Below are positions 1 through 64,000 of a DNA stretch of 64,000 nucleotides, piece by piece. This DNA is from Frankia sp. AgB1.9. Lineage in GTDB: Bacteria > Actinomycetota > Actinomycetes > Frankiales > Frankiaceae. The stretch's first letter is position 1. Each line of letters starts with the position of its first letter. The notes under the pieces are model-generated. The model made no database searches. It was given only the letters and a program-made list of their open reading frames with translations, and had not been told where the DNA came from. The position numbers were made by a program, and so were the translations under genes. The stretch covers positions 1-64,000 of the forward strand of contig NZ_JADWYX010000028.1 of assembly GCF_016786355.1 (NCBI RefSeq), read 5' to 3'.

Positions 1-1604
1 CCCGGCACACGACCACAGCGCTGCTGCTGGCGCGTGTCGAGAAGGACCCTGACTCGGAGTACCTCGACGTCGGCGGCACCACGTTCAGCGCCGCCGAGGT
101 CGCCCAGGCCGCGGCCGCGCTCGGCGCGGCGCTCGTCGAGCTGGGGGTGCGGCCCGGTGACCGGGTCGCGAGCCTGATCGAGAACTCGCCCGAGGCGCTG
201 CTCGTCTGGTGGGGCACCCAGTGGGCCGGCGCGATCGCGGTGCCGATCAACACGGCGTACAAGGGCGAGTACCTGCGCCACCAGCTGCGCGACTCCGGCG
301 CGACCGTGCTCGTCATCGCGGGCGACCTCGCCGACCGGGCCGTGGCCGTCACGGGCGACCTCGACGCGCTGGCACATGTCGTCGTCACCGGGCCGGACCT
401 GCCCGAGTTCCCCGGCAGCACCGGGCACCGCTGGGACGACCTGCTGACGACCGCCCCGCTGGCCGCCCCGGTCGACCGGCGGCCCGCGGACCTGGCGACG
501 TTCATCTACACCGGCGGGACGACCGGCCCGTCGAAGGGCTGCATGCTCAGCCACAACTACCACGAGGCGCTGGCCACCCAGATCGGCGTCACCTGGGGCC
601 GGACGGCGGACGACGTGCTGTGGACGCCGCTGCCGCTGTTCCACTTCAACGCGCTGACCACCGCGGTGATCGGCGCGCTGGTCTTCGGTGGGCGCTCCGC
701 GATCTACCGGCGGTTCTCGGTGTCGAACTTCTGGCCGGAGATGAACCGCGCCCAGGCGACCCTGACCTCGACCCTGGGCACGATGGCCTACCTGCTCGCC
801 CATGACGTCGACCGGCCGGAGATGCCGAAGTCCGGCGCCCCCGAGGCGAACACCTCGCTGCGCATGATGGGCGCCGCGCCGCTGCCGCCCGAGGTGGACG
901 ACATCATCCGCGGCAGGTTCGGCATCGACACGTTCTCCGGCGCCTACGGCGTCACCGAGGCAAGCCTCATCTCCTCGCTGCCGACCGGCGTCCGCAACAA
1001 GCCGAGCGCCGCCGGGATGATCAACAAGGACTACTTCGACGTCCGGATCTTCGACGACGACGACAACGAGCTGCCCCGCGGCACCGACGGCGAGATCGTC
1101 GTCCGGCCACGGCTCGCGCACGTGATGTTCGAGGGCTACTGGGGCCGGCCGGAGGCGACCGTCGAGACCAGCCGGAACTGGTGGTACCACACCGGCGACA
1201 TCGGCCGGGTCGACGAGGAGGACTTCCTGTTCTTCGTGGACCGCAAGGCCGACTACCTGCGCCGGCGCGGGGAGAACATCTCCAGCTTCGAGGTCGAGCG
1301 CGTCATCATGGGCCACGGCGAGATCGCCGACGTGGCGGTGCACGCCGTCTTCAGCAAGCTCACCGAGGACGACGTCAAGGTGACCGCGACCCTGGTCGAG
1401 GGCGCCACCCTGACCCCCGAGGCGCTGTTCCGCTGGTGCGTGGATGCCCTGCCGTACTTCGCGATCCCGCGCTATATCGAGTTCCGGTCCGAGCTGCCGC
1501 GCAGCCCGGTCGGCCGCGTCCTGAAGCGCGAGCTGCGCGCCGAGGGCGTGACCGCCGGCACGTGGGATGCCGAGGCCGCCGGTATCACCTACGAGAAGCG
1601 CTGA
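1..1604 (+). CDS. Acyl-CoA ligase (AMP-binding), 5' end outside window
   Basis: ATP-dependent activation of a carboxylic acid to its CoA thioester through an acyl-adenylate. The reading frame is open from base 3 and already encodes family sequence (EYLDVGGTTFSAAEVAQ) before the first internal GTG at 147, so the gene begins upstream of the window and 147 is not the start. Visible are the P-loop YTGGTTGPSKG (about 510-542), the hinge region TGDIGRVDEEDF, the DRKADYLRRRGENIS segment and a C-terminal GRVLKRELR carrying the usual catalytic Lys. About 533 residues are visible, nearly a full-length family member. Overall it resembles the crotonobetaine/carnitine-CoA ligase branch; the substrate is unknown. 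A strong hairpin follows the stop. Confidence 0.93.
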   Translation, partial: RHTTTALLLARVEKDPDSEYLDVGGTTFSAAEVAQAAAALGAALVELGVRPGDRVASLIENSPEALLVWWGTQWAGAIAVPINTAYKGEYLRHQLRDSGATVLVIAGDLADRAVAVTGDLDALAHVVVTGPDLPEFPGSTGHRWDDLLTTAPLAAPVDRRPADLATFIYTGGTTGPSKGCMLSHNYHEALATQIGVTWGRTADDVLWTPLPLFHFNALTTAVIGALVFGGRSAIYRRFSVSNFWPEMNRAQATLTSTLGTMAYLLAHDVDRPEMPKSGAPEANTSLRMMGAAPLPPEVDDIIRGRFGIDTFSGAYGVTEASLISSLPTGVRNKPSAAGMINKDYFDVRIFDDDDNELPRGTDGEIVVRPRLAHVMFEGYWGRPEATVETSRNWWYHTGDIGRVDEEDFLFFVDRKADYLRRRGENISSFEVERVIMGHGEIADVAVHAVFSKLTEDDVKVTATLVEGATLTPEALFRWCVDALPYFAIPRYIEFRSELPRSPVGRVLKRELRAEGVTAGTWDAEAAGITYEKR

Positions 1605-1624
1605 CCCGCCGGCTCAACGACAAT

Positions 1625-1658
1625 CGCCTCGCTCGTTCCCCTGGGAACGAGCGAGGCG
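1625..1658. terminator. Bidirectional hairpin terminator
   Basis: Perfect 16-bp inverted repeat CGCCTCGCTCGTTCCC / GGGAACGAGCGAGGCG with a CT centre. It sits between the convergent acyl-CoA ligase stop (1604) and GntR stop (1675), so it can serve both strands. There is no U-tract, as is usual in high-GC actinomycetes. Confidence 0.75.
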
Positions 1659-1674
1659 AGGTCTGGCAGGGCGA

Positions 1675-2400
1675 CTAGTTCTCCGGCGCCCAGAGGATGT
1701 TCCGGGACTGCAGCAGGTCGACGACGAGGTCGCCGTGGCCGCGCAGCATCCGCACGAACTCCTGGGACGCCTTCACGCCATTGCCGGCCTTGATGGCCCG
1801 GTTGACGGCGGCAATACCCCGCTTCTGCGGCTGGATCGTGCCGGGAACGAGCGCGAAGAAGTTCCCCGGAATGACCCCGGTCATCAGCCGGCCGAACGAC
1901 GACAGCCGCGGCGAATGCGCCATCGCGAAAATCTGCCGGAGATAAGCCTCGTTCGCGTGCAGGATGTCTTCCGGGTCTTCGGCGTCACGCAGCGCGCGCT
2001 CGGCCGCGGCCAGCGCCTCGATCCCGTCCTCGTCACCACGCTCGGTCGCCCGCTCAGCGGCCAGCCCGTAAAGCTGGCCGAGCAGCGCATAGTGGTCGCG
2101 AACCGAGTTCAGGTCCAGGCCGTGCACGAACGCGCCGCGGTGCGGCTCGATCGAGATCCAGCCCTCGCTCTCCAGCGCGATCATCGCCTCGCGCACCGGG
2201 ATGCGGCTGACGCCCAGCTCCTCCGCGATCTCGTCCTGGCGGACGTGGTCACCCTGACGGAGGGTTCCGGCGAAGATCAGGCCTCGGATATGGTCGGCGA
2301 CCTGGCTTCCGCTGCTCCTGCGGTCGACGACAGACCGTTTGCCCGGGGCATGGTGCGAAAGCGGGCTTACCGCGGTCGCCGTCCGACGGTTGGGAGGGAT
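1675..2400 (-). CDS. GntR-family regulator, FCD subfamily (unusual start)
   Basis: DNA-binding repressor or activator of the FadR/FCD type. The N-terminal winged HTH is visible (SQVADHIRGLIFAGTL, then LRQGDHVRQDEIAEELGVSR and IPVREAMIALESEGW), followed by a helical effector domain of about 150 residues. The usual metal-ligand pattern D-x3-F-H of FCD reads NEAYL here, so metal binding is doubtful. A start at GTG 2196 would delete the HTH. Upstream in frame there is no ATG, GTG or TTG before the stop at 2413-2415. An AAGGAG sits at 2408-2413, 7 bases before an ATC at 2398-2400. That ATC start gives 241 aa, the normal family length, and is used here. A frameshift or sequencing error is the alternative. 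Its neighbourhood makes it a candidate for binding the GKATAnnnTATGC sites. Confidence 0.72.
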   Translation of the reverse strand: MPPNRRTATAVSPLSHHAPGKRSVVDRRSSGSQVADHIRGLIFAGTLRQGDHVRQDEIAEELGVSRIPVREAMIALESEGWISIEPHRGAFVHGLDLNSVRDHYALLGQLYGLAAERATERGDEDGIEALAAAERALRDAEDPEDILHANEAYLRQIFAMAHSPRLSSFGRLMTGVIPGNFFALVPGTIQPQKRGIAAVNRAIKAGNGVKASQEFVRMLRGHGDLVVDLLQSRNILWAPEN

Positions 2401-2707
2401 GACCGTGCTCCTTCAGCTGATGGCGAGGGTGTCCGTTGTGCGCGCCCGTTCACCTGATCGAGCCAGCCGATCGAGTCATGTCGCGAGCAGCGGACCGCGA
2501 AGTTGCAGGAAGTATACGACCGCACTGCACCGACAACGCGGACCTCGGTGTTCGTTACGCGCATTAGATCCATCACGTCCGGCTAGTCCCGTGACCCTTC
2601 GCACTGATCGCGCCGGACATGCCGCAAAGGCCCGTTGCCGGCTCCCCCGCATGTTCGTCGCGAGGTGTCAGCCCGCGGGTCCGAAATCCACCGGGAAACG
2701 GGACGGA
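2401..2707. other. Intergenic, GntR upstream region and 3' end of ABC operon
   Basis: About 300 bases between the GntR start and the stop of the livHMF fusion. It holds a minus-strand TATACT -10 candidate (2511-2516) overlapping a degenerate GTATAnnnTATGC element, and the GntR ribosome-binding site. Nothing else gene-like is seen; the longest minus ORF here (2367-2576) has no family resemblance. Confidence 0.5.
2505..2517 (-). promoter_or_regulatory. Degenerate copy of the GTATAnnnTATGC element
   Basis: On the minus strand this reads GTATACTTCCTGC. It matches the left half-site GTATA and the TGC of the right half found at 6413, 7728 and 23208. It overlaps a TATACT -10 candidate for the GntR gene, so it could allow autoregulation. 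It is the weakest of the four matches. Confidence 0.4.
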
Positions 2708-5521
2708 TCAGTCCTCCCCGTCCCGGCCCGGCGCGCCGGAGGTCGCGACGGCGTCGCGACGCCCGACCGGGGCCGTCGCCGGCGAGACGGCCGCGTCAGG
2801 CGCGATCCCCAGGTAGGCGGTCGCCAGCCGGTCGGCGTCGACCTCGGCGGACGGCCCGGTCCAGGTGATGTGGCCGACGGTGAGGAACGCGACCCTGTCC
2901 GCGATCGCGAGCGCGTCGCGGGTCTTCTCCTCGGCGATGAGCAGCGCCGTGCCCCGGCTCTGCAGCGCGCCCAGTGCCGCGAAGATCTGCTCGATGATGA
3001 GCGGCGCGAGCCCGAGCGACGGTTCGTCGGCCACCAGCAGCTTCGGCGGGCGGACCAGCGCCGGCGCCAGGGTGAGCATCTGCTGCTCACCGCCGGACAT
3101 GGTGCCGGCGGCCTGGCCGCGGCGGGTCTTGAGCACCGGGAAGGCATCGAACGCGGCCTCCCGCTCGGCCGCGTCGCGCAGCCAGATCGTGAGGTTCTCC
3201 TCGACGGTCAGGTCGGGGAAGATGCCCCGGCCCTCGGGCGCGAGGTAGACGCTGTCGCGCTCGCGCCGGCGCGCCGGCACCTGCGTGACGTCGCGGCCGG
3301 CGAGCCAGACCGAGCCGGCGCGGGCCTCGACCAGACCGCCGACCACCGAGCACAGCGTCGTCTTGCCCGCGCCGTTGCTGCCCAGCAGCGCGACCGCCTG
3401 GCCGGCACCGATGGTCAGGTCGAGCCCGTGCAGCACCTCGATCTCGCCGTAGCCGGCCTTCAGACCGGTGACCCGTAGCACCGGCTCGACGCCATCCGCG
3501 ACGGCGCTGGCGTCGAGGGGGGCGGCCGGGGCGGTCGTCGCGACCGGGACGTGCCTCTCCGTGGTCGCCTTCGCGGCCCGGCGGACGGACCACTCGCGCC
3601 GGGCCCGGGAACCGGCGGCGAGGCCGCCGTCCGGGTCACGGGCCAGCGAGATCGCGCCGAGGCCGAACACCAGCTGCATGAAGTAGGTGGACGCCGGGAC
3701 GTGCTCGAGCACCTGCGGGGCGAGCGCCGAGACGAGTCCGGCCAGCACCGCGCCGGCGGGCCGGCGGATCGACAAGGTCACCGTGGTCGCCAGCCAGACC
3801 AGCCCGAGCAGCACGGTGAAGTCGGTCCGGGTGACCCGGCCGTGGGCCGCGGCCAGCATCACGCCGCCGAATCCCGCGATGCCCGCCGAGATGACGAACA
3901 GCAGCAGCTTCATCCGGTCGACGGCGATGCCGCTGGTGCGGGCACCGACCTCGGAGGAGCGGACGGCCAGCATCGCCCGGCCCGTGCTGGAGGAGCGCAG
4001 CGCGTGCACGACCCACACCCCGAGGCCGACCAGAGCCACCAGCAGCAGCACGAGCCAGCGCGGGTTGGACGTGTCGAGGCCGGCGATCCTCGGCGGGGTC
4101 ACCTTCCAGCCACTGGAGCCGTTGGAGATGCTGTGGATCTGGAAGAGCAGGTTCTCGCCGATGAACGCGAGCGCGAGCGTCGAGAGCGCCAGCGGCAGGC
4201 CGCCGAGCCGGCGCGTCGGCAGCGCGACGACGAGGCCGACGAACGCGGAGACCAAGGTGCCGGCGATCAGCGCGGGCACGAACGGAACCCCGTGACCCAG
4301 CAGGATGCCGGCGGTGAAGGCACCGGACAGCACGAAGGCCGCCTGCGCGAGGCTCACCATGCCGCCGATGCCGGTGACGACGGTGAAGGACAGCAGCACG
4401 ATCGCCGTCGCCAGGCCCTGGGCGAGCAGGCCGGCCCAGAAGTCGGTCGCGCCCCAGGCGGTGTAGGCGAGCAGGCCGACCACGGCGATCGACCAGAGCG
4501 TCCGGCGCCGCCACCGCGCGGCGTCGCCGCCGAGCTCGTCGGCGGACGGCTTCTCCTCCAGCGTCGTGCCGGCGCTTCGACCCCGCTCGGCGCCGAAGTA
4601 GATCAGCAGGCCGAACAGGATGATGAACGGCACGGCGGTGGGAAACCCGGTGATGTCCAGGGTGACGTAGCCGTTGACGAGGTTCTGCACGACACCGAGG
4701 AGCAGGCCGCCGAGCATCGCGATCGGGATCGAGGCCATCCGGCCGAGCACGACCGCCGGGATCGAGATGAACAGCAGCGTCGTGTAGCTGAACGAGCTCA
4801 GGCCGAACATCGGCGCGAGCAGCACGCCGACCAGGCCGGCCAGCCCGCAGGACGTGATCCAGGAGACCGCTGACGCGCGGTCCGGGTCGACGCCGCGCAG
4901 CGCCGCGAGGTTCGGGCGGCTGACCGCGGCCCGCATCTCCAGGCCGATCCGGGTGTGCCGGACCAGGTACCACAGCAGGACGGCCGCGAAGATCGCCGCG
5001 CCGAGCATCGACAGCTGGTCGCTGTCGATGATCAGGCCGTTGCCGACGGAGTGGATCTTCTTCGGGCTCGGGCCGAGGCCCGGAATCCGGAAGACGTCCT
5101 CGATCTCGGGTACGCAGCGGGCCTTCGGGTTCTGCTGGGAGCAACTGGCGAGATTCAGCCAGTCCTTGAGCAGGGCGACGATCCACAGCCCGAGCGACGG
5201 CAGCGCGATCAGCAGGCCGAGCGACGCGACCATCTTCGCCGCGATCGACGACTCCCGCAGCGGGTTGAACAGCACTAAGTGCAGCACCCAGCCGAGCAGC
5301 GGCGCGAAGATGCCGATACAGATGATCGCGCTCAACACGATCGGCAGCTTCTGGCCGGTGTTCAGCTGGAAGAACAGGTAGGCGGTCGAGAAGGCGATAC
5401 CGCCCTGGCCGAAGTTGAAGACCCCGGACGTCTGGTAGCTCAGGGTGAGGCCGGACGCGAGGATCGCATAAAGGGCGCCGGTGACCAGCCCCGCGACCAC
5501 CAGGTTGACGAACTCGGTCAC
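2708..5521 (-). CDS. ABC importer fusion: LivH-LivM permeases plus LivF ATPase
   Basis: A single 937-aa protein joins both membrane subunits and one ATPase of a branched-chain amino acid-type (HAAT) importer. The LivH-like part covers about residues 1-305 (LVVAGLVTGALYAILASGL near the N-terminus), then a charged cytoplasmic linker. The LivM-like part spans about 340-620 and is followed by an Ala/Thr-rich linker. The LivF-like ATPase occupies about 685-930, with Walker A GSNGAGKTT near residue 712, signature MSGGEQQM and Walker B LLVADEPSLGLAP. The GTG start at 5521 is chosen because GAGGAG precedes it by 6 bases and the protein begins directly at the first membrane segment. It lies 10 bases after the livG stop, in one operon. 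Substrate-binding lipoproteins lie elsewhere in the window. Confidence 0.92.
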   Translation of the reverse strand: MTEFVNLVVAGLVTGALYAILASGLTLSYQTSGVFNFGQGGIAFSTAYLFFQLNTGQKLPIVLSAIICIGIFAPLLGWVLHLVLFNPLRESSIAAKMVASLGLLIALPSLGLWIVALLKDWLNLASCSQQNPKARCVPEIEDVFRIPGLGPSPKKIHSVGNGLIIDSDQLSMLGAAIFAAVLLWYLVRHTRIGLEMRAAVSRPNLAALRGVDPDRASAVSWITSCGLAGLVGVLLAPMFGLSSFSYTTLLFISIPAVVLGRMASIPIAMLGGLLLGVVQNLVNGYVTLDITGFPTAVPFIILFGLLIYFGAERGRSAGTTLEEKPSADELGGDAARWRRRTLWSIAVVGLLAYTAWGATDFWAGLLAQGLATAIVLLSFTVVTGIGGMVSLAQAAFVLSGAFTAGILLGHGVPFVPALIAGTLVSAFVGLVVALPTRRLGGLPLALSTLALAFIGENLLFQIHSISNGSSGWKVTPPRIAGLDTSNPRWLVLLLVALVGLGVWVVHALRSSSTGRAMLAVRSSEVGARTSGIAVDRMKLLLFVISAGIAGFGGVMLAAAHGRVTRTDFTVLLGLVWLATTVTLSIRRPAGAVLAGLVSALAPQVLEHVPASTYFMQLVFGLGAISLARDPDGGLAAGSRARREWSVRRAAKATTERHVPVATTAPAAPLDASAVADGVEPVLRVTGLKAGYGEIEVLHGLDLTIGAGQAVALLGSNGAGKTTLCSVVGGLVEARAGSVWLAGRDVTQVPARRRERDSVYLAPEGRGIFPDLTVEENLTIWLRDAAEREAAFDAFPVLKTRRGQAAGTMSGGEQQMLTLAPALVRPPKLLVADEPSLGLAPLIIEQIFAALGALQSRGTALLIAEEKTRDALAIADRVAFLTVGHITWTGPSAEVDADRLATAYLGIAPDAAVSPATAPVGRRDAVATSGAPGRDGED

Positions 5522-5531
5522 GAAATTCTCC

Positions 5532-6347
5532 TCAGCCGAGATAGGCGTCGCGGACGGCCTCGTCGGCCTGGATCTCGGCCGGCGTGCCCTCCGCGAGCAC
5601 GGAACCGAGGTTGAGTACGGCGATCCGGTCACACATCCGCATGACGAACCCCGCGTCGTGCTCGACCAGGAGCACCGCCGCGCCTCTGCCGCGCAGCGAC
5701 TGGATCAGCTCCCCGAATCGCTCGGACTCGCCGTGGTCGAGACCGGAGGTCGGCTCGTCGAGCAGCAGCAGCCGGGGCTCGTCGACGATCGCCCGGGCGA
5801 GCTCGACCAGCCGCTGGAGGCCGAGCGGCAGCGAGCCGGCGGCCACCCGGCGGCTGTCGGCCAGGCCGCACCACTCGAGCACCTCGTCGACCTGCTCGCG
5901 GCGGGCCTTCTCCAGCGAGCGACGCTTCGGCCAGGCGACCAGGTCGGCGAGCACGCCACCCCCGCCGCCGTGCCATTCCAGCGCGGCCAGCACGTTGTCC
6001 TCGACCGACAGCCAGCTGAACACCTGGGCGCGCTGGAAGGTGCGGCGCATGCCGAGGCGGGCGCGGCCGGTCGAGCCCTGCCGGGTGACGTCCTGGCCGG
6101 CGAACTCGACCCGGCCGGTCGTCGCCGGGGTGATACCGGAGATGACGTCGAACAGCGTCGTCTTCCCCGCGCCGTTCGGACCGATCAGACCGCGCACGGT
6201 CCCGGCGGTGACGTCCAGTGAGACGTCGGTGAGCGCCTGCACGCCACCGAACCGCTTACTGATGCCGGTCAGCCGCAACAGGGGCCGGTCACCGGTCGCC
6301 GCCGGCGTGGTCGCGGCCGGTGCTGGCTTCGAGACGCCAGACGGCAT
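5532..6347 (-). CDS. livG: ABC transporter ATP-binding protein, LivG type
   Basis: Cytoplasmic ATPase of 271 aa that powers the adjacent HAAT importer. After an Ala/Pro-rich N-terminus it shows LRLTGISKRFGGVQALTDVSL, Walker A GPNGAGKTTLFD, a degenerate signature LPLGLQRLVELA, Walker B LLLLDEPTSGLD and the switch His in LLVEHD. The ATG at 6347 is preceded by GGAGG and is preferred over an in-frame upstream codon at 6446. Its stop is 10 bases from the livHMF fusion start. A GGATACTATATGC element (6413-6425) overlaps a minus-strand TATAGT -10 candidate just upstream. Confidence 0.93.
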   Translation of the reverse strand: MPSGVSKPAPAATTPAATGDRPLLRLTGISKRFGGVQALTDVSLDVTAGTVRGLIGPNGAGKTTLFDVISGITPATTGRVEFAGQDVTRQGSTGRARLGMRRTFQRAQVFSWLSVEDNVLAALEWHGGGGGVLADLVAWPKRRSLEKARREQVDEVLEWCGLADSRRVAAGSLPLGLQRLVELARAIVDEPRLLLLDEPTSGLDHGESERFGELIQSLRGRGAAVLLVEHDAGFVMRMCDRIAVLNLGSVLAEGTPAEIQADEAVRDAYLG

Positions 6348-6412
6348 GAGGCCTCCAGAGAGTGGATCACCGGGCCGCACGGGATCTGTCGCGCCAGACC
6401 AGGTGTGAGAGT

Positions 6413-6425
6413 GGATACTATATGC
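6413..6425. promoter_or_regulatory. GKATAnnnTATGC operator candidate at livG promoter
   Basis: Sequence GGATACTATATGC, an imperfect 5-3-5 inverted repeat. On the minus strand it contains TATAGT (6417-6422), a plausible -10 for the livG-livHMF operon, so a bound regulator would block initiation. It matches 7728-7740 and 23208-23220. Confidence 0.6.
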
Positions 6426-6461
6426 AATCTCACCGCGCGGTAACAAGTACTAGTCGCTGGA

Positions 6462-7607
6462 CTAGTCGACGCCGAGAAGCACCGTCGAGGTCGAGGAGAA
6501 CCAGCCGCCGGTGCCGTTCACGCACGCCACCCGCGCGTTCGGCACCTGCCGGCCCGTGGCCTCGCCGCGCAGCTGCTTCACGGCCTCCACCAAGAGGAAG
6601 ATGCCGCGCATGCCCGGATGGCACGAGGAGAGCCCGCCGCCGTCGGTGTTCGTCGGCATTCGGCCACCGACGCGCATGGTCCCGCACTCGAGGTAGGCCC
6701 CGCCCTCACCTCGCCCGCAGAAGCCGAGCGCCTCGAAGGTGAGCAGGACGGTCGAGGTGAACGAGTCGTAGAACTGGCAGACGTCCACATCCCCCGGCGT
6801 GAGCCCGGCCCGCTCGAACGCGAGCTTCCCGGACACCGCCGCCGGCGAGACCGTGAAGTCGGTCCACTCCGACATCGTCGTGACGTTGCTGGCGGTGCCG
6901 GTGCCGAGCACCCGCACGACCGGGCGCCCCAGGTCGGCCGCCCGGTCCGCGGCCGTCAGCACGACAGCCCCGCCGCCGTCGCTGCGAATGCAGCAGTGCA
7001 GCTTGGTGAACGGTGTCGCCACCATCGGCGCCGACAGCACGTCGTCCACGGTTATCGGATCGCGGTACATCGCGTCGGGATTCAGCCCGGCGTTGTACCG
7101 GGTGTCCACGGAGATGTTCGCGAACTGCTCGATCGTCGTGCCGAACTCGTGCATGTGCCGCCGCGCCGTCATCGCGTACTTGGCGATCAGGGTGTGGCCC
7201 CACGGCGCCTCGAACTGGCTCGGGCCGCGGGTCGACAGCGACAGGTTCGCCGTGCGCAGCCGCTTCTTGAGGTCGGCGCGGGCCGTCGAGCCATAGACCA
7301 GCAGGACGGTCTTCGCGGTGCCGGCCCTGATCGCGTCGACGGCGTGCTCGACCATGACCTCCCAGGTCGACCCGCCGACGGCGGTCGAGTCGACCCAGGT
7401 CGGCCGCAGCCCGAGGTACTCGGCGAGCTCGACCGGCTGCAGCACGCCCAGCCCGGGCGAGCCGAAGCCGTCGACGTCGGCGTGACCGAGGCCCGCGTCG
7501 GCCAGCGCGCGCGCCGCCGCCTGGTAGTGCAGCGCGAACGGCGTGGCCGTGTCGACCCGCCCGCAGTCCGACAGCGCCGCCCCGACGACAGCCACCTCGC
7601 CCGGCAT
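6462..7607 (-). CDS. Thiolase-fold lipid-transfer protein, Ltp2-like aldolase candidate
   Basis: A 381-aa SCP-x/Ltp-type thiolase-superfamily protein. The N-terminus EVAVVGAALSDCGR and the HPGMRGIFLL motif near the C-terminus place it in the lipid-transfer/thiolase group. The position of the thiolase nucleophilic Cys reads STAVGGSTWE (Val), and the second catalytic Cys region reads NGTGGWF. It should therefore not act as a normal thiolase. Loss of these Cys residues is typical of Ltp2-type retro-aldolases, which work with a DUF35 partner. The divergent MaoC-DUF35-MaoC genes strengthen this reading. Direct repeats ACTAGTCG flank its stop codon. The reaction is inferred, the fold is clear. Confidence 0.85.
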   Translation of the reverse strand: MPGEVAVVGAALSDCGRVDTATPFALHYQAAARALADAGLGHADVDGFGSPGLGVLQPVELAEYLGLRPTWVDSTAVGGSTWEVMVEHAVDAIRAGTAKTVLLVYGSTARADLKKRLRTANLSLSTRGPSQFEAPWGHTLIAKYAMTARRHMHEFGTTIEQFANISVDTRYNAGLNPDAMYRDPITVDDVLSAPMVATPFTKLHCCIRSDGGGAVVLTAADRAADLGRPVVRVLGTGTASNVTTMSEWTDFTVSPAAVSGKLAFERAGLTPGDVDVCQFYDSFTSTVLLTFEALGFCGRGEGGAYLECGTMRVGGRMPTNTDGGGLSSCHPGMRGIFLLVEAVKQLRGEATGRQVPNARVACVNGTGGWFSSTSTVLLGVD

Positions 7608-7727
7608 ACGCCCTCCCGTGGCTCATCCAGCTCCGGCTGCCCGTGTCGGCAGCTCAGGTTCCGCGGTCCCGGCCAGTCGCTGTGGCCGGCCGTTCGACGG
7701 CCGCCACCTGCCCCGGGACTGCAGTTT

Positions 7728-7740
7728 GTATATACTATGC
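7728..7740. promoter_or_regulatory. GTATAnnnTATGC operator over a leaderless promoter
   Basis: Sequence GTATATACTATGC between the divergent thiolase-fold gene and the MaoC gene. It contains TATACT (7731-7736), a near-consensus -10 whose expected transcription start falls on or next to the ATG at 7745. It is the same 5-3-5 repeat as at 6413 and 23208. Confidence 0.65.
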
Positions 7741-7744
7741 GATT

Positions 7745-8272
7745 ATGGGATCGGTCACCGCCTCGGACAACGACGCCTCGGAAAAGGGCGTCTACTTCGA
7801 GGACCTCGAGGTCGGCGGCAAGGCACCGGTACGCACGCTGCGGCTCACCCGCACGGACCTGGTCCGGTACGCGGGCGCCTCCCGGGACTTCAACCCGATG
7901 CACCATGACGACGAGCGGGCCCGCGCGGCCGGGATGAAGAGCGTCTTCGGCCACGGCATGTTCAGCGCCGGCCTGCTCGCGACGGCGCTGACCGATCTCG
8001 TCGGCATCGGCAACCTGCGCGGCTACAAGGTCCGTTTCACCACCCAGGCGTGGCCGGAGGACGTCCTGTCGACCGACATCACGGTCACCGGCCGGGACGA
8101 GACGACCGGCCTGGTCGAGCTGGACTGCCAGGTCCTCAACGCGGACGGGGCCACCGTCGTCGCCGGAGCCGCCGTGGCGTCCCCCGCCCGCCGGCCGGCC
8201 GGCGAGCCAACGTCGAACGCGCCGTCGGCAAGGCCCGCACTCGGCCCTGAGGAAGACAGGAGTCAGGCATGA
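7745..8272 (+). CDS. MaoC-like hotdog hydratase
   Basis: Enoyl-CoA hydratase candidate of 175 aa with a single hotdog domain. The hydratase motif YAGASRDFNPMHHDDERA and the later GMKSVFGHGMFSAGL carry the Asp/His dyad expected for R-specific hydration. The ATG at 7745 is preferred over an in-frame GTG at 7643, because the protein starts shortly before conserved sequence and TATACT lies 8 bases upstream. No ribosome-binding site is visible, so the message is probably leaderless. The stop overlaps the DUF35 start (ATGA). With the second MaoC gene it may form a ChsH1/ChsH2-like heteromer. Confidence 0.9.
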   Translation: MGSVTASDNDASEKGVYFEDLEVGGKAPVRTLRLTRTDLVRYAGASRDFNPMHHDDERARAAGMKSVFGHGMFSAGLLATALTDLVGIGNLRGYKVRFTTQAWPEDVLSTDITVTGRDETTGLVELDCQVLNADGATVVAGAAVASPARRPAGEPTSNAPSARPALGPEEDRSQA

Positions 8273-8682
8273 GCGGTCCGCGGTTCGACCTGCCGACGAT
8301 CGAAGAGGAGACCGCTCCCTGGTGGGACGCGGCCCGCAAGGGCGAGCTGCTGATCCGCCGCTGCGGCGACTGCGGGAAGGCGCACCTCTACCCCCGGCCG
8401 TTCTGCCCCGCCTGCTGGAGCGAGAACGTCACCTGGGAGCGGGCCGCCGGCACGGGCACCCTTTACACGTGGTCCGAGGTCCGCTCGAACGACCTGCCTC
8501 CGTTCAAGAGCCGGGTGCCGTACCTCGCGGCGATCGTGGACCTCGACGAGGGCCCCCGCCTGGAGACCACGATCGTCGGCGCGGCCGAGGCGGACCTCAC
8601 CATCGGCATGCGGGTGACGGTCGACTTCCAGCACGACGACGAGGCAGACCTGACCATCCCCGTCTTCCGTATCCCTGACTGA
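8269..8682 (+). CDS. DUF35 OB-fold, zinc-ribbon protein
   Basis: A 137-aa acyl-CoA-associated OB-fold protein. The rubredoxin-like zinc ribbon has two CxxC pairs, CGDC and CPAC, within about residues 28-48. The OB domain follows (GTLYTWSEVRSNDLPPF, then VPYLAAIVDLDEG). Such proteins bind thiolase-fold or MaoC partners and are needed for steroid side-chain retro-aldol cleavage. It overlaps the upstream MaoC gene by 4 bases and lies 8 bases before the second MaoC gene, so the three are cotranscribed. No catalytic residue of its own is expected. Confidence 0.9.
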   Translation: MSGPRFDLPTIEEETAPWWDAARKGELLIRRCGDCGKAHLYPRPFCPACWSENVTWERAAGTGTLYTWSEVRSNDLPPFKSRVPYLAAIVDLDEGPRLETTIVGAAEADLTIGMRVTVDFQHDDEADLTIPVFRIPD

Positions 8683-8690
8683 GGATCCCC

Positions 8691-9179
8691 GTGACCGTCA
8701 CCGACCTGATCGGCACCGAGCTGCCCGCGGCGACCGTCGTCGTGGAGCGCGGCGCCGTCGCCGCCTTCGCCGCGGCCGTCACCGACACCTCGCCGGTCTA
8801 CCGCCGCGCGGACGCCGCCGCGGCGGCGGGCTTCGAAGCCATCCCGGCGCCGCCGACGTTCACCTTCGCCGCCCGGCTGATCGGCGCGTTCGAGGACCTC
8901 CAGCCCGACCGGCCCACGAGCGCCCTCGACGTCGCCGAGGTCATCGCCGAGCTGCGCAAGGACGGCGGGCTGATCCTGCACGCCGAGCAGGAGTTCACCT
9001 ACCACCGCCCGGTGCTGGCCGGCTCGACCGTCCGGGTCACCGGCCGGGTCGAGGACGTCCGCGTCACCACCAACAGCCGGGGCAAGCAGCTGACCTTCGT
9101 CAGCATCCGGACCGACACGCGTGACGAGGCTGGCGAGCTCCTCGTCACCGAGGTCATGACCCTCCTGCACCGCGCCTAG
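8691..9179 (+). CDS. MaoC N-terminal-type (FAS1-like) dehydratase
   Basis: Hotdog protein of 162 aa, family of the MaoC N-terminal/FAS1-like dehydratase domain. Features include an N-terminal ELPAATVVVERGAVAAFAAAV, the loop APPTFTFAARLI and FTYHRPVLAGSTVRVTGRV. It lacks a clear D-x-N-P-x-H hydratase motif, so it may be the non-catalytic, substrate-binding half of a heteromer with the MaoC at 7745. The GTG start is 8 bases after the DUF35 stop. In characterised relatives this domain is fused to DUF35 (ChsH2); here the parts are separate genes. Confidence 0.85.
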   Translation: MTVTDLIGTELPAATVVVERGAVAAFAAAVTDTSPVYRRADAAAAAGFEAIPAPPTFTFAARLIGAFEDLQPDRPTSALDVAEVIAELRKDGGLILHAEQEFTYHRPVLAGSTVRVTGRVEDVRVTTNSRGKQLTFVSIRTDTRDEAGELLVTEVMTLLHRA

Positions 9180-9189
9180 CCGGCCGGAC

Positions 9190-9240
9190 CTTCAGCCGAG
9201 CACGGCCTTTAGCCGAGCACGGCCTTCAGCCGAGCACGGC
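9190..9240. repeat. 3 x 17-bp tandem repeat across the TetR stop
   Basis: Three contiguous 17-bp units of CTTCAGCCGAGCACGGC; the middle copy has one C to T change. The innermost copy contains the stop codon of the TetR gene on the minus strand, and the others lie just beyond it. Similar 17-bp repeats occur at 36256 and 41393. Confidence 0.85.
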
Positions 9241-9783
9241 CAGGACCATCTCGGACAGCGCGGCGACGTCGGCGTCGACCATCGGCTCGCCGGTCATGCC
9301 CATCCGGTGGAGCAGGGTTCCGACCACGACGTCGACGAAGAACAGGACTCGGTGCTCGGGTTCGCCGAGCGCGTCCTGCAGCGCGCGCCGATAGGGGTCC
9401 TGCAGCCGCTCGGACAGGATCCCGCGCAGAGCCGGGTCGCTGACCGCGTCGCTGAACACACCGGCGAACGCGTCGCCGACCCCGGGTTCGCCGATCTTCG
9501 CCGCGACCCAGTGGATGGCCGAGGACATGACCTCGGCCTTGCCGCTGCCCTCCAGAGGCGCCGGGCCGAACGCGTCCAGGAGGCAGTCCACGATCAGCTC
9601 GCCCTTGGACGGCCAGCGCCGATAGATCGTCGTCTTGGCGACGCCTGCCGCCGCGGCGATGCGCTCGACGGTGGCCTGCGCGTAGCCGAGCTCGTGGACC
9701 GTCCTCAGCGTGGCGGCGAACACCGCGGCGTGGACGCCGGCGCGCGGGCGGCCGGGTGATCTGGCGGAAGTCGCCGAAGCCAT
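9226..9783 (-). CDS. TetR/AcrR-family transcriptional regulator
   Basis: A 185-aa repressor candidate. The N-terminal HTH is clear (ATVERIAAAAGVAKTTIYRRWPSK), followed by a ligand-binding helical domain with the C-terminal pattern of the TetR_C_11 or similar group. The ATG at 9783 is chosen over a GTG two codons earlier. It is divergent from a methyltransferase gene, and a large inverted repeat lies between them, so autoregulation and control of the methyltransferase are likely. The 3' end lies in a 17-bp tandem repeat. Confidence 0.9.
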   Translation of the reverse strand: MASATSARSPGRPRAGVHAAVFAATLRTVHELGYAQATVERIAAAAGVAKTTIYRRWPSKGELIVDCLLDAFGPAPLEGSGKAEVMSSAIHWVAAKIGEPGVGDAFAGVFSDAVSDPALRGILSERLQDPYRRALQDALGEPEHRVLFFVDVVVGTLLHRMGMTGEPMVDADVAALSEMVLAVLG

Positions 9784-9803
9784 TGCCACACGCTACCTGT
9801 TTT

Positions 9804-9850
9804 CGCTACCGTAGGTTTCGATACCTCAGGTAGCGAAACCTACGGTAGCG
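9804..9850. promoter_or_regulatory. TetR operator: 17-bp perfect inverted repeat
   Basis: Arms CGCTACCGTAGGTTTCG (9804-9820) and its exact complement (9834-9850), with a 13-base centre that holds another palindrome TACCTCAGGTA (9822-9832). Each arm contains the smaller palindrome CTACnGTAG. The right arm ends just before the methyltransferase start, and the whole lies between divergent genes. This is the expected layout for tandem TetR dimer binding. Confidence 0.8.
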
Positions 9851-9862
9851 GCTGGAGTGGTC

Positions 9863-10705
9863 ATGACCGATGGCAAGACCGATGGCAAGATCGACGGCGC
9901 GGCCCTGGATGGCGTGGCCGCCACGTGCCTGTGGACGCTGCGCAACCGCGCCGAGGAGTCGATGCATCCGGGCTCGGCGTTCGACGACCCGCTGGCGGAG
10001 CGCCTGTACCGCGGGATCGACTACGACTTCGAGCGGTTCGGCAAGCCCAGCCAGAGCCATCCGCTGCGCGCCCTCGCCCTGGACATCGCCATCCGCGGCT
10101 ACCTGGAGCGGCATCCCGCCGCCACGGTGGTCGCCCTCGGGGAGGGCCTGCAGACCACCTACTGGCGCCTGGGACGGCCCGGCCTCGACTGGCTGTCCGT
10201 CGACCTGCCACCCGTCATCGACCTGCGCCGACGCCTGCTCCCAGCGGAGCCAGGAATGACAGCGATCCCGACCTCGGCGCTCGACCACGCCTGGATGGAC
10301 GTCCCCGACCCGGACCGTGGCGTGTTCATCTCCGCCGAGGGTCTGTTCATGTACCTCGAACGCGACTCGGTGATGTCCCTGATCACCGAGTGCGCCACGC
10401 GCTTCCCGGGCGGGCAGCTGTTCTTCGACTCGATACCCGCCGCGTTCAGTAGTCGGACGATGAAGGGCTACCGGATGTCAGACCGCTACACCGCGCCGCC
10501 CATGCCGTTCAGCCTGTCGGTCTCCGAGGCCGCCGACCTGCCCGCCCAGATCCCTGGCGTGGCCGCCGCCGAGGACCTACAGCCGCCCCCCGGCCGCAAG
10601 GCCTGGCGGTCACGGACGCTCCGGAAGGTCGCGAACCTGCCAGGACCACGCGACCTTCGCCCTTCGATCACTCTGCTGAGCTTCGCCACCGCCCCTGGGC
10701 AGTAG
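9863..10705 (+). CDS. Class I SAM-dependent methyltransferase, LCMT/TcmP type
   Basis: Cytoplasmic O-methyltransferase candidate of 280 aa in the leucine carboxyl methyltransferase family common in actinomycetes. It shows the N-terminal GVAATCLWTLRNRAEES, the SAM-binding region ATVVALGEGLQTTYWRL (normally LGaGLDTR), WLSVDLPPVIDLRRRLL and the later FISAEGLFMYLERDSV. The GEGLQT variant of the glycine motif is unusual but is seen in related proteins. The ATG at 9863 has GGAG 5 bases upstream and is favoured over GTG 9857. Expression is likely set by the divergent TetR. The substrate is unknown. Confidence 0.87.
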   Translation: MTDGKTDGKIDGAALDGVAATCLWTLRNRAEESMHPGSAFDDPLAERLYRGIDYDFERFGKPSQSHPLRALALDIAIRGYLERHPAATVVALGEGLQTTYWRLGRPGLDWLSVDLPPVIDLRRRLLPAEPGMTAIPTSALDHAWMDVPDPDRGVFISAEGLFMYLERDSVMSLITECATRFPGGQLFFDSIPAAFSSRTMKGYRMSDRYTAPPMPFSLSVSEAADLPAQIPGVAAAEDLQPPPGRKAWRSRTLRKVANLPGPRDLRPSITLLSFATAPGQ

Positions 10706-10813
10706 GCCCCGAGCGCTGTCCGGCCGCGGCCGCGCGTCGTGGTGGTGGTCGCATTTGGGCGTCGAGGAGCCGCGCGGAATGCGGGCGGGCGCCCGTCACG
10801 GAATGATGCGAAC

Positions 10814-12067
10814 GTGACGACTTCCGCCTCGACGACCGAGTCCGCCCCTTCCGCCGAGTCCGTCGAGCCCAAGGCCGGCCCCGGCGCGCTGCCGCTGGCT
10901 GGGCTGCTCGTCGTCGGCTTCGAGCAGGCCGTCGCGGCGCCACTGGCGACCCGGCACCTGGCCGACTTCGGTGCCCGCGTCATCAAGGTGGAGAACCCCA
11001 ACGGTGGCGACATGGCGCGCTCCTACGACGGAGCCTGGCATGACGAGATCGGCGCGCACTTCGCCTGGCTGAACCGGGGCAAGGAGTCGTTCGCCGTCAA
11101 CCTGCGGGACGAACGCGGCGCCGCGGCGCTGGAGGAGCTGCTCGCGAAGGCAGATGTGGTCGTCCAGAACCTGGCCCCCGGCGCCGCCGCCCGCCGGGGC
11201 CTGGCCGCCGAGCAGCTGGTCGAGCGCTTCCCGCGGATCATCGCCGTGGACATCTCCGGCTACGGCGACGGCGGGCCACTCTCGCACAAGCGGGCGTACG
11301 ACCTGCTGGTCCAGTCCGAGTCCGGCTCGTGCGCGATCACCGGTCACGAGGGCCACCCCGCGAAGGCCGGCATCCCGCTCGCCGACATCGGCGGCGGCAT
11401 GTACACGCTCACGTCGGTGCTCGCCGCCCTGCACGCCCGCACCGCGACGGGCCGGGGCGCCGCGATCCAGGTGAGCCTGTTCGACGCGGCCGTCGAATGG
11501 ATGGGCTACGCGCTGAACTTCACCATGGGTTCGGGCCTGGTCCAGGAGCCGAACGGCGTCAGCTCCCCCGCGGTCTCGCCCTACGGCAACTACCGCACCA
11601 AGGACGGTCAGGTGCTGGTGCTCGGCACGACGAACAACGGCGAGTGGCAACGGCTGGCCCGCGAGATCCTCGGCAGCACGGACCTCGCCGAGGACAAGCG
11701 GTTCGCCGAGAACGACGACCGGGTCCGGCTTCGGGCCGATCTCGACGTGCACATAGCCGCCTGGGCCCGCAGCGTGACGCTCGCCGACGCCCGGGAGCAG
11801 CTCGACAAGGCCGGCATCGGCAACGCCCGGCTGAACACCGTGCCGGACGTCATCGACCACCCGCACCTGGCCGCCCGGGACCGCTGGCGCGAGGTCGCGA
11901 CCCCGTCGGGCCCGATCCGCGCGGTCCTCCCGCCCCCGGTGAACAAGGACTGGACCTTCCCGATGGGCGACATCCCCGCCCTCGGCGCCCACACCGCGTC
12001 GATCCTCACCGAACTCGGCCACACCCCCGACGACCTGGCCGCCCTCCACGCCGACGGCGTCATCTGA
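10814..12067 (+). CDS. CaiB/BaiF family III CoA-transferase
   Basis: Moves CoA between carboxylic acids through a protein-bound aspartyl-CoA intermediate. 417 aa with the starting fold LAGLLVVGFEQAVAAPLATRHLADFGARVIKVE, then RGKESFAVNLRDE and the active-site segment GIPLADIGGGMYTLTSV, which keeps the catalytic Asp. The C-terminal portion NARLNTVPDVIDHPHLAARDRW is typical. The start is uncertain: GTG 10814 gives a protein starting with a Ser/Thr-rich stretch, while GTG 10739 would add 25 residues; neither has a good ribosome-binding site. An ATPase relic follows directly. Confidence 0.9.
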   Translation: MTTSASTTESAPSAESVEPKAGPGALPLAGLLVVGFEQAVAAPLATRHLADFGARVIKVENPNGGDMARSYDGAWHDEIGAHFAWLNRGKESFAVNLRDERGAAALEELLAKADVVVQNLAPGAAARRGLAAEQLVERFPRIIAVDISGYGDGGPLSHKRAYDLLVQSESGSCAITGHEGHPAKAGIPLADIGGGMYTLTSVLAALHARTATGRGAAIQVSLFDAAVEWMGYALNFTMGSGLVQEPNGVSSPAVSPYGNYRTKDGQVLVLGTTNNGEWQRLAREILGSTDLAEDKRFAENDDRVRLRADLDVHIAAWARSVTLADAREQLDKAGIGNARLNTVPDVIDHPHLAARDRWREVATPSGPIRAVLPPPVNKDWTFPMGDIPALGAHTASILTELGHTPDDLAALHADGVI

Positions 12068-12084
12068 CCGACCCGAATTCCACC

Positions 12085-12345
12085 GGTACTGACCAGATCG
12101 ACGCCGTTGTTCTCGCTGGGCGAGAACGTCGCCCGATCCTGTTCGGCGAGGCGAAATGGGCCCGGTCCGTGGACGCGCGCCGCCTCGCCCCCAAACTGAC
12201 CGACAAGGCTCGCAACCTGCTCGTCGCCACCCTTGGAGCCGCGAAGGCAGAAACGGCCGCCGCCCCGACCCGGCTCTCCTTCTGCGCCCGCGAGCAGGTC
12301 CGCAACGCCCCACAGGACGCGCTCGTCGTCACCGCGGCGGACAAT
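12085..12345 (+). pseudogene. Relic of AAA ATPase C-terminus (DUF234 type)
   Basis: Directly after the CaiB stop a reading frame without any start codon encodes DQIDAVVLAGRERRPILFGE, then AKWARSVDARRL and finally SFCAREQVRNAPQDALVVTAAD. This is the typical C-terminal part of actinobacterial ATP-binding proteins with a DUF234-like nuclease-fold tail. The ATPase domain is absent, so this is a 3' remnant left by deletion or recombination. The frame then runs out over the 3' end of the next gene on the opposite strand. Confidence 0.7.
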
Positions 12346-12389
12346 AGGTCATGGCGCCGCCAGGGCGATGGCGCCGTACGGGCGAACGG

Positions 12390-13001
12390 CTACGAGGTGA
12401 TGGCGACGCCTCGTCGGAGGAAGGTGTCGTCGGTGAGCTGGGCGAGCATGAAGTCGGCGACGTCGGCGTAGGAGACCTTGGACGCCACAGTCAGGCGCAG
12501 GTCGGTGCCCGTCCGGTGGTGCCCGGTGTGCCGGGCACCGGAGAGGATGGCCGGTCGCACGACGGTCCAGGCGGTGTCGCTGGCGCGGATGAGCTCCTCC
12601 ATTCCCTCCTTGTCTCGCATCAACGATCGGATCGCGACCCGGGCGATGGCGACGTAGAGGTTGCGGTGGCGGCTGTCGGCCACGCCGTATCCACTGACGG
12701 CGACCAGGCGGCGCACGCCGTGGGCTTCCATCGCCGCCACGATGGAACGCATCCCGTCGGTACAGACCGTGCTGCCCCAACGACGCTGGCCCAGCGCACT
12801 GAGCACGGCTTCGCTGCCGGCGACGACGCGCTTCACGACGTCGGTGTCGCGGACGTCGCCGGCCACCCCCCGCAGGCGCTCGTGGACGGCGAGGCGGCCT
12901 GGGTCGCGGGCCAGCGCGGTGACGGTGTGACCCTGCTGGAGCGCCTGTTCGACCAGTTGGCGCCCGGTGTGGCCCGTGCCGCCGAAGACCGCCAGATGCA
13001 T
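12390..13001 (-). CDS. NAD(P)-binding protein, NmrA/atypical SDR
   Basis: A 203-aa Rossmann protein of the atypical SDR (NmrA or BVR-B-like) group. The nucleotide-binding loop AVFGGTGHTGRQLVEQAL lies at residues 4-21. LVAVSGYGV and AWTVVRPAILS follow, in place of a classical YxxxK pair. The ATG at 13001 is used: it begins directly at the first beta strand and GGAAGGA is 9 bases upstream; a longer frame to 13400 runs through the divergent MarR gene. It is probably an oxidoreductase or redox sensor controlled by the divergent MarR. Confidence 0.88.
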   Translation of the reverse strand: MHLAVFGGTGHTGRQLVEQALQQGHTVTALARDPGRLAVHERLRGVAGDVRDTDVVKRVVAGSEAVLSALGQRRWGSTVCTDGMRSIVAAMEAHGVRRLVAVSGYGVADSRHRNLYVAIARVAIRSLMRDKEGMEELIRASDTAWTVVRPAILSGARHTGHHRTGTDLRLTVASKVSYADVADFMLAQLTDDTFLRRGVAITS

Positions 13002-13033
13002 GCCGTGTGTCCTTCCAACCCAAGACAGTTTGA

Positions 13034-13064
13034 GACTCCAAGCATCGGAGAGATAGTTGGAGTC
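13034..13064. promoter_or_regulatory. Inverted repeat in NmrA/MarR intergenic region
   Basis: GACTCCAA (13034-13041) and TTGGAGTC (13057-13064) separated by 15 bases, with an extra TTGGAG at 13073-13078. Located between divergent start codons, this is a candidate MarR binding site. Confidence 0.5.
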
Positions 13065-13098
13065 GTCAAGTGTTGGAGGTTCCATGTAATGTCGGCCG

Positions 13099-13623
13099 GT
13101 GGTCGAGCCCGCCAGCCCTACCGGCGACGCCCTGACCCATGCGGTCGTCAAGCAGGTGATCCTCCTCGCGGGCACGATCAGCACGCTGGGCGCGGACCTG
13201 CTCAAGGAGCTCGATCTCACGGAGCCGCTGGCGAACGCCCTGTGGCGCCTGGACCCTGACGCGCCCGCGCCATCGATGCGCATGCTCGCGGCCACCCTGA
13301 ACTGCGACCCGTCCACGGTCACGTTTCTCACCGACCGGCTGGAACAGCGCGGCCTCATCCAACGGCGGCCGGTACCGACCAATCGACGCCAGAAGGTCAT
13401 CAGCCTGACCGACCGGGGTGTCGAGGCCCGCGGCCGGCTAATTCAGGCTCTGACCGCCGGTTCCCCGTTCGCCCGCCTCTCGACGGAGGACCGGCACCAG
13501 CTCCACGTGCTGCTCGGCCGGGCGGGGGCCGACCCGAGCCGTTTCACCTGCCAGCCCTCCACCCCAACCGGGGCAGGCGGGAACGAGGCGGGCGCGACCA
13601 ACGGGCCCGATCCGGGCCCCTGA
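13099..13623 (+). CDS. MarR-family transcriptional regulator
   Basis: Winged-HTH dimeric regulator of 174 aa. The DNA-binding part MRMLAATLNCDPSTVTFLTD, then LEQRGLIQRRPVPTNRRQKV, shows the recognition helix and wing of MarR. GVEARGRLIQAL starts the dimerisation helix. A Gly/Ala-rich tail is not conserved. GTG start at 13099, 98 bases from the divergent NmrA-like gene, which is its probable target. Members commonly respond to phenolics or oxidants; the ligand here is unknown. Confidence 0.9.
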   Translation: MVEPASPTGDALTHAVVKQVILLAGTISTLGADLLKELDLTEPLANALWRLDPDAPAPSMRMLAATLNCDPSTVTFLTDRLEQRGLIQRRPVPTNRRQKVISLTDRGVEARGRLIQALTAGSPFARLSTEDRHQLHVLLGRAGADPSRFTCQPSTPTGAGGNEAGATNGPDPGP

Positions 13624-13825
13624 GCACCCCGCCTGGCGCTCAGGCCGGCCGGCGCGAGCACGGCCCGGCTGGATCGTCGCCCAGGAAACCGCCGTGTCGG
13701 CGACTCCTCCCGCGATCTTCCGAGCCGGTACATCGTTCACCGCGGGACCCCGGTCGGTGTCCCGCCCCGACCAAGCTGCGCCCGGCCCGCCGGCGCAGTC
13801 CCGGCTGGTCCGAGGCAGCGACTTG

Positions 13826-14146
13826 CCTGCGCAGACGTCGATCATCCGGCTAGCTAGTGTCGCGACCGCCAACGTCTGCCCGTCACCTTGATCGCTGTTT
13901 TCGCCCTCTAGTGGCTACGAAACAGCGCCAGTAATGACCACCGGAGGGCCGAAACGGCGATCAAGGGGACGCCGAAACGGACGAACCTTGCCGGAGGCGG
14001 CACTGGGCAGGCTGCCACATCTTGATCGAGAACTGCGCAGGGATAAACAGGACGAATTGGGGCGTTGGACGCCGTTCTGCCTGCGCAGCCGGTGATCAAG
14101 GCGTCTCGATCGGGCGTGAGACCGTCTTGATCAGCAGCTGCGCAGG
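13826..14146. repeat. Four alternating 21-base palindrome half-units
   Basis: Units of form CTTGATC-n5-CTGCGCAGG occur at 14021-14041 and 14126-14146 on the plus strand, and as reverse complement at about 13826-13844 and 14080-14100. The pair 14021/14080 can fold into a hairpin. Function unknown. Confidence 0.6.
13853..13998 (+). repeat. Dispersed 146-bp palindromic repeat, copy 1
   Basis: Begins GCTAGTGTCGCGACCGC and ends ACCTTGCCGGAGGC. Its core at 13886-13966 is a large imperfect hairpin with arms CCTTGATCGCTGTTTTCG and the complementary CGAAACGGCGATCAAGG. An inverted copy lies at 16735-16879, and the core alone recurs at 48276-48354. There is no coding content, so it resembles REP or MITE-like elements. 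Confidence 0.8.
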
Positions 14147-14301
14147 GGAACTTGGGCCGACCTGGCCATCGCCGACCCGGGCGCCGCCGACCCGGCCACC
14201 GCTGCCGTCCGGCCGCCGCCGACCCGGCCGCCTTTGCCGTCGCCTACGACGACGACGGGCGCAGCACCAGGTCGGCGGCGGACGTCAGCGTTCGTTTCGG
14301 C

Positions 14302-15624
14302 TCAGCCGCCGAGGGCGCGGTAGGTGGTGGGCTCGCCCTTGCTGTCGAGGTCGGTGACGAGGCCGCCCTTCACGCAGACCGCGGGGGTCGCCGGATTGGC
14401 CTTGCCACCGCACTGGAACTTCATCGGGTCGGCGCCCGGAAGCGGCTGCACGGGCATCGACTTGATGGCCGTGGTGATCGAGGCCGGCGTGACGTCACCC
14501 GTGAGGCCCGTGGTCGCGGACTGCAGGGCGGCGACGACGGTGAACATGCTCAGCGAGCCCTGCCGGTTGATCTCGATGTCCGAGCCCTTGCCGTAGGTGT
14601 TCACGACCGCGGCGAACAGCCGGGTGGACGGGTTGTCGGTCCCGATCGGCGCGGTCGCGGTCACGGTGACGCCCTTGAGCACGGAGCCGGGGACCGCCTT
14701 GCGGGTGGCGTCGGTGATGCACTGCGCGATCGCCGTGACCGGGCCGGTGAAACCGACCGTGTGCAGGCCATTGAGGGCCGCGATACAGAACGAGTCGCTA
14801 CCGATCACCTGGACGACTCGGGGGCCCCCGGAGGCGATCCGCTGCATCTGTGGCGTCATGTCGGCGGTGCCCGGTGGGACGGCGACGACGTCAAGCTTGA
14901 TGCCCGCCGCCTTGAACGCGGCCGGCGCGATCGTCTGGTAGATGCTCATGACGGCCGGCACGTCGATGGCGACGGCCGAGACCGTGTCGACCTTGTTCTC
15001 CTTGGCCAGCTGGATCGGCAGCGTGACCAGGCCGAACAGCGCGTCCGCGAGGACGAACGACGAGTCCTTGTCCGTCATGATCGACGCCGAGTTGGCGCCG
15101 CCGAACAGCACCGGGATGTGCGCCTGGTGCAGCGGCGGCCACATGCCCTCGCTGACCGCTGTGGAGCCGACGACGACCGCGGCCACGTTGTCCTCGACCA
15201 TGCGGTTCGCGCAGTCGGTGCCCTTCGCCGGGTCGGCGAGGGTGTCGCACTTGACCAGCTCGATCGGGTGCCCGGCGAGGCCGCCCTTACGGTCGTTGAG
15301 GTACTTGACCGTCACGTCGGCCACGGCGCTCTCGAAGGACAGGTCCGTGACGGCGCCCTTGCCGTCCGAGATCATGCCGATCTTGACGGGCGTGCCCTTG
15401 GCCTGGTTGACCGGGCCGAGCAGCTGGTCGGCGGCGGCGCTGGCACTGGTCGCCGCGGGCGTCGTTCCGGAGCCCGCGGTGCTTCCGCCGCAGGCGGCCA
15501 GCGCCAGGGTGACGGTCAGGGTGGCTAAGGCGGCTAAGGCGCGGGCGCGCTTCGGTAACCGGCCCGGGCGCGCCGCGGCGTCCGGCACGGCCCGCGGGCC
15601 AGCTGAGATCCCCAGGTGAGGCAT
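14302..15624 (-). CDS. ABC transporter substrate-binding lipoprotein (HAAT family)
   Basis: Extracytoplasmic receptor of 440 aa for a branched-chain-amino-acid-type importer. It has a long N-terminal signal with hydrophobic ALAALATLTVTLALAAC, giving a lipobox LAAC near residue 46. The periplasmic-binding-protein type 1 fold follows: GTPVKIGMISDGKGAV, then LAGHPIELVKCDT with Cys pairs typical of this group. ATG at 15624; no good ribosome-binding site is evident. No permease is adjacent; the nearest is the livG-livHMF operon 8 kb away. The gene and the next TetR gene are bracketed by inverted 146-bp repeats. Confidence 0.9.
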   Translation of the reverse strand: MPHLGISAGPRAVPDAAARPGRLPKRARALAALATLTVTLALAACGGSTAGSGTTPAATSASAAADQLLGPVNQAKGTPVKIGMISDGKGAVTDLSFESAVADVTVKYLNDRKGGLAGHPIELVKCDTLADPAKGTDCANRMVEDNVAAVVVGSTAVSEGMWPPLHQAHIPVLFGGANSASIMTDKDSSFVLADALFGLVTLPIQLAKENKVDTVSAVAIDVPAVMSIYQTIAPAAFKAAGIKLDVVAVPPGTADMTPQMQRIASGGPRVVQVIGSDSFCIAALNGLHTVGFTGPVTAIAQCITDATRKAVPGSVLKGVTVTATAPIGTDNPSTRLFAAVVNTYGKGSDIEINRQGSLSMFTVVAALQSATTGLTGDVTPASITTAIKSMPVQPLPGADPMKFQCGGKANPATPAVCVKGGLVTDLDSKGEPTTYRALGG

Positions 15625-15895
15625 GCGAGGTGTCCATCTCTCGTGGCGTAACAGGGTGTAGCGAGTGAGAGTGAATGCTCGCGTACCAACACATCGACGT
15701 CAACGGGTCAACAAGACCTCTATGTGAATTGCGTCAATTTCCCGTCGGGAGTCGTCCTCGGAGACCCTAGCCGGCACCAGGACGCCGGAACCGCGAAACT
15801 GGGCCTTCCCACCATCACGTCGGTCCCGACCTGGCTCCTCCAGCTCACGGCCAAGCGAGTGGAGGCTCATGATGGTTCTGGAAGGGAGCACGGCC

Positions 15896-16645
15896 ATGGC
15901 AACGGGACCCGAGACCCGGTTACGGGCGGACGCGCGGCGCAACCGCGACCGGATCATCGCCACCGCGAAGCTGGCCTTCGCCGACGACGGCCCGGACGTG
16001 CCCATGGAGGAGATCGCCCGGCTGGCCGGCGTCGGTGTCGGCACGCTCTACCGGCGGTTCCCCGACCGTGACGCCCTCGTTGTCGCCGTCGTCCGCGACA
16101 GCCTCGCGACCGCGCTGGCCCGCGCCCGCGCCGCGACCGCCGAGGCCGAGGAGCCGGCCCGCGGCGACGACGGGACCGGCCCCGACCTCGCCGCCCGGCC
16201 CGGGACTGCCCCGAGCGGCGCCACCGGCCGCGGGCCAGCAGACGCGCCGGGTTCCGGACGAGCCTGGGAGACGCTCGTGCACAGCCTGAGCAGCCCGCGC
16301 GAGCTGCGGCTGACGATGCGGCTGGCCAACCTGTTCTCCCCGGGCACGGCCGCGGCGGTCCAGGCAGACCCGTCGATCCAACAGATCCGCCGGGAGTACG
16401 CCGAGACGCTCGACAGCCTGGTCCACGCGGCGCAGGCCGAGGGGTCACTGCGCCCGGACGTCGGCGCGGGCGACGTCGCGCACCTGCTCTCGCTGGTCGC
16501 CTACAGCCTGAACCGCGCCCCGCACGAGAACGCCGAGATCGCCTTCGAACGCGCCCGCGCGATCGTCCTCGACGGCCTGCGCGCCCACCCCGCTGCCCCC
16601 CTGCCCGGCCGCCCGCTCACCACCCGGGACCTCGGGCCCGAATAG
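15896..16645 (+). CDS. TetR-family transcriptional regulator
   Basis: A 249-aa regulator with the N-terminal HTH RLRADARRNRDRIIATAKL, VPMEEIARLAGVGVGTLYRR. A long Ala/Gly-rich low-complexity insertion (about residues 88-125) separates it from the C-terminal helical domain. The ATG at 15896 has GAAGGGAG 7 bases upstream and is preferred to ATG 15869, which is also possible. It is divergent from the substrate-binding lipoprotein gene, 271 bases away, and may control it. Confidence 0.88.
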   Translation: MATGPETRLRADARRNRDRIIATAKLAFADDGPDVPMEEIARLAGVGVGTLYRRFPDRDALVVAVVRDSLATALARARAATAEAEEPARGDDGTGPDLAARPGTAPSGATGRGPADAPGSGRAWETLVHSLSSPRELRLTMRLANLFSPGTAAAVQADPSIQQIRREYAETLDSLVHAAQAEGSLRPDVGAGDVAHLLSLVAYSLNRAPHENAEIAFERARAIVLDGLRAHPAAPLPGRPLTTRDLGPE

Positions 16646-17044
16646 CGCGAGTGCCCCAGCCCTCGGGCGGGCGACGCCACCCTGATCGCTGTTTCGACCC
16701 GCCACCGCGGAACCCTGCTGGCCCCATTCGGGCAGCCTCCGGCAAGGTTCGCCTGTTTCTGCGCCCCTTGATCGCTGTTTTGGCCCTCGGGTGGTCGTTA
16801 CCGGCGCTGTTTTGTAGCCACCAGAGGGCGAAAACAGCGATCAGGGCGACGGGCAGACGTCTGCGGTCGCGGCACTAGCAGGCGCAGACACATTTGGCGC
16901 TTGACGGGCCACAGATCCAGTCAGGTTGGTGCTGGAGCGCCAACCCGAACATATCGGTCGCTACCGTCACCGATGCCGAGGTCAGCGGCCGCACGGGCCT
17001 CGGCCACGCGGGCGCGTGATCCTCGCAAATCGGGAACTGGAAAC
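16646..17044. other. Intergenic region with inverted repeat copy 2
   Basis: About 400 bases between TetR and NUDIX genes. It contains a partial palindrome arm (TGATCGCTGTTTCGACC, 16683-16699), the full 145-bp inverted repeat copy (16735-16879), and then about 165 bases without recognisable features. A TTG at 16901 could extend the NUDIX frame, but the added residues show no conservation pattern. Confidence 0.5.
16735..16879 (-). repeat. Dispersed palindromic repeat, copy 2 (inverted)
   Basis: Reverse complement of the element at 13853-13998, 145 bases long, with about 85 percent identity by eye. The core hairpin is at 16766-16845. The two copies face each other around the substrate-binding lipoprotein and TetR genes (about 2.7 kb), an arrangement that could allow inversion by homologous recombination. 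Confidence 0.8.
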
Positions 17045-17617
17045 GTGAACAGGATTCGTCACACCACGGCTGGCATGTTCCTACTGCGCTGGCCGGCTAC
17101 GGAAGCTCGCTGGGTACTGGAGCTGGTACGCCGTCCCGGCGAGGCCCGGTGGACCCTCCCCGGTGGGCACGTCAAACCGGACGAGAATCCGGCCCAAGCC
17201 GTGCTTCGAACAGTCCGCGACGAGACCGGTTATTCGGCGGTCCTGGTGGCCCCACCCCATCAGGTCCCGGTGCCGGCCGGTTTCGGGATCGGTAGGCAGA
17301 AAGCGATCCAACTTCCCTGGTGGATCGTCCAGGAGCCCGTGGCGGGCGACCGGCAGCCGGGACCTCACATTCACGTGGACTATCTGTACGTCGGCCTTAT
17401 CGACGTCGGATGTCCCGTCACGCGAACGGGACCGCGACCCGTGTTCCGCTGGGTCGGGGTCGACGATCTGCCGGGTCTGGACCTGCTCGACGGCACCCGC
17501 CTGCTGGCCACGGACATCCTGGACCGGGCCACGGCCGGCCATCTGGTCCCCCGGCCGGCTGGATCAGGACGCCGCGACGAACCAGTCCCCGGCCGCCGGC
17601 CGGCGCCCAGACCCTGA
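17045..17617 (+). CDS. NUDIX hydrolase with altered Nudix box
   Basis: A 190-aa NUDIX-fold protein. The Nudix box is GGHVKPDENPAQAVLRTVRD then ETGY. Compared with the consensus G-x5-E-x7-R-E-U-x-E-E-x-G-U, the first Glu of the REUxEE helix is Thr and the next is Asp. Metal binding and catalysis may be weakened or shifted. GTG 17045 is chosen because the protein then begins at the first strand (NRIRHTTAGMFLLRW); a TTG at 16901 is less likely. The C-terminal 30 residues are Pro/Arg-rich. It is convergent with the next gene; substrate unknown. Confidence 0.8.
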   Translation: MNRIRHTTAGMFLLRWPATEARWVLELVRRPGEARWTLPGGHVKPDENPAQAVLRTVRDETGYSAVLVAPPHQVPVPAGFGIGRQKAIQLPWWIVQEPVAGDRQPGPHIHVDYLYVGLIDVGCPVTRTGPRPVFRWVGVDDLPGLDLLDGTRLLATDILDRATAGHLVPRPAGSGRRDEPVPGRRPAPRP

Positions 17618-17707
17618 CGAGCCAGGCGACCTCCCGAGGCCGCCGGGCGCCTGTTCGGATCCCGCGGACGCGAGGCCAGTACGCCCCGCACACAGGACAG
17701 CGAGCGG

Positions 17708-19915
17708 TCACGTCGCCGCCGGGGTCGGGACCACGAGGGCGTCCACGGCCACCACGCCCTTGCCGGCGGGGCGGACCAGGATGGGGTTGATGTCGAGCTC
17801 GGCGATCGAGTCGCCGAGGTCCTGGGCGAGCGACTGAAGCCGCAGGATGACGTCGACCAGGGCGTCGATGTCGCCGGCCGGGCGTCCTCGGGTGCCATGG
17901 AGCAGCATGGCTCCCTTGGTCGACTCGATGACCTTGCGGGCCCGGTCGGCGTCGAAGGGCGGGACCGCGAAGGCCACATCCTTGAAGACCTCGGTGAACA
18001 CGCCGCCCAGGCCGAACGTGATGGTCGGCCCGAACGGGTGCTGGTGGGACAGGCCCAGGATCACCTCGGCGACGGCGTCGGTGACCTGCTGCGCGACCAG
18101 CACCCCGTCGAGCGTCGCCGAGGGCGCGGCGGACGCGGCGGTGGCGAGCAGGCGGTCATAGGTCGCGCGGACGCCCGCCTCGTCGGCCACCCCGACCACG
18201 ACGAGGCCGAGGTCCGACTTGTGCGCGATGTCAGCAGAGACGATCTTCATGACGACCGGGAGGCCGAGCTCGCGCGCCGCGGCGACGGCCTCGTCCGCGG
18301 ACCCGACGACCCGCTCCCCCGCTACCGGGATGCCGTAGCCGGCCAGCACCTTCTTCGAGTCGGCCTCGTTCAGGCCCACGCCGGCGGCGCCGGCGAGCAG
18401 TTCACGCGCGGCGGCGGTGCCGGCGGCCCGCTCGGTGGCGGACGGAATGCCGGTCTCGATTCCGAACGGGCTGCGGTACTCGCGGACGAACCGGGAGAAC
18501 CGGCCGAGCTCGGAAAGGCCGCGCACGGCCGCGTTGAACGAGTGGAAAACCGGCACTCCGGCCGCGCAGAGGTCCCGGTAGGAGTCGTCGCGGATCGGTG
18601 AGATCCAGGCGGCGACGACCGGCTTGCCCTCGCCGGCGAGGAATCTCTGGTGCAGCGCGATGAGATCCCGGGAAAGGGCGTCGCTCATGCCGGGGAAGAC
18701 GCCGGTGATCGGCGCGAACAGCACGTCGGTGTTCGGGTCGTCGAGCATGAGCTGGAGGACCTCGCGGTTCTCCGGGCGGGCCGTGATGACGCCGCCGGAG
18801 TCGACGGGGTTGTCCCGGCGCAGATACCAGGGGATGTACTTTTCCAGCGCGTCGACGGTCGATTTCTCGAACTTGGGAATCTTCACGCCGGCGGCGCCGA
18901 AGAGGTCGGCGACATGCGACGCGGTGCCGCCGGACATCGCGTAGATCGCGATCCCGCCGGGGCCGTCGAGCAGACCCGTCTGGCAGAACAGGTTCGAGAT
19001 CTCGATGACCTCGTCGAGGTCATCGACCCGGATGATGCCGTACTGGTCGAAGACCGCGTCGTGCACGGCGTCCGGGCCGGTGAGGTGGCCGGTGTGCGCG
19101 GCGGCCATCACCCGGCCCTCCTCGGAGCGGCCGATCTTGATGGCGACGATCGGGATGCCGGCGCGCACGCAGGCGTCGGCGGCGAGCATCAGGGACTCGC
19201 CGTTCTGAAAGCCCTCGACGTAGGTCGCGATCGCGCCGACGTCGGGCCGGTGCGCGGCGAGGTAACCGGCGAAGTCGGCCCATTCCAGGTCGGCCTCGTT
19301 GCCGATCGTCGCCCAGATCTCAATGCCGGTGCCCAGCGCCTGGGACTGGGTGATCGGCCGGCCCTGGTAGCCGGACTGGGTGATGATGGCGAGCTTCTTG
19401 CGGCTGGGCAGGTCGGTCGGCCAGGGCTCGAAGATGTTCAGGTTGGTGTTGGGCCCGAGGATTCTCGTCGTACCCGAGGCCAGCTCCTTCAGCCGAGCCT
19501 CGGCGGCGTCGCCTTCCGCGGTGCCGAGCTCGCCGAAGCCGGCCGAGAAGACGACGACGAACGCCGCGCCGCGCGCGACGGCCTCCTCGACGACCGGCAG
19601 CGGGTCACGGACCAGCACGATGACGATGTCCGGGTCGGCCGGCAGCGCCGTGACGCTCGGATACGCCGTCACCCCGAGGATGTCCGGCTTCTTCGGGTGC
19701 ACCGGGATGACCTCGGCGCCGAGAGCCCCGAGGCGCTGGTGGACCTGGGTCCACTGGGCCCGCTGCGGGCTGCCCGCGGTGTCGGACGCCCCGACGACCG
19801 CGACGACCTTCGGGGAGAACAGCCGTGACCAGTCGACCTGTCGCAGCTCAGGGTGTCCCGGGACAGGGCGTCCAGCGTCAGGGTGTCCAGCGTCAGGCCG
19901 CCGCGGCTCGGACAT
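17708..19915 (-). CDS. NDP-forming acyl-CoA synthetase, alpha-beta fusion
   Basis: A 735-aa protein catalysing reversible acyl-CoA plus NDP plus phosphate to acid, CoA and NTP, or the reverse. The CoA-binding domain (SPKVVAVVGASDTAGSPQ, about residues 34-51) is followed by succinyl-CoA-ligase-like and Ile-rich domains, and a C-terminal ATP-grasp domain (about 500-735, GLPVVMKIVSADIAHKSDLG). The phosphohistidine-type loop AAHTGHLTGPDAVHDAVF is present. ATG at 19915 with AAGGAGG 6 bases upstream. It is the last gene of the minus operon with two acyl-CoA dehydrogenases and an enoyl-CoA hydratase, suggesting use of an acyl-CoA product. A PDAGHPDAGRPVPGHP repeat marks the N-terminus. Confidence 0.9.
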   Translation of the reverse strand: MSEPRRPDAGHPDAGRPVPGHPELRQVDWSRLFSPKVVAVVGASDTAGSPQRAQWTQVHQRLGALGAEVIPVHPKKPDILGVTAYPSVTALPADPDIVIVLVRDPLPVVEEAVARGAAFVVVFSAGFGELGTAEGDAAEARLKELASGTTRILGPNTNLNIFEPWPTDLPSRKKLAIITQSGYQGRPITQSQALGTGIEIWATIGNEADLEWADFAGYLAAHRPDVGAIATYVEGFQNGESLMLAADACVRAGIPIVAIKIGRSEEGRVMAAAHTGHLTGPDAVHDAVFDQYGIIRVDDLDEVIEISNLFCQTGLLDGPGGIAIYAMSGGTASHVADLFGAAGVKIPKFEKSTVDALEKYIPWYLRRDNPVDSGGVITARPENREVLQLMLDDPNTDVLFAPITGVFPGMSDALSRDLIALHQRFLAGEGKPVVAAWISPIRDDSYRDLCAAGVPVFHSFNAAVRGLSELGRFSRFVREYRSPFGIETGIPSATERAAGTAAARELLAGAAGVGLNEADSKKVLAGYGIPVAGERVVGSADEAVAAARELGLPVVMKIVSADIAHKSDLGLVVVGVADEAGVRATYDRLLATAASAAPSATLDGVLVAQQVTDAVAEVILGLSHQHPFGPTITFGLGGVFTEVFKDVAFAVPPFDADRARKVIESTKGAMLLHGTRGRPAGDIDALVDVILRLQSLAQDLGDSIAELDINPILVRPAGKGVVAVDALVVPTPAAT

Positions 19916-19943
19916 GAAGATCCTCCTTGTGCTCGGTCGAGTG

Positions 19944-20798
19944 TCAGAAGCCGCGGAAGCGGGTGGGCCTGCGCTCGACGAAGCTCGCGACGCCCTCGCC
20001 GGCGTCGACCGTGTTGGACAGCACGTCGACGATCCAGGCCTCCTCCTGCGCGAGGGTGTGCCGGTCGACGTCGAGGGAGCGGTTGAGCAGCCATTTGTTG
20101 GCGGAATGCGCCCTGGTCGGCCCGTCCGCGAGCCGTCTCGCGATGTCGGCGACGGTCGGCGCGAACTCCTCGGCCGGCACCGACCGGGTGATCAGCCCGA
20201 TCTCGGCGGCCCGGTCCGCCGTGACGTCCTCGGCGAGCAGCACCAGCTCACGCGCCCGGGTGAGGCCGACGAGCCGGGGCAGCAGCCACGTGCCCAGCCC
20301 GTCCACGGCCAGGCCGCGGCGAGCGAAGACCTCGATGAACTTCGCCTTCTCGGTGGCGATCACGAGATCGCAGGCGAAGGCGATGTGCGCGCCGATGCCG
20401 GCGGCGGTGCCGTTGACGGCGGCGATCACCGGCTTCTCGCAGTCGAGAATGGCGTGGATCAGCCGGATCGCGCCACGCAGCATGCTGCGCCGGACGTCGC
20501 CGACGAGCTTTTCCGGAACGTCGTCCGGCCGGGCCGGCGGCGGCGCGGAGTTGCGCAGGTCGGCGCCGGTACAGAAGAACCGTCCGGTCGCGGTCAGCAC
20601 GACGCAGCGCACGGTCGGGTCCTCGTTGAACCGGTCCAGCCAGCTGATGATCGCCTCGCGCTGGTCACCGGTCAGCGCGTTCCCGGCGTCGGGCCGGTTC
20701 AGCGTGATCGTGGCGATCCCGTCGGAGATGTCGAGCGTGACCTCCGGGGGCGGAACGTCAGCCCCTTCGACACCTTCGATGACGGCCGAGCTGGTCAT
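19944..20798 (-). CDS. Enoyl-CoA hydratase/isomerase family protein
   Basis: Crotonase-fold protein of 284 aa. Oxyanion-hole segments are RFFCTGADLRNS and AVNGTAAGIGAHIAFACDLV; the substrate helix follows with ARRGLAVDGLGTWLLPRLVG. The C-terminus VASFVERRPTRFRGF is typical. ATG at 20798 with AAAGGAA upstream. It lies 28 bases before the acyl-CoA synthetase and 52 bases after the small acyl-CoA dehydrogenase, so it belongs to that operon. Hydration or isomerisation of the product of the dehydrogenase pair is likely. Confidence 0.9.
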   Translation of the reverse strand: MTSSAVIEGVEGADVPPPEVTLDISDGIATITLNRPDAGNALTGDQREAIISWLDRFNEDPTVRCVVLTATGRFFCTGADLRNSAPPPARPDDVPEKLVGDVRRSMLRGAIRLIHAILDCEKPVIAAVNGTAAGIGAHIAFACDLVIATEKAKFIEVFARRGLAVDGLGTWLLPRLVGLTRARELVLLAEDVTADRAAEIGLITRSVPAEEFAPTVADIARRLADGPTRAHSANKWLLNRSLDVDRHTLAQEEAWIVDVLSNTVDAGEGVASFVERRPTRFRGF

Positions 20799-20850
20799 GC
20801 GGCGTTCCTTTCTCTATGGCGCGAACGGCCGGTCCGGCGGCGAGGAAAGG

Positions 20851-21909
20851 TCATCGCCGCGCTGCGTCCGGTCGGGCGAGGGAGTTCGCGACCGTGTCGG
20901 CCGCCTCCTCGGGAGTGGTGAACGCGTTCTGCAGGAGCCACGCCCGCTTCAGGAAGAGGTGGATGGTGGTCTCCCAGGTGAAGCCCATGCCGCCGTGGAC
21001 CTGGATCGCCGTCTTCGCGTTCTGGGACGCGGCCCGCGCGGCCAGCACCCGGGCGCCGGCGACGGCGCGGACCGGGTTCGCGGTCGGGTCGGCGAAGTCG
21101 TCCGCCGGGTCGCCGGCCGCGTCGCCGAGGGCTGCGTCGTCGAGGGCTACAGCCGCCGCGTCGACGGCGACCCGGGCGACCTCGGCCCGGGTGAACGCCT
21201 CGGCGAGCAGGTGCTTGACCGCCTGGAAGCCGCCGATCACCCGGCCGAACTGCTCGCGCTGCTTGGCGTAGCCGGTGGCGAGCTCGACGGTCCGCTCGGC
21301 GTTGCCGGCGAGCAGCGCCGAGCTGAGCACCGAGCCGCGCAGCTGCCAGGCGCGCGCGAGCTCCGGGCCGCCGACCCGCACCCCGGCGGGGACGTCGTCG
21401 GCCAGCCAGACCGGGGTCGCCGGGTCGAGCGGTTTCGGCACCACGCGGCCGTCGATCGCGGCAGCCTCGACCCGCGACACGCCCTCGTCGTCAAGGACGT
21501 AGACCGCCTCGACCAGGTCGAGATGCGGGATCACCCAGGGGCCGCCGGACCGGGCCGGGCCGGAGCCCGCGGGTGGCCTGGTCACGACGGTCACGAGGGC
21601 CTCGCCGGTGGCGACCCGGTCGTCCAGGTCGGCGACCAGCGCCGCCGCGACCAGCGGCCCGGGCACCAGCTCGGCGCCGAGCACCTGGAAGACCAGGCCG
21701 GCCTCGGCGACGCCCAGCTCCAGTCCGCCGCGCTCCGCCGGCTGGGTCATCGTGAACGCGCCAAGCTCCGCGAGCGTGCGCCAGGCGTCCCGCCCGAAGC
21801 TCGCGGCGTCCGTCCAGTCCCGGGTCCGCTCCAGCGGGAGGTACTCGACGCACAGGTCGCGGACGGTCGCCCGCAGGGCGAGGGAGTCCTCGTCAAGATC
21901 GAAGTGCAT
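20851..21909 (-). CDS. Acyl-CoA dehydrogenase, small subunit type
   Basis: A 352-aa FAD-dependent acyl-CoA dehydrogenase homologue, shorter than usual (about 380-400). It has the N-terminal MHFDLDEDSLALRATVRDLC, a poorly conserved middle domain lacking the usual SEPxAGSD motif, and the C-terminal KQREQFGRVIGGFQAVKHLL and IQVHGGMGFTWE. Such truncated members pair with a full-length partner to make alpha2beta2 enzymes (FadE28/FadE29-like) acting on bulky acyl-CoAs. Its start is 3 bases after the stop of the 402-aa dehydrogenase, which is the obvious partner. Confidence 0.9.
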   Translation of the reverse strand: MHFDLDEDSLALRATVRDLCVEYLPLERTRDWTDAASFGRDAWRTLAELGAFTMTQPAERGGLELGVAEAGLVFQVLGAELVPGPLVAAALVADLDDRVATGEALVTVVTRPPAGSGPARSGGPWVIPHLDLVEAVYVLDDEGVSRVEAAAIDGRVVPKPLDPATPVWLADDVPAGVRVGGPELARAWQLRGSVLSSALLAGNAERTVELATGYAKQREQFGRVIGGFQAVKHLLAEAFTRAEVARVAVDAAAVALDDAALGDAAGDPADDFADPTANPVRAVAGARVLAARAASQNAKTAIQVHGGMGFTWETTIHLFLKRAWLLQNAFTTPEEAADTVANSLARPDAARR

Positions 21910-21912
21910 CGC

Positions 21913-23121
21913 TCAGCGCTCCCGGGGCAGGCCGAGGACCCGCTCGGCGAGGATGTTCTTCTGGATCTGCGAGGTGCCAGCGCCGATGCTGATCGCGAAG
22001 GCGTGCAGGTGCTCCAGCAGGTGGCGCCCGGCCGGCAGCGTCGTGCCGTCGGACAGTGCCAGGTCGTCGAGGCTGACCGCGTAACGCTCCAGCACCTTCA
22101 TGGCGACCTCGCCGAAGTGGTGCAGTGCCTCCGAGTAGGTCAGCTTGAACGCCGAGCCGCCCGCCGGCGGGACTCCGCCACCGCCGGCGGCCCGGGTGAC
22201 GTTGCGCCGGGTAAGTGCCCACATCGCGTCCAGCTCGGCCGCGACCTGGCCGATCTCCCGGCGGATCGCGTCGTCGTCCCAGGCCGTCCTGCCCGGGCCG
22301 TGTCCCAGCGTCCTGGCCAGCGCTGCCAGCTCCTCGACCATGGTCATCGCGGTGAGCAGCTCGCGGACGAGGGCCGTGCCGCGCTCGAAGCTGAAGGTCA
22401 CCATCGCGACCCGCCAGCCGTCGTTCTCCCGGCCGACCAGGTTCTCGACCGGGATGCGCACGTCGTCGAGGAACATCTCGGCGAACTCGCTCTCGCCCTG
22501 GATCGTGCGCAGCGGGCGGACGTCGATGCCGGGGGTGTCCATCGGCATGATCAGCCAGCTGATGCCGCGGTGCTTGCCGGCGTCCGGGTCGGTCCGGACC
22601 AGCAGCTCGCAGTAGTCGGCGGCGAAGCCGTACGACGTCCAGATCTTGCTGCCGTTGACGACGTAGTGGTCGCCGTCGCGGACCGCGCGGGTCCGCAGGG
22701 CGGCCAGGTCGCTGCCCGCGCCCGGCTCCGAGAAGCCCTGGCACCAGATCGACTCGCCGCGCAGGATCTTCGGCAGGTGGAACGCCCGCTGCGCGTCGGT
22801 CGCCTCGGCGATCAGCGTCGGGCCGGCGTGCAGCTGGCCGACGAAGTGCACGCCCAGGTCGGGAGCGCCGGCCGCGGCCGACTCGGCAAGGAAGATCAGC
22901 TGCTCGGACGCGGTGGCGCCACGGCCGCCGTAGGCCGCGGGCCAGTCGATGCCCGCGTACCCGGCGTCGAAGAGCATCCGTTGCCAGCGCTGGTCGTAGG
23001 CCTTCTTGGCCGGCCAGTCACCGTAGGGGGGCGGCGGCCCGAGAGCCGGTGAGTTCTCGGCCAGCCAGGCGCGCACCTCCTTGCGGAACCTCGCATCGGA
23101 CTCGGAGTCCCGCAGCCGCAT
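21913..23121 (-). CDS. Acyl-CoA dehydrogenase, large subunit type
   Basis: A 402-aa acyl-CoA dehydrogenase. N-terminal helices, then CQGFSEPGAGSDLAALRT (FAD/substrate motif, about residues 129-146), GSKIWTSYGFAADYCELLVR and the C-terminal GAGTSQIQKNILAERVLGLP. The first gene of a minus operon (two dehydrogenases, enoyl-CoA hydratase, NDP-forming acyl-CoA synthetase). It is divergent from the amidohydrolase at 23391, and the shared region carries the GTATACATTATGC element. A heteromer with the following 352-aa protein is inferred. Confidence 0.92.
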   Translation of the reverse strand: MRLRDSESDARFRKEVRAWLAENSPALGPPPPYGDWPAKKAYDQRWQRMLFDAGYAGIDWPAAYGGRGATASEQLIFLAESAAAGAPDLGVHFVGQLHAGPTLIAEATDAQRAFHLPKILRGESIWCQGFSEPGAGSDLAALRTRAVRDGDHYVVNGSKIWTSYGFAADYCELLVRTDPDAGKHRGISWLIMPMDTPGIDVRPLRTIQGESEFAEMFLDDVRIPVENLVGRENDGWRVAMVTFSFERGTALVRELLTAMTMVEELAALARTLGHGPGRTAWDDDAIRREIGQVAAELDAMWALTRRNVTRAAGGGGVPPAGGSAFKLTYSEALHHFGEVAMKVLERYAVSLDDLALSDGTTLPAGRHLLEHLHAFAISIGAGTSQIQKNILAERVLGLPRER

Positions 23122-23207
23122 CGTCCACCTCGTCTCGTCCCCGCCGCCGGCGACGCGGCCCGGTGTCCGCCACCGGGCGGCGGCTCGACCGGTTGGCCAC
23201 GCAGATC

Positions 23208-23220
23208 GTATACATTATGC
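23208..23220. promoter_or_regulatory. GTATAnnnTATGC operator between divergent acyl-CoA operons
   Basis: Sequence GTATACATTATGC, the same 5-3-5 repeat as at 6413 and 7728. It lies 87 bases before the dehydrogenase start on the minus strand and 171 bases before the amidohydrolase ATG on the plus strand. TAATGT on the minus strand (within the element) could be a -10. Confidence 0.6.
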
Positions 23221-23390
23221 TGGAGTCGAGCCAGGGTTCCACGGGCCGCGGCGCGGCCAGAACAGGAACCCGTTCTATCCACGTGGACAGGCCACGGCCA
23301 GGGCGGACCAGCCAGGGCGGTGCCAGCCAGGGTCGGACGGGCGACGACAGCCACACAGGACGACCGAGCCGGATCGGCGGTGCGATTGCC

Positions 23391-24650
23391 ATGACAGACC
23401 TCGCGACAGACCAGGCGAGGCCGGGCCTCGAGGCCGACATCGACGCCTCGGTCGTGGCCAGAATCCCGGACATCGTCGACATGGACGCCCATGTCGTGGA
23501 GCCGCCGGACGTGTGGACCTCACGGCTGCCCGCGAAGTACCGCGAGGCCGGGCCGCACATCCTGCACGCCCCGGCCGGCGAGGTGAAGCTCGTCGGGTCC
23601 AGCTACATCGAGGCGCCTGGCACCGAAGGCCCCGACGTGGCCTGGTGGAGCTACGAGGGCAAGATGACCAGCCTCAAGCGGTACATCGCGGCCGCCGGCG
23701 TCCCCGCCGACGAGGTCACCATGGACGGCATCACCTACGCCGACATGCGGCCGGGCTGCTGGAAGGTCCCGGACCGGCTCGCCGACATGGACCTCAACGG
23801 GGTCCACGCGCAGCTGGCGTTCCCGAACTACCCGCGCTTCTGCGGCCAGATGTTCCTGTGGGGCCAGGACAAGGAGCTTTCGAAGCTCTGTGTCGAGGCC
23901 TACAACGACTGGATGGTCGACGAGTGGTGCGGCACGTCCGGCGGGCGACTGCTGCCGCTGTGCCTGGTGCCGCTGTGGGACGTCGAGCTCGCCGCCGCCG
24001 AGGTGCGCCGCAACGCGGCCCGGGGCGTGCGCGCGGTCGCGTTCAGCGAGCTGCCGGCCTACCTGAACCTGCCGAGCCTGCACTCCCGCTACTGGGACCC
24101 GTTCTTCGCCGCCTGCGAGGAGACCGGGACCGTCCTCGCGATGCACATCGGCTCCGGGACGAAGACCCCGCAGACCTCCCCCGACGCGCCGGAGGCCGTG
24201 CAGGCGACCATCCTGTTCGGCAACAGCGCGGCGAGCCTGGTCGACTTCCTGTTCGCCGGGGTGCCGCACCGGTTCCCGAACCTGAAGCTGCTGTACGCCG
24301 AGGCGCAGATCGGCTGGATCCCCTACGTGCTCGACCGCGCGGACGACGTGTGGCTGACCCACCGGGGCTGGGCGCACGGCCAGCAGAACTGCCCGGAGCC
24401 GCCGTCGACGTACTACCGCCGGCAGGTCTACAGCTGCTTCTTCAAGGACCCGGTCGGCGTCGACCTGCTGGACCGGGTGGGTGTCGACAACGTGGTGTTC
24501 GAGACCGACTACCCGCACCAGGACGGCACCTGGCCGGACTCGAAGAAGGCGGCGGCGCGCCAGTTCGGCCACCTGCCGCAGGCCGACATCAACAAGATCG
24601 CCCGCGACAACGCGGCCAAGCTCCTGGGCCTGACGATCCCGACGCAGTAA
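23391..24650 (+). CDS. Amidohydrolase-2 family protein (COG2159)
   Basis: A TIM-barrel metal-dependent hydrolase or decarboxylase of 419 aa. It begins IPDIVDMDAHVVEPPDVWTS; where classical members have an H-x-H metal pair it reads HVVE. Later landmarks are YNDWMVDEW, MHIGSG, LYAEAQIGWIPYV and FETDYPHQDGTWPDS with the C-terminal catalytic Asp. The ATG at 23391 is used; the frame is open further upstream but has no family sequence, and the ribosome-binding site is weak. It opens the plus operon that runs to 31874. Amidohydrolases of this type next to acyl-CoA genes have no assigned reaction that I can name. Confidence 0.88.
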   Translation: MTDLATDQARPGLEADIDASVVARIPDIVDMDAHVVEPPDVWTSRLPAKYREAGPHILHAPAGEVKLVGSSYIEAPGTEGPDVAWWSYEGKMTSLKRYIAAAGVPADEVTMDGITYADMRPGCWKVPDRLADMDLNGVHAQLAFPNYPRFCGQMFLWGQDKELSKLCVEAYNDWMVDEWCGTSGGRLLPLCLVPLWDVELAAAEVRRNAARGVRAVAFSELPAYLNLPSLHSRYWDPFFAACEETGTVLAMHIGSGTKTPQTSPDAPEAVQATILFGNSAASLVDFLFAGVPHRFPNLKLLYAEAQIGWIPYVLDRADDVWLTHRGWAHGQQNCPEPPSTYYRRQVYSCFFKDPVGVDLLDRVGVDNVVFETDYPHQDGTWPDSKKAAARQFGHLPQADINKIARDNAAKLLGLTIPTQ

Positions 24651-24705
24651 CGCGCCCCGGACCGCACGGCGGGCCGGCCGGCCCAGGACGATCGAAAGGC
24701 TTTCC

Positions 24706-26061
24706 ATGGTCACGCAGGCGAGCGGCGCGGGCGAAGCGGCCCAGCGAACCGCGGAATCGACCACCGCGGCGACGCCCGAGGCACCCGACAAGAAGCCAGA
24801 GGACCGGGAGCGCAAGCCGGGCGGCACGATCACCGACGAGGGAATCGCCCGGCTGCGGGCCCGGATCGGGATTCCCGAGCCGCACACCGCCCCGCCGCAG
24901 TACCGCCGGCCGAACGTCGACGCCTTCCGCAACGTGGCCCGCTGCTACGGCGACGACAACCCGCTCTGGTGCGACGAGGACTACGCGGCCGCCTCCGTCT
25001 GGGGCGGGCCGATCGCGCCCCCGCCGCTCGTCGGCGGCGACACCCTCGTCGGCGAGGACGAGGTCACCAGCATCCCGGACCACCTGCGCGCCGTGATGAA
25101 GGGCGACCCGCTGCGCGGCGTGCACGCCTTCTACTCGGCGGCCTCCCGGGAGTGGTGGGCGCCGCTGCGGCCTGGGCTGCGGGTCTTTCGCCGCAACGCC
25201 CTGGTCGGCGTGCACGACAAGGCCAGCGAGTTCGCCGGCCGGGCCGTGCACGAGTGGGGCGGCCAGGTCTTCATGGACGAGAACGGCACGCCGCTGTCGG
25301 GCCAGTACCGCGACATGGTGCGCACCGAGCGGCGCAAGGCCAGGGAACGCGGGAAGTACGCGAAGATCGAGCCCGCGCGGTACACCGACGAGGAGATCGC
25401 CGAGATCGAGGCGGCCTACGACGCCGAGGTCGGGGCCCGCCGCGGCGGTGAGCCGCGGTACTGGGAGGACGTCCGGGTCGGCGACGAGGTCGGGCCGATG
25501 GTGAAGGGCCCACTGCGGGTCACCGACATGGTCTGCTGGCACGTCGGCATGGGCATGGGCCTCTACGGCGTCGCCCCGCTACGCCTCGCGCTCACCAACC
25601 GTCGCCGCATCCCGTCCTTCTACTACCGCGACGACCTGAACATCCCCGACGTCCTGCAGCGGGTGCACTGGGACCCGGAGCTCGCCCGCCGCGCCGGCAA
25701 CCCGACGACCTACGACTACGGCCGGATGCGCGAGACCTGGCTCATCCACCTGTGCACCGACTGGATGGGCGACGACGCCTGGCTGTGGAAGCTGTCCTGC
25801 CAGTTCCGCAAGTTCAACTACGTCGGCGACACCCAGTGGCTGCGCGCGACGGTGGTGAAGCACTACCTGGCGGACGGCGGCCGGCCGGCCGTCGACCTGG
25901 AGCTGTCCGCGACGAACCAGCGCGGCGAGCTCACGACGCCGGGCACCGCGACGATCCTGCTGCCCAGCCGGGAGCACGGCGCCGTCCGGCTGCCCGACCC
26001 GCCCGGCGGCACGGGCAGCCTTCAGAACACCCTCGACGCGATCGTCGAACAGTTCCGGTGA
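24706..26061 (+). CDS. Double-hotdog FAS1-like dehydratase
   Basis: A 451-aa protein with two hotdog-type regions. The N-terminal FAS1-like dehydratase part contains RPNVDAFRNVARCYGDDNPL and GPIAPPPLVGG. The C-terminal MaoC-like part begins GEPRYWEDVRVGDEVGPMVK. A first 70 residues are Ala/Glu/Lys-rich and probably disordered. It is a candidate (thio)ester hydratase, in the manner of mesaconyl-CoA hydratases. It lies 55 bases after the amidohydrolase and overlaps the next hydratase gene by 4 bases (GTGA), so translation is probably coupled. Confidence 0.88.
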   Translation: MVTQASGAGEAAQRTAESTTAATPEAPDKKPEDRERKPGGTITDEGIARLRARIGIPEPHTAPPQYRRPNVDAFRNVARCYGDDNPLWCDEDYAAASVWGGPIAPPPLVGGDTLVGEDEVTSIPDHLRAVMKGDPLRGVHAFYSAASREWWAPLRPGLRVFRRNALVGVHDKASEFAGRAVHEWGGQVFMDENGTPLSGQYRDMVRTERRKARERGKYAKIEPARYTDEEIAEIEAAYDAEVGARRGGEPRYWEDVRVGDEVGPMVKGPLRVTDMVCWHVGMGMGLYGVAPLRLALTNRRRIPSFYYRDDLNIPDVLQRVHWDPELARRAGNPTTYDYGRMRETWLIHLCTDWMGDDAWLWKLSCQFRKFNYVGDTQWLRATVVKHYLADGGRPAVDLELSATNQRGELTTPGTATILLPSREHGAVRLPDPPGGTGSLQNTLDAIVEQFR

Positions 26062-26903
26062 GCGACGACGACGCCCCCGAGCCGGCGGACCACGGCTGGG
26101 CGGAGAGGAGCGTTCCGGGGCTGGACGTCGTGCTCGACGGCTCCGTCCTGCGGCTCACGCTGGACCGGCCGACCAAGCGGAACGCGATCAACGACGTCAT
26201 GATGGCCGGCCTGATCGCGGCCGTGGAGCAGGCCGGGACGGACGAGGCTGTCCGGGTGATCGTGCTGCGCGGCGGCGGGGCGAACTTCTGCGGTGGGGCG
26301 GACATCGTGGCCCGCAACGCCGCCGGCGGGGTCAGGCCGCGGGCCGGCTCGATCCAGCGCCGCCTGCCCTACCAGGCACACCGGCTGATCCCGCTGATCT
26401 GCGAGACGCAGACCCCGGTGGTGTGCGCCGTCCAGGGTTGGACGACCGGCATCGGCCTCGCGCTGGCGGTCGCGGCCGACGTGACGATCGCGGCGAGCGA
26501 CACCCGGTTCTGGGCGCCGTTCAGCGAACGCGGCTTCACCCCGGACAGCGGGCTGACCTGGCTGCTGCCGCGCCGGATCGGTGAGGTGCGGGCCCGGCGG
26601 ATGCTGCTGCTCGGCGAGCGCGTCGACGCGGCGACCGCCGTCGACTGGGGACTCGTCCACGGCACGGCGGGCACCGACGAGTTCGAGGCGACGCTCGACG
26701 ACGTCGTCGGGCGGCTCGCCACCGGTCCGACCGTCGGTCTGGGCCTGACGAAATGGCTGCTGCACGCGGGGGCTTCGAACACCCTCGACGAGCACCTGCG
26801 CAACGAGGCGTTCGGCATGGAGCTCTCCAGCCGCAGCGAGGACTTCCGGGAGGGGCTGGCCGCGTTCGCGACCAAGCGCTCCCCAGACTTCCGGGGACGG
26901 TGA
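26058..26903 (+). CDS. Enoyl-CoA hydratase/isomerase family protein
   Basis: Crotonase-fold protein of 281 aa. The oxyanion hole is formed by NFCGGADIVAR and CAVQGWTTGIGLALAVAADV; SERGFTPDSGLTWLLPRRIG follows. The GTG at 26058 overlaps the stop of the preceding gene and fixes the start, although the frame is open further upstream. C-terminus LAAFATKRSPDFRGR. It is related to the enzyme at 19944 (similar WLLPR segment and FRG ending), suggesting a shared type of substrate. Confidence 0.9.
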   Translation: MSDDDAPEPADHGWAERSVPGLDVVLDGSVLRLTLDRPTKRNAINDVMMAGLIAAVEQAGTDEAVRVIVLRGGGANFCGGADIVARNAAGGVRPRAGSIQRRLPYQAHRLIPLICETQTPVVCAVQGWTTGIGLALAVAADVTIAASDTRFWAPFSERGFTPDSGLTWLLPRRIGEVRARRMLLLGERVDAATAVDWGLVHGTAGTDEFEATLDDVVGRLATGPTVGLGLTKWLLHAGASNTLDEHLRNEAFGMELSSRSEDFREGLAAFATKRSPDFRGR

Positions 26904-26908
26904 AGGTC

Positions 26909-28351
26909 ATGGCCATGGCACCTGGTACAGACCCGGCACCTGGCACTGAGCCGGCCGCTGGCACCGACACGGCGGACAGCGGGCCGGTCCCGAAGGGCGC
27001 GTCCGACGCCCGCGGACCGGTCGGGCCGGACGGGCGGCTGCTGCTCGCCGCGGACGCGTCCCCCGACCAGGCCCGCGCCCTCGTCACGGCCTGGGTCGAG
27101 GCGAACGTGCCGACGGCCTGGCGCGCGGCGGCGGCCGGTGGGCGGGCCGCGATCCGCAAGGCGCGCAGCCGGGCGGACTACGAGCGCTGGTACCCGGTAT
27201 TCGGCGTCTCCGGCCTGGTCGCGGCCCGGTGGGCGCCCGAGTTCGGCGGGCTCGGCCTCTCGGCCGAGGCCGCGAAGGCCGCCGACGAGGTGCTGCGCCC
27301 CTACAACCTGGGCCGGCTGAACCCGCTGGGCCTCGCCAACGCCGCCGCGGCGCTGTTCGCGCACGGGACCGAGGAACAGAAGCGCCGCTTCCTGCCGCCG
27401 ATCGTGCGCAACGAGGAGGTCTGGTGCCAGCTGTTCTCCGAGCCCGGCGCCGGCTCCGACCTCGCCTCCCTGTCGACCAGGGCGGTCCGCGAGGGTGACA
27501 ACTGGATCCTCACCGGCCAGAAGGTCTGGACAACCTGGGGCTTCCTGGCCGACTACGGCGTCGTGCTGGCTCGTACCGACCCGGACGTGCCCAAGCGCAA
27601 CGGCCTGACCTACTTCCTGCTCGACATGCGCCAGCCGGGCGTCGAGGTGCGCTCGCTGCGGCACATCACCGGCGAGGTCGACTTCTGCGAGGTCTTCCTC
27701 GACGAGGCCGTCGTCCCGGACAGCCAGCGCCTCGGCGCGGTCGGCGACGGCTGGCGCGTCGGCGGGTCGACCCTGTCCGGCGAGCGGCAGATGGTCTCCG
27801 GCTCCGGCTCTGGCGGGGTCGACCGGATCGGCGGCTCGGGCGCGCTGCACCTGGTGAAGCTCGCCAAGGACACCAGCGCGACCGGCCGGCCGGGAGGCTG
27901 GGCCGAGCCGACGGTCCGCCAGGAGATCGCCAAACTCTACAGCGAGGAGCGGATCCGGGGCTGGACCAACGAGCGAATCCGCGCGCGGCTCGCCGCCGGG
28001 CTCGCGCCGGGCCCGGAGAGCTCGATCGGCAAGGTCCACCAGGGTGACCTCAACCAGCGGACCCAGGCGCTGGCCGCGGACCTGCTCGGAGCCCACGGCG
28101 CGGCCTGGGAGTCGGACCTGCTGCCCGCCACCGTGCACCTGGGCGCGGACGGCGCACCGCTCGACCCGGCCGAGGTCTACGCCGACTCGCTGCCCCACGA
28201 GGTCAGGGGCATGCTGCGCAGCCGGGCGAACACGATCGAGGGCGGGACGTCCGAGGTGAACAAGAACATCCTCGCCGAGCGGGTACTGGGCCTGCCGCGC
28301 GAGCCCGACCCGCACCGAGGCAAGCCCTGGAAGGACGTCCCCCGCAGCTGA
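26909..28351 (+). CDS. Acyl-CoA dehydrogenase, long form
   Basis: A 480-aa acyl-CoA dehydrogenase with an N-terminal Ala/Pro/Thr-rich extension of about 45 residues. The catalytic core shows CQLFSEPGAGSDLASLST, GQKVWTTWGFLADYGVVLAR, NGLTYFLLDMRQPGVEVRSL and the C-terminal IEGGTSEVNKNILAERVLGL. The start is uncertain among GTG 26900 (overlapping the previous stop), ATG 26909 and ATG 26915, the last spaced best from GAAGG. Unlike the other dehydrogenases here it has no truncated partner next to it, so it may be homomeric. It lies inside the plus operon. Confidence 0.9.
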   Translation: MAMAPGTDPAPGTEPAAGTDTADSGPVPKGASDARGPVGPDGRLLLAADASPDQARALVTAWVEANVPTAWRAAAAGGRAAIRKARSRADYERWYPVFGVSGLVAARWAPEFGGLGLSAEAAKAADEVLRPYNLGRLNPLGLANAAAALFAHGTEEQKRRFLPPIVRNEEVWCQLFSEPGAGSDLASLSTRAVREGDNWILTGQKVWTTWGFLADYGVVLARTDPDVPKRNGLTYFLLDMRQPGVEVRSLRHITGEVDFCEVFLDEAVVPDSQRLGAVGDGWRVGGSTLSGERQMVSGSGSGGVDRIGGSGALHLVKLAKDTSATGRPGGWAEPTVRQEIAKLYSEERIRGWTNERIRARLAAGLAPGPESSIGKVHQGDLNQRTQALAADLLGAHGAAWESDLLPATVHLGADGAPLDPAEVYADSLPHEVRGMLRSRANTIEGGTSEVNKNILAERVLGLPREPDPHRGKPWKDVPRS

Positions 28352-28378
28352 CCGGCCGGATCCCGCCGCGTCGCAGCG

Positions 28379-28423
28379 CCCGACCGGAGTGAACCCGACC
28401 GGCGTGCACCCGACCGGCCTGGG
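28379..28423. repeat. 3 x 15-bp tandem repeat in intergenic gap
   Basis: Units CCCGACCGGAGTGAA, CCCGACCGGCGTGCA and CCCGACCGGCCTGGG in the 111-base gap between the long acyl-CoA dehydrogenase and the next enoyl-CoA hydratase. No function is evident. Confidence 0.7.
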
Positions 28424-28462
28424 CCAGCCGGAACTGGCCCACGGAGCAACGGAGTCGAGGAA

Positions 28463-29335
28463 ATGCCCGAGGAGTACCAGACCCTGCGCGTGTCCACGGA
28501 CGGGCCGGTCGGCTGGCTGGAGCTGAACCGGCCCAAGGCAGGCAACGCGATGGACGGCGCGATGTTCGAGGAGCTACCGCGCGCGTGGGCCCAGCTCGAC
28601 GCCGACCCGTCCGTGCGCGTCATCGTCAACGTCGCCGCCGGCCGGGACTTCTGCACCGGCCTCGACGTCGTCCAGCTCAACCGGGACCCGGCGGCGCTGC
28701 GCACGCAGTCCCGGCGGACCAAGCGGTCCGAGCTCCAGATCACCGCGTGGCACTGCGGAGTCGTCAAGCCGGTGATCGCCGCGATCCAGGGCCGGGTCGT
28801 CGGCGGCGGGCTGCACTTCGTCGCCGACGCCGACATCGTCCTCGCGGCCGCGGACACCCGGTTCATCGACACGCACGTCTCGGTCGGGCAGGTGACGGCG
28901 TTCGAGGGGATCGCGCTGACCCGCAAGCTCGCGGCCGAGACGGTCATGCGCCTGGCCCTCGCCGGCCGCCACGAGGCGCTGGGCGCCGACCGCGCCTACC
29001 AGCTGGGAATGGTGAGCGAGGTCGTGGACCCGCCCGAGGAGCTTCGGGCCCGGGCCGGCGAGCTGGCGGCGAAGATCGCCCGCAACTCGCCGTCCGCGAT
29101 GGCCGCGACCAAGCGCGCGCTCTACCGGGCGCTGGAGGACGGCCTGACCACGGCCTGCACGGCGGCCGCGGCCGATCTCGTCGACCTCTGGGGCCACCCC
29201 GACCAGATCGAGGGCCCGGCGGCGTTCGTCGAGCGGCGCCCGGCCCGCTGGGCGCCGCTCGACCGCGAGCCGGAGCACGCCAAGGTGCTCGCCTCCCGGC
29301 ACCCGAACCAGGCGGCCACCCGGCCCGGCGCCTGA
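28463..29335 (+). CDS. Enoyl-CoA hydratase/isomerase, tandem paralogue 1
   Basis: Crotonase-fold protein of 290 aa. Landmarks are WLELNRPKAGNAMDG, RDFCTGLDVVQLNR, QGRVVGGGLHFVADADIV and HVSVGQVTAFEG. The C-terminal WGHPDQIEGPAAFVERRPAR is shared almost exactly with the next gene, so the two are tandem duplicates. GAGGAA precedes the ATG. A role as hydratase, isomerase or ring-cleaving crotonase cannot be decided from the sequence. Confidence 0.9.
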   Translation: MPEEYQTLRVSTDGPVGWLELNRPKAGNAMDGAMFEELPRAWAQLDADPSVRVIVNVAAGRDFCTGLDVVQLNRDPAALRTQSRRTKRSELQITAWHCGVVKPVIAAIQGRVVGGGLHFVADADIVLAAADTRFIDTHVSVGQVTAFEGIALTRKLAAETVMRLALAGRHEALGADRAYQLGMVSEVVDPPEELRARAGELAAKIARNSPSAMAATKRALYRALEDGLTTACTAAAADLVDLWGHPDQIEGPAAFVERRPARWAPLDREPEHAKVLASRHPNQAATRPGA

Positions 29336-29373
29336 CGCCGGCCCCATCTTCGGAGTACAGGAGCGTGACGGAC

Positions 29374-30345
29374 ATGAGCGTGACGGATTCGCGCGCCGCG
29401 GGGCCCCGGCCCGGCGCCCCGGGGACACCGGCGAGCGCGGCCGACTTCGACCACGTCTACCCGGGCTACGAGACGCTGCTCGTCGCCCGGCGCGGCCACC
29501 TCGGCTGGCTGATCTTCAACCGGCCCAAGCAGCTCAACGCGATGAACAACCGGATGCGCGACGAGCTGGCCAAGGCCTGGCTGGAGCTCGACGGCGACCC
29601 GGAGGTCAGGGTCATCGTGCACACCGGGGAGGGCCGGGCCTTCCAGACCGGCGTCGACGTCGCCGAGATCGCCACCGACGGCCTGGGCATGGAGCGCTAC
29701 CGGGGCGAGGCCGAGGTCTTCGACCTGCACTTCACGGCCTGGCACCAGCGGGTGGAGAAGCCGGTGATCGCCGCCGTCAACGGGCTGTGCGGCGGCGGCG
29801 GGTTCCACTTCGTCGCGGACGCGGACATCGTCATCGCCGCGTCCGACGCGAAGTTCTTCGACCCGCACGTGTCGGTCGGCCAGGTGGTGTCGTTCGAGCT
29901 GATGGCGCTGCTGCGCAAGATGCCGTTCGAGCCCGTGATGCGGATGGCGCTCGTCGGGGCGCACGAGCGGATGCCGGCGTCGCGGGCCTACGAGCTGGGC
30001 ATGGTCAGCGAGGTGGTCGAGGATCCGGCCCGGCTGCGCGAGCGGGCCACCGAGATCGCCGAGCTGGTCGCTCGCAACTCGCCCATCGCGATGCGCGCGA
30101 CCAAGCGCGCGCTGTGGGGCGCATTGGAGGACGGGCTGACCGCCGCGTGCAAGGCGGGCGCCGCGCACCTCGTCTCGGTTTGGGGCCACCCCGACCAGCT
30201 CGAAGGACCGGCCGCCTTCGTCGAGAAGCGGCCCGCGCGGTGGGCCGAGCTCGAATCCGACCCCAAGCCGGCCACCGCCGTCGCCGCGGCGAGGCGAGCC
30301 GACGAGACGGCCGTCGCGCCCGAGACCGAGACGGGCCAGGCATGA
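29374..30345 (+). CDS. Enoyl-CoA hydratase/isomerase, tandem paralogue 2
   Basis: Crotonase-fold protein of 323 aa, clearly paralogous to the preceding gene (WLIFNRPKQLNAMNN, NGLCGGGGFHFVADADIV, HVSVGQVVSFEL, WGHPDQLEGPAAFVEKRPAR). It has an N-terminal extension of about 35 residues and a C-terminal Ala/Glu-rich tail. FQTGVDVAEI replaces the F-C-T-G-L-D of its neighbour. ATG 29374 is used with GGAG 10 bases upstream; GAGCGTGACGGA is directly repeated at the start. The stop overlaps the ligase start (ATGA). The pair may form a heteromer or serve successive substrates. Confidence 0.9.
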   Translation: MSVTDSRAAGPRPGAPGTPASAADFDHVYPGYETLLVARRGHLGWLIFNRPKQLNAMNNRMRDELAKAWLELDGDPEVRVIVHTGEGRAFQTGVDVAEIATDGLGMERYRGEAEVFDLHFTAWHQRVEKPVIAAVNGLCGGGGFHFVADADIVIAASDAKFFDPHVSVGQVVSFELMALLRKMPFEPVMRMALVGAHERMPASRAYELGMVSEVVEDPARLRERATEIAELVARNSPIAMRATKRALWGALEDGLTAACKAGAAHLVSVWGHPDQLEGPAAFVEKRPARWAELESDPKPATAVAAARRADETAVAPETETGQA

Positions 30346-31874
30346 GACTCGTCGACCTGTTGGAACCGCGCGACGACGACGAGACGACGCCCGCCGTCTT
30401 CGTCGAGGACCGGGCGGTCACCCGGGCGGCGCTGCGTCGCGGCGCCGAGGCGCTCGCGGCCGAGCTGCGCGCGGCCGGGGTGCGTCCCGGCCATCCGGTG
30501 GCGGTGATGCTGCCGGGTGGGCCCGAGGTCGTCGCGGCGATGTTCGGCGTGTGGACGGCCGAGGCGGTCTACGTGCCGCTCAACCCGCGCACCTCGGACG
30601 CCGAGATCGCCTACCTCGTCGAGGCGGTCCGCCCTGCCGCCGTCGTGACGCTGCCCGAGTGGGCCGGCCGGCACACCGGCGGCGCGTTGCCGGTGGTCGT
30701 CGCGACGAGCGCCCCGGACGCGGCCGAGCTGAGCTGGACCCCGGCGGAGCCGGGACGCGTCACGCCGCCGGACGTGCCGGCGCACGATCTCGACACCGCG
30801 CTCGTGCAGTTCACCTCCGGCACGACCGGGCGGCCGAAGCCGGTGCTGCTGCGGCACTCGGGCTACCTGGCGCTGCTGGAGCCGGTGCTGGCCAAGCTCG
30901 TCGGCGACAAGGCGAAGGACTCCCTCGCGGCGCGCCGGGCGCCGATGCCGAACCTCATCCCCACCTCCATGGCGCTGTCCGCCGGGATCTACAACGTGCT
31001 GTTCGCGTTCCGGGTCGGCGCCCCGGCCGTGATCATGCCGGCCTTCACCACGGCCGCGTTCGCCGCCGCCGTCGCGCGCCACCAGATCCGGTCGACGGTG
31101 CTACCGCCGCCGGCGATGAACATGCTGACCGACGACCCCTCGATCACGTCGCTCGCGCCGCTGCGGATCGTCCGGGGCATCACGGCACCGCTGTCGCCGC
31201 TGCGGGCCCGGATGTTCAAGGACAAGTTCGGCGTCACGGTGCTCAACTGCTACGGCCAGACCGAGATCGGCGGGGAGATCGTCGGCTGGAACGCGGCCGA
31301 CGCCCGGGCGTTCGGCGACACCAAACTCGGCTCGATCGGCCGGCCGCACGCGGGGGTGACACCGCGGATCGTCGGGCCGGACGGGTCGGACGTCGAGGCC
31401 GGTGGCCAGGGCGAGCTGTACGTGCGCACGCCCGCGGTCTCGGCCGGTTACGCCGACGGCCAGGCCCTCGGTGACCGGCTCACCCCGGACGGCTGGTTCC
31501 GCACCGGAGACATCGCCCGGATCGACGTCGACGGCTTCCTCTGGATCGAGGGCCGGGTCTCCGACATGATCAACCGGGGTGGGCTGAAGGTCTTCCCCGG
31601 CGAGGTCGAGGAGGTCATCCGGCTCTCCCCCGAGATCGCGGACGCGGCCGTCGTCGCCGTGCCGGACGACCGGCTCGGCGAGGTCCCGTGGGCGTTCGTC
31701 GTCCTGCGCCCGGGAGCGGCGTTCGACCCGGCGGCGCTGGTGGCGGCCGCCAGGGAACGGCTCGTGCCCTACAAGGTTCCGGCCCGGTTCGTCCAGCTCG
31801 ACGAACTGCCCCGCACCGAGGTCGGAAAGGTTCGCGCGGCCGACCTGGTCCAGATCGCCAAGGAACACGTCTGA
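30342..31874 (+). CDS. Acyl-CoA ligase (AMP-binding)
   Basis: A 510-aa class I adenylate-forming enzyme. P-loop FTSGTTGRPKP (note Pro after K in place of the usual Gly), LNCYGQTEIGGE, hinge FRTGDIARIDVDGFLWIEGR, SDMINRGGLKVFPGEVEE and the C-terminal Lys in PRTEVGKVRAADL. It overlaps the upstream hydratase by 4 bases and is the last gene of the operon that starts with the amidohydrolase. It likely activates the acid imported or produced by this pathway. Confidence 0.92.
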   Translation: MRLVDLLEPRDDDETTPAVFVEDRAVTRAALRRGAEALAAELRAAGVRPGHPVAVMLPGGPEVVAAMFGVWTAEAVYVPLNPRTSDAEIAYLVEAVRPAAVVTLPEWAGRHTGGALPVVVATSAPDAAELSWTPAEPGRVTPPDVPAHDLDTALVQFTSGTTGRPKPVLLRHSGYLALLEPVLAKLVGDKAKDSLAARRAPMPNLIPTSMALSAGIYNVLFAFRVGAPAVIMPAFTTAAFAAAVARHQIRSTVLPPPAMNMLTDDPSITSLAPLRIVRGITAPLSPLRARMFKDKFGVTVLNCYGQTEIGGEIVGWNAADARAFGDTKLGSIGRPHAGVTPRIVGPDGSDVEAGGQGELYVRTPAVSAGYADGQALGDRLTPDGWFRTGDIARIDVDGFLWIEGRVSDMINRGGLKVFPGEVEEVIRLSPEIADAAVVAVPDDRLGEVPWAFVVLRPGAAFDPAALVAAARERLVPYKVPARFVQLDELPRTEVGKVRAADLVQIAKEHV

Positions 31875-31904
31875 GACGTCCGTTTCCACTACTCTGCCGG
31901 ACCT

Positions 31905-33638
31905 GTGACCAGTGACGGCGCTGGGGCGCCAGCAGGCCCGAACCACACGACGACCGACCGCGGGGCGGTCTCGAATACCAGCGGGGGGACCGGCCCGCAT
32001 CGGCGCTCGCTCCTGTTGGGTGGGCTGGGGCTCGGAGCCACCGCGCTGGCCGTGGCGGCGTGCGGCGGCTCCGGCGACGCCGCCCCGCCAGCGGCACCCG
32101 GCCTGCGCGCGGCGACGCCCGTTCCCGGGGTGGCGGACGGGGTGTTCGGGCTCGGCGTGGCGAGCGGCGACCCGCTGCCCGATGGTGTGATCCTCTGGAC
32201 CCGCCTCGCGCCGAAGCCCACCGCCGGTGGCGGGATGCCGGCCCGTGACGTCCCCGTCGACTGGCAGGTCGCCACCGACGCGGGCTTCCGCTCGGTGGTG
32301 CGTGCCGGCACGGCGACCGCGCAGCCGGCGTTCGCGCATTCGGTCCACGTCGACGTCCGCGGCCTGCAGCCAGGGCGCGACTACTACTACCGCTTCCGCG
32401 CCGGCACGGTGCTGAGCCCGGTCGGCCGCACCCGGACGGCGGCGGCGCCGGGAGCCGGCCCGGATGCGGCCGGCGGGTCGCTGGCGTTCGCGCTCGTGTC
32501 CTGCCAGGACTTCCAGAACGGCTACTGGCCCGCGTTCGACGCGATCGCCGCGGACCGGCCGGACCTCGTCGTGCACGTCGGCGACTACATCTACGAGTAC
32601 GACCCGGACAGCAAGTTCCCGGACCGCCGACACACCACCCCGCAGACCCCCGGCCTCGACCAGCTCCAGACCCTGGCCGACTACCGGAACCGCTACGGCC
32701 AGTACAAGGCCGACCCGGCGCTGCAGGCCGCCCACCTGGCCGCGCCCTGGGTCGTGACCTGGGACGACCACGAGGTCGAGAACAACTACGCGAACCTCGT
32801 CGACGAGCCGGGCGACACCGGAGCAAAGCACCAGGACCCCGCGACGTTCGCCCGCCAGCGCGCCGCCGCCTATCAGGCCTACTACGAGCACATGCCGATC
32901 CGCGCCACGCTGCACCCGGGCTCCCCCGACCTGCAGATCTACCGTCGGCTCACGTTCGGCAGCCTGGCGACGCTCAATGTCATGGACACCCGGCAGTACC
33001 GCACCCCCGCGCCAGGCAGCATCGCGACCGCCATCGGCCCCGCCACCCTGGGCGCGGCCAACACCACCGGCACGATGGCCGGCGCCACCCAGGAACGGTG
33101 GCTGCAGGAGGGGCTGACCGCCTCCCGCACCCGCTGGAACCTCATCGCGCAGCAGACGATGATGGCCCAGCTCGACGGCCAGCTGCCGCCCGGAAGCGGC
33201 CAGACGCTGACGAACCTCGACCAGAACGACGGCTACCGCCCCTACCGCGCCCGGGTCCTGGCCGGCGTGCGCGACAGCAAGGCGCTCAACCCGATCGTCC
33301 TGTCCGGGGACCTGCACTGCGCCTGGGTGAACGACCTGCGGGTCGACTTCGACCGGCCCGAGACGCCGGTCGTCGCGACCGAGTTCGTCTGCACCTCGGT
33401 CAGCTCGGCGTTCTTCCTGGTCAGCGACGACTTCGTCCGCCAGAACAACACCCGTCTCAACCCGCACGTCCGCTACTTCCGCGGTGACCGGCGCGGCTAC
33501 ACCCGTTTCCAGGTGACGCCGACGGAGTGCCGCGCCGACCTGAGGATCGTCGCCGACATCTCGCAACGCCACTCCCCCGTCAGCACCGACACCTCCTGGG
33601 TCATCGAGGACGGCCACCCCGGCGCCAGACCCGCCTGA
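31905..33638 (+). CDS. phoD: PhoD-like alkaline phosphatase, Tat lipoprotein
   Basis: Exported phosphodiesterase or phosphatase of 577 aa. The N-terminal signal has twin Arg (HRRSLLLGGLGLGATALAVA) directly before a Cys (AAC), indicating a Tat-exported lipoprotein. The N-terminal PhoD domain (GVASGDPLPDGVILWTRL) is followed by the metallophosphatase core with FALVSCQDFQNGYW, VVHVGDYIYEYD, TWDDHEVENNY and LSGDLHCAW, giving the Fe/Ca ligands. GTG at 31905, 30 bases after the ligase stop. It has no obvious tie to the CoA genes; phosphate acquisition is the usual role. Confidence 0.93.
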   Translation: MTSDGAGAPAGPNHTTTDRGAVSNTSGGTGPHRRSLLLGGLGLGATALAVAACGGSGDAAPPAAPGLRAATPVPGVADGVFGLGVASGDPLPDGVILWTRLAPKPTAGGGMPARDVPVDWQVATDAGFRSVVRAGTATAQPAFAHSVHVDVRGLQPGRDYYYRFRAGTVLSPVGRTRTAAAPGAGPDAAGGSLAFALVSCQDFQNGYWPAFDAIAADRPDLVVHVGDYIYEYDPDSKFPDRRHTTPQTPGLDQLQTLADYRNRYGQYKADPALQAAHLAAPWVVTWDDHEVENNYANLVDEPGDTGAKHQDPATFARQRAAAYQAYYEHMPIRATLHPGSPDLQIYRRLTFGSLATLNVMDTRQYRTPAPGSIATAIGPATLGAANTTGTMAGATQERWLQEGLTASRTRWNLIAQQTMMAQLDGQLPPGSGQTLTNLDQNDGYRPYRARVLAGVRDSKALNPIVLSGDLHCAWVNDLRVDFDRPETPVVATEFVCTSVSSAFFLVSDDFVRQNNTRLNPHVRYFRGDRRGYTRFQVTPTECRADLRIVADISQRHSPVSTDTSWVIEDGHPGARPA

Positions 33639-33647
33639 TCCTCCTCT

Positions 33648-33683
33648 TCACCCGCGAAGTCACCGTCACCCGCGAAGTCACCT
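33648..33683. repeat. 2 x 18-bp tandem repeat after phoD
   Basis: Two units, TCACCCGCGAAGTCACCG and TCACCCGCGAAGTCACCT, beginning 10 bases after the phoD stop. The position resembles the 17-bp repeats at other gene ends. Confidence 0.75.
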
Positions 33684-33759
33684 CGCGAACCCACGGTCGC
33701 CGCCCGGCCCACGCCGGCGCAGCTCAACCGGTGTACACGGCCGCCCTCGTCGCCATATA

Positions 33760-33774
33760 TTCAACTCAGTTCAA
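33760..33774. promoter_or_regulatory. TTnnACTnAGTnnAA operator, DapB-like gene
   Basis: TTCAACTCAGTTCAA, overlapping a TATATT -10 candidate (33756-33761) and 22 bases before the GTG start at 33796. One of seven such 15-bp palindromes in the window. Confidence 0.65.
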
Positions 33775-33795
33775 AAACTGGGCGAGGAGGCAACC

Positions 33796-34860
33796 GTGGC
33801 TTATCGGGTCATCCAGTGGGCAACCGGGACGGTCGCGAAGGAGGCGGCGCTCGGGGTTCTGGGTCGCCCCGACCTGGAACTGGTCGGCGCCTGGACCCAC
33901 TCGGCGGACAAGGACGGCCGCGACCTCGGCGACCTCTACGGCTTAGGAGAGCTGGGGGTGCGCGCCTCCGCCGACAAGGAGGCGGTCCTCGCGACACCCG
34001 CCGACGCCGTCCTGTTCATGGTCGGCCGCAACTGGGTCGACACCCCGGAGGAGTCGTTCGACGACCTGCTCCAGATCCTCCGGTCCGGCAAGAACGTCGT
34101 GAACCTCTGGTGGCCGACCCTCGTGTACCCGCGCGGGCTCGCCGGCGACTACTACGAGCGGCTGGAGCAGGCCGCCCAGGAGGGCGGCTCGACGTTCTGC
34201 ACGATCGGCATGGACCCCGGCTACGGCACCGGGGCGCTGGGCCTGTCCGCGCTCGGGCTGTCCCGCGAGGTCAGGCAGGTCAGGCTGCACCAGGTCATGA
34301 ACAACGCCTTCTGGGAGGGCCCGGGCATCACCAAGTTCTTCGGGTTCGGCCAGCTCGACACAGCGGGCACGCCGATCCTGCAGCCCGGGGTGACCACGAG
34401 CTACCACGAGACGACGATCCATATGCTCGCCGACGCCCTCGGCGTGACGGTCGACGAGATCGTCGAGGAGAACTGCGTCATCTACTCCGACGTGGCCTTC
34501 GACGTCGCGTCCGGGCACATCCCGCAGGGGACGATCTGCGGACTTCGCTACGACGTCAAGGGCATGGTCGGCGGAGAGGCCCGGATCGTCGTCGGGCACG
34601 TGGAGCGGCTGCGCGAGCACGACTTCGCGGAGTTCGACTTCCAGGGTGACGGCTACCGGGCCGAGGTGACGGGCGAGCCCTGCATCCGCCTCGACATGAA
34701 GATCTCGGCCCTGCCCGACTTCGTCGGCGACCCGATCGCGGTCGCGTCGGCGATGAGCGCGGTCAACGCCGTCCCCCGGGTGTGCGCCGCGCCCGCGGGC
34801 GTCACCTCGCTCCTCGACCTGTCGCCGTTCCCCTCGAAGAACACGACAATCAAGGGCTAG
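33796..34860 (+). CDS. DapB-fold NAD(P)-dependent dehydrogenase
   Basis: A 354-aa Rossmann protein related to dihydrodipicolinate reductase N-terminal and 2,4-diaminopentanoate dehydrogenase proteins. It starts AYRVIQWATGTVAKEAALG (nucleotide-binding strand and loop), then RPDLELVGAWTHSADKDGRD and TPADAVLFMVGRN. The C-terminal half has the pattern of actinobacterial 'dihydrodipicolinate reductase' paralogues that sit in acyl-CoA clusters. GTG at 33796 with GAGGAGG 5 bases upstream. Expression probably depends on the operator overlapping its promoter. It is a single-gene unit; the reaction is unknown. Confidence 0.85.
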   Translation: MAYRVIQWATGTVAKEAALGVLGRPDLELVGAWTHSADKDGRDLGDLYGLGELGVRASADKEAVLATPADAVLFMVGRNWVDTPEESFDDLLQILRSGKNVVNLWWPTLVYPRGLAGDYYERLEQAAQEGGSTFCTIGMDPGYGTGALGLSALGLSREVRQVRLHQVMNNAFWEGPGITKFFGFGQLDTAGTPILQPGVTTSYHETTIHMLADALGVTVDEIVEENCVIYSDVAFDVASGHIPQGTICGLRYDVKGMVGGEARIVVGHVERLREHDFAEFDFQGDGYRAEVTGEPCIRLDMKISALPDFVGDPIAVASAMSAVNAVPRVCAAPAGVTSLLDLSPFPSKNTTIKG

Positions 34861-34880
34861 CCGCCCCACAAAACTTCGTT

Positions 34881-34914
34881 CGCCGGCCCCGGCGGGTCAG
34901 GGCTGGGGCCGGCG
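34881..34914. terminator. Hairpin terminator between convergent genes
   Basis: Arms CGCCGGCCCC and GGGGCCGGCG with a 14-base loop, between the DapB-like stop (34860) and the stop of the minus-strand lipoprotein gene (34920). Confidence 0.65.
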
Positions 34915-34919
34915 CGCCG

Positions 34920-36194
34920 TTAGCCGACGCCGAGCCGGGTGCCGCACCACTCGTTCGGGTCGGGTGCGCCGACGCTGGGCACCACCTCGAAGGCGGTCCC
35001 GGCGTCGTTGACGCGCACGAAGCTGTAGCACAGGTTCGGCTCCCCGAACCGGCTCAGGTCGGTGACCGGGATCAGGCCGCCGGCGTCGTAGCTCTTCAAC
35101 GCGCGCAGGTTGGTGATGAAGGCCGCTCGGGTCGGGCAGGCCCCGGCGAGCGCCAGGCCGCGCAGGAACTCGTCCGTCGTGATGTAGGCGCCGAGGGCGA
35201 CCTCGTTCGTCGGCTGGTCGAGCTCGGGCGCGTACTCGCTCATCGCCGCCTTGTAGTCCCGCAACGCCGTCGAGTCGACGCTGAACGGGATGTGCGGCGT
35301 CAGGATCGACATCCCGGCCATGCTCGCGCCCTGGCTGGACAGCAGCTGTGCGTCATAGCCAGAGGTGGCGAGCGCGACCTTGAACGTCAGCCCGGACTGC
35401 CGCGCCGCGGTGTAGATGGGCAGGAAGTCGTCGGCCGAAAGAATGCTGATCAGAGAATCAGCCCTCGACGCCCTGATCTGCGTGACGACCTTGCCGGGAT
35501 TGGTCACGGTGGGGTTGTAGACGATCGGGTCCGCCACGGCGATGCCCTGGGACTGCAGGCTCTCCCTGAACAGCTGCACCAGCGCGGTGGCCGACTGGGA
35601 CAGCGTGTCGTTGTAGACGATGGCCGCGCGGGTGGCGTTGAACCGGTGGGCGTAGAGCCCGAAGGTCGTCACCGACGAGCTCGCGGACTGCGTCGACCCG
35701 AACGTGAAGCCGAAGGTGAACATGTTCCGGTGCTCGGTCCACACGCTCTCGCCGGGCAGGCCCGTCACCGGGATGCCCTGCTTGTCCAGCTGCTGGGCCG
35801 TACTGCCCACGGAGATGCTCTGGGCGATCAGGCCGAAGTCCTTGTTCTGCGTCAGCAGGTCGCTCGCCGCCACGGCGAAGCCCGAGGTGCTCCCCTCGTC
35901 GTCGTGCCAGTCGAGCACTATCTTGCGACCGTTGACGCCGCCGGCCGCGTTCGCTACCGCGACTCTGGCCTCGGTCCCGCTGCGGGCCGCGCGGAATCCC
36001 GGGGCGATCGCGCCGCTGTCCGGGTAGATCAGGCCGACATGCACCTCGGTCGGGCTCACTCCTGGGCTGTCGCAGGAAGCAGCAGCGCCCTGGCCGGATT
36101 TGGTGCATCCGGCCAGGGCGAGTGAGGCGGCGACAGTGCAGACGGCTACCGCGGCGAGGTGCCGTCGGCGTAATTCGACAATCACGTTGTGCAT
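34920..36194 (-). CDS. ABC transporter substrate-binding lipoprotein, orphan
   Basis: Solute receptor of 424 aa, periplasmic-binding-protein type 1 (HAAT) fold. The signal AVAVCTVAASLALAGC ends in a lipobox LAGC near residue 30. Mature landmarks are EVHVGLIYPDSGAIAPGF, RIVLDWHDDEGSTSG-like NGRKIVLDWHDDEGS and an extra C-terminal Cys pair. No permease or ATPase is adjacent. It may deliver ligand to the LivHMG-LivF system 6 kb away or to a system elsewhere. No TTnnACTnAGTnnAA site precedes it, so it may be regulated differently from its neighbours or cotranscribed past the terminator at 36216. Confidence 0.9.
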   Translation of the reverse strand: MHNVIVELRRRHLAAVAVCTVAASLALAGCTKSGQGAAASCDSPGVSPTEVHVGLIYPDSGAIAPGFRAARSGTEARVAVANAAGGVNGRKIVLDWHDDEGSTSGFAVAASDLLTQNKDFGLIAQSISVGSTAQQLDKQGIPVTGLPGESVWTEHRNMFTFGFTFGSTQSASSSVTTFGLYAHRFNATRAAIVYNDTLSQSATALVQLFRESLQSQGIAVADPIVYNPTVTNPGKVVTQIRASRADSLISILSADDFLPIYTAARQSGLTFKVALATSGYDAQLLSSQGASMAGMSILTPHIPFSVDSTALRDYKAAMSEYAPELDQPTNEVALGAYITTDEFLRGLALAGACPTRAAFITNLRALKSYDAGGLIPVTDLSRFGEPNLCYSFVRVNDAGTAFEVVPSVGAPDPNEWCGTRLGVG

Positions 36195-36215
36195 CTCTCT
36201 ACTGGCAGGGGGAAA

Positions 36216-36248
36216 GGGCGCCCGGCTCTGATCGGGTGCCGGGCGCCC
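36216..36248 (-). terminator. Hairpin after thiolase gene
   Basis: Arms GGGCGCCCGGC and GCCGGGCGCCC (11 bp) with an 11-base loop, downstream of the minus-strand thiolase and upstream of the lipoprotein gene. It may end or attenuate transcription between them. Confidence 0.65.
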
Positions 36249-36255
36249 TCTGACG

Positions 36256-36306
36256 CAGAAAATTCGGTGACTCAGAAAATTCGGTGACTCAGAAGATTCG
36301 GTCGGT
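36256..36306. repeat. 17-bp tandem repeat after thiolase stop
   Basis: Two exact 17-bp units CAGAAAATTCGGTGACT and a third diverged one, ending 6 bases from the thiolase stop codon. The period and position match the repeats at 9190 and 41393. Confidence 0.85.
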
Positions 36307-36311
36307 CTACC

Positions 36312-37523
36312 TCAGACGGCCGCCTTCTCCAGGACGTGCACGCCGCAGGCGCTGCCCAGTCCGATGACATGGGCGAGCCCGACGCGGGCGCCCTCGATCT
36401 GGCGGTCCCCGGCCTCACCGCGCAGGTGATGGCAGATCTCCCAGACGTTGGCGATACCCGTCGCCGCGATCGGGTGTCCCTTCGACTCCAGGCCGCCGGA
36501 CACGTTGACGGGCGTCTTCCCGTCGCGCCAGGTCGCCCCCGAGTTGAAGAAGTCGACGGCGCCGCCCTCGGCGCACAGCATCAGGTTGTCGTAATGCACC
36601 AGCTCCGCCGTGGCGAAACAGTCATGCAGCTCGACGAGGTCCAGGTCCTCCGGGCCGATGCCAGCCTGCTCGTAGGCCCGGGCGGCGGCCCGCCGGGTCA
36701 GCGTGTTGACGTCCGGGAGCACCTGGCAGGCCTCCTGCCAGGGGTCGCTGGTGAGCACCGAGGCGCTGACCTTGACCGCGCGGCGGCGCTGCTCCAGCGA
36801 CAGCGTCTTCAGCTTGGCGTCGCTGACCAGTACGGCCGCGGCCGCCCCGTCGCAGTTCGCCGAGCACATCGGCCGGGTGTTCGGGTAGGCGATCATGACG
36901 TCATTCATGATCTCTTCGACGGTGAACCGCTTCGAGTAGGCCGCGAGCGGGTTCAGCGTCGAATGCGCGTGGTTCTTCTCCGAGATTCGGGCGAACAGCT
37001 CGAAATTGACGCCACCGTATTTGTAGCCATACTCCAGGCCGATCTGGGCGAACACTCCCGGCATGGACTCGGTGCCCGTCCTGCCGTCGAGCCCGGCGAC
37101 CGCACCGAAACGGCCCTCCGGCACCCAGCGGTCGTTCTCCTTGCGACGGCCGGCCGGCCCCAGCAGCCCGGCGCCGGAAAGCTTCTCGACGCCGACGGCC
37201 AGGCCGTAGTCCGCCTCCCCCGACCGGATCGCCATGATCGCGACCCGCAGCGCGGTCGCGCCGGTGGCGCAGGCGTTGGCGACGTTGTAGACCGGGATTC
37301 CGGTCTGGCCGATCTGCTTCTGCAGCTGCTGGCCGAAGGCCGAGGTCCCGGCCATCAGGCTGCCGGCGGCGAGCACGTCGATGTCGCGCATGCCGACGCC
37401 CGCGTCCGCGAGCGCGGCGAGCGCGGCCTCGGAGGCCAGGTCGACCGTGTCCTTGTCCTTGTGCTTGCCGAACTTCGTCATCGAGATCCCGAGGATCCAG
37501 ACGTCCTGGCTCACCGCGGACAT
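36312..37523 (-). CDS. Thiolase family protein (SCP2-type acetyl-CoA acetyltransferase)
   Basis: A 403-aa thiolase expected to cleave 3-ketoacyl-CoA or condense acyl-CoAs. Unlike the protein at 6462 it keeps the nucleophile, in VANACATGATAL, together with SKGHPIAATG and GLGSACGVHVLE. Landmarks LVELHDCFATAEL match the SCP2-thiolase branch. ATG at 37523 abuts GAAAGG; a GTG three codons later (37514) has better spacing and may be the real start. It lies 21 bases after the DUF35 gene, and such partners usually form a complex. Confidence 0.91.
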   Translation of the reverse strand: MSAVSQDVWILGISMTKFGKHKDKDTVDLASEAALAALADAGVGMRDIDVLAAGSLMAGTSAFGQQLQKQIGQTGIPVYNVANACATGATALRVAIMAIRSGEADYGLAVGVEKLSGAGLLGPAGRRKENDRWVPEGRFGAVAGLDGRTGTESMPGVFAQIGLEYGYKYGGVNFELFARISEKNHAHSTLNPLAAYSKRFTVEEIMNDVMIAYPNTRPMCSANCDGAAAAVLVSDAKLKTLSLEQRRRAVKVSASVLTSDPWQEACQVLPDVNTLTRRAAARAYEQAGIGPEDLDLVELHDCFATAELVHYDNLMLCAEGGAVDFFNSGATWRDGKTPVNVSGGLESKGHPIAATGIANVWEICHHLRGEAGDRQIEGARVGLAHVIGLGSACGVHVLEKAAV

Positions 37524-37544
37524 CCTTTCGTCTTGTCCGGCACG

Positions 37545-37937
37545 TCAGGCCGGCTCGAATCCATAACCGACGGCCTCGACGCCCGCCTCGTCCGCGCCCA
37601 GAGAAACGGTGGTCAGCCGGACCTGCATACCCAGTTGCACCTGCCCGGGATCCGGGTCCACATTCACCAGGATTCCGCGCGTGGTGATCCCGCCGCAGTC
37701 GACGACGGCCGCCACGTAGGGCACCGGGACACCCGGGCCGGCGGCCGACACGATCGTGAAGGTACGCAGCGTTCCCTCACGCGGGACAGTCACCTCGTGA
37801 AAGGCGGTGGCGCCACACGAGGCGCACGCGTTGCGGCGGCCGAAGAATTTTGCCGCGCACTGCTCGCACTCATGGGCGACCAGCCGCGGATCGTCCGAGA
37901 GAACCAGATAGTCGACCAGCGGAATCCGATCTGCCAC
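37545..37937 (-). CDS. DUF35 OB-fold, zinc-ribbon protein
   Basis: A 130-aa acyl-CoA-associated protein with zinc-ribbon pairs CEQC and CASC (about residues 22-42) and the OB fold REGTLRTFTIVSA, VPYVAAVVDCGG. GTG at 37937 is chosen because TTGGAG precedes it by 7 bases and the length then matches the other DUF35 protein (137 aa). The frame is open to 38105 but the added residues look non-coding. Partner of the adjacent thiolase by context. Confidence 0.87.
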   Translation of the reverse strand: MADRIPLVDYLVLSDDPRLVAHECEQCAAKFFGRRNACASCGATAFHEVTVPREGTLRTFTIVSAAGPGVPVPYVAAVVDCGGITTRGILVNVDPDPGQVQLGMQVRLTTVSLGADEAGVEAVGYGFEPA

Positions 37938-38187
37938 GAACAGCTCCAAGCGCCGGGTGCGCGTCTCGACGACGTCACACGAATGAATCTCGGTCAGGCT
38001 GACCCCGGGCCGCGGCGGCTCACTCGCGGCCGGGGATCCAACGGATCGGCAACCGCGGCTCGACACCGGCCCGTGGGCGCCCACGGCGCATGGCCTACGC
38101 CACACCCGGGTGCCCTTTCCCGGCCGCAGGGCCGGCCGGGAACCTTCTTTCCGGTCGAGCGACAGGCGCCCAGGGTGACGACGCCGC

Positions 38188-38193
38188 TATACT
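38188..38193 (+). promoter_or_regulatory. -10 element of leaderless TetR gene
   Basis: TATACT, 7 bases before the ATG at 38201. The expected transcription start coincides with the start codon and no ribosome-binding site is present, so translation is probably leaderless. No clear -35 is seen. Confidence 0.6.
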
Positions 38194-38200
38194 TTGGGCG

Positions 38201-38848
38201 ATGAGTACCCCACCAGCCCCGCGCCGAGCCCGTCTTATGCAGGAGCGCTCCAGGGAGACGCGGCGCCGTCTGGTGCGCGCAGCGCTTCAGCTGTGGTCCG
38301 AGCGTGGATTCGAGACCGGGATCGAAGAAACGACGGCCGAAGAGATCGCCCAGGCGGCCGGCGTCACGAAGGGCACTTTCTACTTTCATTTCGCCCACAA
38401 AGAGGAGATCCTCCTCGAAATGGGCTACGAGACTGCTTCCGTGCTCAGCGAGGAAGCCGCCCGCTGCATCAAGGCGGAGCGCCCTCTTGAAGATTCGCTG
38501 CGTCTGCTGATGAACGCGCTCGCGCGGGCAATCAAGGCCGCGGACCCGGCCGCCGTCACCCGTGCGCTCGCCGAGTTCCGGCGGCCCCGCCGGTCCGACA
38601 CCGAGACGCCGTCCTTCACCCCGGCGTTCGCCGAGGCATTCGAGGTGCTGTTCGAGCGGGCGCAGAAAGAAGGCGAGGTCACCGAGCAGGTCGAGCCCGC
38701 CGAGATGGCGCAGATCGTCGAGGCGCTGGTCGTGGACTCCCTGCTCGAGTGGGCGGGAGGCCGCCTTCCCAAGCTCAATGTCTCGCTGCACCGCCGGACG
38801 GCCATCGTGCTGGCCGGGCTGCGCCCGGACAACACTCTCACGTTCTGA
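38201..38848 (+). CDS. TetR-family regulator
   Basis: A 215-aa regulator. The HTH reads ETTAEEIAQAAGVTKGTFYF followed by HFAHKEEILLEMG; the C-terminal domain is helical with a VEALVVDSLLEWAGG dimerisation region. ATG 38201 follows a TATACT -10 by 7 bases and there is no ribosome-binding site. It is divergent from the DUF35-thiolase pair. As the only TetR gene inside the region of TTnnACTnAGTnnAA sites it is the first candidate to bind them, although its own promoter lacks the element. Confidence 0.9.
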   Translation: MSTPPAPRRARLMQERSRETRRRLVRAALQLWSERGFETGIEETTAEEIAQAAGVTKGTFYFHFAHKEEILLEMGYETASVLSEEAARCIKAERPLEDSLRLLMNALARAIKAADPAAVTRALAEFRRPRRSDTETPSFTPAFAEAFEVLFERAQKEGEVTEQVEPAEMAQIVEALVVDSLLEWAGGRLPKLNVSLHRRTAIVLAGLRPDNTLTF

Positions 38849-38882
38849 CATCCGCCCGGCGGGTCCTCTCGTCTCTCTCGCG

Positions 38883-39206
38883 TCAGATCTGTATCTGCAC
38901 GACGTCGTCCTGAATACGGACTGGGAACACCATCAGGTCCTGGTTGAAACCGTCGGAGTTCGACGGCCGGACGCAGGCACCCGAACGCACGTCATAACGA
39001 CTGGCGTGCGTCGGGCAGATGATGAAGCAGCCCTGGTCCAACGAGCGTCCGCCGAGTTTGCTGCCCTGGTGTGGGCAGAGGTTCTGGAAGGCGAAGTACT
39101 CGCCGTCCACGTTGGCGACGGCGACTGGAAAACCATCCACCATGACGGTCGTCGTCTCGCCCGGCTCGATGAAGTCGATCGGCAGGGCGTCATAGAAATC
39201 GGCCAC
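38883..39206 (-). CDS. Rieske [2Fe-2S] ferredoxin
   Basis: A 107-aa soluble electron-transfer protein. The cluster ligands are in CPHQGSK and CPTHASRYD, separated by the usual 16 residues. TTTVMVDGFPVAVANVDGEY forms the N-terminal sheet. It resembles ferredoxins of ring-hydroxylating dioxygenases, but no oxygenase alpha subunit or reductase is in this window. Last gene of the amidohydrolase-SDR-Rieske operon, 21 bases after the SDR stop. Confidence 0.92.
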   Translation of the reverse strand: MADFYDALPIDFIEPGETTTVMVDGFPVAVANVDGEYFAFQNLCPHQGSKLGGRSLDQGCFIICPTHASRYDVRSGACVRPSNSDGFNQDLMVFPVRIQDDVVQIQI

Positions 39207-39227
39207 TGAAATCTCCGGCGCCCGCGC

Positions 39228-40010
39228 CTAGTAGCTGCGGGCGCGCACGACGTCGAGCTTCTGGCCGCGCGGCCGGGTGACGATGAAGACGTGGACGTCG
39301 GCCACGCTTTCGACCGTCATTCCGCCGTGCTTGCCAATCACTCGGTTGACAGTTCCCTCGGCCTGCAGCCGCGGCCACACCAGATGGCTGTGCTCCCCGC
39401 TGTCCACCCAGTCCGTCGAGCCTCCACCCTCTCCGAGGGCGACGCCCTGGATGAGAGTCGTGACCCGGATCTCCTCCTTCTCGAACTCCAGGGACAAGGC
39501 CTGGCCCAGCGCCTCGAGGCCCGCCTTCGTCGCCTTGTAGATGGCCTCGTACGGGAAGACCTCGAGCGTGACCTCGGACGAGGTGTTGACGATGTCGCCA
39601 CCGCCCGCGGCCCGCAGCAGCGGGATCGCCGCGCGGCAGGTGTAGACGGGGCCGAGCAGGTTGCACCGCACGACCGTGAGGATCTCGTCGTCGGTGAGCG
39701 CCTCGAACGGTGCCGGCCGGTGCAGGCCGGCATTGTTGATGAGGACGTCCAGCTTCCCGAACCGGTTCTTGATGGCGTCGAAGCTGGCCTGGACGCTGTC
39801 GGGATCACCGACGTCGGTCGTCAGGCCCAACGCGCGCGGCCCGAGCTGTTCTTCGAGCGCCTTCAGCCGGTCGGCGCCACGAGCCAGCAGAACCACGTCG
39901 GCGCCCTCGGCCGCGAACCGCCGCGCGATGGCGAGCCCGGAGCCGCTGGTCGCCCCGGTCACCGCGACGACCTTGCCGGCGAGCTGTCCCGCGCCGTTGC
40001 TCTCGCTCAT
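39228..40010 (-). CDS. Short-chain dehydrogenase/reductase
   Basis: A 260-aa classical SDR. NAD(P) loop TGATSGSGLAIARRF (normally TGxxxGxG), LDVLINNAGLH, catalytic Ser in DIVNTSSEVTLE and the Y-x3-K motif YKATK (Tyr replaced in position: EAIYKATKAG keeps Y-K-A-T-K). ATG 40010 overlaps the amidohydrolase stop by 3 bases, fixing the start. The C-terminus RPRGQKLDVVRARSY is family-like. It probably oxidises a hydroxy- or reduces a keto-intermediate. Confidence 0.9.
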   Translation of the reverse strand: MSESNGAGQLAGKVVAVTGATSGSGLAIARRFAAEGADVVLLARGADRLKALEEQLGPRALGLTTDVGDPDSVQASFDAIKNRFGKLDVLINNAGLHRPAPFEALTDDEILTVVRCNLLGPVYTCRAAIPLLRAAGGGDIVNTSSEVTLEVFPYEAIYKATKAGLEALGQALSLEFEKEEIRVTTLIQGVALGEGGGSTDWVDSGEHSHLVWPRLQAEGTVNRVIGKHGGMTVESVADVHVFIVTRPRGQKLDVVRARSY

Positions 40011-41284
40011 GCGCTCAGCACCCCGATTCCCGCGGCCTCGTTGCGTCGCCGCCATTCGTCCTTGGACATCCGGGTGACGTCGACGTGCGCCGCGGCGGCC
40101 CGCGCCCGCAGCGCCCCGACCGTGGCGTCCTCGCGCGCGATCGTGGTGAAGGGGTCGAACCCGAAGAACCGGCAGGCGTTCTGCCAGGTGATCTTGTGGG
40201 TCTCCTCCTCGGTCACCCCCGCGTCGGTCAGCTCGCCCCACAGCAGCTCGGGCGACTCCGGCCAGGTGGTGTCCGTGTGCGGGTAGTCCGACTCCCACGC
40301 GATGATGTCGATGCCGATCTCGTGCCGGTTCTTCAGGCCGATCGGGTCGGTGATGAAGCAGCCGAGGACGTGCTCGCGGAACAGATCCGACGGCAGCTTG
40401 CCGCCGAAGTCGTTGTGCAGCCACACCTGGTTCTTCACGTGCCGGTCGGCCCGCTCCAGGTAGAACGGGATCCAGCCGATCCCGGCCTCCGAGAAAGCGA
40501 TCTTCAGCGTCGGGTACCTGAGCAGCACCCCGCCGAAGATCAGGTCCTGCGCGACCAGCGTCATGATCTGGGTCGACAGGATGATTGAGTGGTCCGGCGG
40601 GGCCTCGGTCGGCAGCTTCAGCAGGCCCATGCCGCCGCCGATGTGCAGGCAGAGCACGGTCCCGGTCTCGACGACCGCCTCCAGCAGCGGGTCCCAGTGG
40701 CCGGACAGCAGGCTGGGGTAGCCCTGCGCGTGCGGCGCCTCCAGGAAGCTGACCGCCGGGCAGCCCTTCGCGGACAGCCGGCGCACCTCGGCCGCGGCGA
40801 TCCGCGGGTCCCACATCGGCAGCATCCCGATCGGGATGAACCGCCCGGGCGCGCCGGCGCACCACTCGTCGATGTGCCAGTCGTTGTAGGCCTGCAGCAT
40901 GATCAGCGAGAGCTGCTTGTCCGGGGCCTCGGCGAAGGTCCTGGCGTTGTAGCCGGCCATGCTGGGGAAACACATCGAGGCCAGCACACCGTTGGCGTTC
41001 ATGTCGTCGACCCGGGCCTTCAGGTCGAAGCAGCCTGGCCGCAGCTCGGTGTAGGTGCCGGGGTCGCGACCCCACTCCTCCGCGGGCCAGCCGACCGTGG
41101 CGGCCATGCCGAACGGCGTCGAGGTCGCCGCGCCCTGGAAGACCCACTGGTCGATCCCGCCGGGGGTACGGATGACCTTCGGCGCCAGGTCCCGGTACTT
41201 GGCGGGCACGTGCCGCTCGTACATGTCGGGCGGCTCGATCGAATGATCATCGATGCTCACGAGGATCATGTCTTCTTTTTGCAT
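40007..41284 (-). CDS. Amidohydrolase-2 family protein (COG2159)
   Basis: A TIM-barrel protein of 425 aa, paralogue of the one at 23391. The N-terminal metal region reads SIDDHSIEPPDMYERHVPAK, with H-x2-E in place of H-x-H. YNDWHIDEW, LCLHIGGG, IAFSEAGIGWIPFYLERADR and WESDYPHTDTTWPES follow. The start is ambiguous between GTG 41290, ATG 41284 and ATG 41269; 41284 has AAAGG at suitable spacing. It heads the operon with the SDR and Rieske genes, behind the operator at 41328. A decarboxylase or hydrolase of a cyclic acid is possible, but unproven. Confidence 0.88.
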   Translation of the reverse strand: MQKEDMILVSIDDHSIEPPDMYERHVPAKYRDLAPKVIRTPGGIDQWVFQGAATSTPFGMAATVGWPAEEWGRDPGTYTELRPGCFDLKARVDDMNANGVLASMCFPSMAGYNARTFAEAPDKQLSLIMLQAYNDWHIDEWCAGAPGRFIPIGMLPMWDPRIAAAEVRRLSAKGCPAVSFLEAPHAQGYPSLLSGHWDPLLEAVVETGTVLCLHIGGGMGLLKLPTEAPPDHSIILSTQIMTLVAQDLIFGGVLLRYPTLKIAFSEAGIGWIPFYLERADRHVKNQVWLHNDFGGKLPSDLFREHVLGCFITDPIGLKNRHEIGIDIIAWESDYPHTDTTWPESPELLWGELTDAGVTEEETHKITWQNACRFFGFDPFTTIAREDATVGALRARAAAAHVDVTRMSKDEWRRRNEAAGIGVLSA

Positions 41285-41327
41285 CCGCACGTGACCTTTC
41301 GTGCTCCACGATCGGCACTGTCAGTAT

Positions 41328-41342
41328 TTTGACTCAGTTTAA
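41328..41342. promoter_or_regulatory. TTnnACTnAGTnnAA operator, amidohydrolase operon
   Basis: TTTGACTCAGTTTAA. On the minus strand it includes TAAACT, a possible -10, about 45 bases before the amidohydrolase start. Confidence 0.65.
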
Positions 41343-41392
41343 CTATGAGTCGGGTTCTCCGCCAGCGGCGGGCCGTCGGCAGTGCTCAGAAG

Positions 41393-41436
41393 CCCACGTC
41401 CCTCAGGAACCCACGTCCCTCAGGAACCCACGTCCT
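41393..41436. repeat. 17-bp tandem repeat across the livF stop
   Basis: Two exact units CCCACGTCCCTCAGGAA plus a 10-base partial third. The stop codon of livF (41420-41422) lies in the second unit, so the duplication repeats the end of the gene. Confidence 0.85.
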
Positions 41437-42127
41437 GGCCCAGGTAGGCGCGCTCGATCCGGCGCAGGTTCTGCCGCGCCTCGTCGGCCGAGCCGGACCA
41501 GACCAGACTGCCGCGCTGCAGGATGTACGCCCGGTCGGCGACCGCGAGGGCCTGGCGGGCGTGCTGCTCGACAAGCAGCACGCCCGTGCCCCGGTCGGCC
41601 GCGCCGCGCAGCGCCTGCATGAGCCTCGTGACGATCTTGGGGGCGAGCCCCAGCGACAGCTCGTCGGCCAGCAGGACGGCGGGGTCCGCGGCCAGCGCCC
41701 TGGCGGTCAGCAGCATCCGCTGCTCACCCCCGGACAGCAGCCCGGCCCGCCGGCGCAGCAGCGGCCGAAGCTCGGGGAAGAGCTCCAGCGCGTGCTCGAT
41801 CGGCCCGCGCCCGATCCGCAGGTTGTCGTGCACCGACAGCCGGGAGATCACCGAGCGCTCCTCGGGGATCACCCCCAGGCCGGCCCGGACCCGGTGGTGC
41901 AGCGCGGCCTTCATCGGGCTGTCGCGCCAGAGCACCTCGCCGCCCAGACCGGGCAGCGCCCCGGCCATCGTCAGCAGGGTCGTCGTCTTGCCGGCCCCGT
42001 TCGGGCCGAGCACGACGACGATCTCGCCGGGACGCACGTCCAGGCTCACGTCCCGCACGCACGGGACCTTCCGGTAGCCGGCGAACAGGCCCCTGGCCTC
42101 CAGCACGGGTGCCGTCTCAGCGGGCAT
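41420..42127 (-). CDS. livF: ABC transporter ATP-binding protein, LivF type
   Basis: Cytoplasmic ATPase of 235 aa. Walker A LGPNGAGKTTTLL, signature LLSGGEQRM, Walker B AVLLADELSLGLAP where the usual P of DEP is Leu, and switch His in LVEQH. ATG 42127 lies inside the 3' end of the livHMG fusion (11-base overlap), so translation is coupled. It completes an HAAT importer with the fusion and the lipoprotein at 45099. Its last codons are caught in a 17-bp tandem duplication. Confidence 0.93.
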   Translation of the reverse strand: MPAETAPVLEARGLFAGYRKVPCVRDVSLDVRPGEIVVVLGPNGAGKTTTLLTMAGALPGLGGEVLWRDSPMKAALHHRVRAGLGVIPEERSVISRLSVHDNLRIGRGPIEHALELFPELRPLLRRRAGLLSGGEQRMLLTARALAADPAVLLADELSLGLAPKIVTRLMQALRGAADRGTGVLLVEQHARQALAVADRAYILQRGSLVWSGSADEARQNLRRIERAYLGQDVGS

Positions 42128-45014
42128 CGCCGACCACCTCCTGCTCCCGGACCTGCTGCTCCTGGACCTGCTGCTCCTGGCCGGCCGACGACTCGTCGTC
42201 CGGCTCGTCGTGACGCTCCTCGCCGAGGTAGGCCGCGACGACGCGCGGGTCGTCCCGGATCTCGGCCGGCGTCCCGGTGGCGATGACCTTGCCGAAGTCC
42301 ATGACCACGATGCGGTCACAGACCCGGTTGAGCATCGCCACGTCGTGCTCGACCAGCAGGATCCCGATGCCCCACTCGTCGACCAGCCGGCGCACCAGCG
42401 CGGACAGCTCCTGCGTCTCGGTCTCGTGCAGGCCGGCGGCCGGCTCGTCGAGCAGCAGGATCGACGGCTCGGCCGCGATCGCCCTGGCGATGGCCACCTG
42501 GCGGCGCCGGCCGTAGGGCAGCTCCGACGGCACCCGGTGCAGGTCGCCGGCCAGCTCGAACATCGCGATGGCCGACCGCGCGGCCGGGGTCAGCTCGGTC
42601 CGGCGCGGCACGACCAGGTCGGACAGGTAGGACGCCGAGTCGCGCGGGTCCGAGGCGGTCCGCAGGTTCTCCAGGACGCTCAGCTGGTCGAACAGCTCCA
42701 GCGACTGGAACGTCCGGCCGATGCCCAGCCGGGCCCGCTTGCGGGCGTTCATCCCGTCGATCCGGACGCCGTCGAGCAGGATCGTCCCGCCACCGATGCG
42801 GTTGAAGCCGGTGACCGCGTCGATGAAGGTGGTCTTGCCGGCGCCGTTCGGCCCCATCACCCCGACGACCTCGCCGGGCCGAACGTCGATCGACACGCCG
42901 CCGAGCGCCTGCACCCCGCCGAAGCGGACCGAGACGTCCTGGACCTCCAGCACGCGCGGCGTCACCCGGCGCGGCACGGCCGGCGACGCGGCCGCCGCGG
43001 CGACCAGATGCGCCACCTCTGCCGGAAGCGCCTCGGACCGCGGGGCCTTGGCTGTCGCCCCTTCGGACGTCGTCCCTTCGGACGTCGCCGCGTCGGACTT
43101 CGTCCAGTCAGCCGGTGACCCGTCGGACGGCGCTCCGTCCGCAGCCGCCGCGCGGCGCAGTGGCAGCCGCACCCGCGACCACCGCAGCGTGACGATCCTG
43201 GCGGCCAGCCCGTTGGGGTAGCCCACCAGTGTCGGGACCAACAGGACCGCGAGGGCCAGGGTGACGTACTGGTTGATCGAGCTGCTGGTGAACACCTCGC
43301 CGAAGATCTTGGTGGTCACGCCACCCGTCACGTTGGCGCCGGCCAGGACGGTACCGACCAGGAAGCCCACGCCGCTGATGACGGTGTTGATGATCACCGA
43401 GATCGAGTTGAAGACGTTGTACTGGCTGAAGTCCACGTAGCTCGCCTGGAAGGCCAGCAGCACTCCGCCGAGCCCCGCGATCGCCGCCGACAGCGCGAAC
43501 GAGTAGAGCTTGGCGCCGTAGACGCTGATTCCCAGCGACGCGGCCGCCCGCTCGTTGCCGCGGACCGCGACGAGGCGCCGACCGGACCGTCCCCGCCTGA
43601 TGTTGCCGGCCACCAGCGCGGCCAGCAGCAACGCGACGAGACAGACGATCGCGTACCGCTTGGGGTGGTTGACCGCGTCGATGTCCCAGCCGAACAGGGT
43701 GGGCGGGTTGACGACGGTGCCTTCCAGGCCGCCGGTCAGCGGCACGCTCTGGAACAGGATGCTCTGGAACGAGTACGCCAGGCCGAAGGTCGCGATCGCG
43801 AGGTGGATGCCTCGGGTCCGCAGTGCCGGCAGCCCGACCAGGACGCCCACCGGCACGGCCGCGGCGACGCCGATGACCAGCGCCAGCAGGAACGGCAGGC
43901 CATGGGTGGCGGCGAGCCGCGAGGCGACGTAGCCGCCCCAGCCGGCGAACGCGTACTGCGCCAGGGACAGCTGGCCGGCGTAGCCGGTCACCACGACGAG
44001 GGAGACGCAGATGATCGCCCCGATCGTCGTGGCGGTCAGCGCGTCGCTCCAGTCGTTGGGCGTGGTGAGGATCAGCACCACCCCGGCCGCGACGGCGACC
44101 GCCAGCCGGGTCGGGCGCAGAACGCCTGTCCCGATCTCCGGGAGCAGCTCGTTGACGTGGCTGCGCAGCGGCAGGCTCTGGCCCCGGGCGACGAGCACCA
44201 GGATGACCAGCAGGAACGGGACAGCGTCGCCCCAGCCCGCGGCGCGCACGTAGTTGGTGATCTCCGACTGCGCGATGCCGATAACCAGGGAGGCGATGAG
44301 CGCGCCCACGAAGGAGTCGAACCGGGCCACCATCGCGGTCGCCAGGGCCGGGATGATCAACAGGACGAGCGTGTTGATGTCCAGCCCGGCGATCGGCGCG
44401 ATCAGGATGCCGGCGAGCCCGGCGAGCATCGCGCCCAGGGCCCAGTTCACCGCGGCGATGACGTCGGGCGAGTGGCCGGCGAGCTGCGCGGCGCGCTCGT
44501 TCTCGGCGACCGCCGAGGTGATCGCGCCGAACTTGCTGTACCGGTAGACCGCCCACAGCGTCGCCGACACCACGACGGCGAGGCCGAGCAGCACGAAGCG
44601 GTCCAGCCCGACCGCCGCTCCGCCGCCGATGTCGATGCTCTTCGACGGCAGGAAGGACGGCACGATCCGGATCGAGGACCCGAACACGATGCGGCCGAGC
44701 TGCTGCAGCATCACCATGACGCCGAGAGTCGCGATCACCCTCGTCAGCGGCGGCGCGTTCCGCAGCGGGCGCATCACCAGGAAATGCATGAGCAGCCCGG
44801 CCACGCCCGAGATGAGCAGGGCCACCACGACGGACGGAACGGTCGGCAGACCGGCCCGGACGTGCAGGTCGTAGTAGGCCAGGGCGCCCACGGCGGCGAA
44901 CGCGCCCTGGGCGAAGTTCAGGACACCCGAACCCCGATAGACGAGGACGAGGCCTTGGCCGGCAAGGGCGTAGATGCCCCCGAGTCCCAGGCCTAGGAAA
45001 AGGAAGCGGATCAC
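42117..45014 (-). CDS. ABC importer fusion: LivH-LivM permeases plus LivG ATPase
   Basis: A 965-aa protein. LivH-like part about 1-285 (FLGLGLGGIYALAGQGLVLV), LivM-like part about 300-610 (VVVTGYAGQLSLAQYAFAG), then a Ser/Asp/Thr-rich linker with TSEG repeats, and a LivG-like ATPase about 690-945 with Walker A GPNGAGKTTFID, signature LPYGRRRQV and Walker B ILLLDEPAAGLHE. A Gln/Glu-rich tail ends the protein. GTG at 45014. The other fusion in this window (2708-5521) carries LivF instead. It is preceded by the lipoprotein gene and an intergenic hairpin. Confidence 0.92.
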   Translation of the reverse strand: MIRFLFLGLGLGGIYALAGQGLVLVYRGSGVLNFAQGAFAAVGALAYYDLHVRAGLPTVPSVVVALLISGVAGLLMHFLVMRPLRNAPPLTRVIATLGVMVMLQQLGRIVFGSSIRIVPSFLPSKSIDIGGGAAVGLDRFVLLGLAVVVSATLWAVYRYSKFGAITSAVAENERAAQLAGHSPDVIAAVNWALGAMLAGLAGILIAPIAGLDINTLVLLIIPALATAMVARFDSFVGALIASLVIGIAQSEITNYVRAAGWGDAVPFLLVILVLVARGQSLPLRSHVNELLPEIGTGVLRPTRLAVAVAAGVVLILTTPNDWSDALTATTIGAIICVSLVVVTGYAGQLSLAQYAFAGWGGYVASRLAATHGLPFLLALVIGVAAAVPVGVLVGLPALRTRGIHLAIATFGLAYSFQSILFQSVPLTGGLEGTVVNPPTLFGWDIDAVNHPKRYAIVCLVALLLAALVAGNIRRGRSGRRLVAVRGNERAAASLGISVYGAKLYSFALSAAIAGLGGVLLAFQASYVDFSQYNVFNSISVIINTVISGVGFLVGTVLAGANVTGGVTTKIFGEVFTSSSINQYVTLALAVLLVPTLVGYPNGLAARIVTLRWSRVRLPLRRAAAADGAPSDGSPADWTKSDAATSEGTTSEGATAKAPRSEALPAEVAHLVAAAAASPAVPRRVTPRVLEVQDVSVRFGGVQALGGVSIDVRPGEVVGVMGPNGAGKTTFIDAVTGFNRIGGGTILLDGVRIDGMNARKRARLGIGRTFQSLELFDQLSVLENLRTASDPRDSASYLSDLVVPRRTELTPAARSAIAMFELAGDLHRVPSELPYGRRRQVAIARAIAAEPSILLLDEPAAGLHETETQELSALVRRLVDEWGIGILLVEHDVAMLNRVCDRIVVMDFGKVIATGTPAEIRDDPRVVAAYLGEERHDEPDDESSAGQEQQVQEQQVREQEVVGDAR

Positions 45015-45026
45015 AGGACCACCCCC

Positions 45027-45056
45027 TGCCCGCGGGTCGTTACCGACCCGCGGGCA
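45027..45056 (-). terminator. Intercistronic hairpin after lipoprotein gene
   Basis: Arms TGCCCGCGGGTCG and CGACCCGCGGGCA (13 bp) with a 4-base loop, between the substrate-binding gene and the livHMG fusion. It could be a partial terminator or an mRNA stabiliser that raises receptor over permease levels. Confidence 0.65.
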
Positions 45057-45098
45057 TCGCGGCTGTCAGCCATCGAGTTCGTCACGGATTGGCGTTGG

Positions 45099-46310
45099 TT
45101 ACGGCTTGGGCGAGAAGATCGGCACGTAGCCGTCCGACGTCTGGACGAGCTTTCCGTCCTTCACGACGCCCTCGACGATCTGGTGGTTGAACAGGCGCCC
45201 AAGGCCGGGGAAGTCGAAGTCCTTGGCCGTCGTGTAGCCGTCGGGGAGCAGGCCGAAGACGTTGAAGTTGGTCAGGTTGCTCAGCGCCGCGAGCATCGAG
45301 GCCCGGGTGACGGGACCGGTCACGGTCCGGGCCACCTGCGCGAACGCCCAGGTGCTGAGCCAGGCGTTCAGGCTGATTGCGTCGACGGCCGCCTTCGGCT
45401 GGTACTTGGCCATCTCGGCGCGGAACCGGACGATGCCCGCGTCCGAGCTGGTCACCAGCGGCAGGCCGGCGGAGACCAACACGCCGTCGGCCTTGCCGCC
45501 GAGCGCCGAGAGGGTGCTGGCCGTGAGCGACGCCGCGCTGGTGGAGATCTTCTGGCTGAAGTTGCCGCTCTTGGCGACGTTGAGCCAGGCGGCGAACTGG
45601 GTCGGCATCACGGCCAGCGCCACGCCGTCGCCCTTGGCCCCGCTGGTCACCTGCGGGGTCAGGTCGGTGGCGGACACCTCGATCGGGATGCCACCCATCA
45701 GCTTCAGGCCCCGGCCCTGCTGCAGCACGATCTGGTTGAACGGCACCGCGGCCGCGGCGGCGGCGACGTTGGTGTAGGCGACCTGGATCTGCTTCGCGCC
45801 GCTGTCGGCGAGCACGGTCGACAGGCCCGCTCCGTCCGACCCGGCGAGCGGGAAGGAGTTCTTCGACGTGAGGATCGACTGGGCCGTCGGCGAGGCGCCG
45901 ATGTTCGCGATGTGGGCCGCGTTCAGGATGGTGTTGACCTGCTCGGGGAACGCCTCGTAGTCGCCGACCTCGGCGAGCACGTTCGGGTTCGAGACGATGC
46001 CGCGGGCGCAGGTCACCGCGGCGGTCGGGCTGTCGGTGCCCTTTGCGTCGCAGACCTTGACCTCTAGCGGGTGGCCGTTGATGCCGCCCGACGCGTTCAC
46101 GGCCGCGGCGGCGGCCTGGGCCGCCTGGTAGGCCTCGGTACCCGGCGTGACGCTGGACAGGGCAGTGATCACCTCGACGGTGTACGGCGTGCCCTTGAGG
46201 CCGTTCGTCGAGCTGTCCGTGCTCTTCCCGTCGCTGCCGCCACAGGCAGCGACCAGTGCCGCTAACAAGCCGGCGGCGGCGGTAAGCGAGATCAACTTGT
46301 GGTTCTTCAC
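45099..46310 (-). CDS. ABC transporter substrate-binding lipoprotein (HAAT family)
   Basis: Receptor of 403 aa. The signal KNHKLISLTAAAGLLAAL ends in VAAC (lipobox, Cys near residue 23), followed by Gly/Ser-rich linker and the type 1 binding-protein fold (PYTVEVITALSSVTPGTEA, then NGHPLEVKVCDAKGTDS). GTG 46310 with AAGGGAAG upstream is chosen; the frame is open to 46874 but the extra sequence is repeat-rich and lies before the signal peptide. First gene of the lipoprotein-livHMG-livF operon, about 300 bases from the operator at 46613. Confidence 0.92.
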   Translation of the reverse strand: MKNHKLISLTAAAGLLAALVAACGGSDGKSTDSSTNGLKGTPYTVEVITALSSVTPGTEAYQAAQAAAAAVNASGGINGHPLEVKVCDAKGTDSPTAAVTCARGIVSNPNVLAEVGDYEAFPEQVNTILNAAHIANIGASPTAQSILTSKNSFPLAGSDGAGLSTVLADSGAKQIQVAYTNVAAAAAAVPFNQIVLQQGRGLKLMGGIPIEVSATDLTPQVTSGAKGDGVALAVMPTQFAAWLNVAKSGNFSQKISTSAASLTASTLSALGGKADGVLVSAGLPLVTSSDAGIVRFRAEMAKYQPKAAVDAISLNAWLSTWAFAQVARTVTGPVTRASMLAALSNLTNFNVFGLLPDGYTTAKDFDFPGLGRLFNHQIVEGVVKDGKLVQTSDGYVPIFSPKP

Positions 46311-46357
46311 GCCGGGACTTCCCTTCGAATACGGACTTTCTCCGCGATGGCGTTCGG

Positions 46358-46396
46358 AGACTTGCTGCGAAGACTTGCCTCGAAGACTTGCTTCGA
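46358..46396. repeat. 3 x 13-bp tandem repeat in leader
   Basis: AGACTTGCTGCGA, AGACTTGCCTCGA and AGACTTGCTTCGA, contiguous, 5' of the substrate-binding lipoprotein gene on the minus strand. Confidence 0.8.
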
Positions 46397-46550
46397 TGGC
46401 CGTTCGAACTCGGCGCCGCGACCCGCGCGACACCGTCGGCTCCTCACGAGCCGGGCGCGGCCAAGGCCCGGGCTTGCATTGATCGTTTACTGGGCTGCCG
46501 GACAGCGGAAACTGGCCGTGCCCCCGTTCGCTCGGCCCCACGCCACCCCT

Positions 46551-46580
46551 CCCGGGCGCGGACCTCCCGGGCGCGGACCT
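46551..46580. repeat. 2 x 15-bp tandem repeat in leader
   Basis: Two exact units of CCCGGGCGCGGACCT, located between the operator at 46613 and the lipoprotein gene. Confidence 0.8.
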
Positions 46581-46612
46581 CCCAGCTCCGTCGACGCGGG
46601 ACCGAGTCAGGT

Positions 46613-46627
46613 TTGTACTGAGTACAA
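46613..46627. promoter_or_regulatory. TTnnACTnAGTnnAA operator, perfect palindrome, ABC operon
   Basis: TTGTACTGAGTACAA, the only exactly palindromic copy in the window, upstream of the minus-strand lipoprotein-livHMG-livF operon. Confidence 0.75.
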
Positions 46628-46910
46628 GATCTGAGGGGTACTGTTTAGCAGGTGGCGGCAGGTCGCACAAGGCTTCGCCGCGAACCCACGGCCCCACAGC
46701 GGCCCGCGGCGGCACGGCGGCTCCGCCGGCCCGCTTGCCCAATTTGGGCCCAACATAGGCGGTGACCCCAACGTTCACGCATCCGACGGCCGCGGTGCCA
46801 ACACGGCCGGCACCCGGCGCGCAGGATCGACCTGGCGCCGCCGCCGACCGCGAGCCCGGCCCACCACCACGCATGGAAGCCGGCCGGCCACGAACCCACC
46901 GCTTGTAAAC
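46628..46910. other. Spacer between two divergent operators
   Basis: About 280 bases of GC-rich sequence between the palindromes at 46613 and 46911. No convincing ORF, RNA or repeat is seen; ORFs crossing it lack start signals or family resemblance. Confidence 0.4.
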
Positions 46911-46925
46911 TTATACTCAGCCTAA
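46911..46925. promoter_or_regulatory. TTnnACTnAGTnnAA operator, CaiB-SDR operon
   Basis: TTATACTCAGCCTAA; one mismatch (AGC for AGT). It contains TATACT (46912-46917), a likely -10 for the plus-strand CaiB-SDR genes. Confidence 0.6.
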
Positions 46926-47009
46926 CTATGGTGTTCCGTGACGAGCCGTTCGCCGACCCACCCGTGGTCCGACCGGCTTCCAGCCGTACGTAGGAAGGAC
47001 CGCGGATCC

Positions 47010-48230
47010 GTGCACCAGCCCATGGCAGGCGTCAAGATGGTCGAGGTCGCCCAGTTCACCTTCACCCCGGCGGCGGGTGGAGTCCTCGCCGAGTGGGGCG
47101 CGGATGTGATCAAGGTCGAGCACGCCGAGCGTGGTGACGCCCAGCGGGGAATGGTGAACCACCCGAAGGACGGCACGTTCCACCCGATCATGGATCACCC
47201 CAACCGGGGCAAGCGCAGCATCGGCCTCGACCTGGAGAACCCCGCGGGGTACGAGGTGCTGCTCGAGCTGCTCAGGGACGCGGACATCTTCCTCACCAAC
47301 TTCCTGCCAGACGCCCGCAGGCGGCTGAAGCTGGAGGTCGAGGACATCCGCAAGGCCAACCCGGACATCATCTACGTGCGCGGCAGCGCCCACGGCCAGC
47401 GTGGGCCGTGGGCGGAGAAGGGCGGGTACGACGGCTCCTCGTTCTGGTGCCGCATGGGTAGTGCGTGGGGCGTGACGCCACCGGACAGCCCGCGGGTCAT
47501 CTCCATGCCGGGCGGCGCCTACGGCGACTCCATGGGTGGGATGACGATCGCCGGCGGAATCGCCGCCGCGCTCTACGGCCGCGCGACGACCGGAGAGACG
47601 TCGGTCATCGACGTCTCGCTCATGAGCGTCGGAGCCTGGGCCTTCGCCCTCGATCTGAGCAACGCGGCGCTGAACGGGCCCGAGAAGGAACCGATCTCCA
47701 TCAACCAGATGATGGCGAACGCACCGCTGAACCCGACGGTCGGCCACTTCCGTACCTCGGACGGGCGCTGGATCAACTTCACCATGATCCAGCCCTTCCG
47801 GTACTTCGCCGACGTCTGTCGTCACCTCGGCCTCGACGAGCTCATCGACGACGAGCGCTTCAGCACGGCCGCGAAGCTCATGGCCAACGCGACCGACGCC
47901 GCCCGGTACATCACCGAGGCGATCGCCCAGCAGCCGTTCGCCTACTGGAGCAAGCACCTGCAGACGCTGGAGGGCCCCTGGGCCCCCGTGCAGGGCCCGC
48001 TGGACATCCTCGACGACCCGCAGATGGAGGCCAACGGCTACCTCCGGCCCGTCCTGGACAGCGAGGGCAAGGAACGCCGGCTGGTCTCCAACCCGGTGCA
48101 GTTCGACACGCAGCCGCCCACGATCGCCCGTGGGCCCCTGTTCGCCGAGCACACCGACGACCTGCTGCGCGAGCTCGGACACTCGGAGGACGAGATCCTC
48201 GAACTGAAGATTGCCGGCGCCGCGACCTGA
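47010..48230 (+). CDS. CaiB/BaiF family III CoA-transferase
   Basis: A 406-aa CoA-transferase. The start MAGVKMVEVAQFTFTPAAGG leads into VLAEWGADVIKVEHAERGD and RGKRSIGLDLENPAG. The catalytic Asp is kept in GGAYGDSMGGMTIAGG. GTG 47010 is chosen, with AGGAAGGA 10 bases upstream; an earlier GTG (46938) has no such site, and ATG 47022 is an alternative. First gene of a pair with the SDR at 48379, behind the operator at 46911. Confidence 0.91.
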   Translation: MHQPMAGVKMVEVAQFTFTPAAGGVLAEWGADVIKVEHAERGDAQRGMVNHPKDGTFHPIMDHPNRGKRSIGLDLENPAGYEVLLELLRDADIFLTNFLPDARRRLKLEVEDIRKANPDIIYVRGSAHGQRGPWAEKGGYDGSSFWCRMGSAWGVTPPDSPRVISMPGGAYGDSMGGMTIAGGIAAALYGRATTGETSVIDVSLMSVGAWAFALDLSNAALNGPEKEPISINQMMANAPLNPTVGHFRTSDGRWINFTMIQPFRYFADVCRHLGLDELIDDERFSTAAKLMANATDAARYITEAIAQQPFAYWSKHLQTLEGPWAPVQGPLDILDDPQMEANGYLRPVLDSEGKERRLVSNPVQFDTQPPTIARGPLFAEHTDDLLRELGHSEDEILELKIAGAAT

Positions 48231-48275
48231 CGGATTCTGGTGCCGATCTCGTGGTCCAGGGCCGCAGCCCGCCCC

Positions 48276-48354
48276 CATGATCGCCGTTTTGGCCCTCCGG
48301 TGGTCGCAAAATGACCGCGAATACGACCCCCAGAGGGCTGAATCGGCGATCATG
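48276..48354 (+). repeat. Dispersed palindromic repeat, core copy 3
   Basis: A 79-base imperfect hairpin with arms CATGATCGCCGTTTTGGCCC and GGGCTGAATCGGCGATCATG-like sequence. It matches the core of the repeats at 13886 and 16766 without their flanks. It lies in the 148-base gap between CaiB and SDR genes of one operon and might act as a terminator or RNA-processing site. Confidence 0.75.
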
Positions 48355-48378
48355 CCGCCCGGAGAAAGAGGCAGCAAC

Positions 48379-49197
48379 GTGAGCTTCACGATCGACCTCG
48401 GCGAACGCACAGCTCTGGTGACGGGTGGCGGCCAAGGCGTAGGCCGCGCAGTCTGCCTGTCCCTCGCCGCCGCGGGTGCCAAGGTGCTCGTCAACGACTT
48501 CGTGCCCGAGCGGGCCGACGAGGTCGTCAAGGAGATCGAGGCCGCCGGCGGGACCGCGGCGGCCCGGCCGTTCGATGTCTCCGACTACGCGGCCGTGACC
48601 GGCGCGATCGGCGCCGACCAGGTGGACATCCTGGTCAACAACGCCGGGAACGCGGGGCCCGGCGGCTGGGACGTGAAGGCCCCGGCCACCGGCTCCAAGG
48701 GGGTCTCGGTCAGCGTCGGCGCGTTCGCGACCACCGAGCCGGCCGACTGGGACCGCTACTTCGCCGTCAACCTGTACGGCGTCATGAACTGCACCCGCGT
48801 CGCGCTGCCCGGCATGATCGCCGCGGGCGAGGGCCGGGTCATCACGATCGTGTCCGACGCTGGCCGGGTCGGGGAGCCGAACATGGCCCCGTACTCCGCG
48901 GCCAAGGCCGGGGCGGCGGGCTTCATGCGGGCGCTGGCCCGGGAGGTCGGCGGCGGCGGCATCACGGTCAACAACGTGTCGCTCTCGACGGTGGACACCA
49001 TGGGGCTGGAGGAGATGGCCCGCGAGAACGACCAGCTGGCCGACCGGCTGCGCCGCCAGCTCAAGCGGTACATGGTGCCGCGGCTGGGGCGCCCCGACGA
49101 CGTAGCCGGGCTCGTCACGTTCCTCGCGAGCCCGCTCGCCGCGTGGATCACCGGCCAGACCTACCCGGTCAACGGCGGCTACTCGGTCTCCGTGTAA
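48379..49197 (+). CDS. Short-chain dehydrogenase/reductase
   Basis: A 272-aa classical SDR. NAD(P) loop VTGGGQGVGRAVCLSL, VDILVNNAGNAGPGG, catalytic Ser in ITIVSDAGRVGEP and Y-x3-K in APYSAAKAG. C-terminus ITGQTYPVNGGYSVSV. GTG 48379 with AGAGG upstream is used; the longer frame runs through the palindromic repeat. Probable 3-hydroxyacyl-CoA or hydroxyacid dehydrogenase with the preceding CaiB. Confidence 0.92.
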   Translation: MSFTIDLGERTALVTGGGQGVGRAVCLSLAAAGAKVLVNDFVPERADEVVKEIEAAGGTAAARPFDVSDYAAVTGAIGADQVDILVNNAGNAGPGGWDVKAPATGSKGVSVSVGAFATTEPADWDRYFAVNLYGVMNCTRVALPGMIAAGEGRVITIVSDAGRVGEPNMAPYSAAKAGAAGFMRALAREVGGGGITVNNVSLSTVDTMGLEEMARENDQLADRLRRQLKRYMVPRLGRPDDVAGLVTFLASPLAAWITGQTYPVNGGYSVSV

Positions 49198-49468
49198 CGG
49201 CCGGGCCCGCCACAAGCCCCCGGACGGTTCGAGCCACAAGCCGTCGACAGCGTGGAGATCCTCACCCAACCAAGCCACCGCGACCATGCACCCAACCTGG
49301 ACTCCAGGTCTGAGCGCCCCTGCGCCTGGTCTGATGTGTACGGACGTCGGATGCTCTAGCCGAGTTGGGCAGGTGCGATGGCCGTCGGCGGGCAGCTACC
49401 GCAGGCGGTCGACGTAGAATCGAGCGAAACGAGCATGCCGATCGTTCCGATCGTCTTGGAGGCCGTTC

Positions 49469-49993
49469 ATGACCTCGCCCGCCCGCCCCGAGCCGCTCCA
49501 CGACGAGACGTACCTGCCAGGCGACGACACCGGTGAGATCATCGACTTCCTGGCCGCGCTCCGCGACCGCGGCCGGCAGACCGCCGACCGGCGGCCTCGG
49601 CTCACCGGCCCAGACGGACACGGGGTCGAGCTTCCCGAACAGATGTTCGACGTCCTTCTGCAGGTCGCCGCGGCGATGAAGGCGGGCCTGGCAGTCACGG
49701 TGGCACCGCACCATCTGACGATGTCCACCCAGGAGGCCGCGGACCTGCTCCGGATCTCCCGCACCACCCTGGTCCGGCTGCTCGAAAGCGGCGCCATCCC
49801 CTTCGAGAAGCCCAGCCGCCACCGCAAGGTCCGCCTCGACGATCTCCTCGAGTACCGCCGACGCCAGCGCCTCGCCGCCGATCTCGCCTTCGTCGACATG
49901 GTCGCCGACACCGAGCGTCTCGGCCTCTACGACATCGGCCTCGACGAGACCCGGGCGGCGCTGAAAGCCGCCCGCAAGAAGGCCGAAGGCTGA
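49469..49993 (+). CDS. HTH antitoxin of excisionase/MerR-like type
   Basis: A 174-aa DNA-binding protein, proposed antitoxin for the next gene. The HTH reads MSTQEAADLLRISRTTLVRL, followed by LLESGAIPFEKPSRHRKV, the pattern of excisionase-family HTH proteins. The N-terminal 80 residues and the C-terminal AALKAARKKAEG may bind the toxin. ATG 49469 with TTGGAGG 6 bases upstream; a TAGAAT -10 candidate is at 49415-49420. It lies 5 bases before the PIN gene. Confidence 0.88.
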   Translation: MTSPARPEPLHDETYLPGDDTGEIIDFLAALRDRGRQTADRRPRLTGPDGHGVELPEQMFDVLLQVAAAMKAGLAVTVAPHHLTMSTQEAADLLRISRTTLVRLLESGAIPFEKPSRHRKVRLDDLLEYRRRQRLAADLAFVDMVADTERLGLYDIGLDETRAALKAARKKAEG

Positions 49994-49998
49994 CCAGG

Positions 49999-50598
49999 AT
50001 GTTCTCCGCGCTGCTCGATACCTGCGTCCTGGTGCCCAGTAGGGCCCGCGATGTACTGCTGGAGATCGCTAGCACGGGCGCCTACCGGCCGCTGTGGTCG
50101 AGCGAGATCTTGGACGAGCTCGAACGGACCCTGCGCACACTGCTCGGCAAGCGCGAAACCTCACCGGAAGAAATCGACGCCTACCTCACCCGCCTCTTCC
50201 GGCAGATGAGGACCGCCTTCCCGGACGCGCCCGTGACCGGGTGGGAGCGGCTCGTGCCGACCATCAAACTCCCCGACCCCGACGACCGACACGTGGTCGC
50301 CGCCGCCATGGCCGGCCGAGCTGACGTGATCGTCACCGACAACCTCGCGGACTTCCCGCCCAGTGCGCTGCCCGCGCCCCTGACTCGCCAGACTCTCGAC
50401 GACTTCCTCCTCGACGAACTCGACCTCCACCCCGACCTCGTCGTCAGAGCCGTTCGTGCCATCGCCGCCAGGACCGGAAGATCCGGCCCCACACTGGCCG
50501 CCTACGACATCGCTTCCTACTTACGCGATCACGGCGCCCCAGCGTTCGGCGAGCGCCTTCTCGTCGCACTCGATCAGACTGCGACGCCCGCTTCGTAG
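49999..50598 (+). CDS. PIN-domain ribonuclease toxin
   Basis: A 199-aa VapC-like RNase. Acidic active-site residues are visible in ALLDTCVLVP (Asp7), SSEILDELERTL, LPDPDDRHVVAAA and DVIVTDNLADFP. The C-terminal 60 residues are helical and outside the core. Paired with the upstream HTH protein it forms a type II toxin-antitoxin module. It is followed by the HipBA genes. Confidence 0.88.
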   Translation: MFSALLDTCVLVPSRARDVLLEIASTGAYRPLWSSEILDELERTLRTLLGKRETSPEEIDAYLTRLFRQMRTAFPDAPVTGWERLVPTIKLPDPDDRHVVAAAMAGRADVIVTDNLADFPPSALPAPLTRQTLDDFLLDELDLHPDLVVRAVRAIAARTGRSGPTLAAYDIASYLRDHGAPAFGERLLVALDQTATPAS

Positions 50599-50931
50599 GT
50601 GACATGGCCCGGCTCGGCGCATGTCTGGTCGATCGGCTGTACCACAGTCCCCGCGAGCACAGTCACCAGACGCGCGGATGCGTTAGGAACCAGCAGTTGT
50701 CCGGAGCACACGTTCGATCCGGTAGATCGTGCGCCTCTGGTGACGATCACCCGGAATCTTCCCTGGCCAGGGTCCATGTGGCAGCGGACGGGCAGCGATC
50801 TCAGGCCGCTCGACCAAGATCGAAACGTTCGTACGCTGGTCCACATGGTCCACAAACCCCTGTCACCAGGTCGGGCACCACGCGGAGGCAGCCGCACTTA
50901 ACGACGAACTTAGGCGCCGTAGACGCGTACG
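50599..50931. other. Intergenic between PIN toxin and hipB
   Basis: About 330 bases of lower GC3-like sequence. A minus ORF (50574-50897) encodes 107 aa without recognised family and overlaps the PIN gene end; it is not called. A -35/-10 pair TTAACG and TAGACG before hipB is possible. Nothing else is seen. Confidence 0.4.
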
Positions 50932-51255
50932 ATGGAGGCCATGGTCGGCGACAGAGCCTCGCACGCCACGCCGTTGTCCGTGGCGCGATCGCTGCGTCTG
51001 CTCGGCGAGCATGTGTCGACCTGGCGGAAGCTGAACCGGCTGACCGCGGCCCAGGTCGCCGAGCGAGCCGGGATCTCACGGGACACGCTGCGCGCCATCG
51101 AGCAGGGTAAGGGCACCGCGAGCACCGAAAACCTCTTCCGGGTGCTACGCACTGTCGGGATCATGGATGCCGTCGTGAGGGCCACCGACCCGTACGAGAC
51201 CGACGTCGGCCGCCTACGCATGGACGAGATCCTCCCCAAGCGAGTACGGCACTGA
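50932..51255 (+). CDS. hipB: HipB-like HTH antitoxin
   Basis: A 107-aa XRE-family protein, antitoxin and autorepressor. HTH TAAQVAERAGISRDTLRAIE with GKGTASTENLFRVLRTVGI. ATG at 50932; a second in-frame ATG (50941) has GGAGG only 2 bases upstream, so the first is preferred. The stop and the hipA start overlap (TGATG), typical of hipBA pairs. Confidence 0.9.
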   Translation: MEAMVGDRASHATPLSVARSLRLLGEHVSTWRKLNRLTAAQVAERAGISRDTLRAIEQGKGTASTENLFRVLRTVGIMDAVVRATDPYETDVGRLRMDEILPKRVRH

Positions 51256-52511
51256 TGGCCGGACGGGATCCTGTCGAGGTCACCGTCGAGATCGACGGGC
51301 AGGAGACCGCCGCCGGAACGTTGTGGCTTCACGACCGCGGCGGACAGAGCGCCACGTTCCGATATGCCGACGCCTACCTGACCAACCCGGCCGGATACGA
51401 CCTCGACCCGGCGTTGGCCAGGGCCGCCGGTGTCTTCCACACGCCGCCCGGGTCGGCAATCTTCAACGCGTTCGCAGACAGCGCCCCCGACCGATGGGGT
51501 GAGAACCTCATGAGGCGTGAGGAGCGCGAGCGCGCGCGTGCCGCCGAGACGACTCCTCGCACCCTCGGCAAGGCCGACTTCCTTCTCGGGGTCCGGGATG
51601 ACACCCGCCAGGGAGGTGTCAGGTTTCGCCGGCCGGCAACCGCCACCTATTACTCGACGCACCGGCACTCGGTCCCACGGCTGATCGACCTGGCCCGGCT
51701 CCTGCGAGCAGCCGACCGTGTCCGGACGGAGGGCGACTTCGACCGCGACCTCGCGGACCTCATCGACGCAGGTAGCTCGCTCGGCGGTGCGCGCCCCAAG
51801 GCAGCGGTACGCGACGCGTCCGGTCGGCTCTCGATCGCCAAGTTCCCGCGTCTGGACAGTGACGAATGGGATGTGGCCGGTTGGGAGGAAGTACAACTGA
51901 GACTCGCTCGGAGAGCGGGGCTCACGGTGGCCGAGTCGGAACTGCTGACCGTTGCCGGCCGGCACGTACTACTCCTGAGCCGTTTCGACCGCATCGGCGC
52001 GCGGCGTGTGGGGTTCACGAGCGCCCTGACAATGCTCGAGGCCGCCGACGGGGACCTCCGCAGCTACCTCGAGATCGCCGAGGTGATCGAACGTCACTCG
52101 CCAAGAGCTGACGCTGACCTGCGTGAGCTCTACCGGCGGATCCTGTTCTCCATCCTGACTGGGAACACCGACGACCATCTACGCAATCATGCGTTCCTGC
52201 GTGAGCGGGACGGCTGGGCGCTCTCCCCTGCCTATGACCTCAACCCGAATCCCGACGCCCCAGCCCGGCTGAGCACCGCCGTCGATCTCGACAACACCGA
52301 CGCAAGCATCGACGTCGCGCTGTCGGTAGGCACCTACTTCCGTCTGTCGCCGCCGAGTGCCCGCGACCTCGTCAGGGAAGTGGAGACTGCCACAGCGGGC
52401 TGGCGGCAGGCCGCCGCCGCGCTCGACATCCCGAAAAGCCAGGCCGACCGGATGGCGGTGGCCTACGAGAGCGAACAGCGACGGATCGCACGCGCTCTCA
52501 GCGTGCCTTGA
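51255..52511 (+). CDS. hipA: HipA-like serine/threonine kinase toxin
   Basis: A 418-aa HipA kinase that in characterised systems phosphorylates an aminoacyl-tRNA synthetase and induces dormancy. Domain signs are SSLGGARPKAAV (nucleotide loop), SIAKFPR (Lys), the catalytic loop LTGNTDDHLRNHAF and SPAYDLNPNP (metal-binding Asp). An N-terminal beta domain comprises the first 100 residues. The start overlaps hipB. A strong terminator follows at 52616. Codon use is less GC-extreme than in neighbouring genes, which suggests transfer together with the PIN module. Confidence 0.92.
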   Translation: MAGRDPVEVTVEIDGQETAAGTLWLHDRGGQSATFRYADAYLTNPAGYDLDPALARAAGVFHTPPGSAIFNAFADSAPDRWGENLMRREERERARAAETTPRTLGKADFLLGVRDDTRQGGVRFRRPATATYYSTHRHSVPRLIDLARLLRAADRVRTEGDFDRDLADLIDAGSSLGGARPKAAVRDASGRLSIAKFPRLDSDEWDVAGWEEVQLRLARRAGLTVAESELLTVAGRHVLLLSRFDRIGARRVGFTSALTMLEAADGDLRSYLEIAEVIERHSPRADADLRELYRRILFSILTGNTDDHLRNHAFLRERDGWALSPAYDLNPNPDAPARLSTAVDLDNTDASIDVALSVGTYFRLSPPSARDLVREVETATAGWRQAAAALDIPKSQADRMAVAYESEQRRIARALSVP

Positions 52512-52615
52512 GGATCCGAGCGGCGCGCGTGCTCGCGTCAGAGCCTTCCTGACGATCCGGTAGATGATGTTCCGGTAGGGCACTCCGCGTGCCCGTTCGC
52601 CGGCTGGACTGGCAC

Positions 52616-52655
52616 GGCGCAGGTCCTCCCGGGGTCACCCGGGAGGACCTGCGCC
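52616..52655. terminator. Strong bidirectional hairpin terminator
   Basis: Perfect 18-bp stem GGCGCAGGTCCTCCCGGG with its complement at 52638-52655 and loop GTCA, between the convergent hipA and SDR genes. Confidence 0.85.
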
Positions 52656-52661
52656 AGGAGC

Positions 52662-53489
52662 TCAGACTTTGGTCTCGCTCATCAGGAAGTCGATGGTCGG
52701 CTTGCCCGCCTCCCAGGAGCCGGCGATGGAGGCCTTGACGTGGCCGTAGTCGACCAGCACGCTCTCGCCGCTGAGCCCGATCGCGGCGTCGCTGTTCAGG
52801 AAGGCCATCACGTTGCCCATCTGCTCCGGCTGCAGCGGCGGGGCACCCACGGCCTCGCGATACTGCTGGTCGAAGCCGCCCCAGGAGTTCGCCCTGGCCA
52901 GCGGCGTCTCGGTCGGCCCGGGGCAGATCGCGTTGATCCGGATGCCCTTGCTGGCGTACGTGTAGGCCGCCCGGGCCACCCAGGTGTTCACGGCCTGCTT
53001 GCTGAACATGTAGCTGTCCGTGTCCGGGTGGGAGGACACCCAGGCCTCGGCCTCCTCGTAGGACTCCGTCGCCAGGAAGTCGACCAGCGCCGGCAGGTGG
53101 TTCGTCCAGCCGAGGCCGGCGACCGACGAGATCAGGCAGATCGCCGACCCGGCGCCTAGCCGGCCGTCGGCGATGAGCCGGTCGACGATGTGGCGGTGCG
53201 AGATGAAGTTGACCCGCATCGTTCCCGGGCCGCCGCCAATCCCGGCCGCGGCGAACACCGCGTGCACCGGGCCGGGGACCTGGTCGAGCGCCGCGTCGAT
53301 GCTCGCGCGGTCGAGCAGGTCGACCTCGATCGACTTCGCGACCGAGTAGTCGACCGGCACCCGGTCCAGCACCGTGACCTCGGCTCCGAGCGCCGCGACC
53401 GCGTGCGCCGCGGCGGCGCCCATGCCGGTCGCACCGCCGACTACCAGGGCATGTTTCCCGTCGTAACGGAAGGCCTGCGCATCGCCCAT
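52662..53489 (-). CDS. Short-chain dehydrogenase/reductase
   Basis: A 275-aa SDR. Nucleotide loop VVGGATGMGAAAAHAV, then VHAVFAAAGIGGG in place of NNAG. CLISSVAGLG carries the catalytic Ser, and SYMFSKQAVN holds the Y-x3-K motif. Long insertion WVSSHPDTDSY is characteristic of the coniferyl alcohol dehydrogenase-like branch. ATG 53489 (or GTG 53492) with GGAGG upstream. Divergent from a dehydrogenase pair; the shared operator is at 53555. Confidence 0.9.
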   Translation of the reverse strand: MGDAQAFRYDGKHALVVGGATGMGAAAAHAVAALGAEVTVLDRVPVDYSVAKSIEVDLLDRASIDAALDQVPGPVHAVFAAAGIGGGPGTMRVNFISHRHIVDRLIADGRLGAGSAICLISSVAGLGWTNHLPALVDFLATESYEEAEAWVSSHPDTDSYMFSKQAVNTWVARAAYTYASKGIRINAICPGPTETPLARANSWGGFDQQYREAVGAPPLQPEQMGNVMAFLNSDAAIGLSGESVLVDYGHVKASIAGSWEAGKPTIDFLMSETKV

Positions 53490-53554
53490 CACTCTCTAAC
53501 CTCCGGGATCGCCAGTCAGCTCCGGTCCGTGCTAGAACCGAGCAACAAGGTAAA

Positions 53555-53569
53555 TTATACTGAGTTGAA
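53555..53569. promoter_or_regulatory. TTnnACTnAGTnnAA operator, SDR/acyl-CoA dehydrogenase divergon
   Basis: TTATACTGAGTTGAA, 66 bases before the SDR start and 88 before the dehydrogenase start. It includes TATACT, a -10 candidate for the plus strand. Confidence 0.65.
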
Positions 53570-53656
53570 ACTTCGAGCGCCAGGACGGCTCGCGGCACGC
53601 ACGGCCAGGCCGCCAGGCAGGCACGTCGCGGCACGAGACCTCCGAAGGGAACAGGC

Positions 53657-54781
53657 ATGGACCCTGATCTCAGCTCCGACCAGCGGCTCCTGCGCGAGAC
53701 CACTGAGCGGTTCATCGAGGCGAACCTGCCGTTGGACAAGCTCCGCGAGCTGATCGACACGGGCCGCGAGGTCGACCCGTCCTACCGGCTCGAAGGCGCG
53801 GAGCTGGGCTGGTTCGCCTTCCTCGCCCCGGAGTCCCTCGGCGGCGGCAGCGTGTCGGGCGACGGCGTGCTCGACCTCGTCATCCTGGCCGAGCTGCGCG
53901 GCCGCCACCTGCAGCCGGGCACGTTCATCGACACCAACCTCGCGGTGGCGACACTGTCGCGCGAGGGCTCGCCGGAGCACCGCGACACGGTCGTGCCCGC
54001 GCTGATCGCCGGCGAGCAGAGCGTGGCCTGGGCCGCGGCGGACCTGACCGGCGACTGGTCCGGCGCCGCCGGGGTCGACTGCGGGCCGGTCCCGGGCGGC
54101 TACCGGCTCACCGGCCACAAGGGCCTGGTGATCGAGGCGCAGTCGGCCCACTGGCTGCTCGTGACGGCCGCCTCGCCCGACGGGCCGACGCAGTTCCTGC
54201 TACCGGCCGACACACCCGGGGTGACCGTGGAGGTGTTGGCCGGCCTGGACCTCAGCCGCCGGCTGTGCCAGGTCCACTTCGACGACGTCGAGGTCGCCGA
54301 GTCCGCGCTGGTGGGCGTACCCGGTGGCGCGGCGGCGGCCGTCGAGACCCAGCTGCGGCTGGCCAGCGTGCTCAGCGCCGCGGAGACCGTGGGCGCCATG
54401 CAGTACCTGTTCGACCTGACCGTGCAGTACTGCAAGGACCGGACCGCGTTCGGCCGGCCGATCGGCTCGTTCCAGGCGGTCAAGCACCAGCTGGCCGACA
54501 CCAGCCTGGCGTTGGAGATGAGCCACGCCGTGGCCAGCGCGGCGGCGCGCGACTCCCAGAGGGAGACCGACGGCGCGGCGCACGCGGCAAGCATGGCGAA
54601 GGCGTTCGTCGGCGACGCGGCGGTCGAGCTCGCGCACAAGTGCTGGCAGCACTTCGGCGGCATCTCCTACACCTGGGAGCACGACTTCCACCTCTACCTC
54701 CGTCGGCTGACGACCGACCCGGCCCTGTACGGATCGCCGACGTGGCACCGGGAACGGCTCTGCCAGCTCGCCGGCCTCTGA
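53657..54781 (+). CDS. Acyl-CoA dehydrogenase, small subunit type
   Basis: A 374-aa acyl-CoA dehydrogenase homologue. N-terminal SSDQRLLRETTERFIEANL, a middle domain lacking the SEPxAGSD motif, then KDRTAFGRPIGSFQAVKHQL and WQHFGGISYTWEHDFHLYLR. It resembles the truncated subunit at 20851 and should pair with the following 420-aa protein as an alpha2beta2 enzyme. GAAGGGAACAGGC precedes the ATG. Gene order is the reverse of that in the 21-23 kb pair. Confidence 0.9.
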   Translation: MDPDLSSDQRLLRETTERFIEANLPLDKLRELIDTGREVDPSYRLEGAELGWFAFLAPESLGGGSVSGDGVLDLVILAELRGRHLQPGTFIDTNLAVATLSREGSPEHRDTVVPALIAGEQSVAWAAADLTGDWSGAAGVDCGPVPGGYRLTGHKGLVIEAQSAHWLLVTAASPDGPTQFLLPADTPGVTVEVLAGLDLSRRLCQVHFDDVEVAESALVGVPGGAAAAVETQLRLASVLSAAETVGAMQYLFDLTVQYCKDRTAFGRPIGSFQAVKHQLADTSLALEMSHAVASAAARDSQRETDGAAHAASMAKAFVGDAAVELAHKCWQHFGGISYTWEHDFHLYLRRLTTDPALYGSPTWHRERLCQLAGL

Positions 54782-54805
54782 GGCCGAAGGGAAACGAGGA
54801 ACACG

Positions 54806-56068
54806 ATGACCGACACACCGGAGATCGCGCGGTACCGCGCGACGGCGAGGCAGTGGCTCGCCGCGAACCTCGAGGCACGCGACCCGAGCCAGCCCCACAA
54901 CGTGCGCGGCGCCGGCGAGCTCAGCCCCGAGGAGTACCAGGCCGAGCGGGCCCTGCAGAAGAAGCTCTACGAGGCCGGGTACGCGGGCATCAACTGGCCG
55001 AGCGAGTACGGCGGCCAAGGGCTGAGCGACCAGCACGCCCGCGTCTTCGCCGAGGAGGCGGTCCAGTACCGCACGCCCGAGCTCGGCCACGCGGGCGGGA
55101 CGACCTACGGGCCGTGCGGGCAGACCATCGTCCGGCACGGCTCGCCCGAGTTCCTGACCAGGCACGTCCCCCGGATGCTGGCCGGCGACGAGCTGTTCGT
55201 CCAGCTGTTCTCCGAGCCGAGCGCCGGCTCCGACATGGCCGGCATCACCACCCGGGCGGTCCGCGAGGGCGACCGGTGGCTGATCACCGGATCGAAGATC
55301 TGGACGAGCGGCGCCCACTACGCCGACTACGGGATGTGCCTGGCCCGCACCAACTGGGACGCGCCCAAGCACCGCGGCCTCACCTGGTTCGCCATCCCGC
55401 TGCGGGCCAAGGGCGTGGCCATCCACCCGATCCGCGAGATCACCGGCGACGCCGAGTTCTGCCAGGAGTTCCTCGACGAGGTCGAGGTCGGCGACGAGGA
55501 CATCATCGGCGAGATCAACCAGGGCTGGACCGTCGCGCAGACGCTGCTGCTGGTCGAGCGGGGCGCCGGTCGTGACGACCCGCTGAACATGCCCGCGGCG
55601 CAGCCCGCAGTGATCGACCCGCAGCTGGTCAGCCTGACCCGGGCGGCCGGGCGCGCGCAGGACCCGGTCGCCCGCCAGACCGTCGCGCGGATCCACACCG
55701 CCGACTGGGCGAAGGCCATGCTCGGCCAGCGGATCACCGGGCTGCTGCGGTCGGGCGAGAAGCCCGCGGCCGGCGTCGCCTCGTACTGGAAGCTCGCGGC
55801 CGGCATCTACAACCCGGAGCGGGCCCGCCTCGTACTGGAGATCGGCCAGGGCCTCGGCCTCGTCTGGAAGGAAGGCGACGAGGAGGGGAACCGTGCGGCG
55901 CTGGACTATCTGAACAGCCGGGTCTGGTCGATCGCCGGTGGCTCCAACGAGATGCAGCGCAACGCGATCAGCGAGCAGGTCCTCGGCATGCCGCGGGAGC
56001 CGAGCTTCGACAAGGGAAAGCCGTTCCGGGAGGTCGTGAACAACGCCCGCGAGTGGCTGAAGTCCTGA
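54806..56068 (+). CDS. Acyl-CoA dehydrogenase, large subunit type
   Basis: A 420-aa acyl-CoA dehydrogenase with VQLFSEPSAGSDMAGITT (about 132-149), GSKIWTSGAHYADYGMCLAR, HRGLTWFAIPLRAKGV and C-terminal SIAGGSNEMQRNAISEQVLG. It lies 24 bases after its probable partner. It is related to the large subunit at 21913. The pair likely dehydrogenates a bulky or branched acyl-CoA. Confidence 0.92.
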   Translation: MTDTPEIARYRATARQWLAANLEARDPSQPHNVRGAGELSPEEYQAERALQKKLYEAGYAGINWPSEYGGQGLSDQHARVFAEEAVQYRTPELGHAGGTTYGPCGQTIVRHGSPEFLTRHVPRMLAGDELFVQLFSEPSAGSDMAGITTRAVREGDRWLITGSKIWTSGAHYADYGMCLARTNWDAPKHRGLTWFAIPLRAKGVAIHPIREITGDAEFCQEFLDEVEVGDEDIIGEINQGWTVAQTLLLVERGAGRDDPLNMPAAQPAVIDPQLVSLTRAAGRAQDPVARQTVARIHTADWAKAMLGQRITGLLRSGEKPAAGVASYWKLAAGIYNPERARLVLEIGQGLGLVWKEGDEEGNRAALDYLNSRVWSIAGGSNEMQRNAISEQVLGMPREPSFDKGKPFREVVNNAREWLKS

Positions 56069-56242
56069 CCGGGTAAGCCCGCGCGCCGCCATTCTCGCGG
56101 CGGGACCACGAAATGAGGCGCGAAGCCGCCTCGACCGTTTGCGCGCCCTGCTGCCGGCGGGGTGCTCGTAAGCGCGCCTTATTGCTACCCGAAGTGCGGG
56201 CTACGACACCCCCGGCAGGGTGGCGCCCGACGCCCGACATAG

Positions 56243-56257
56243 TTAGACTCAGTTCAA
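56243..56257. promoter_or_regulatory. TTnnACTnAGTnnAA operator, amidohydrolase-CaiB
   Basis: TTAGACTCAGTTCAA, 35 bases before the TTG start at 56293. It includes TAGACT (56244-56249), a possible -10. Confidence 0.65.
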
Positions 56258-56292
56258 ATACACGGTATCCGTGAACTACCTAGGAGGGCCCG

Positions 56293-57582
56293 TTGGCCGA
56301 CACGCCTCAGCTCGGATCACGCGGTATTTACGTGGCGGATGTCGAGCAGAGCCTCCCGTACGGCATTTTCGATGCCGACCATCACCTGTACGCCCCGGCG
56401 GACGCGGTGACGCGATACCTGGCTCCCGAGATGGTCGACCGGGCCTGGCTGCCGGGTGAGCCGCGGATGCTGACCGAGGAAGAGCACGACGAGGACGTCG
56501 ACCACGAGCGCCGGACGCTCGGTGTGCACTCCGCGCCCGAGGGCGGCTTCGGCGGCGTCGACCTCTCCCAGGTTTCCGGGATGGACGGGAACATCCCGAT
56601 CCCGGGCGCGATGCTCAACAAGCTCAACCCGATGAAGGACCTCGACCAGCTCAGCCGCGAGCAGCTCATCGAGCGGTACAACGCCATGCGGCCGGCCTTC
56701 GAGAAGAAGGACCCGCGGCTGTCGCTGATGGACCTTCAGAACGTCGAGCTCGCGGTCCTGCACACGGTCGGCACCGGCTGGGAGAGCGCGTTCGGCCGGG
56801 GCGACATCGAGGCCGGCTATGCCGTGAACCGGGCCTACAACGACTGGCTCTTCGAGGACTGGGGCTTCGCCCACGAGAACCGCATCCTGGTTCCGGTGCC
56901 GATCCCGCTGCTGGACGTCGACTACGCGGTCGCCGAGCTCAAGCGGTCGCTGGAGCGCGGCGCGAAGTTCGTCGATCTGCAGCCCGGCCCGGCCTGGAAC
57001 GGCCGGTCGCCGTTCGACCCGTACTTCGACCCGTTCTGGAACCTCGTCAACGAGTCCAACACCCGGGTCGCCGTCCACCTCGGCGGGACCTACGCGCGCC
57101 ACGGCGCCGAGTGGGGCGAGAAGGCCGACGCCCGTTACGTGGAGTTCAACGGGTTCCAGTGGGTGTCCTACTGGGGTGACCGTCCGATGATGGACACCCT
57201 GACCTCGATGTTCTACCACGGCATGTTCGGCCGCTTTCCCAACATCAAGGTGCTCATCGCCGAGTTCGGAACCGTCTGGCTGCCGTACCTGCTCCGCAAG
57301 CTGGACCACGCGATGCTGCTGGGCCGCAAGCCCAAGTGGGGCTCGCTGCCGGGCCGTCCGTCCAGCGTCTTCAAGGAGCGGTGCGTCATCGCTCCGTTCC
57401 CGGAGGAGGACATCAACCGCGGTATCGACACCGTCGGCGCCGACTGCCTCGTCTTCGGGTCGGACTTCCCGCACTCCGAGGGTGTTCCGGACCCGATGCA
57501 GTACGTCGCGCTGCTCAAGGATCTGGACGACACGACGATCCGCAAGATCATGCGCGACAATCTCGTCCGCTTCATGGGCTGA
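56293..57582 (+). CDS. Amidohydrolase-2 family protein
   Basis: A TIM-barrel protein of 429 aa, of a different branch from the two at 23391 and 40007. The N-terminal metal region reads GIFDADHHLYAPADAVTRYL, with two adjacent His. Further landmarks are YNDWLFEDWGF, VHLGGTYARHG, VLIAEFGTVWLPYLLRKLDH and FGSDFPHSEGVPDP. A TTG start at 56293 is chosen because AGGAGG lies 5 bases upstream and no ATG or GTG fits. It is followed by a hairpin and a CaiB gene. The reaction is unknown. Confidence 0.88.
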   Translation: MADTPQLGSRGIYVADVEQSLPYGIFDADHHLYAPADAVTRYLAPEMVDRAWLPGEPRMLTEEEHDEDVDHERRTLGVHSAPEGGFGGVDLSQVSGMDGNIPIPGAMLNKLNPMKDLDQLSREQLIERYNAMRPAFEKKDPRLSLMDLQNVELAVLHTVGTGWESAFGRGDIEAGYAVNRAYNDWLFEDWGFAHENRILVPVPIPLLDVDYAVAELKRSLERGAKFVDLQPGPAWNGRSPFDPYFDPFWNLVNESNTRVAVHLGGTYARHGAEWGEKADARYVEFNGFQWVSYWGDRPMMDTLTSMFYHGMFGRFPNIKVLIAEFGTVWLPYLLRKLDHAMLLGRKPKWGSLPGRPSSVFKERCVIAPFPEEDINRGIDTVGADCLVFGSDFPHSEGVPDPMQYVALLKDLDDTTIRKIMRDNLVRFMG

Positions 57583-57596
57583 CCGACCCGCGCCGC

Positions 57597-57639
57597 ACCG
57601 TGCCTCCACCGCCGATACCCCGGGCGGTGGGGGCACGGT
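57597..57639 (+). terminator. Hairpin terminator after amidohydrolase
   Basis: Arms ACCGTGCCTCCACCGCC and GGCGGTGGGGGCACGGT, 17 bp with one G-T pair and a 9-base loop, between the amidohydrolase and the next CaiB gene. Confidence 0.75.
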
Positions 57640-57692
57640 CGTTATGGTCCGAACAGCGATCCGTCCTGCCCACGGTCTCCGAGGAGAAAGCC

Positions 57693-58817
57693 ATGCCCGA
57701 CCCGAAGCTGCCCTTGAGCGGCGTCACGGTACTGGACCTCACCCGGCTGCCTCCCGGCGCGTTCTGCACCGTGCTGCTCGCCGACTTAGGCGCGGACGTC
57801 ATCCGGGTCGAGTCGCCGAAGGGCCGGATGTTCGACGGCCCGATCGGGCTGAACCGCGGCAAACGCTCGGTCGCGGTCGATCTACGTCATCCGCGCGGGC
57901 TCGAAGTGCTCCGCCTACTGGCCGCGCACGCCGATGTGCTGGTGGAGAACGAGCGGCCCGGCGCCCTGGACGAGCGGGGTTTTGGCTACTCCCACGCGGC
58001 GAAGGAACTGCCGAAACTCATCTGGTGCTCTATTTCCGGCTACGGCCAGGATGGCCCGTACGCACAGTGGTCCGGACACGATCTTTCGTTCGCGGCGCAC
58101 TCGGGCCTGCTGACCGGGCTGAGCCCGGAGCTGCCCTGGCACCCGCAGCTGATCCTGCCGATTCCGATCGGGGCCCTGATGGCCGGCGTCGGAATCCTCG
58201 CGGCTCTGCGGGAGCGGGACCAGACCGGTTCGGGGTGCCAGCTCGACATCAGCCTCTCGGAGTCGGCGACCTGGCTGCTCTCCTCGGCGGACGGCACGTT
58301 CGACCGCGGCGGGCGCGGCGTGCCGATCGGCCCGGACCGGCGTCTGTATGCCTGCGCGGACGGGACCTGGGTCGCGGTGACGGCCGCGGAACCCCGCACC
58401 TGGGGAGCGCTCTGCGACGGGCTCGGCCTGCCGGACCTCAAGGACTCGCTGCACCGGTGGGACGACCCGGACGCCGTGACGCAGCGGCTCGCGGCTGTCT
58501 TCCTGAGCCGCCCGGCCGAGGACTGGGTCGCCGAGCTCGGGCCGCTGGGCGCCAGCGTGGTGCGGGTGAACCGGGGGCCTGACCTGGCCAGCGATCCACA
58601 CGCGACCGCGCGGGGCGTGCTCCAGCAGGTCGGGGACCTGCTGGTTCCGCGCGCGCCTATCCGGATCCTTGACGAGGATGGCCCGCGGCCGGCTGCCGAG
58701 ACCTATCCACCGCCCCCGGCCGGCGCGCACACCCGCGCGGTGTTGGAAGAGGCCGGCCTGGCCCCCGCTCTCATCGACGAGCTGGAGGAGTCCGGCGCCG
58801 TCGGGCCGCGCGGCTGA
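57693..58817 (+). CDS. CaiB/BaiF CoA-transferase homologue lacking the catalytic Asp
   Basis: A 374-aa family III CoA-transferase homologue. N-terminal LSGVTVLDLTRLPPGAFCTV, ADLGADVIRVESPKGRM and RGKRSVAVDLRHPRG are normal. The active-site segment reads LPIPIGALMAGVGILAAL, where family members have an Asp followed by L-x-G-G-L; the Asp is replaced by Ile by alignment to the GILAAL helix. It may be inactive alone, a partner subunit, or a racemase-like variant. ATG 57693 with GAGGAGAAAG upstream. Confidence 0.87.
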   Translation: MPDPKLPLSGVTVLDLTRLPPGAFCTVLLADLGADVIRVESPKGRMFDGPIGLNRGKRSVAVDLRHPRGLEVLRLLAAHADVLVENERPGALDERGFGYSHAAKELPKLIWCSISGYGQDGPYAQWSGHDLSFAAHSGLLTGLSPELPWHPQLILPIPIGALMAGVGILAALRERDQTGSGCQLDISLSESATWLLSSADGTFDRGGRGVPIGPDRRLYACADGTWVAVTAAEPRTWGALCDGLGLPDLKDSLHRWDDPDAVTQRLAAVFLSRPAEDWVAELGPLGASVVRVNRGPDLASDPHATARGVLQQVGDLLVPRAPIRILDEDGPRPAAETYPPPPAGAHTRAVLEEAGLAPALIDELEESGAVGPRG

Positions 58818-58831
58818 CCAGCCCCAAAGCT

Positions 58832-58883
58832 GTCATACCTGGTGGTCCCGGGTCTCGCCCCAACCCGGACCACCAGGTATGAC
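58832..58883. terminator. Hairpin terminator between convergent CaiB genes
   Basis: Arms GTCATACCTGGTGGTCC and GGACCACCAGGTATGAC, 17 bp exact and extended by GGGT/ACCC pairs. Confidence 0.8.
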
Positions 58884-58901
58884 GTTCCTCCGCCATCGCG
58901 G

Positions 58902-58943
58902 GGCGTTGTTGATCAGGATGTCGATGCCGCCGTGCCGCGCGGC
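58902..58943 (-). pseudogene. Short relic of an SDR gene
   Basis: In the gap between two convergent CaiB genes the minus strand encodes AARHGGIDILINNA, the strand-4 signature of classical SDRs, with stops or unrelated sequence on both sides. Only about 14 codons remain. Chance is possible but the G-x-D-I-L-I-N-N-A string is very specific. Confidence 0.5.
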
Positions 58944-58950
58944 AGCGGCG

Positions 58951-61377
58951 TCAGGTCAGGCGCTGTAGCTGGGGAAGGGCGTCGGGTAGGCAGATGACGT
59001 TCTCGCTGGCCAGGGTCTTCATCTCGGGCTCGGACACGCCCAGCTCGGCCAGGATCTCCACGGCCTGCGAGCCCACCGCGCCAGGGCTCGCCCCGACCCG
59101 CGGCGGCGTCTCCGAGAGCCACCGTCCGATGCCGGGCCGCGCGACGTCCTTGCCGTCCAGGCCCCGCTCGAAGTAGACGACACCCCGCCGATGCAGGTAG
59201 GCGACCGCGTCATCGATGGAGACGAGGATCTGCGCCGCGATGCCGGCCTGCGTCAACAGCGCCACCCAGTGGTCGGCCGACTCGTCGGCGAACCGGGAGG
59301 CCAGCATCTCGGCCAGGACTCCGCCCGGGTTCCGCCAGCTGTAGTCGGACTGGCTGCCTTCCAGCCCTGTCGCGCGCAGCAGCGCGACCAGCTCCTCCCG
59401 GCGCGCCGCGAGGAAGATCCACCGGTCCTTGGTGGCGTAGAAGCGGTACAGCGCGTGGGCGCCGTACTCGTTGCGCAGCCGGTCGGGACCACCGTCCTTC
59501 AAGGCACCGTCCCTCACGTCACCGTCGGTCACTTGCGCCTCGGCCGTGAGGTAGGCGGCCTGGTGCAGCGTCGAGCCCTGGGCCAGCGAGGCGCCGACCT
59601 TCTGCCCGCCACCACCGCGCAGCCGCGCGAACAGGCCGACGGCCACGGCATAGGCGCCGAGGATCCCGGTGTCGGCGTCGTTGATCGGCGTCGGCTGGTA
59701 GAGCGTCCAGCCGAAGCGCGAGCCGTAACGCCAGCTCATCCCGGTCGCCGCGTTGCACTGGTTCTCGTAGCCGCGGCGGTGCGCCCACGGGCCGGTGAGG
59801 CCGTAGGCGGTGATGGAGCAGTAGACGAGCCCCGGGTTCAGCCGGCTGGCCCGCTCGTAGTCGATGCCGTACCTGGCCTGCGACTTGGGCGTGAAGTTGG
59901 TGACGAGCATGTCGGAGGCCCGGATCAGGTCGCCCGCGAGCCGCCCGCCCGCCTCGCTCTTCGCGTCCAGCAGGATGGTGCGCTTCCCCCGGTGCAGCTG
60001 GCCGACGATGCCGTCGGTCACCGCCGGAACCGTGTTGCCCACCTTGATGACGTCAGCGCCGAAGTCGGCCAGCAGCCGGGCCGCTGTCGGGCCGGCCACG
60101 GCCTGGCTCACGTCGATGGCCTGGTAGCCCTCCAGCGGAAGGTCGATGGCGCCCGTCGCAGGCCCGTCCGGGGCCTTGGGACCGGCGGGGGTGGCGCCGA
60201 GTTCGGCGAGGATCGCGGCGCGGTCCTGGTCGGGCAGGTGGCGCGGCCGGGGCGCCGGGACCGCGGCCAGGTCGAAGCCGCGCCCCGGCAGGACGATCGG
60301 GCCGGCCACCGGGTCATCGAGCGTCACGACGGCGCCGGACTGGGCCGCGTGCTCGGTGGCGACCCACTGCGCCGGCGTCCGGACCATCGAGACCGGCATC
60401 TCCGCCTTGGCAGCGACCTCGTCCCACCAGGTCGACGGGTGGCTACGGACCAGCTCGGTGAACATCGCCATGGCGGTGTCCCGCTTCGCCAGCGAGAACG
60501 TCCGGTTCGCGACGTCGATCAGCCCGAGGCGTTCCCACTCCGGCGCGACCCCGGCCGCCACGAGCAGCGGGATGACGAACTTCGAGTAGGGCGACAGGTC
60601 GATCATCCCGCCGTCCGCGCAGGTGTAGGTCAGGTCGCGCAGCATGTGGTTGTCGCCCATGAGCGGGTTCTCGTAGACCCGCATGCCGAGCATCGTGCTG
60701 TACGCCTCGGCGTAGGCCTCCGCGAGCGGGACCTCGACCCGTTGGCCCCGCCCGGTGCGCTCGCGGGCGATCAGCGCCATGACGACGGACACTGCCCCCA
60801 TCAGGCCGCCGAAGTTGGACGCCGTGGTGATCGGGGTGAACAGCGGCGCCGCGGGGTCCGCCACCTTGGCCCTGGTCCGCCCGGACGGGTCCCAGTGCTC
60901 CTTGAGGGGCCGGTACCCGGCGACGGCCGTCTGCAGCACGCCCTCCCAGGCCGCCACGTCCGCCTTCTCGTCGTCGGCCGCGAAGCCCGGCAGCGAGCAG
61001 TAGACCAGCCGCTCGTTGAGGTCGCGCGCCGCCGCCGGCCCGAGGCCGAGGCGGTCCATGACGCCCGGCCGGAAGTTCTCGATCACCACGTCGGCGCGCG
61101 CCACCAGGTCCCGCGCGGTGGCCCGGTCGGCCGCGCCGCGCAGGTCCAGGGTGATCCGCCGCTTGCTCCGGTTGAAGAACGCGTCGGTCGGTCCGAGTGC
61201 CCCGGCGGCCCGCGGGGAGTCGACGTGCACGACGTCGGCCCCCGCCTCGGCCAGCAGCAGCGCGGCAAGCGGCCCCGCGATCTGGTGGCCGAAGTCCACC
61301 ACCCGGACCCCGGCCAGCCCGGCGCCGACGCTGACATCAGCGCTGAGACCGGCGCGCTGCGACCTAGTTGACTGCAC
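58951..61377 (-). CDS. Tandem two-domain CaiB/BaiF CoA-transferase
   Basis: An 808-aa protein with two family III CoA-transferase domains. Domain 1 (about 1-390) starts GLAGVRVVDFGHQIAGPLAA; its active-site segment reads TPITTASNFGGLMGA and seems to lack the Asp. Domain 2 (about 425-808) starts LEGYQAIDVSQAVAGPTAAR and has TPINDADTGILGAYA, which retains Asp. The GTG at 61377 lies inside the 3' end of the acyl-CoA ligase gene (14-base overlap) with GGGAGGG 8 bases upstream. The two halves may form an internal pseudo-dimer with one active site. Confidence 0.88.
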   Translation of the reverse strand: MQSTRSQRAGLSADVSVGAGLAGVRVVDFGHQIAGPLAALLLAEAGADVVHVDSPRAAGALGPTDAFFNRSKRRITLDLRGAADRATARDLVARADVVIENFRPGVMDRLGLGPAAARDLNERLVYCSLPGFAADDEKADVAAWEGVLQTAVAGYRPLKEHWDPSGRTRAKVADPAAPLFTPITTASNFGGLMGAVSVVMALIARERTGRGQRVEVPLAEAYAEAYSTMLGMRVYENPLMGDNHMLRDLTYTCADGGMIDLSPYSKFVIPLLVAAGVAPEWERLGLIDVANRTFSLAKRDTAMAMFTELVRSHPSTWWDEVAAKAEMPVSMVRTPAQWVATEHAAQSGAVVTLDDPVAGPIVLPGRGFDLAAVPAPRPRHLPDQDRAAILAELGATPAGPKAPDGPATGAIDLPLEGYQAIDVSQAVAGPTAARLLADFGADVIKVGNTVPAVTDGIVGQLHRGKRTILLDAKSEAGGRLAGDLIRASDMLVTNFTPKSQARYGIDYERASRLNPGLVYCSITAYGLTGPWAHRRGYENQCNAATGMSWRYGSRFGWTLYQPTPINDADTGILGAYAVAVGLFARLRGGGGQKVGASLAQGSTLHQAAYLTAEAQVTDGDVRDGALKDGGPDRLRNEYGAHALYRFYATKDRWIFLAARREELVALLRATGLEGSQSDYSWRNPGGVLAEMLASRFADESADHWVALLTQAGIAAQILVSIDDAVAYLHRRGVVYFERGLDGKDVARPGIGRWLSETPPRVGASPGAVGSQAVEILAELGVSEPEMKTLASENVICLPDALPQLQRLT

Positions 61378-62911
61378 GGTCGCGGCCCTCCCAGTAGGGG
61401 GCCCGCAGCTTGAACTTCTGCAGCTTCCCGGTCGCCGTCCGCTCCAGGGCGTCACGCAGCTCGATGGAGGTGGGGCACTTGTAGTGCGCCATCCGCTCCC
61501 GGCAGAAGGCGATCAGCTCGGCCGGCTCGACCCGCTCCCCCGGCCGCAGCACGACCAGGGCCTTCACGGTCTCGCCCCACTTCGGGTCGGGCACACCGAT
61601 CACCGCGGCCTCGGCCACGGACTTGTGCAGGTACAGGCAGTCCTCGACCTCGATCGACGACACGTTCTCGCCGCCGGTGATGATCACGTCCTTCTTCCGG
61701 TCCGTGATCGCCAGCGTCGCGCCGTCGAGGGTCCCGCCGTCACCGGTGTGGAACCAGCCGTCCTCGATGGCGAGGGCGGTCTGCTCCGGCTGCTCCCAGT
61801 ACCCGTCGAACACGTGGTTGGAGCGGGCCATCACCTCGCCGGAGGGGTCGAGCCGGATGCGGACGCCCAGCGCCGGGACGCCGGCCTGTGCCAGCAGCCG
61901 CGACCGCTCGTCGACGGACAGGCCGTCCCACTCGGCCCTGGACCGGTTGATCGTCAGCAGTGGCGAGGCCTCGGTGAGGCCGTAGATCTGGATGAACTCC
62001 CAGCCCAGCAGCTCCTCGACGCGCGCGACGACGGCGCTGGGCGGCGGCGCACCGGCGACGACTATCCGGACGGTGTCGCGCCCCGGGACCGGTTGGCCGG
62101 CTTCCAGTCGCACCGCGGCGGCGTCGAGGATCGAGGCGACGACGGCGGGGGCGCCGCACATCAGCGTCACGCCCTCCCGCTCGACCCGGGACAGGATGTC
62201 CTCACCGTCGATCTTGCGGATCGCGACGTGGGTGCCGCCCATACCGGTCACCGCGAAGGGCATCCCCCAGCCGTTGACGTGGAACATCGGCAGCGTGTGC
62301 AGGATGACGTCTCGGTCGGTCACCGTGGTGTGCCAGCCGAACGAGACCGCGTTGAGCCAGTTGTTGCGGTGGGTCAGCCGCACGCCCTTGGGGCGCGCCG
62401 TCGTCCCGGACGTGTAGTTGATCGTGCAGACCGCGTCCTCGTCGGGCTCCCAGGCCACCGGCGTCGCGCCGGGCGCGGCCTCGGCGAACAGCTCGGCGTC
62501 GGCCACGCCGTCCAGGACGATCCGCTCCTTGGCCTTCACGCCGGACAGCACGTCGTCTAGCTCCGGGTCGACGAGCAGCACCGACGCGCCCGAGTGCTCC
62601 ACGATGTAGGAGATCTCGGCCGCGGTCAGCCGGTAGTTGATCGGCACCAGGACCCGGCCGTACCCGCTCACCCCGTAGAAGCTGATCAGGAACCGGGCGC
62701 AGTTCGGCGACACGATCGCGACGCGCTCGCCGGCGGGGACTCCCAGCCGGTCCAGCGCCAGCGCCATCCCGCGGGCCCGCGCCGCCACCTCTCGATAGGT
62801 GAGCCGCCCGAACGAGCCGGGCCGGCCCGGCTCGTCGACCACCGCGAGGCGCTCCGGGTACACCGCCTCGGCCCGATCGAGAAAGTCCGCGACCGTCAGG
62901 GCAACCTTCAT
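61364..62911 (-). CDS. Acyl-CoA ligase (AMP-binding), medium/long-chain type
   Basis: A 515-aa class I adenylate-forming enzyme. P-loop NYTSGTTARPKGV (Ala for the usual Gly), PMFHVNGWGMPF, IYGLTEASPLLT, FHTGDGGTLDG, DRKKDVIITGGENVSSIEVE and the C-terminal Lys in RTATGKLQKFKLR. ATG 62911 with AAGGAGGG 8 bases upstream. Translationally coupled to the tandem CaiB gene. The operator at 62952 lies between it and the divergent hydratase. Activates an imported or released carboxylic acid. Confidence 0.93.
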   Translation of the reverse strand: MKVALTVADFLDRAEAVYPERLAVVDEPGRPGSFGRLTYREVAARARGMALALDRLGVPAGERVAIVSPNCARFLISFYGVSGYGRVLVPINYRLTAAEISYIVEHSGASVLLVDPELDDVLSGVKAKERIVLDGVADAELFAEAAPGATPVAWEPDEDAVCTINYTSGTTARPKGVRLTHRNNWLNAVSFGWHTTVTDRDVILHTLPMFHVNGWGMPFAVTGMGGTHVAIRKIDGEDILSRVEREGVTLMCGAPAVVASILDAAAVRLEAGQPVPGRDTVRIVVAGAPPPSAVVARVEELLGWEFIQIYGLTEASPLLTINRSRAEWDGLSVDERSRLLAQAGVPALGVRIRLDPSGEVMARSNHVFDGYWEQPEQTALAIEDGWFHTGDGGTLDGATLAITDRKKDVIITGGENVSSIEVEDCLYLHKSVAEAAVIGVPDPKWGETVKALVVLRPGERVEPAELIAFCRERMAHYKCPTSIELRDALERTATGKLQKFKLRAPYWEGRDRAVN

Positions 62912-62951
62912 CAGCCAGTCCCTCCTTTGACCGGGTTGAAACTAGCGGTTC

Positions 62952-62966
62952 TTCAACTTAGTGTAA
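62952..62966. promoter_or_regulatory. TTnnACTnAGTnnAA operator, ligase/hydratase divergon
   Basis: TTCAACTTAGTGTAA, 41 bases before the ligase start. The minus strand contains TACACT and the plus strand TAGTGT, both possible -10 elements. Confidence 0.65.
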
Positions 62967-63101
62967 ATATGGGCGGCAACGGTCCAGGCCGGGCGGGCGC
63001 GGCACTGGACAGGCGCCGCGACGCGGGCGCCAGCTCGACACAGGTCGCAGACCTCGCCGCCGAGCGGGCGCGAGGGTCCAGGTCAGGGTGGAAAGGCGCT
63101 G

Positions 63102-64000
63102 ATGATCGACTCGAAGTACCGGTACATCACGTACGAGTCCCTGGACGACGGGACGATCGTGCGGATCATGCTCAACCGCCCCGAGACGAGGAACGCCCAG
63201 AGCCGGGGGCTCCTGGTGGAGCTGGGCGAGGCGTTCCTGCGGGCCGAGGCGGACGACACGGTCCGAGTCGTGATCCTCGGCGGCCACGGCCCGATGTTCT
63301 CGACGGGCCACGACATGGGCTCGAAGGAAGGCCGGGCGGACCACGCGCCAGGGCCGAACCAGCACCCGTCGGCGACCGTCAACGGCGCGACCCGGCAGGG
63401 CGCGGAGAAGCTGATGCTGCAGGAGTGGCACCACTTCTTCGAGAACACCCGCCGGTGGCGCAACCTCCGCAAGATCACCATCGCGGCGGTGCACGGCCAG
63501 GTCTACGCCGCCGGCCTCATGCTGATGTGGGCGTGTGACCTGATCGTCGCGGCCGAGGGGACGACCTTCGCCGACATGGTCGGGACCCGGCTCGGCATGT
63601 GCGGGATGGAGTACTTCGCGCACCCGTGGGAGTTCGGCCCGCGCAAGGCCAAGGAGCTGCTGCTGACCGGCGACTCCATCGACGCGGACGAGGCCCACCG
63701 GCTCGGCATGGTCTCCAAGGTCTTCCCGGCGGACGAGCTGGCCGACAGTGCCGTGGCTCTGGCCCGGCGCATCGCGGGCATGCCCACGATGGCGGCCCTG
63801 ATGATCAAGGAGTCGGTCAACCAGACCGTCGACAACCAGGGCTTCTACAACGCGCTGAACGCCTGCTTCACGCTGCACGAGCTGAACCACGCCCACTGGG
63901 CCTGGGTCCACCAGGGCGGTTTCCCGGTCGCGACGCCGGCCGAGGACGGCGTCCCGGACTGGCGGACCAGCCCGCCCGTGCTCCCGGCGCTGCGTGCCTT
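63102..64000 (+). CDS. Enoyl-CoA hydratase/isomerase, 3' end outside window
   Basis: Crotonase-fold protein, 299 codons visible without a stop. MIDSKYRYITYESLDDGTIV at the N-terminus is followed by RIMLNRPETRNAQSRGLL, oxyanion-hole segments MFSTGHDMGSKEG and AVHGQVYAAGLMLMWACDLI, and ATFADMVGTRLGM-like TTFADMVGTRLGMCG. A long insertion of about 30 residues after DMGS is characteristic of one actinobacterial crotonase branch. ATG 63102 with GAAAGG 5 bases upstream. Divergent from the ligase-CaiB operon and sharing its operator. Confidence 0.92.
   Translation, partial: MIDSKYRYITYESLDDGTIVRIMLNRPETRNAQSRGLLVELGEAFLRAEADDTVRVVILGGHGPMFSTGHDMGSKEGRADHAPGPNQHPSATVNGATRQGAEKLMLQEWHHFFENTRRWRNLRKITIAAVHGQVYAAGLMLMWACDLIVAAEGTTFADMVGTRLGMCGMEYFAHPWEFGPRKAKELLLTGDSIDADEAHRLGMVSKVFPADELADSAVALARRIAGMPTMAALMIKESVNQTVDNQGFYNALNACFTLHELNHAHWAWVHQGGFPVATPAEDGVPDWRTSPPVLPALRA

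Follow-up and report, generated by a model that had tools for sequence, protein, structure and literature searches.

The locus studied here, in Frankia sp. AgB1.9 (GCF_016786355.1, contig NZ_JADWYX010000028.1), raises the question of what the 15-bp palindrome TTNNACTNAGTNNAA, which recurs ahead of its catabolic genes, is for, and which protein would bind it. The window, that is the whole stretch of DNA analysed, comprises positions 1-64,000 of the contig (64,000 nucleotides, forward strand). A pattern scan found six exact copies of the palindrome in the window, at 33760, 41328, 46613, 53555, 56243 and 62952, and one with a single mismatch, TTATACTCAGCCTAA, at 46911; all seven positions had been given correctly in an earlier note on this DNA. 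When up to two mismatches are allowed, eight places in the window are matched against 1.76 expected, the largest number among 100 shuffles being six. The strength of the pattern resides in the full 15-bp dyad, because the ACTNAGT core by itself is unremarkable (seven occurrences in the window against 3.74 expected, a number reached by 10 of 100 shuffles). The whole genome (9,788,632 bases) contains seven exact copies, as against one for a reversed-pattern control. Six of these lie in the 29 kb of the cluster that carry the sites, and the seventh (C234:38114) falls within a gene for a riboflavin kinase/FAD synthetase (matches to FAD_syn and Flavokinase); hence the similar density throughout the genome that would have spoken against a regulon is not observed. 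At up to two mismatches specificity is lost, with 192 places genome-wide compared to 292 for the control.

The cluster in which these copies lie is centred on CoA chemistry. Pfam and NCBIfam scans identify an acyl-CoA ligase, family III CoA-transferases (one of them a fused pair), two acyl-CoA dehydrogenases, an enoyl-CoA hydratase, an SCP2-type thiolase with an OB-fold partner, three SDRs, two amidohydrolase-2 proteins, a Rieske ferredoxin, a DapB-like gene and a branched-chain-type ABC importer. Past the window end, the hydratase gene, ech, is followed by co-oriented Suc_Fer-like, aldehyde dehydrogenase and P450 genes (L008). All seven copies of the palindrome are upstream of genes once starts are set by homology, which bears out the claim that every copy is intergenic.

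No strand is assigned to any of the sites. The first, TTCAACTCAGTTCAA (33760-33774), is 21 bp before the DapB-like, or 2,4-diaminopentanoate dehydrogenase-like, gene (33796-34860, plus strand), and TTTGACTCAGTTTAA (41328-41342) is 37 bp before amh1 (40007-41290, minus), which encodes an amidohydrolase 2 related to DitZ (PDB 8uyr) and is accompanied by SDR1 (39228-40010, minus, approximate start) and the Rieske ferredoxin (38883-39206, minus). The copy at 46613-46627, TTGTACTGAGTACAA, was confirmed to be a perfect palindrome; it is 302 bp upstream of the lipoprotein/liv genes on the minus strand, and overlaps the longest-possible ORF there, the conserved gene start being near 46310. These genes encode the lipoprotein-like substrate-binding protein sbp2 (45099-46310, start by homology), an open frame joining a permease-like part to a LivG-type ATPase (fused LivH-LivM-LivG, 42117-45014) and a LivF-type ATPase (41420-42127, approximate start, named from its own sequence), all on the minus strand. 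The mismatched copy (46911-46925) falls within the 18-bp spacer of a proposed promoter for the family III CoA-transferase gene caiB1 (46938-48230), next to SDR2 (48211-49197), both on the plus strand and with uncertain starts. Between the divergent SDR3 (52662-53492, minus) and acyl-CoA dehydrogenase 1 (acad1, 53657-54781, plus) genes is TTATACTGAGTTGAA (53555-53569), with acyl-CoA dehydrogenase 2 at 54806-56068 (plus), and TTAGACTCAGTTCAA (56243-56257) is 35 bp before the second amidohydrolase 2 gene, amh2 (56293-57582, plus), next to which is the family III CoA-transferase gene caiB2 (57579-58817, plus). The last copy, TTCAACTTAGTGTAA (62952-62966), separates the divergent acyl-CoA ligase (61364-62911, minus) and ech (63102-64000, plus, cut by the window end) genes, the fused double CaiB CoA-transferase being at 58951-61455 (minus). 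The units that the earlier note had placed at these sites stand, with the correction that the amh1-SDR-Rieske, lipoprotein/liv, SDR3 and ligase-CaiB genes are on the minus strand. A possible second operator, the two-mismatch palindrome TTTGACCGGGTTGAA (62926-62940), overlaps the proposed ech -35; it is found in all five genus g1 clusters fetched, and no full palindrome is present in the sister-genus promoters shown.

The distribution of sites among the clusters of relatives, mapped by tblastn of the window proteins, was also studied. Within genus g1, G001, G004 and G006 each have a site with at most one mismatch at all seven orthologous promoters, as does G003 at all five promoters fetched, and no site is seen ahead of the TetR gene itself or of the minus-strand genes for the OB-fold (ChsH2_C/BbsA-like) thiolase partner (37545-38105, uncertain start), the thiolase (36312-37523) and the periplasmic binding protein sbp1 (34920-36194). 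The sister genus g2 differs from g1 in gene order. In G008, each of dapB, amh1 and acad1 has same-strand neighbours ahead of it (caiB1, the liv genes and SDR2, respectively), and these three genes, now inside units, are without sites of their own, as is caiB2, about 1.2 kb behind amh2. Sites are instead found at caiB1, sbp2, livF, SDR2, amh2 and an ech/SDR3 divergon. The same pattern is found in G026, and in G023 for caiB1, sbp2, livF, SDR2 and amh2, the ech/SDR3 divergon being outside the stretch fetched. The operators are therefore seen to track the starts of transcription units as the cluster rearranges between genera.

A symmetrised matrix of 42 sites gives the wider consensus TAnTTnnACTnAGTnnAAnTA, in which C/G is tolerated at positions 7/9; being symmetrised by construction, it is unfit for comparing the halves. 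Across 49 gene-oriented sites, the upstream half has 2 mismatches in 245 cells and the downstream half 15 in 245, figures that describe the motif and constitute no test, because the sites were picked at one mismatch or fewer and orthologues are not independent. The AGTnnAA half, on whose conservation in orthologous promoters the earlier note had staked its proposal, is the looser of the two but is retained in 230 of 245 cells. Core positions are invariant in 69 of 70 cases, compared to 221 of 420 flanking ones, a comparison biased by core-picked sites and ungapped flanks. The element is real, conserved and nearly cluster-restricted, and is very probably an operator.

The protein proposed to bind it is the TetR-family regulator of 215 aa encoded at 38201-38848 (plus strand), which has an HTH domain (Pfam TetR_N, E 2.4e-13) and an all-helical AlphaFold model with a mean pLDDT of 85. 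The other regulatory-looking genes identified inside the cluster are only those for HTH_17, PIN and HipA at 49469-52511; these were not found in the G004 and G006 clusters, hipA is present in G001, and the G003 stretch was outside the comparison. Orthologues of the TetR at 67% identity or more are found in 11 of the 58 genomes searched, those of G020 and G026 being cut by contig ends. These 11 genomes contain 50 exact motif copies (G000 7, G001 6, G003 5, G004 6, G006 6, G008 3, G014 5, G017 1, G020 5, G023 3 and G026 3), a total that includes the G000 copy in the riboflavin kinase/FAD synthetase gene, a G006 copy on another contig, G020 copies outside the core cluster and G014 contig-end repeats that are perhaps one site. 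This contrasts with six copies in the other 47 genomes (two in G002 and one each in G019, G028, G031 and G038). Such co-occurrence is confounded, because motif and TetR belong to the same gene cluster. Among the best seven candidates per genome, TetR matches at E≤1e-30 are found in at least 17 of the 393 genomes drawn from the class, and every one of these belongs to the family of the window. A scan that gave names places Frankia nepalensis CN7, Pseudofrankia asymbiotica, Parafrankia soli, Parafrankia sp. EUN1f, Parafrankia colletiae and Frankia sp. EI5c among the carriers. An actinobacterial MAG orthologue (L066, 47-48%), whose neighbours are homologues of ech, the thiolase and the OB-fold protein, shows no matching palindrome.

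Nearness alone cannot name the binder, because the genome holds at least 150 TetR_N matches (among the best 150 of 366 candidates). The palindrome could accordingly serve as operator for another regulator, whose gene lies elsewhere in the genome, with the TetR at 38201 a passenger, as might also be argued from the fact that in genus g1 the TetR gene has no site ahead of it, and from the look-alike TTGCACTTAGTTCAA sites that adjoin another TetR-like gene in genus g111. This is nevertheless improbable: the TetR is the only regulator among the mapped window genes to be kept in each genome with a site cluster; in G008, G023, G014 and G020 its gene is preceded on the same strand by genes that have an operator at their head; and none of the 58 genomes has a site cluster without a TetR orthologue, or an orthologue without a site.

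Further evidence comes from paralogues of this TetR. In a group with 34-39% identity, a palindrome of the frame TTnnnCnnnGnnnAA, scored with at least five of seven arm bases paired, is found on the upstream side of the TetR in nine of ten loci (L047, L051-L059), L053 being the sole exception. This frame has the 15-bp geometry of the window operator, with TT, C, G and AA spaced as there from an odd centre. In six loci with wider flanks (L077-L082) the palindrome separates the TetR gene from a divergent SDR gene; five of these carry TTTGAnCAnTGnTCAAA, from which L077 differs by one base. No such palindrome is observed within 600 bp upstream of the HTH of any of 27 control TetR genes of this genome (30 loci fetched, three of them cut by contig ends). 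The paralogue palindromes count as one evolutionary event, because the loci are orthologous to each other. In the closer paralogue group (39-45% identity, eight loci) there is no such palindrome near the TetR, the two matches detected being GC-rich and far from it. A de novo dyad count for this closer group was uninformative, since the positive control failed too and coding composition dominates. The candidacy of the TetR at 38201, put forward in the earlier note for its proximity, thus gains support from the phylogenetic pattern, from its position in the cluster and from a palindrome of the same geometry at one paralogue group.

At least one exact copy of the motif occurs in 101 of the 393 genomes of the class. 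The highest counts outside the window's family are six in G219 (control seven, in a 1.8-Mb genome), five in G314 and four in G369 (control one each). The copies in the latter two genomes are of the TTGCACTTAGTTCAA type, some paired 34 bp apart, and one has another TetR-like ORF, recognised by eye, on one side and a divergently transcribed gene on the other. The 15-bp odd dyad is therefore found outside this regulon too.

The positioning of the operators relative to promoters was assessed through TANNNT sequences starting at -8 to +20 of the operator. These are found in 49 of 57 promoter directions compared to 4 of 168 control windows shifted upstream by 100-200 bp, an excess that derives partly from the AT content of the motif itself and is measured against windows that may be coding. 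The registers, which refer to predicted promoters, were taken from the TANNNT common to orthologues and are the author's choice where several occur. The register is -3 at dapB; +2 at amh1, amh2, acad1 and the ligase gene; +8 at ech, with TTGACA or TTGAAA at 17 bp; +11 at SDR3 (TATAAT); and +17 at caiB1 and SDR2, with TTG hexamers at 18 bp. Upstream hexamers are weak except at ech, caiB1 and SDR2. The livF promoter has a TANNNT in one of three genomes, and none was found near the site of the sbp2 promoter (46613 in the window) in any of six genomes. The suggestion that most sites overlap a TAnnnT -10 element consequently holds for most promoters, in several registers, and fails for the lipoprotein promoter at 46613. 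This placement suits a repressor blocking RNA polymerase at the predicted promoters.

The left halves TTATACT and TTAGACT themselves resemble -10 boxes, and the stricter conservation of the upstream half (2 against 15 mismatches, 245 cells each) might suggest that an activator site or part of an alternative-sigma promoter is seen here instead of a repressor operator. This seems very unlikely, given the register shifts and the symmetry: from one promoter class to another the register to the orthologue-shared TANNNT changes and the sequence of the palindrome does not, both halves are well kept (243/245 and 230/245 cells), one site can serve two divergent promoters, and caiB1 and SDR2 retain TTG-18-TANNNT around the site. 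A chance accumulation of similar AT-rich words in intergenic DNA that is itself rich in AT, to which the abundance of the pattern at two mismatches (192 places) might point, is rejected with near certainty on the shuffle excess in the window and the genome-wide exact count, six of the seven exact genome copies being here and the sites being conserved across two genera and through rearrangement.

The most satisfactory account, and one that is probably correct, is that the TetR encoded within the cluster (38201-38848) has the palindrome as its operator and would repress the CoA-dependent degradation units and the ABC importer until released by an acyl-CoA. A TetR dimer would sit on the 15-bp site, overlapping the -10 box or filling the -35/-10 spacer in most promoters, and would thereby keep RNA polymerase off the units of the degradation pathway and its importer; an intermediate of the pathway, probably an acyl-CoA produced by the ligase or the CoA-transferases, would then release it. 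The nearest relative both by sequence and by AlphaFold model is the TetR-type FadR of Thermus thermophilus with bound acyl-CoA (PDB 3ang, 3anp), at only 25-27% identity and a TM of 0.61-0.70. This favours an acyl-CoA ligand, short of proof because the efflux-pump repressors SmeT and NalD rank next. Thermus FadR handles general fatty acids, whereas the TetR at 38201 would control a specialised pathway.

KstR is also among the structural matches to the AlphaFold model, and the KstR and KstR2 cholesterol regulons of mycobacteria and rhodococci similarly combine a TetR repressor with a palindrome before several CoA-dependent degradation units. The KstR operator pattern, TNNAACNNGTTNNA, has a single match in the window, inside amh2, and the KstR2 pattern was not found there. 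The NCBIfam KstR model scores the TetR at 31.6 bits against a cut-off of 280. Identity with KstR or KstR2 is rejected on this score and on the absence of either motif from the promoters, in agreement with the initial impression that the layout recalls KstR sites while the sequence differs. The sites of both regulators are given in PMC3068626 as 14-bp palindromes, that of KstR2 being AnCAAGnnCTTGnT, in contrast to the 15 bp, odd centre and different sequence of the window operator. The NCBIfam ScbR model for autoregulator receptors also stays below its cut-off (84 of 150 bits). The best reading is of a regulon that works like those of KstR or FadR through a different operator, its binding being predicted.

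With regard to the substrate, amh1 aligns to DitZ (PDB 8uyr) over residues 3-418 of 427 (E 1.5e-130), a name that presumably refers to diterpenoid degradation and is taken here simply as a lead. Each of the 11 TetR genomes has 9 to 23 amh1-like matches at E≤1e-60 among the best 30 or fewer candidates, G000 having 20, and the substrate is left unnamed because such proteins are so abundant. Word searches of the literature found no text on DitZ, and the matches in a plasmid search with amh1 all had less than 60% identity. A wider proposal, tentative and rather doubtful as a whole, is that a TetR subfamily of the Frankiaceae shares the one odd-centred frame TTnnnCnnnGnnnAA with differing inner bases, and that this regulon serves an as yet undescribed pathway acting on a polycyclic compound from plants or soil, the CoA thioester of which would be the inducer. 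The genes cited for the polycyclic reading are the P450, the ligase, the paired acyl-CoA dehydrogenases, the SCP2-thiolase/OB-fold pair and the DitZ-like amidohydrolase.

A TetR-controlled catabolic regulon is of a known kind, local TetR regulons of acyl-CoA catabolism having been described already. The operator and the regulon are new as far as searches show; word searches of the open-access literature, which do not prove absence, found no paper on the operator. For a large pathway of Frankia-like bacteria that is still uncharacterised, the analysis provides a precise candidate operator together with a candidate regulator, both cheap to test, and the CoA thioester that releases the repressor would point to the substrate of that pathway.

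Genes of regulatory appearance, HTH_17, PIN and HipA-like, lie within the catabolic cluster of the window (49469-52511). When the clusters of the genus g1 relatives G001, G004 and G006 were compared, hipA was also present in G001, and none of these genes was found in the G004 and G006 clusters.

In genus g6, a related gene set adjoins a paralogue of the TetR encoded at 38201, sharing 41-43% identity with it (loci L073-L075). The SCP2-type thiolase is 82% identical in L074 and L075 and fragmented in L073, while its OB-fold partner is at 62-64% and the P450 at about 50%; the 15-bp motif is absent from these three loci. A divergently arranged paralogous TetR/SDR pair (L077-L082) carries a conserved palindrome (L080:7946), which reads CCATTTGAnCAnTGnTCAAATGG in five loci and is a variant in L077. 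Sites of the TTGAACTNAGTTCAA type are found at other genes in genus g111 (L113-L118), some in tandem with a spacing of 34 bp, which recurs in G135; those of genus g111 apparently represent a different regulon. The motif copy at L019:5599 in G006, between an SDR gene and a TetR-type gene other than the 38201 orthologue, may belong to this other regulator.

Parafrankia soli (L038, L062) retains the TetR and one operator, alongside a partial acyl-CoA dehydrogenase gene acad1, acad2 split into two pieces and a partial amidohydrolase gene amh2, with a best match to amh1 of only 69%; these genes may be what is left of the cluster after decay. Parafrankia colletiae has two additional sites, both within the common word CAATTTTGAACTTAGTATAA, one 37 bp upstream of a P450 gene (L028:7994) and the other separated by 171 bp from a gene for a substrate-binding protein (L027:3336), making these genes possible additional members of the regulon.
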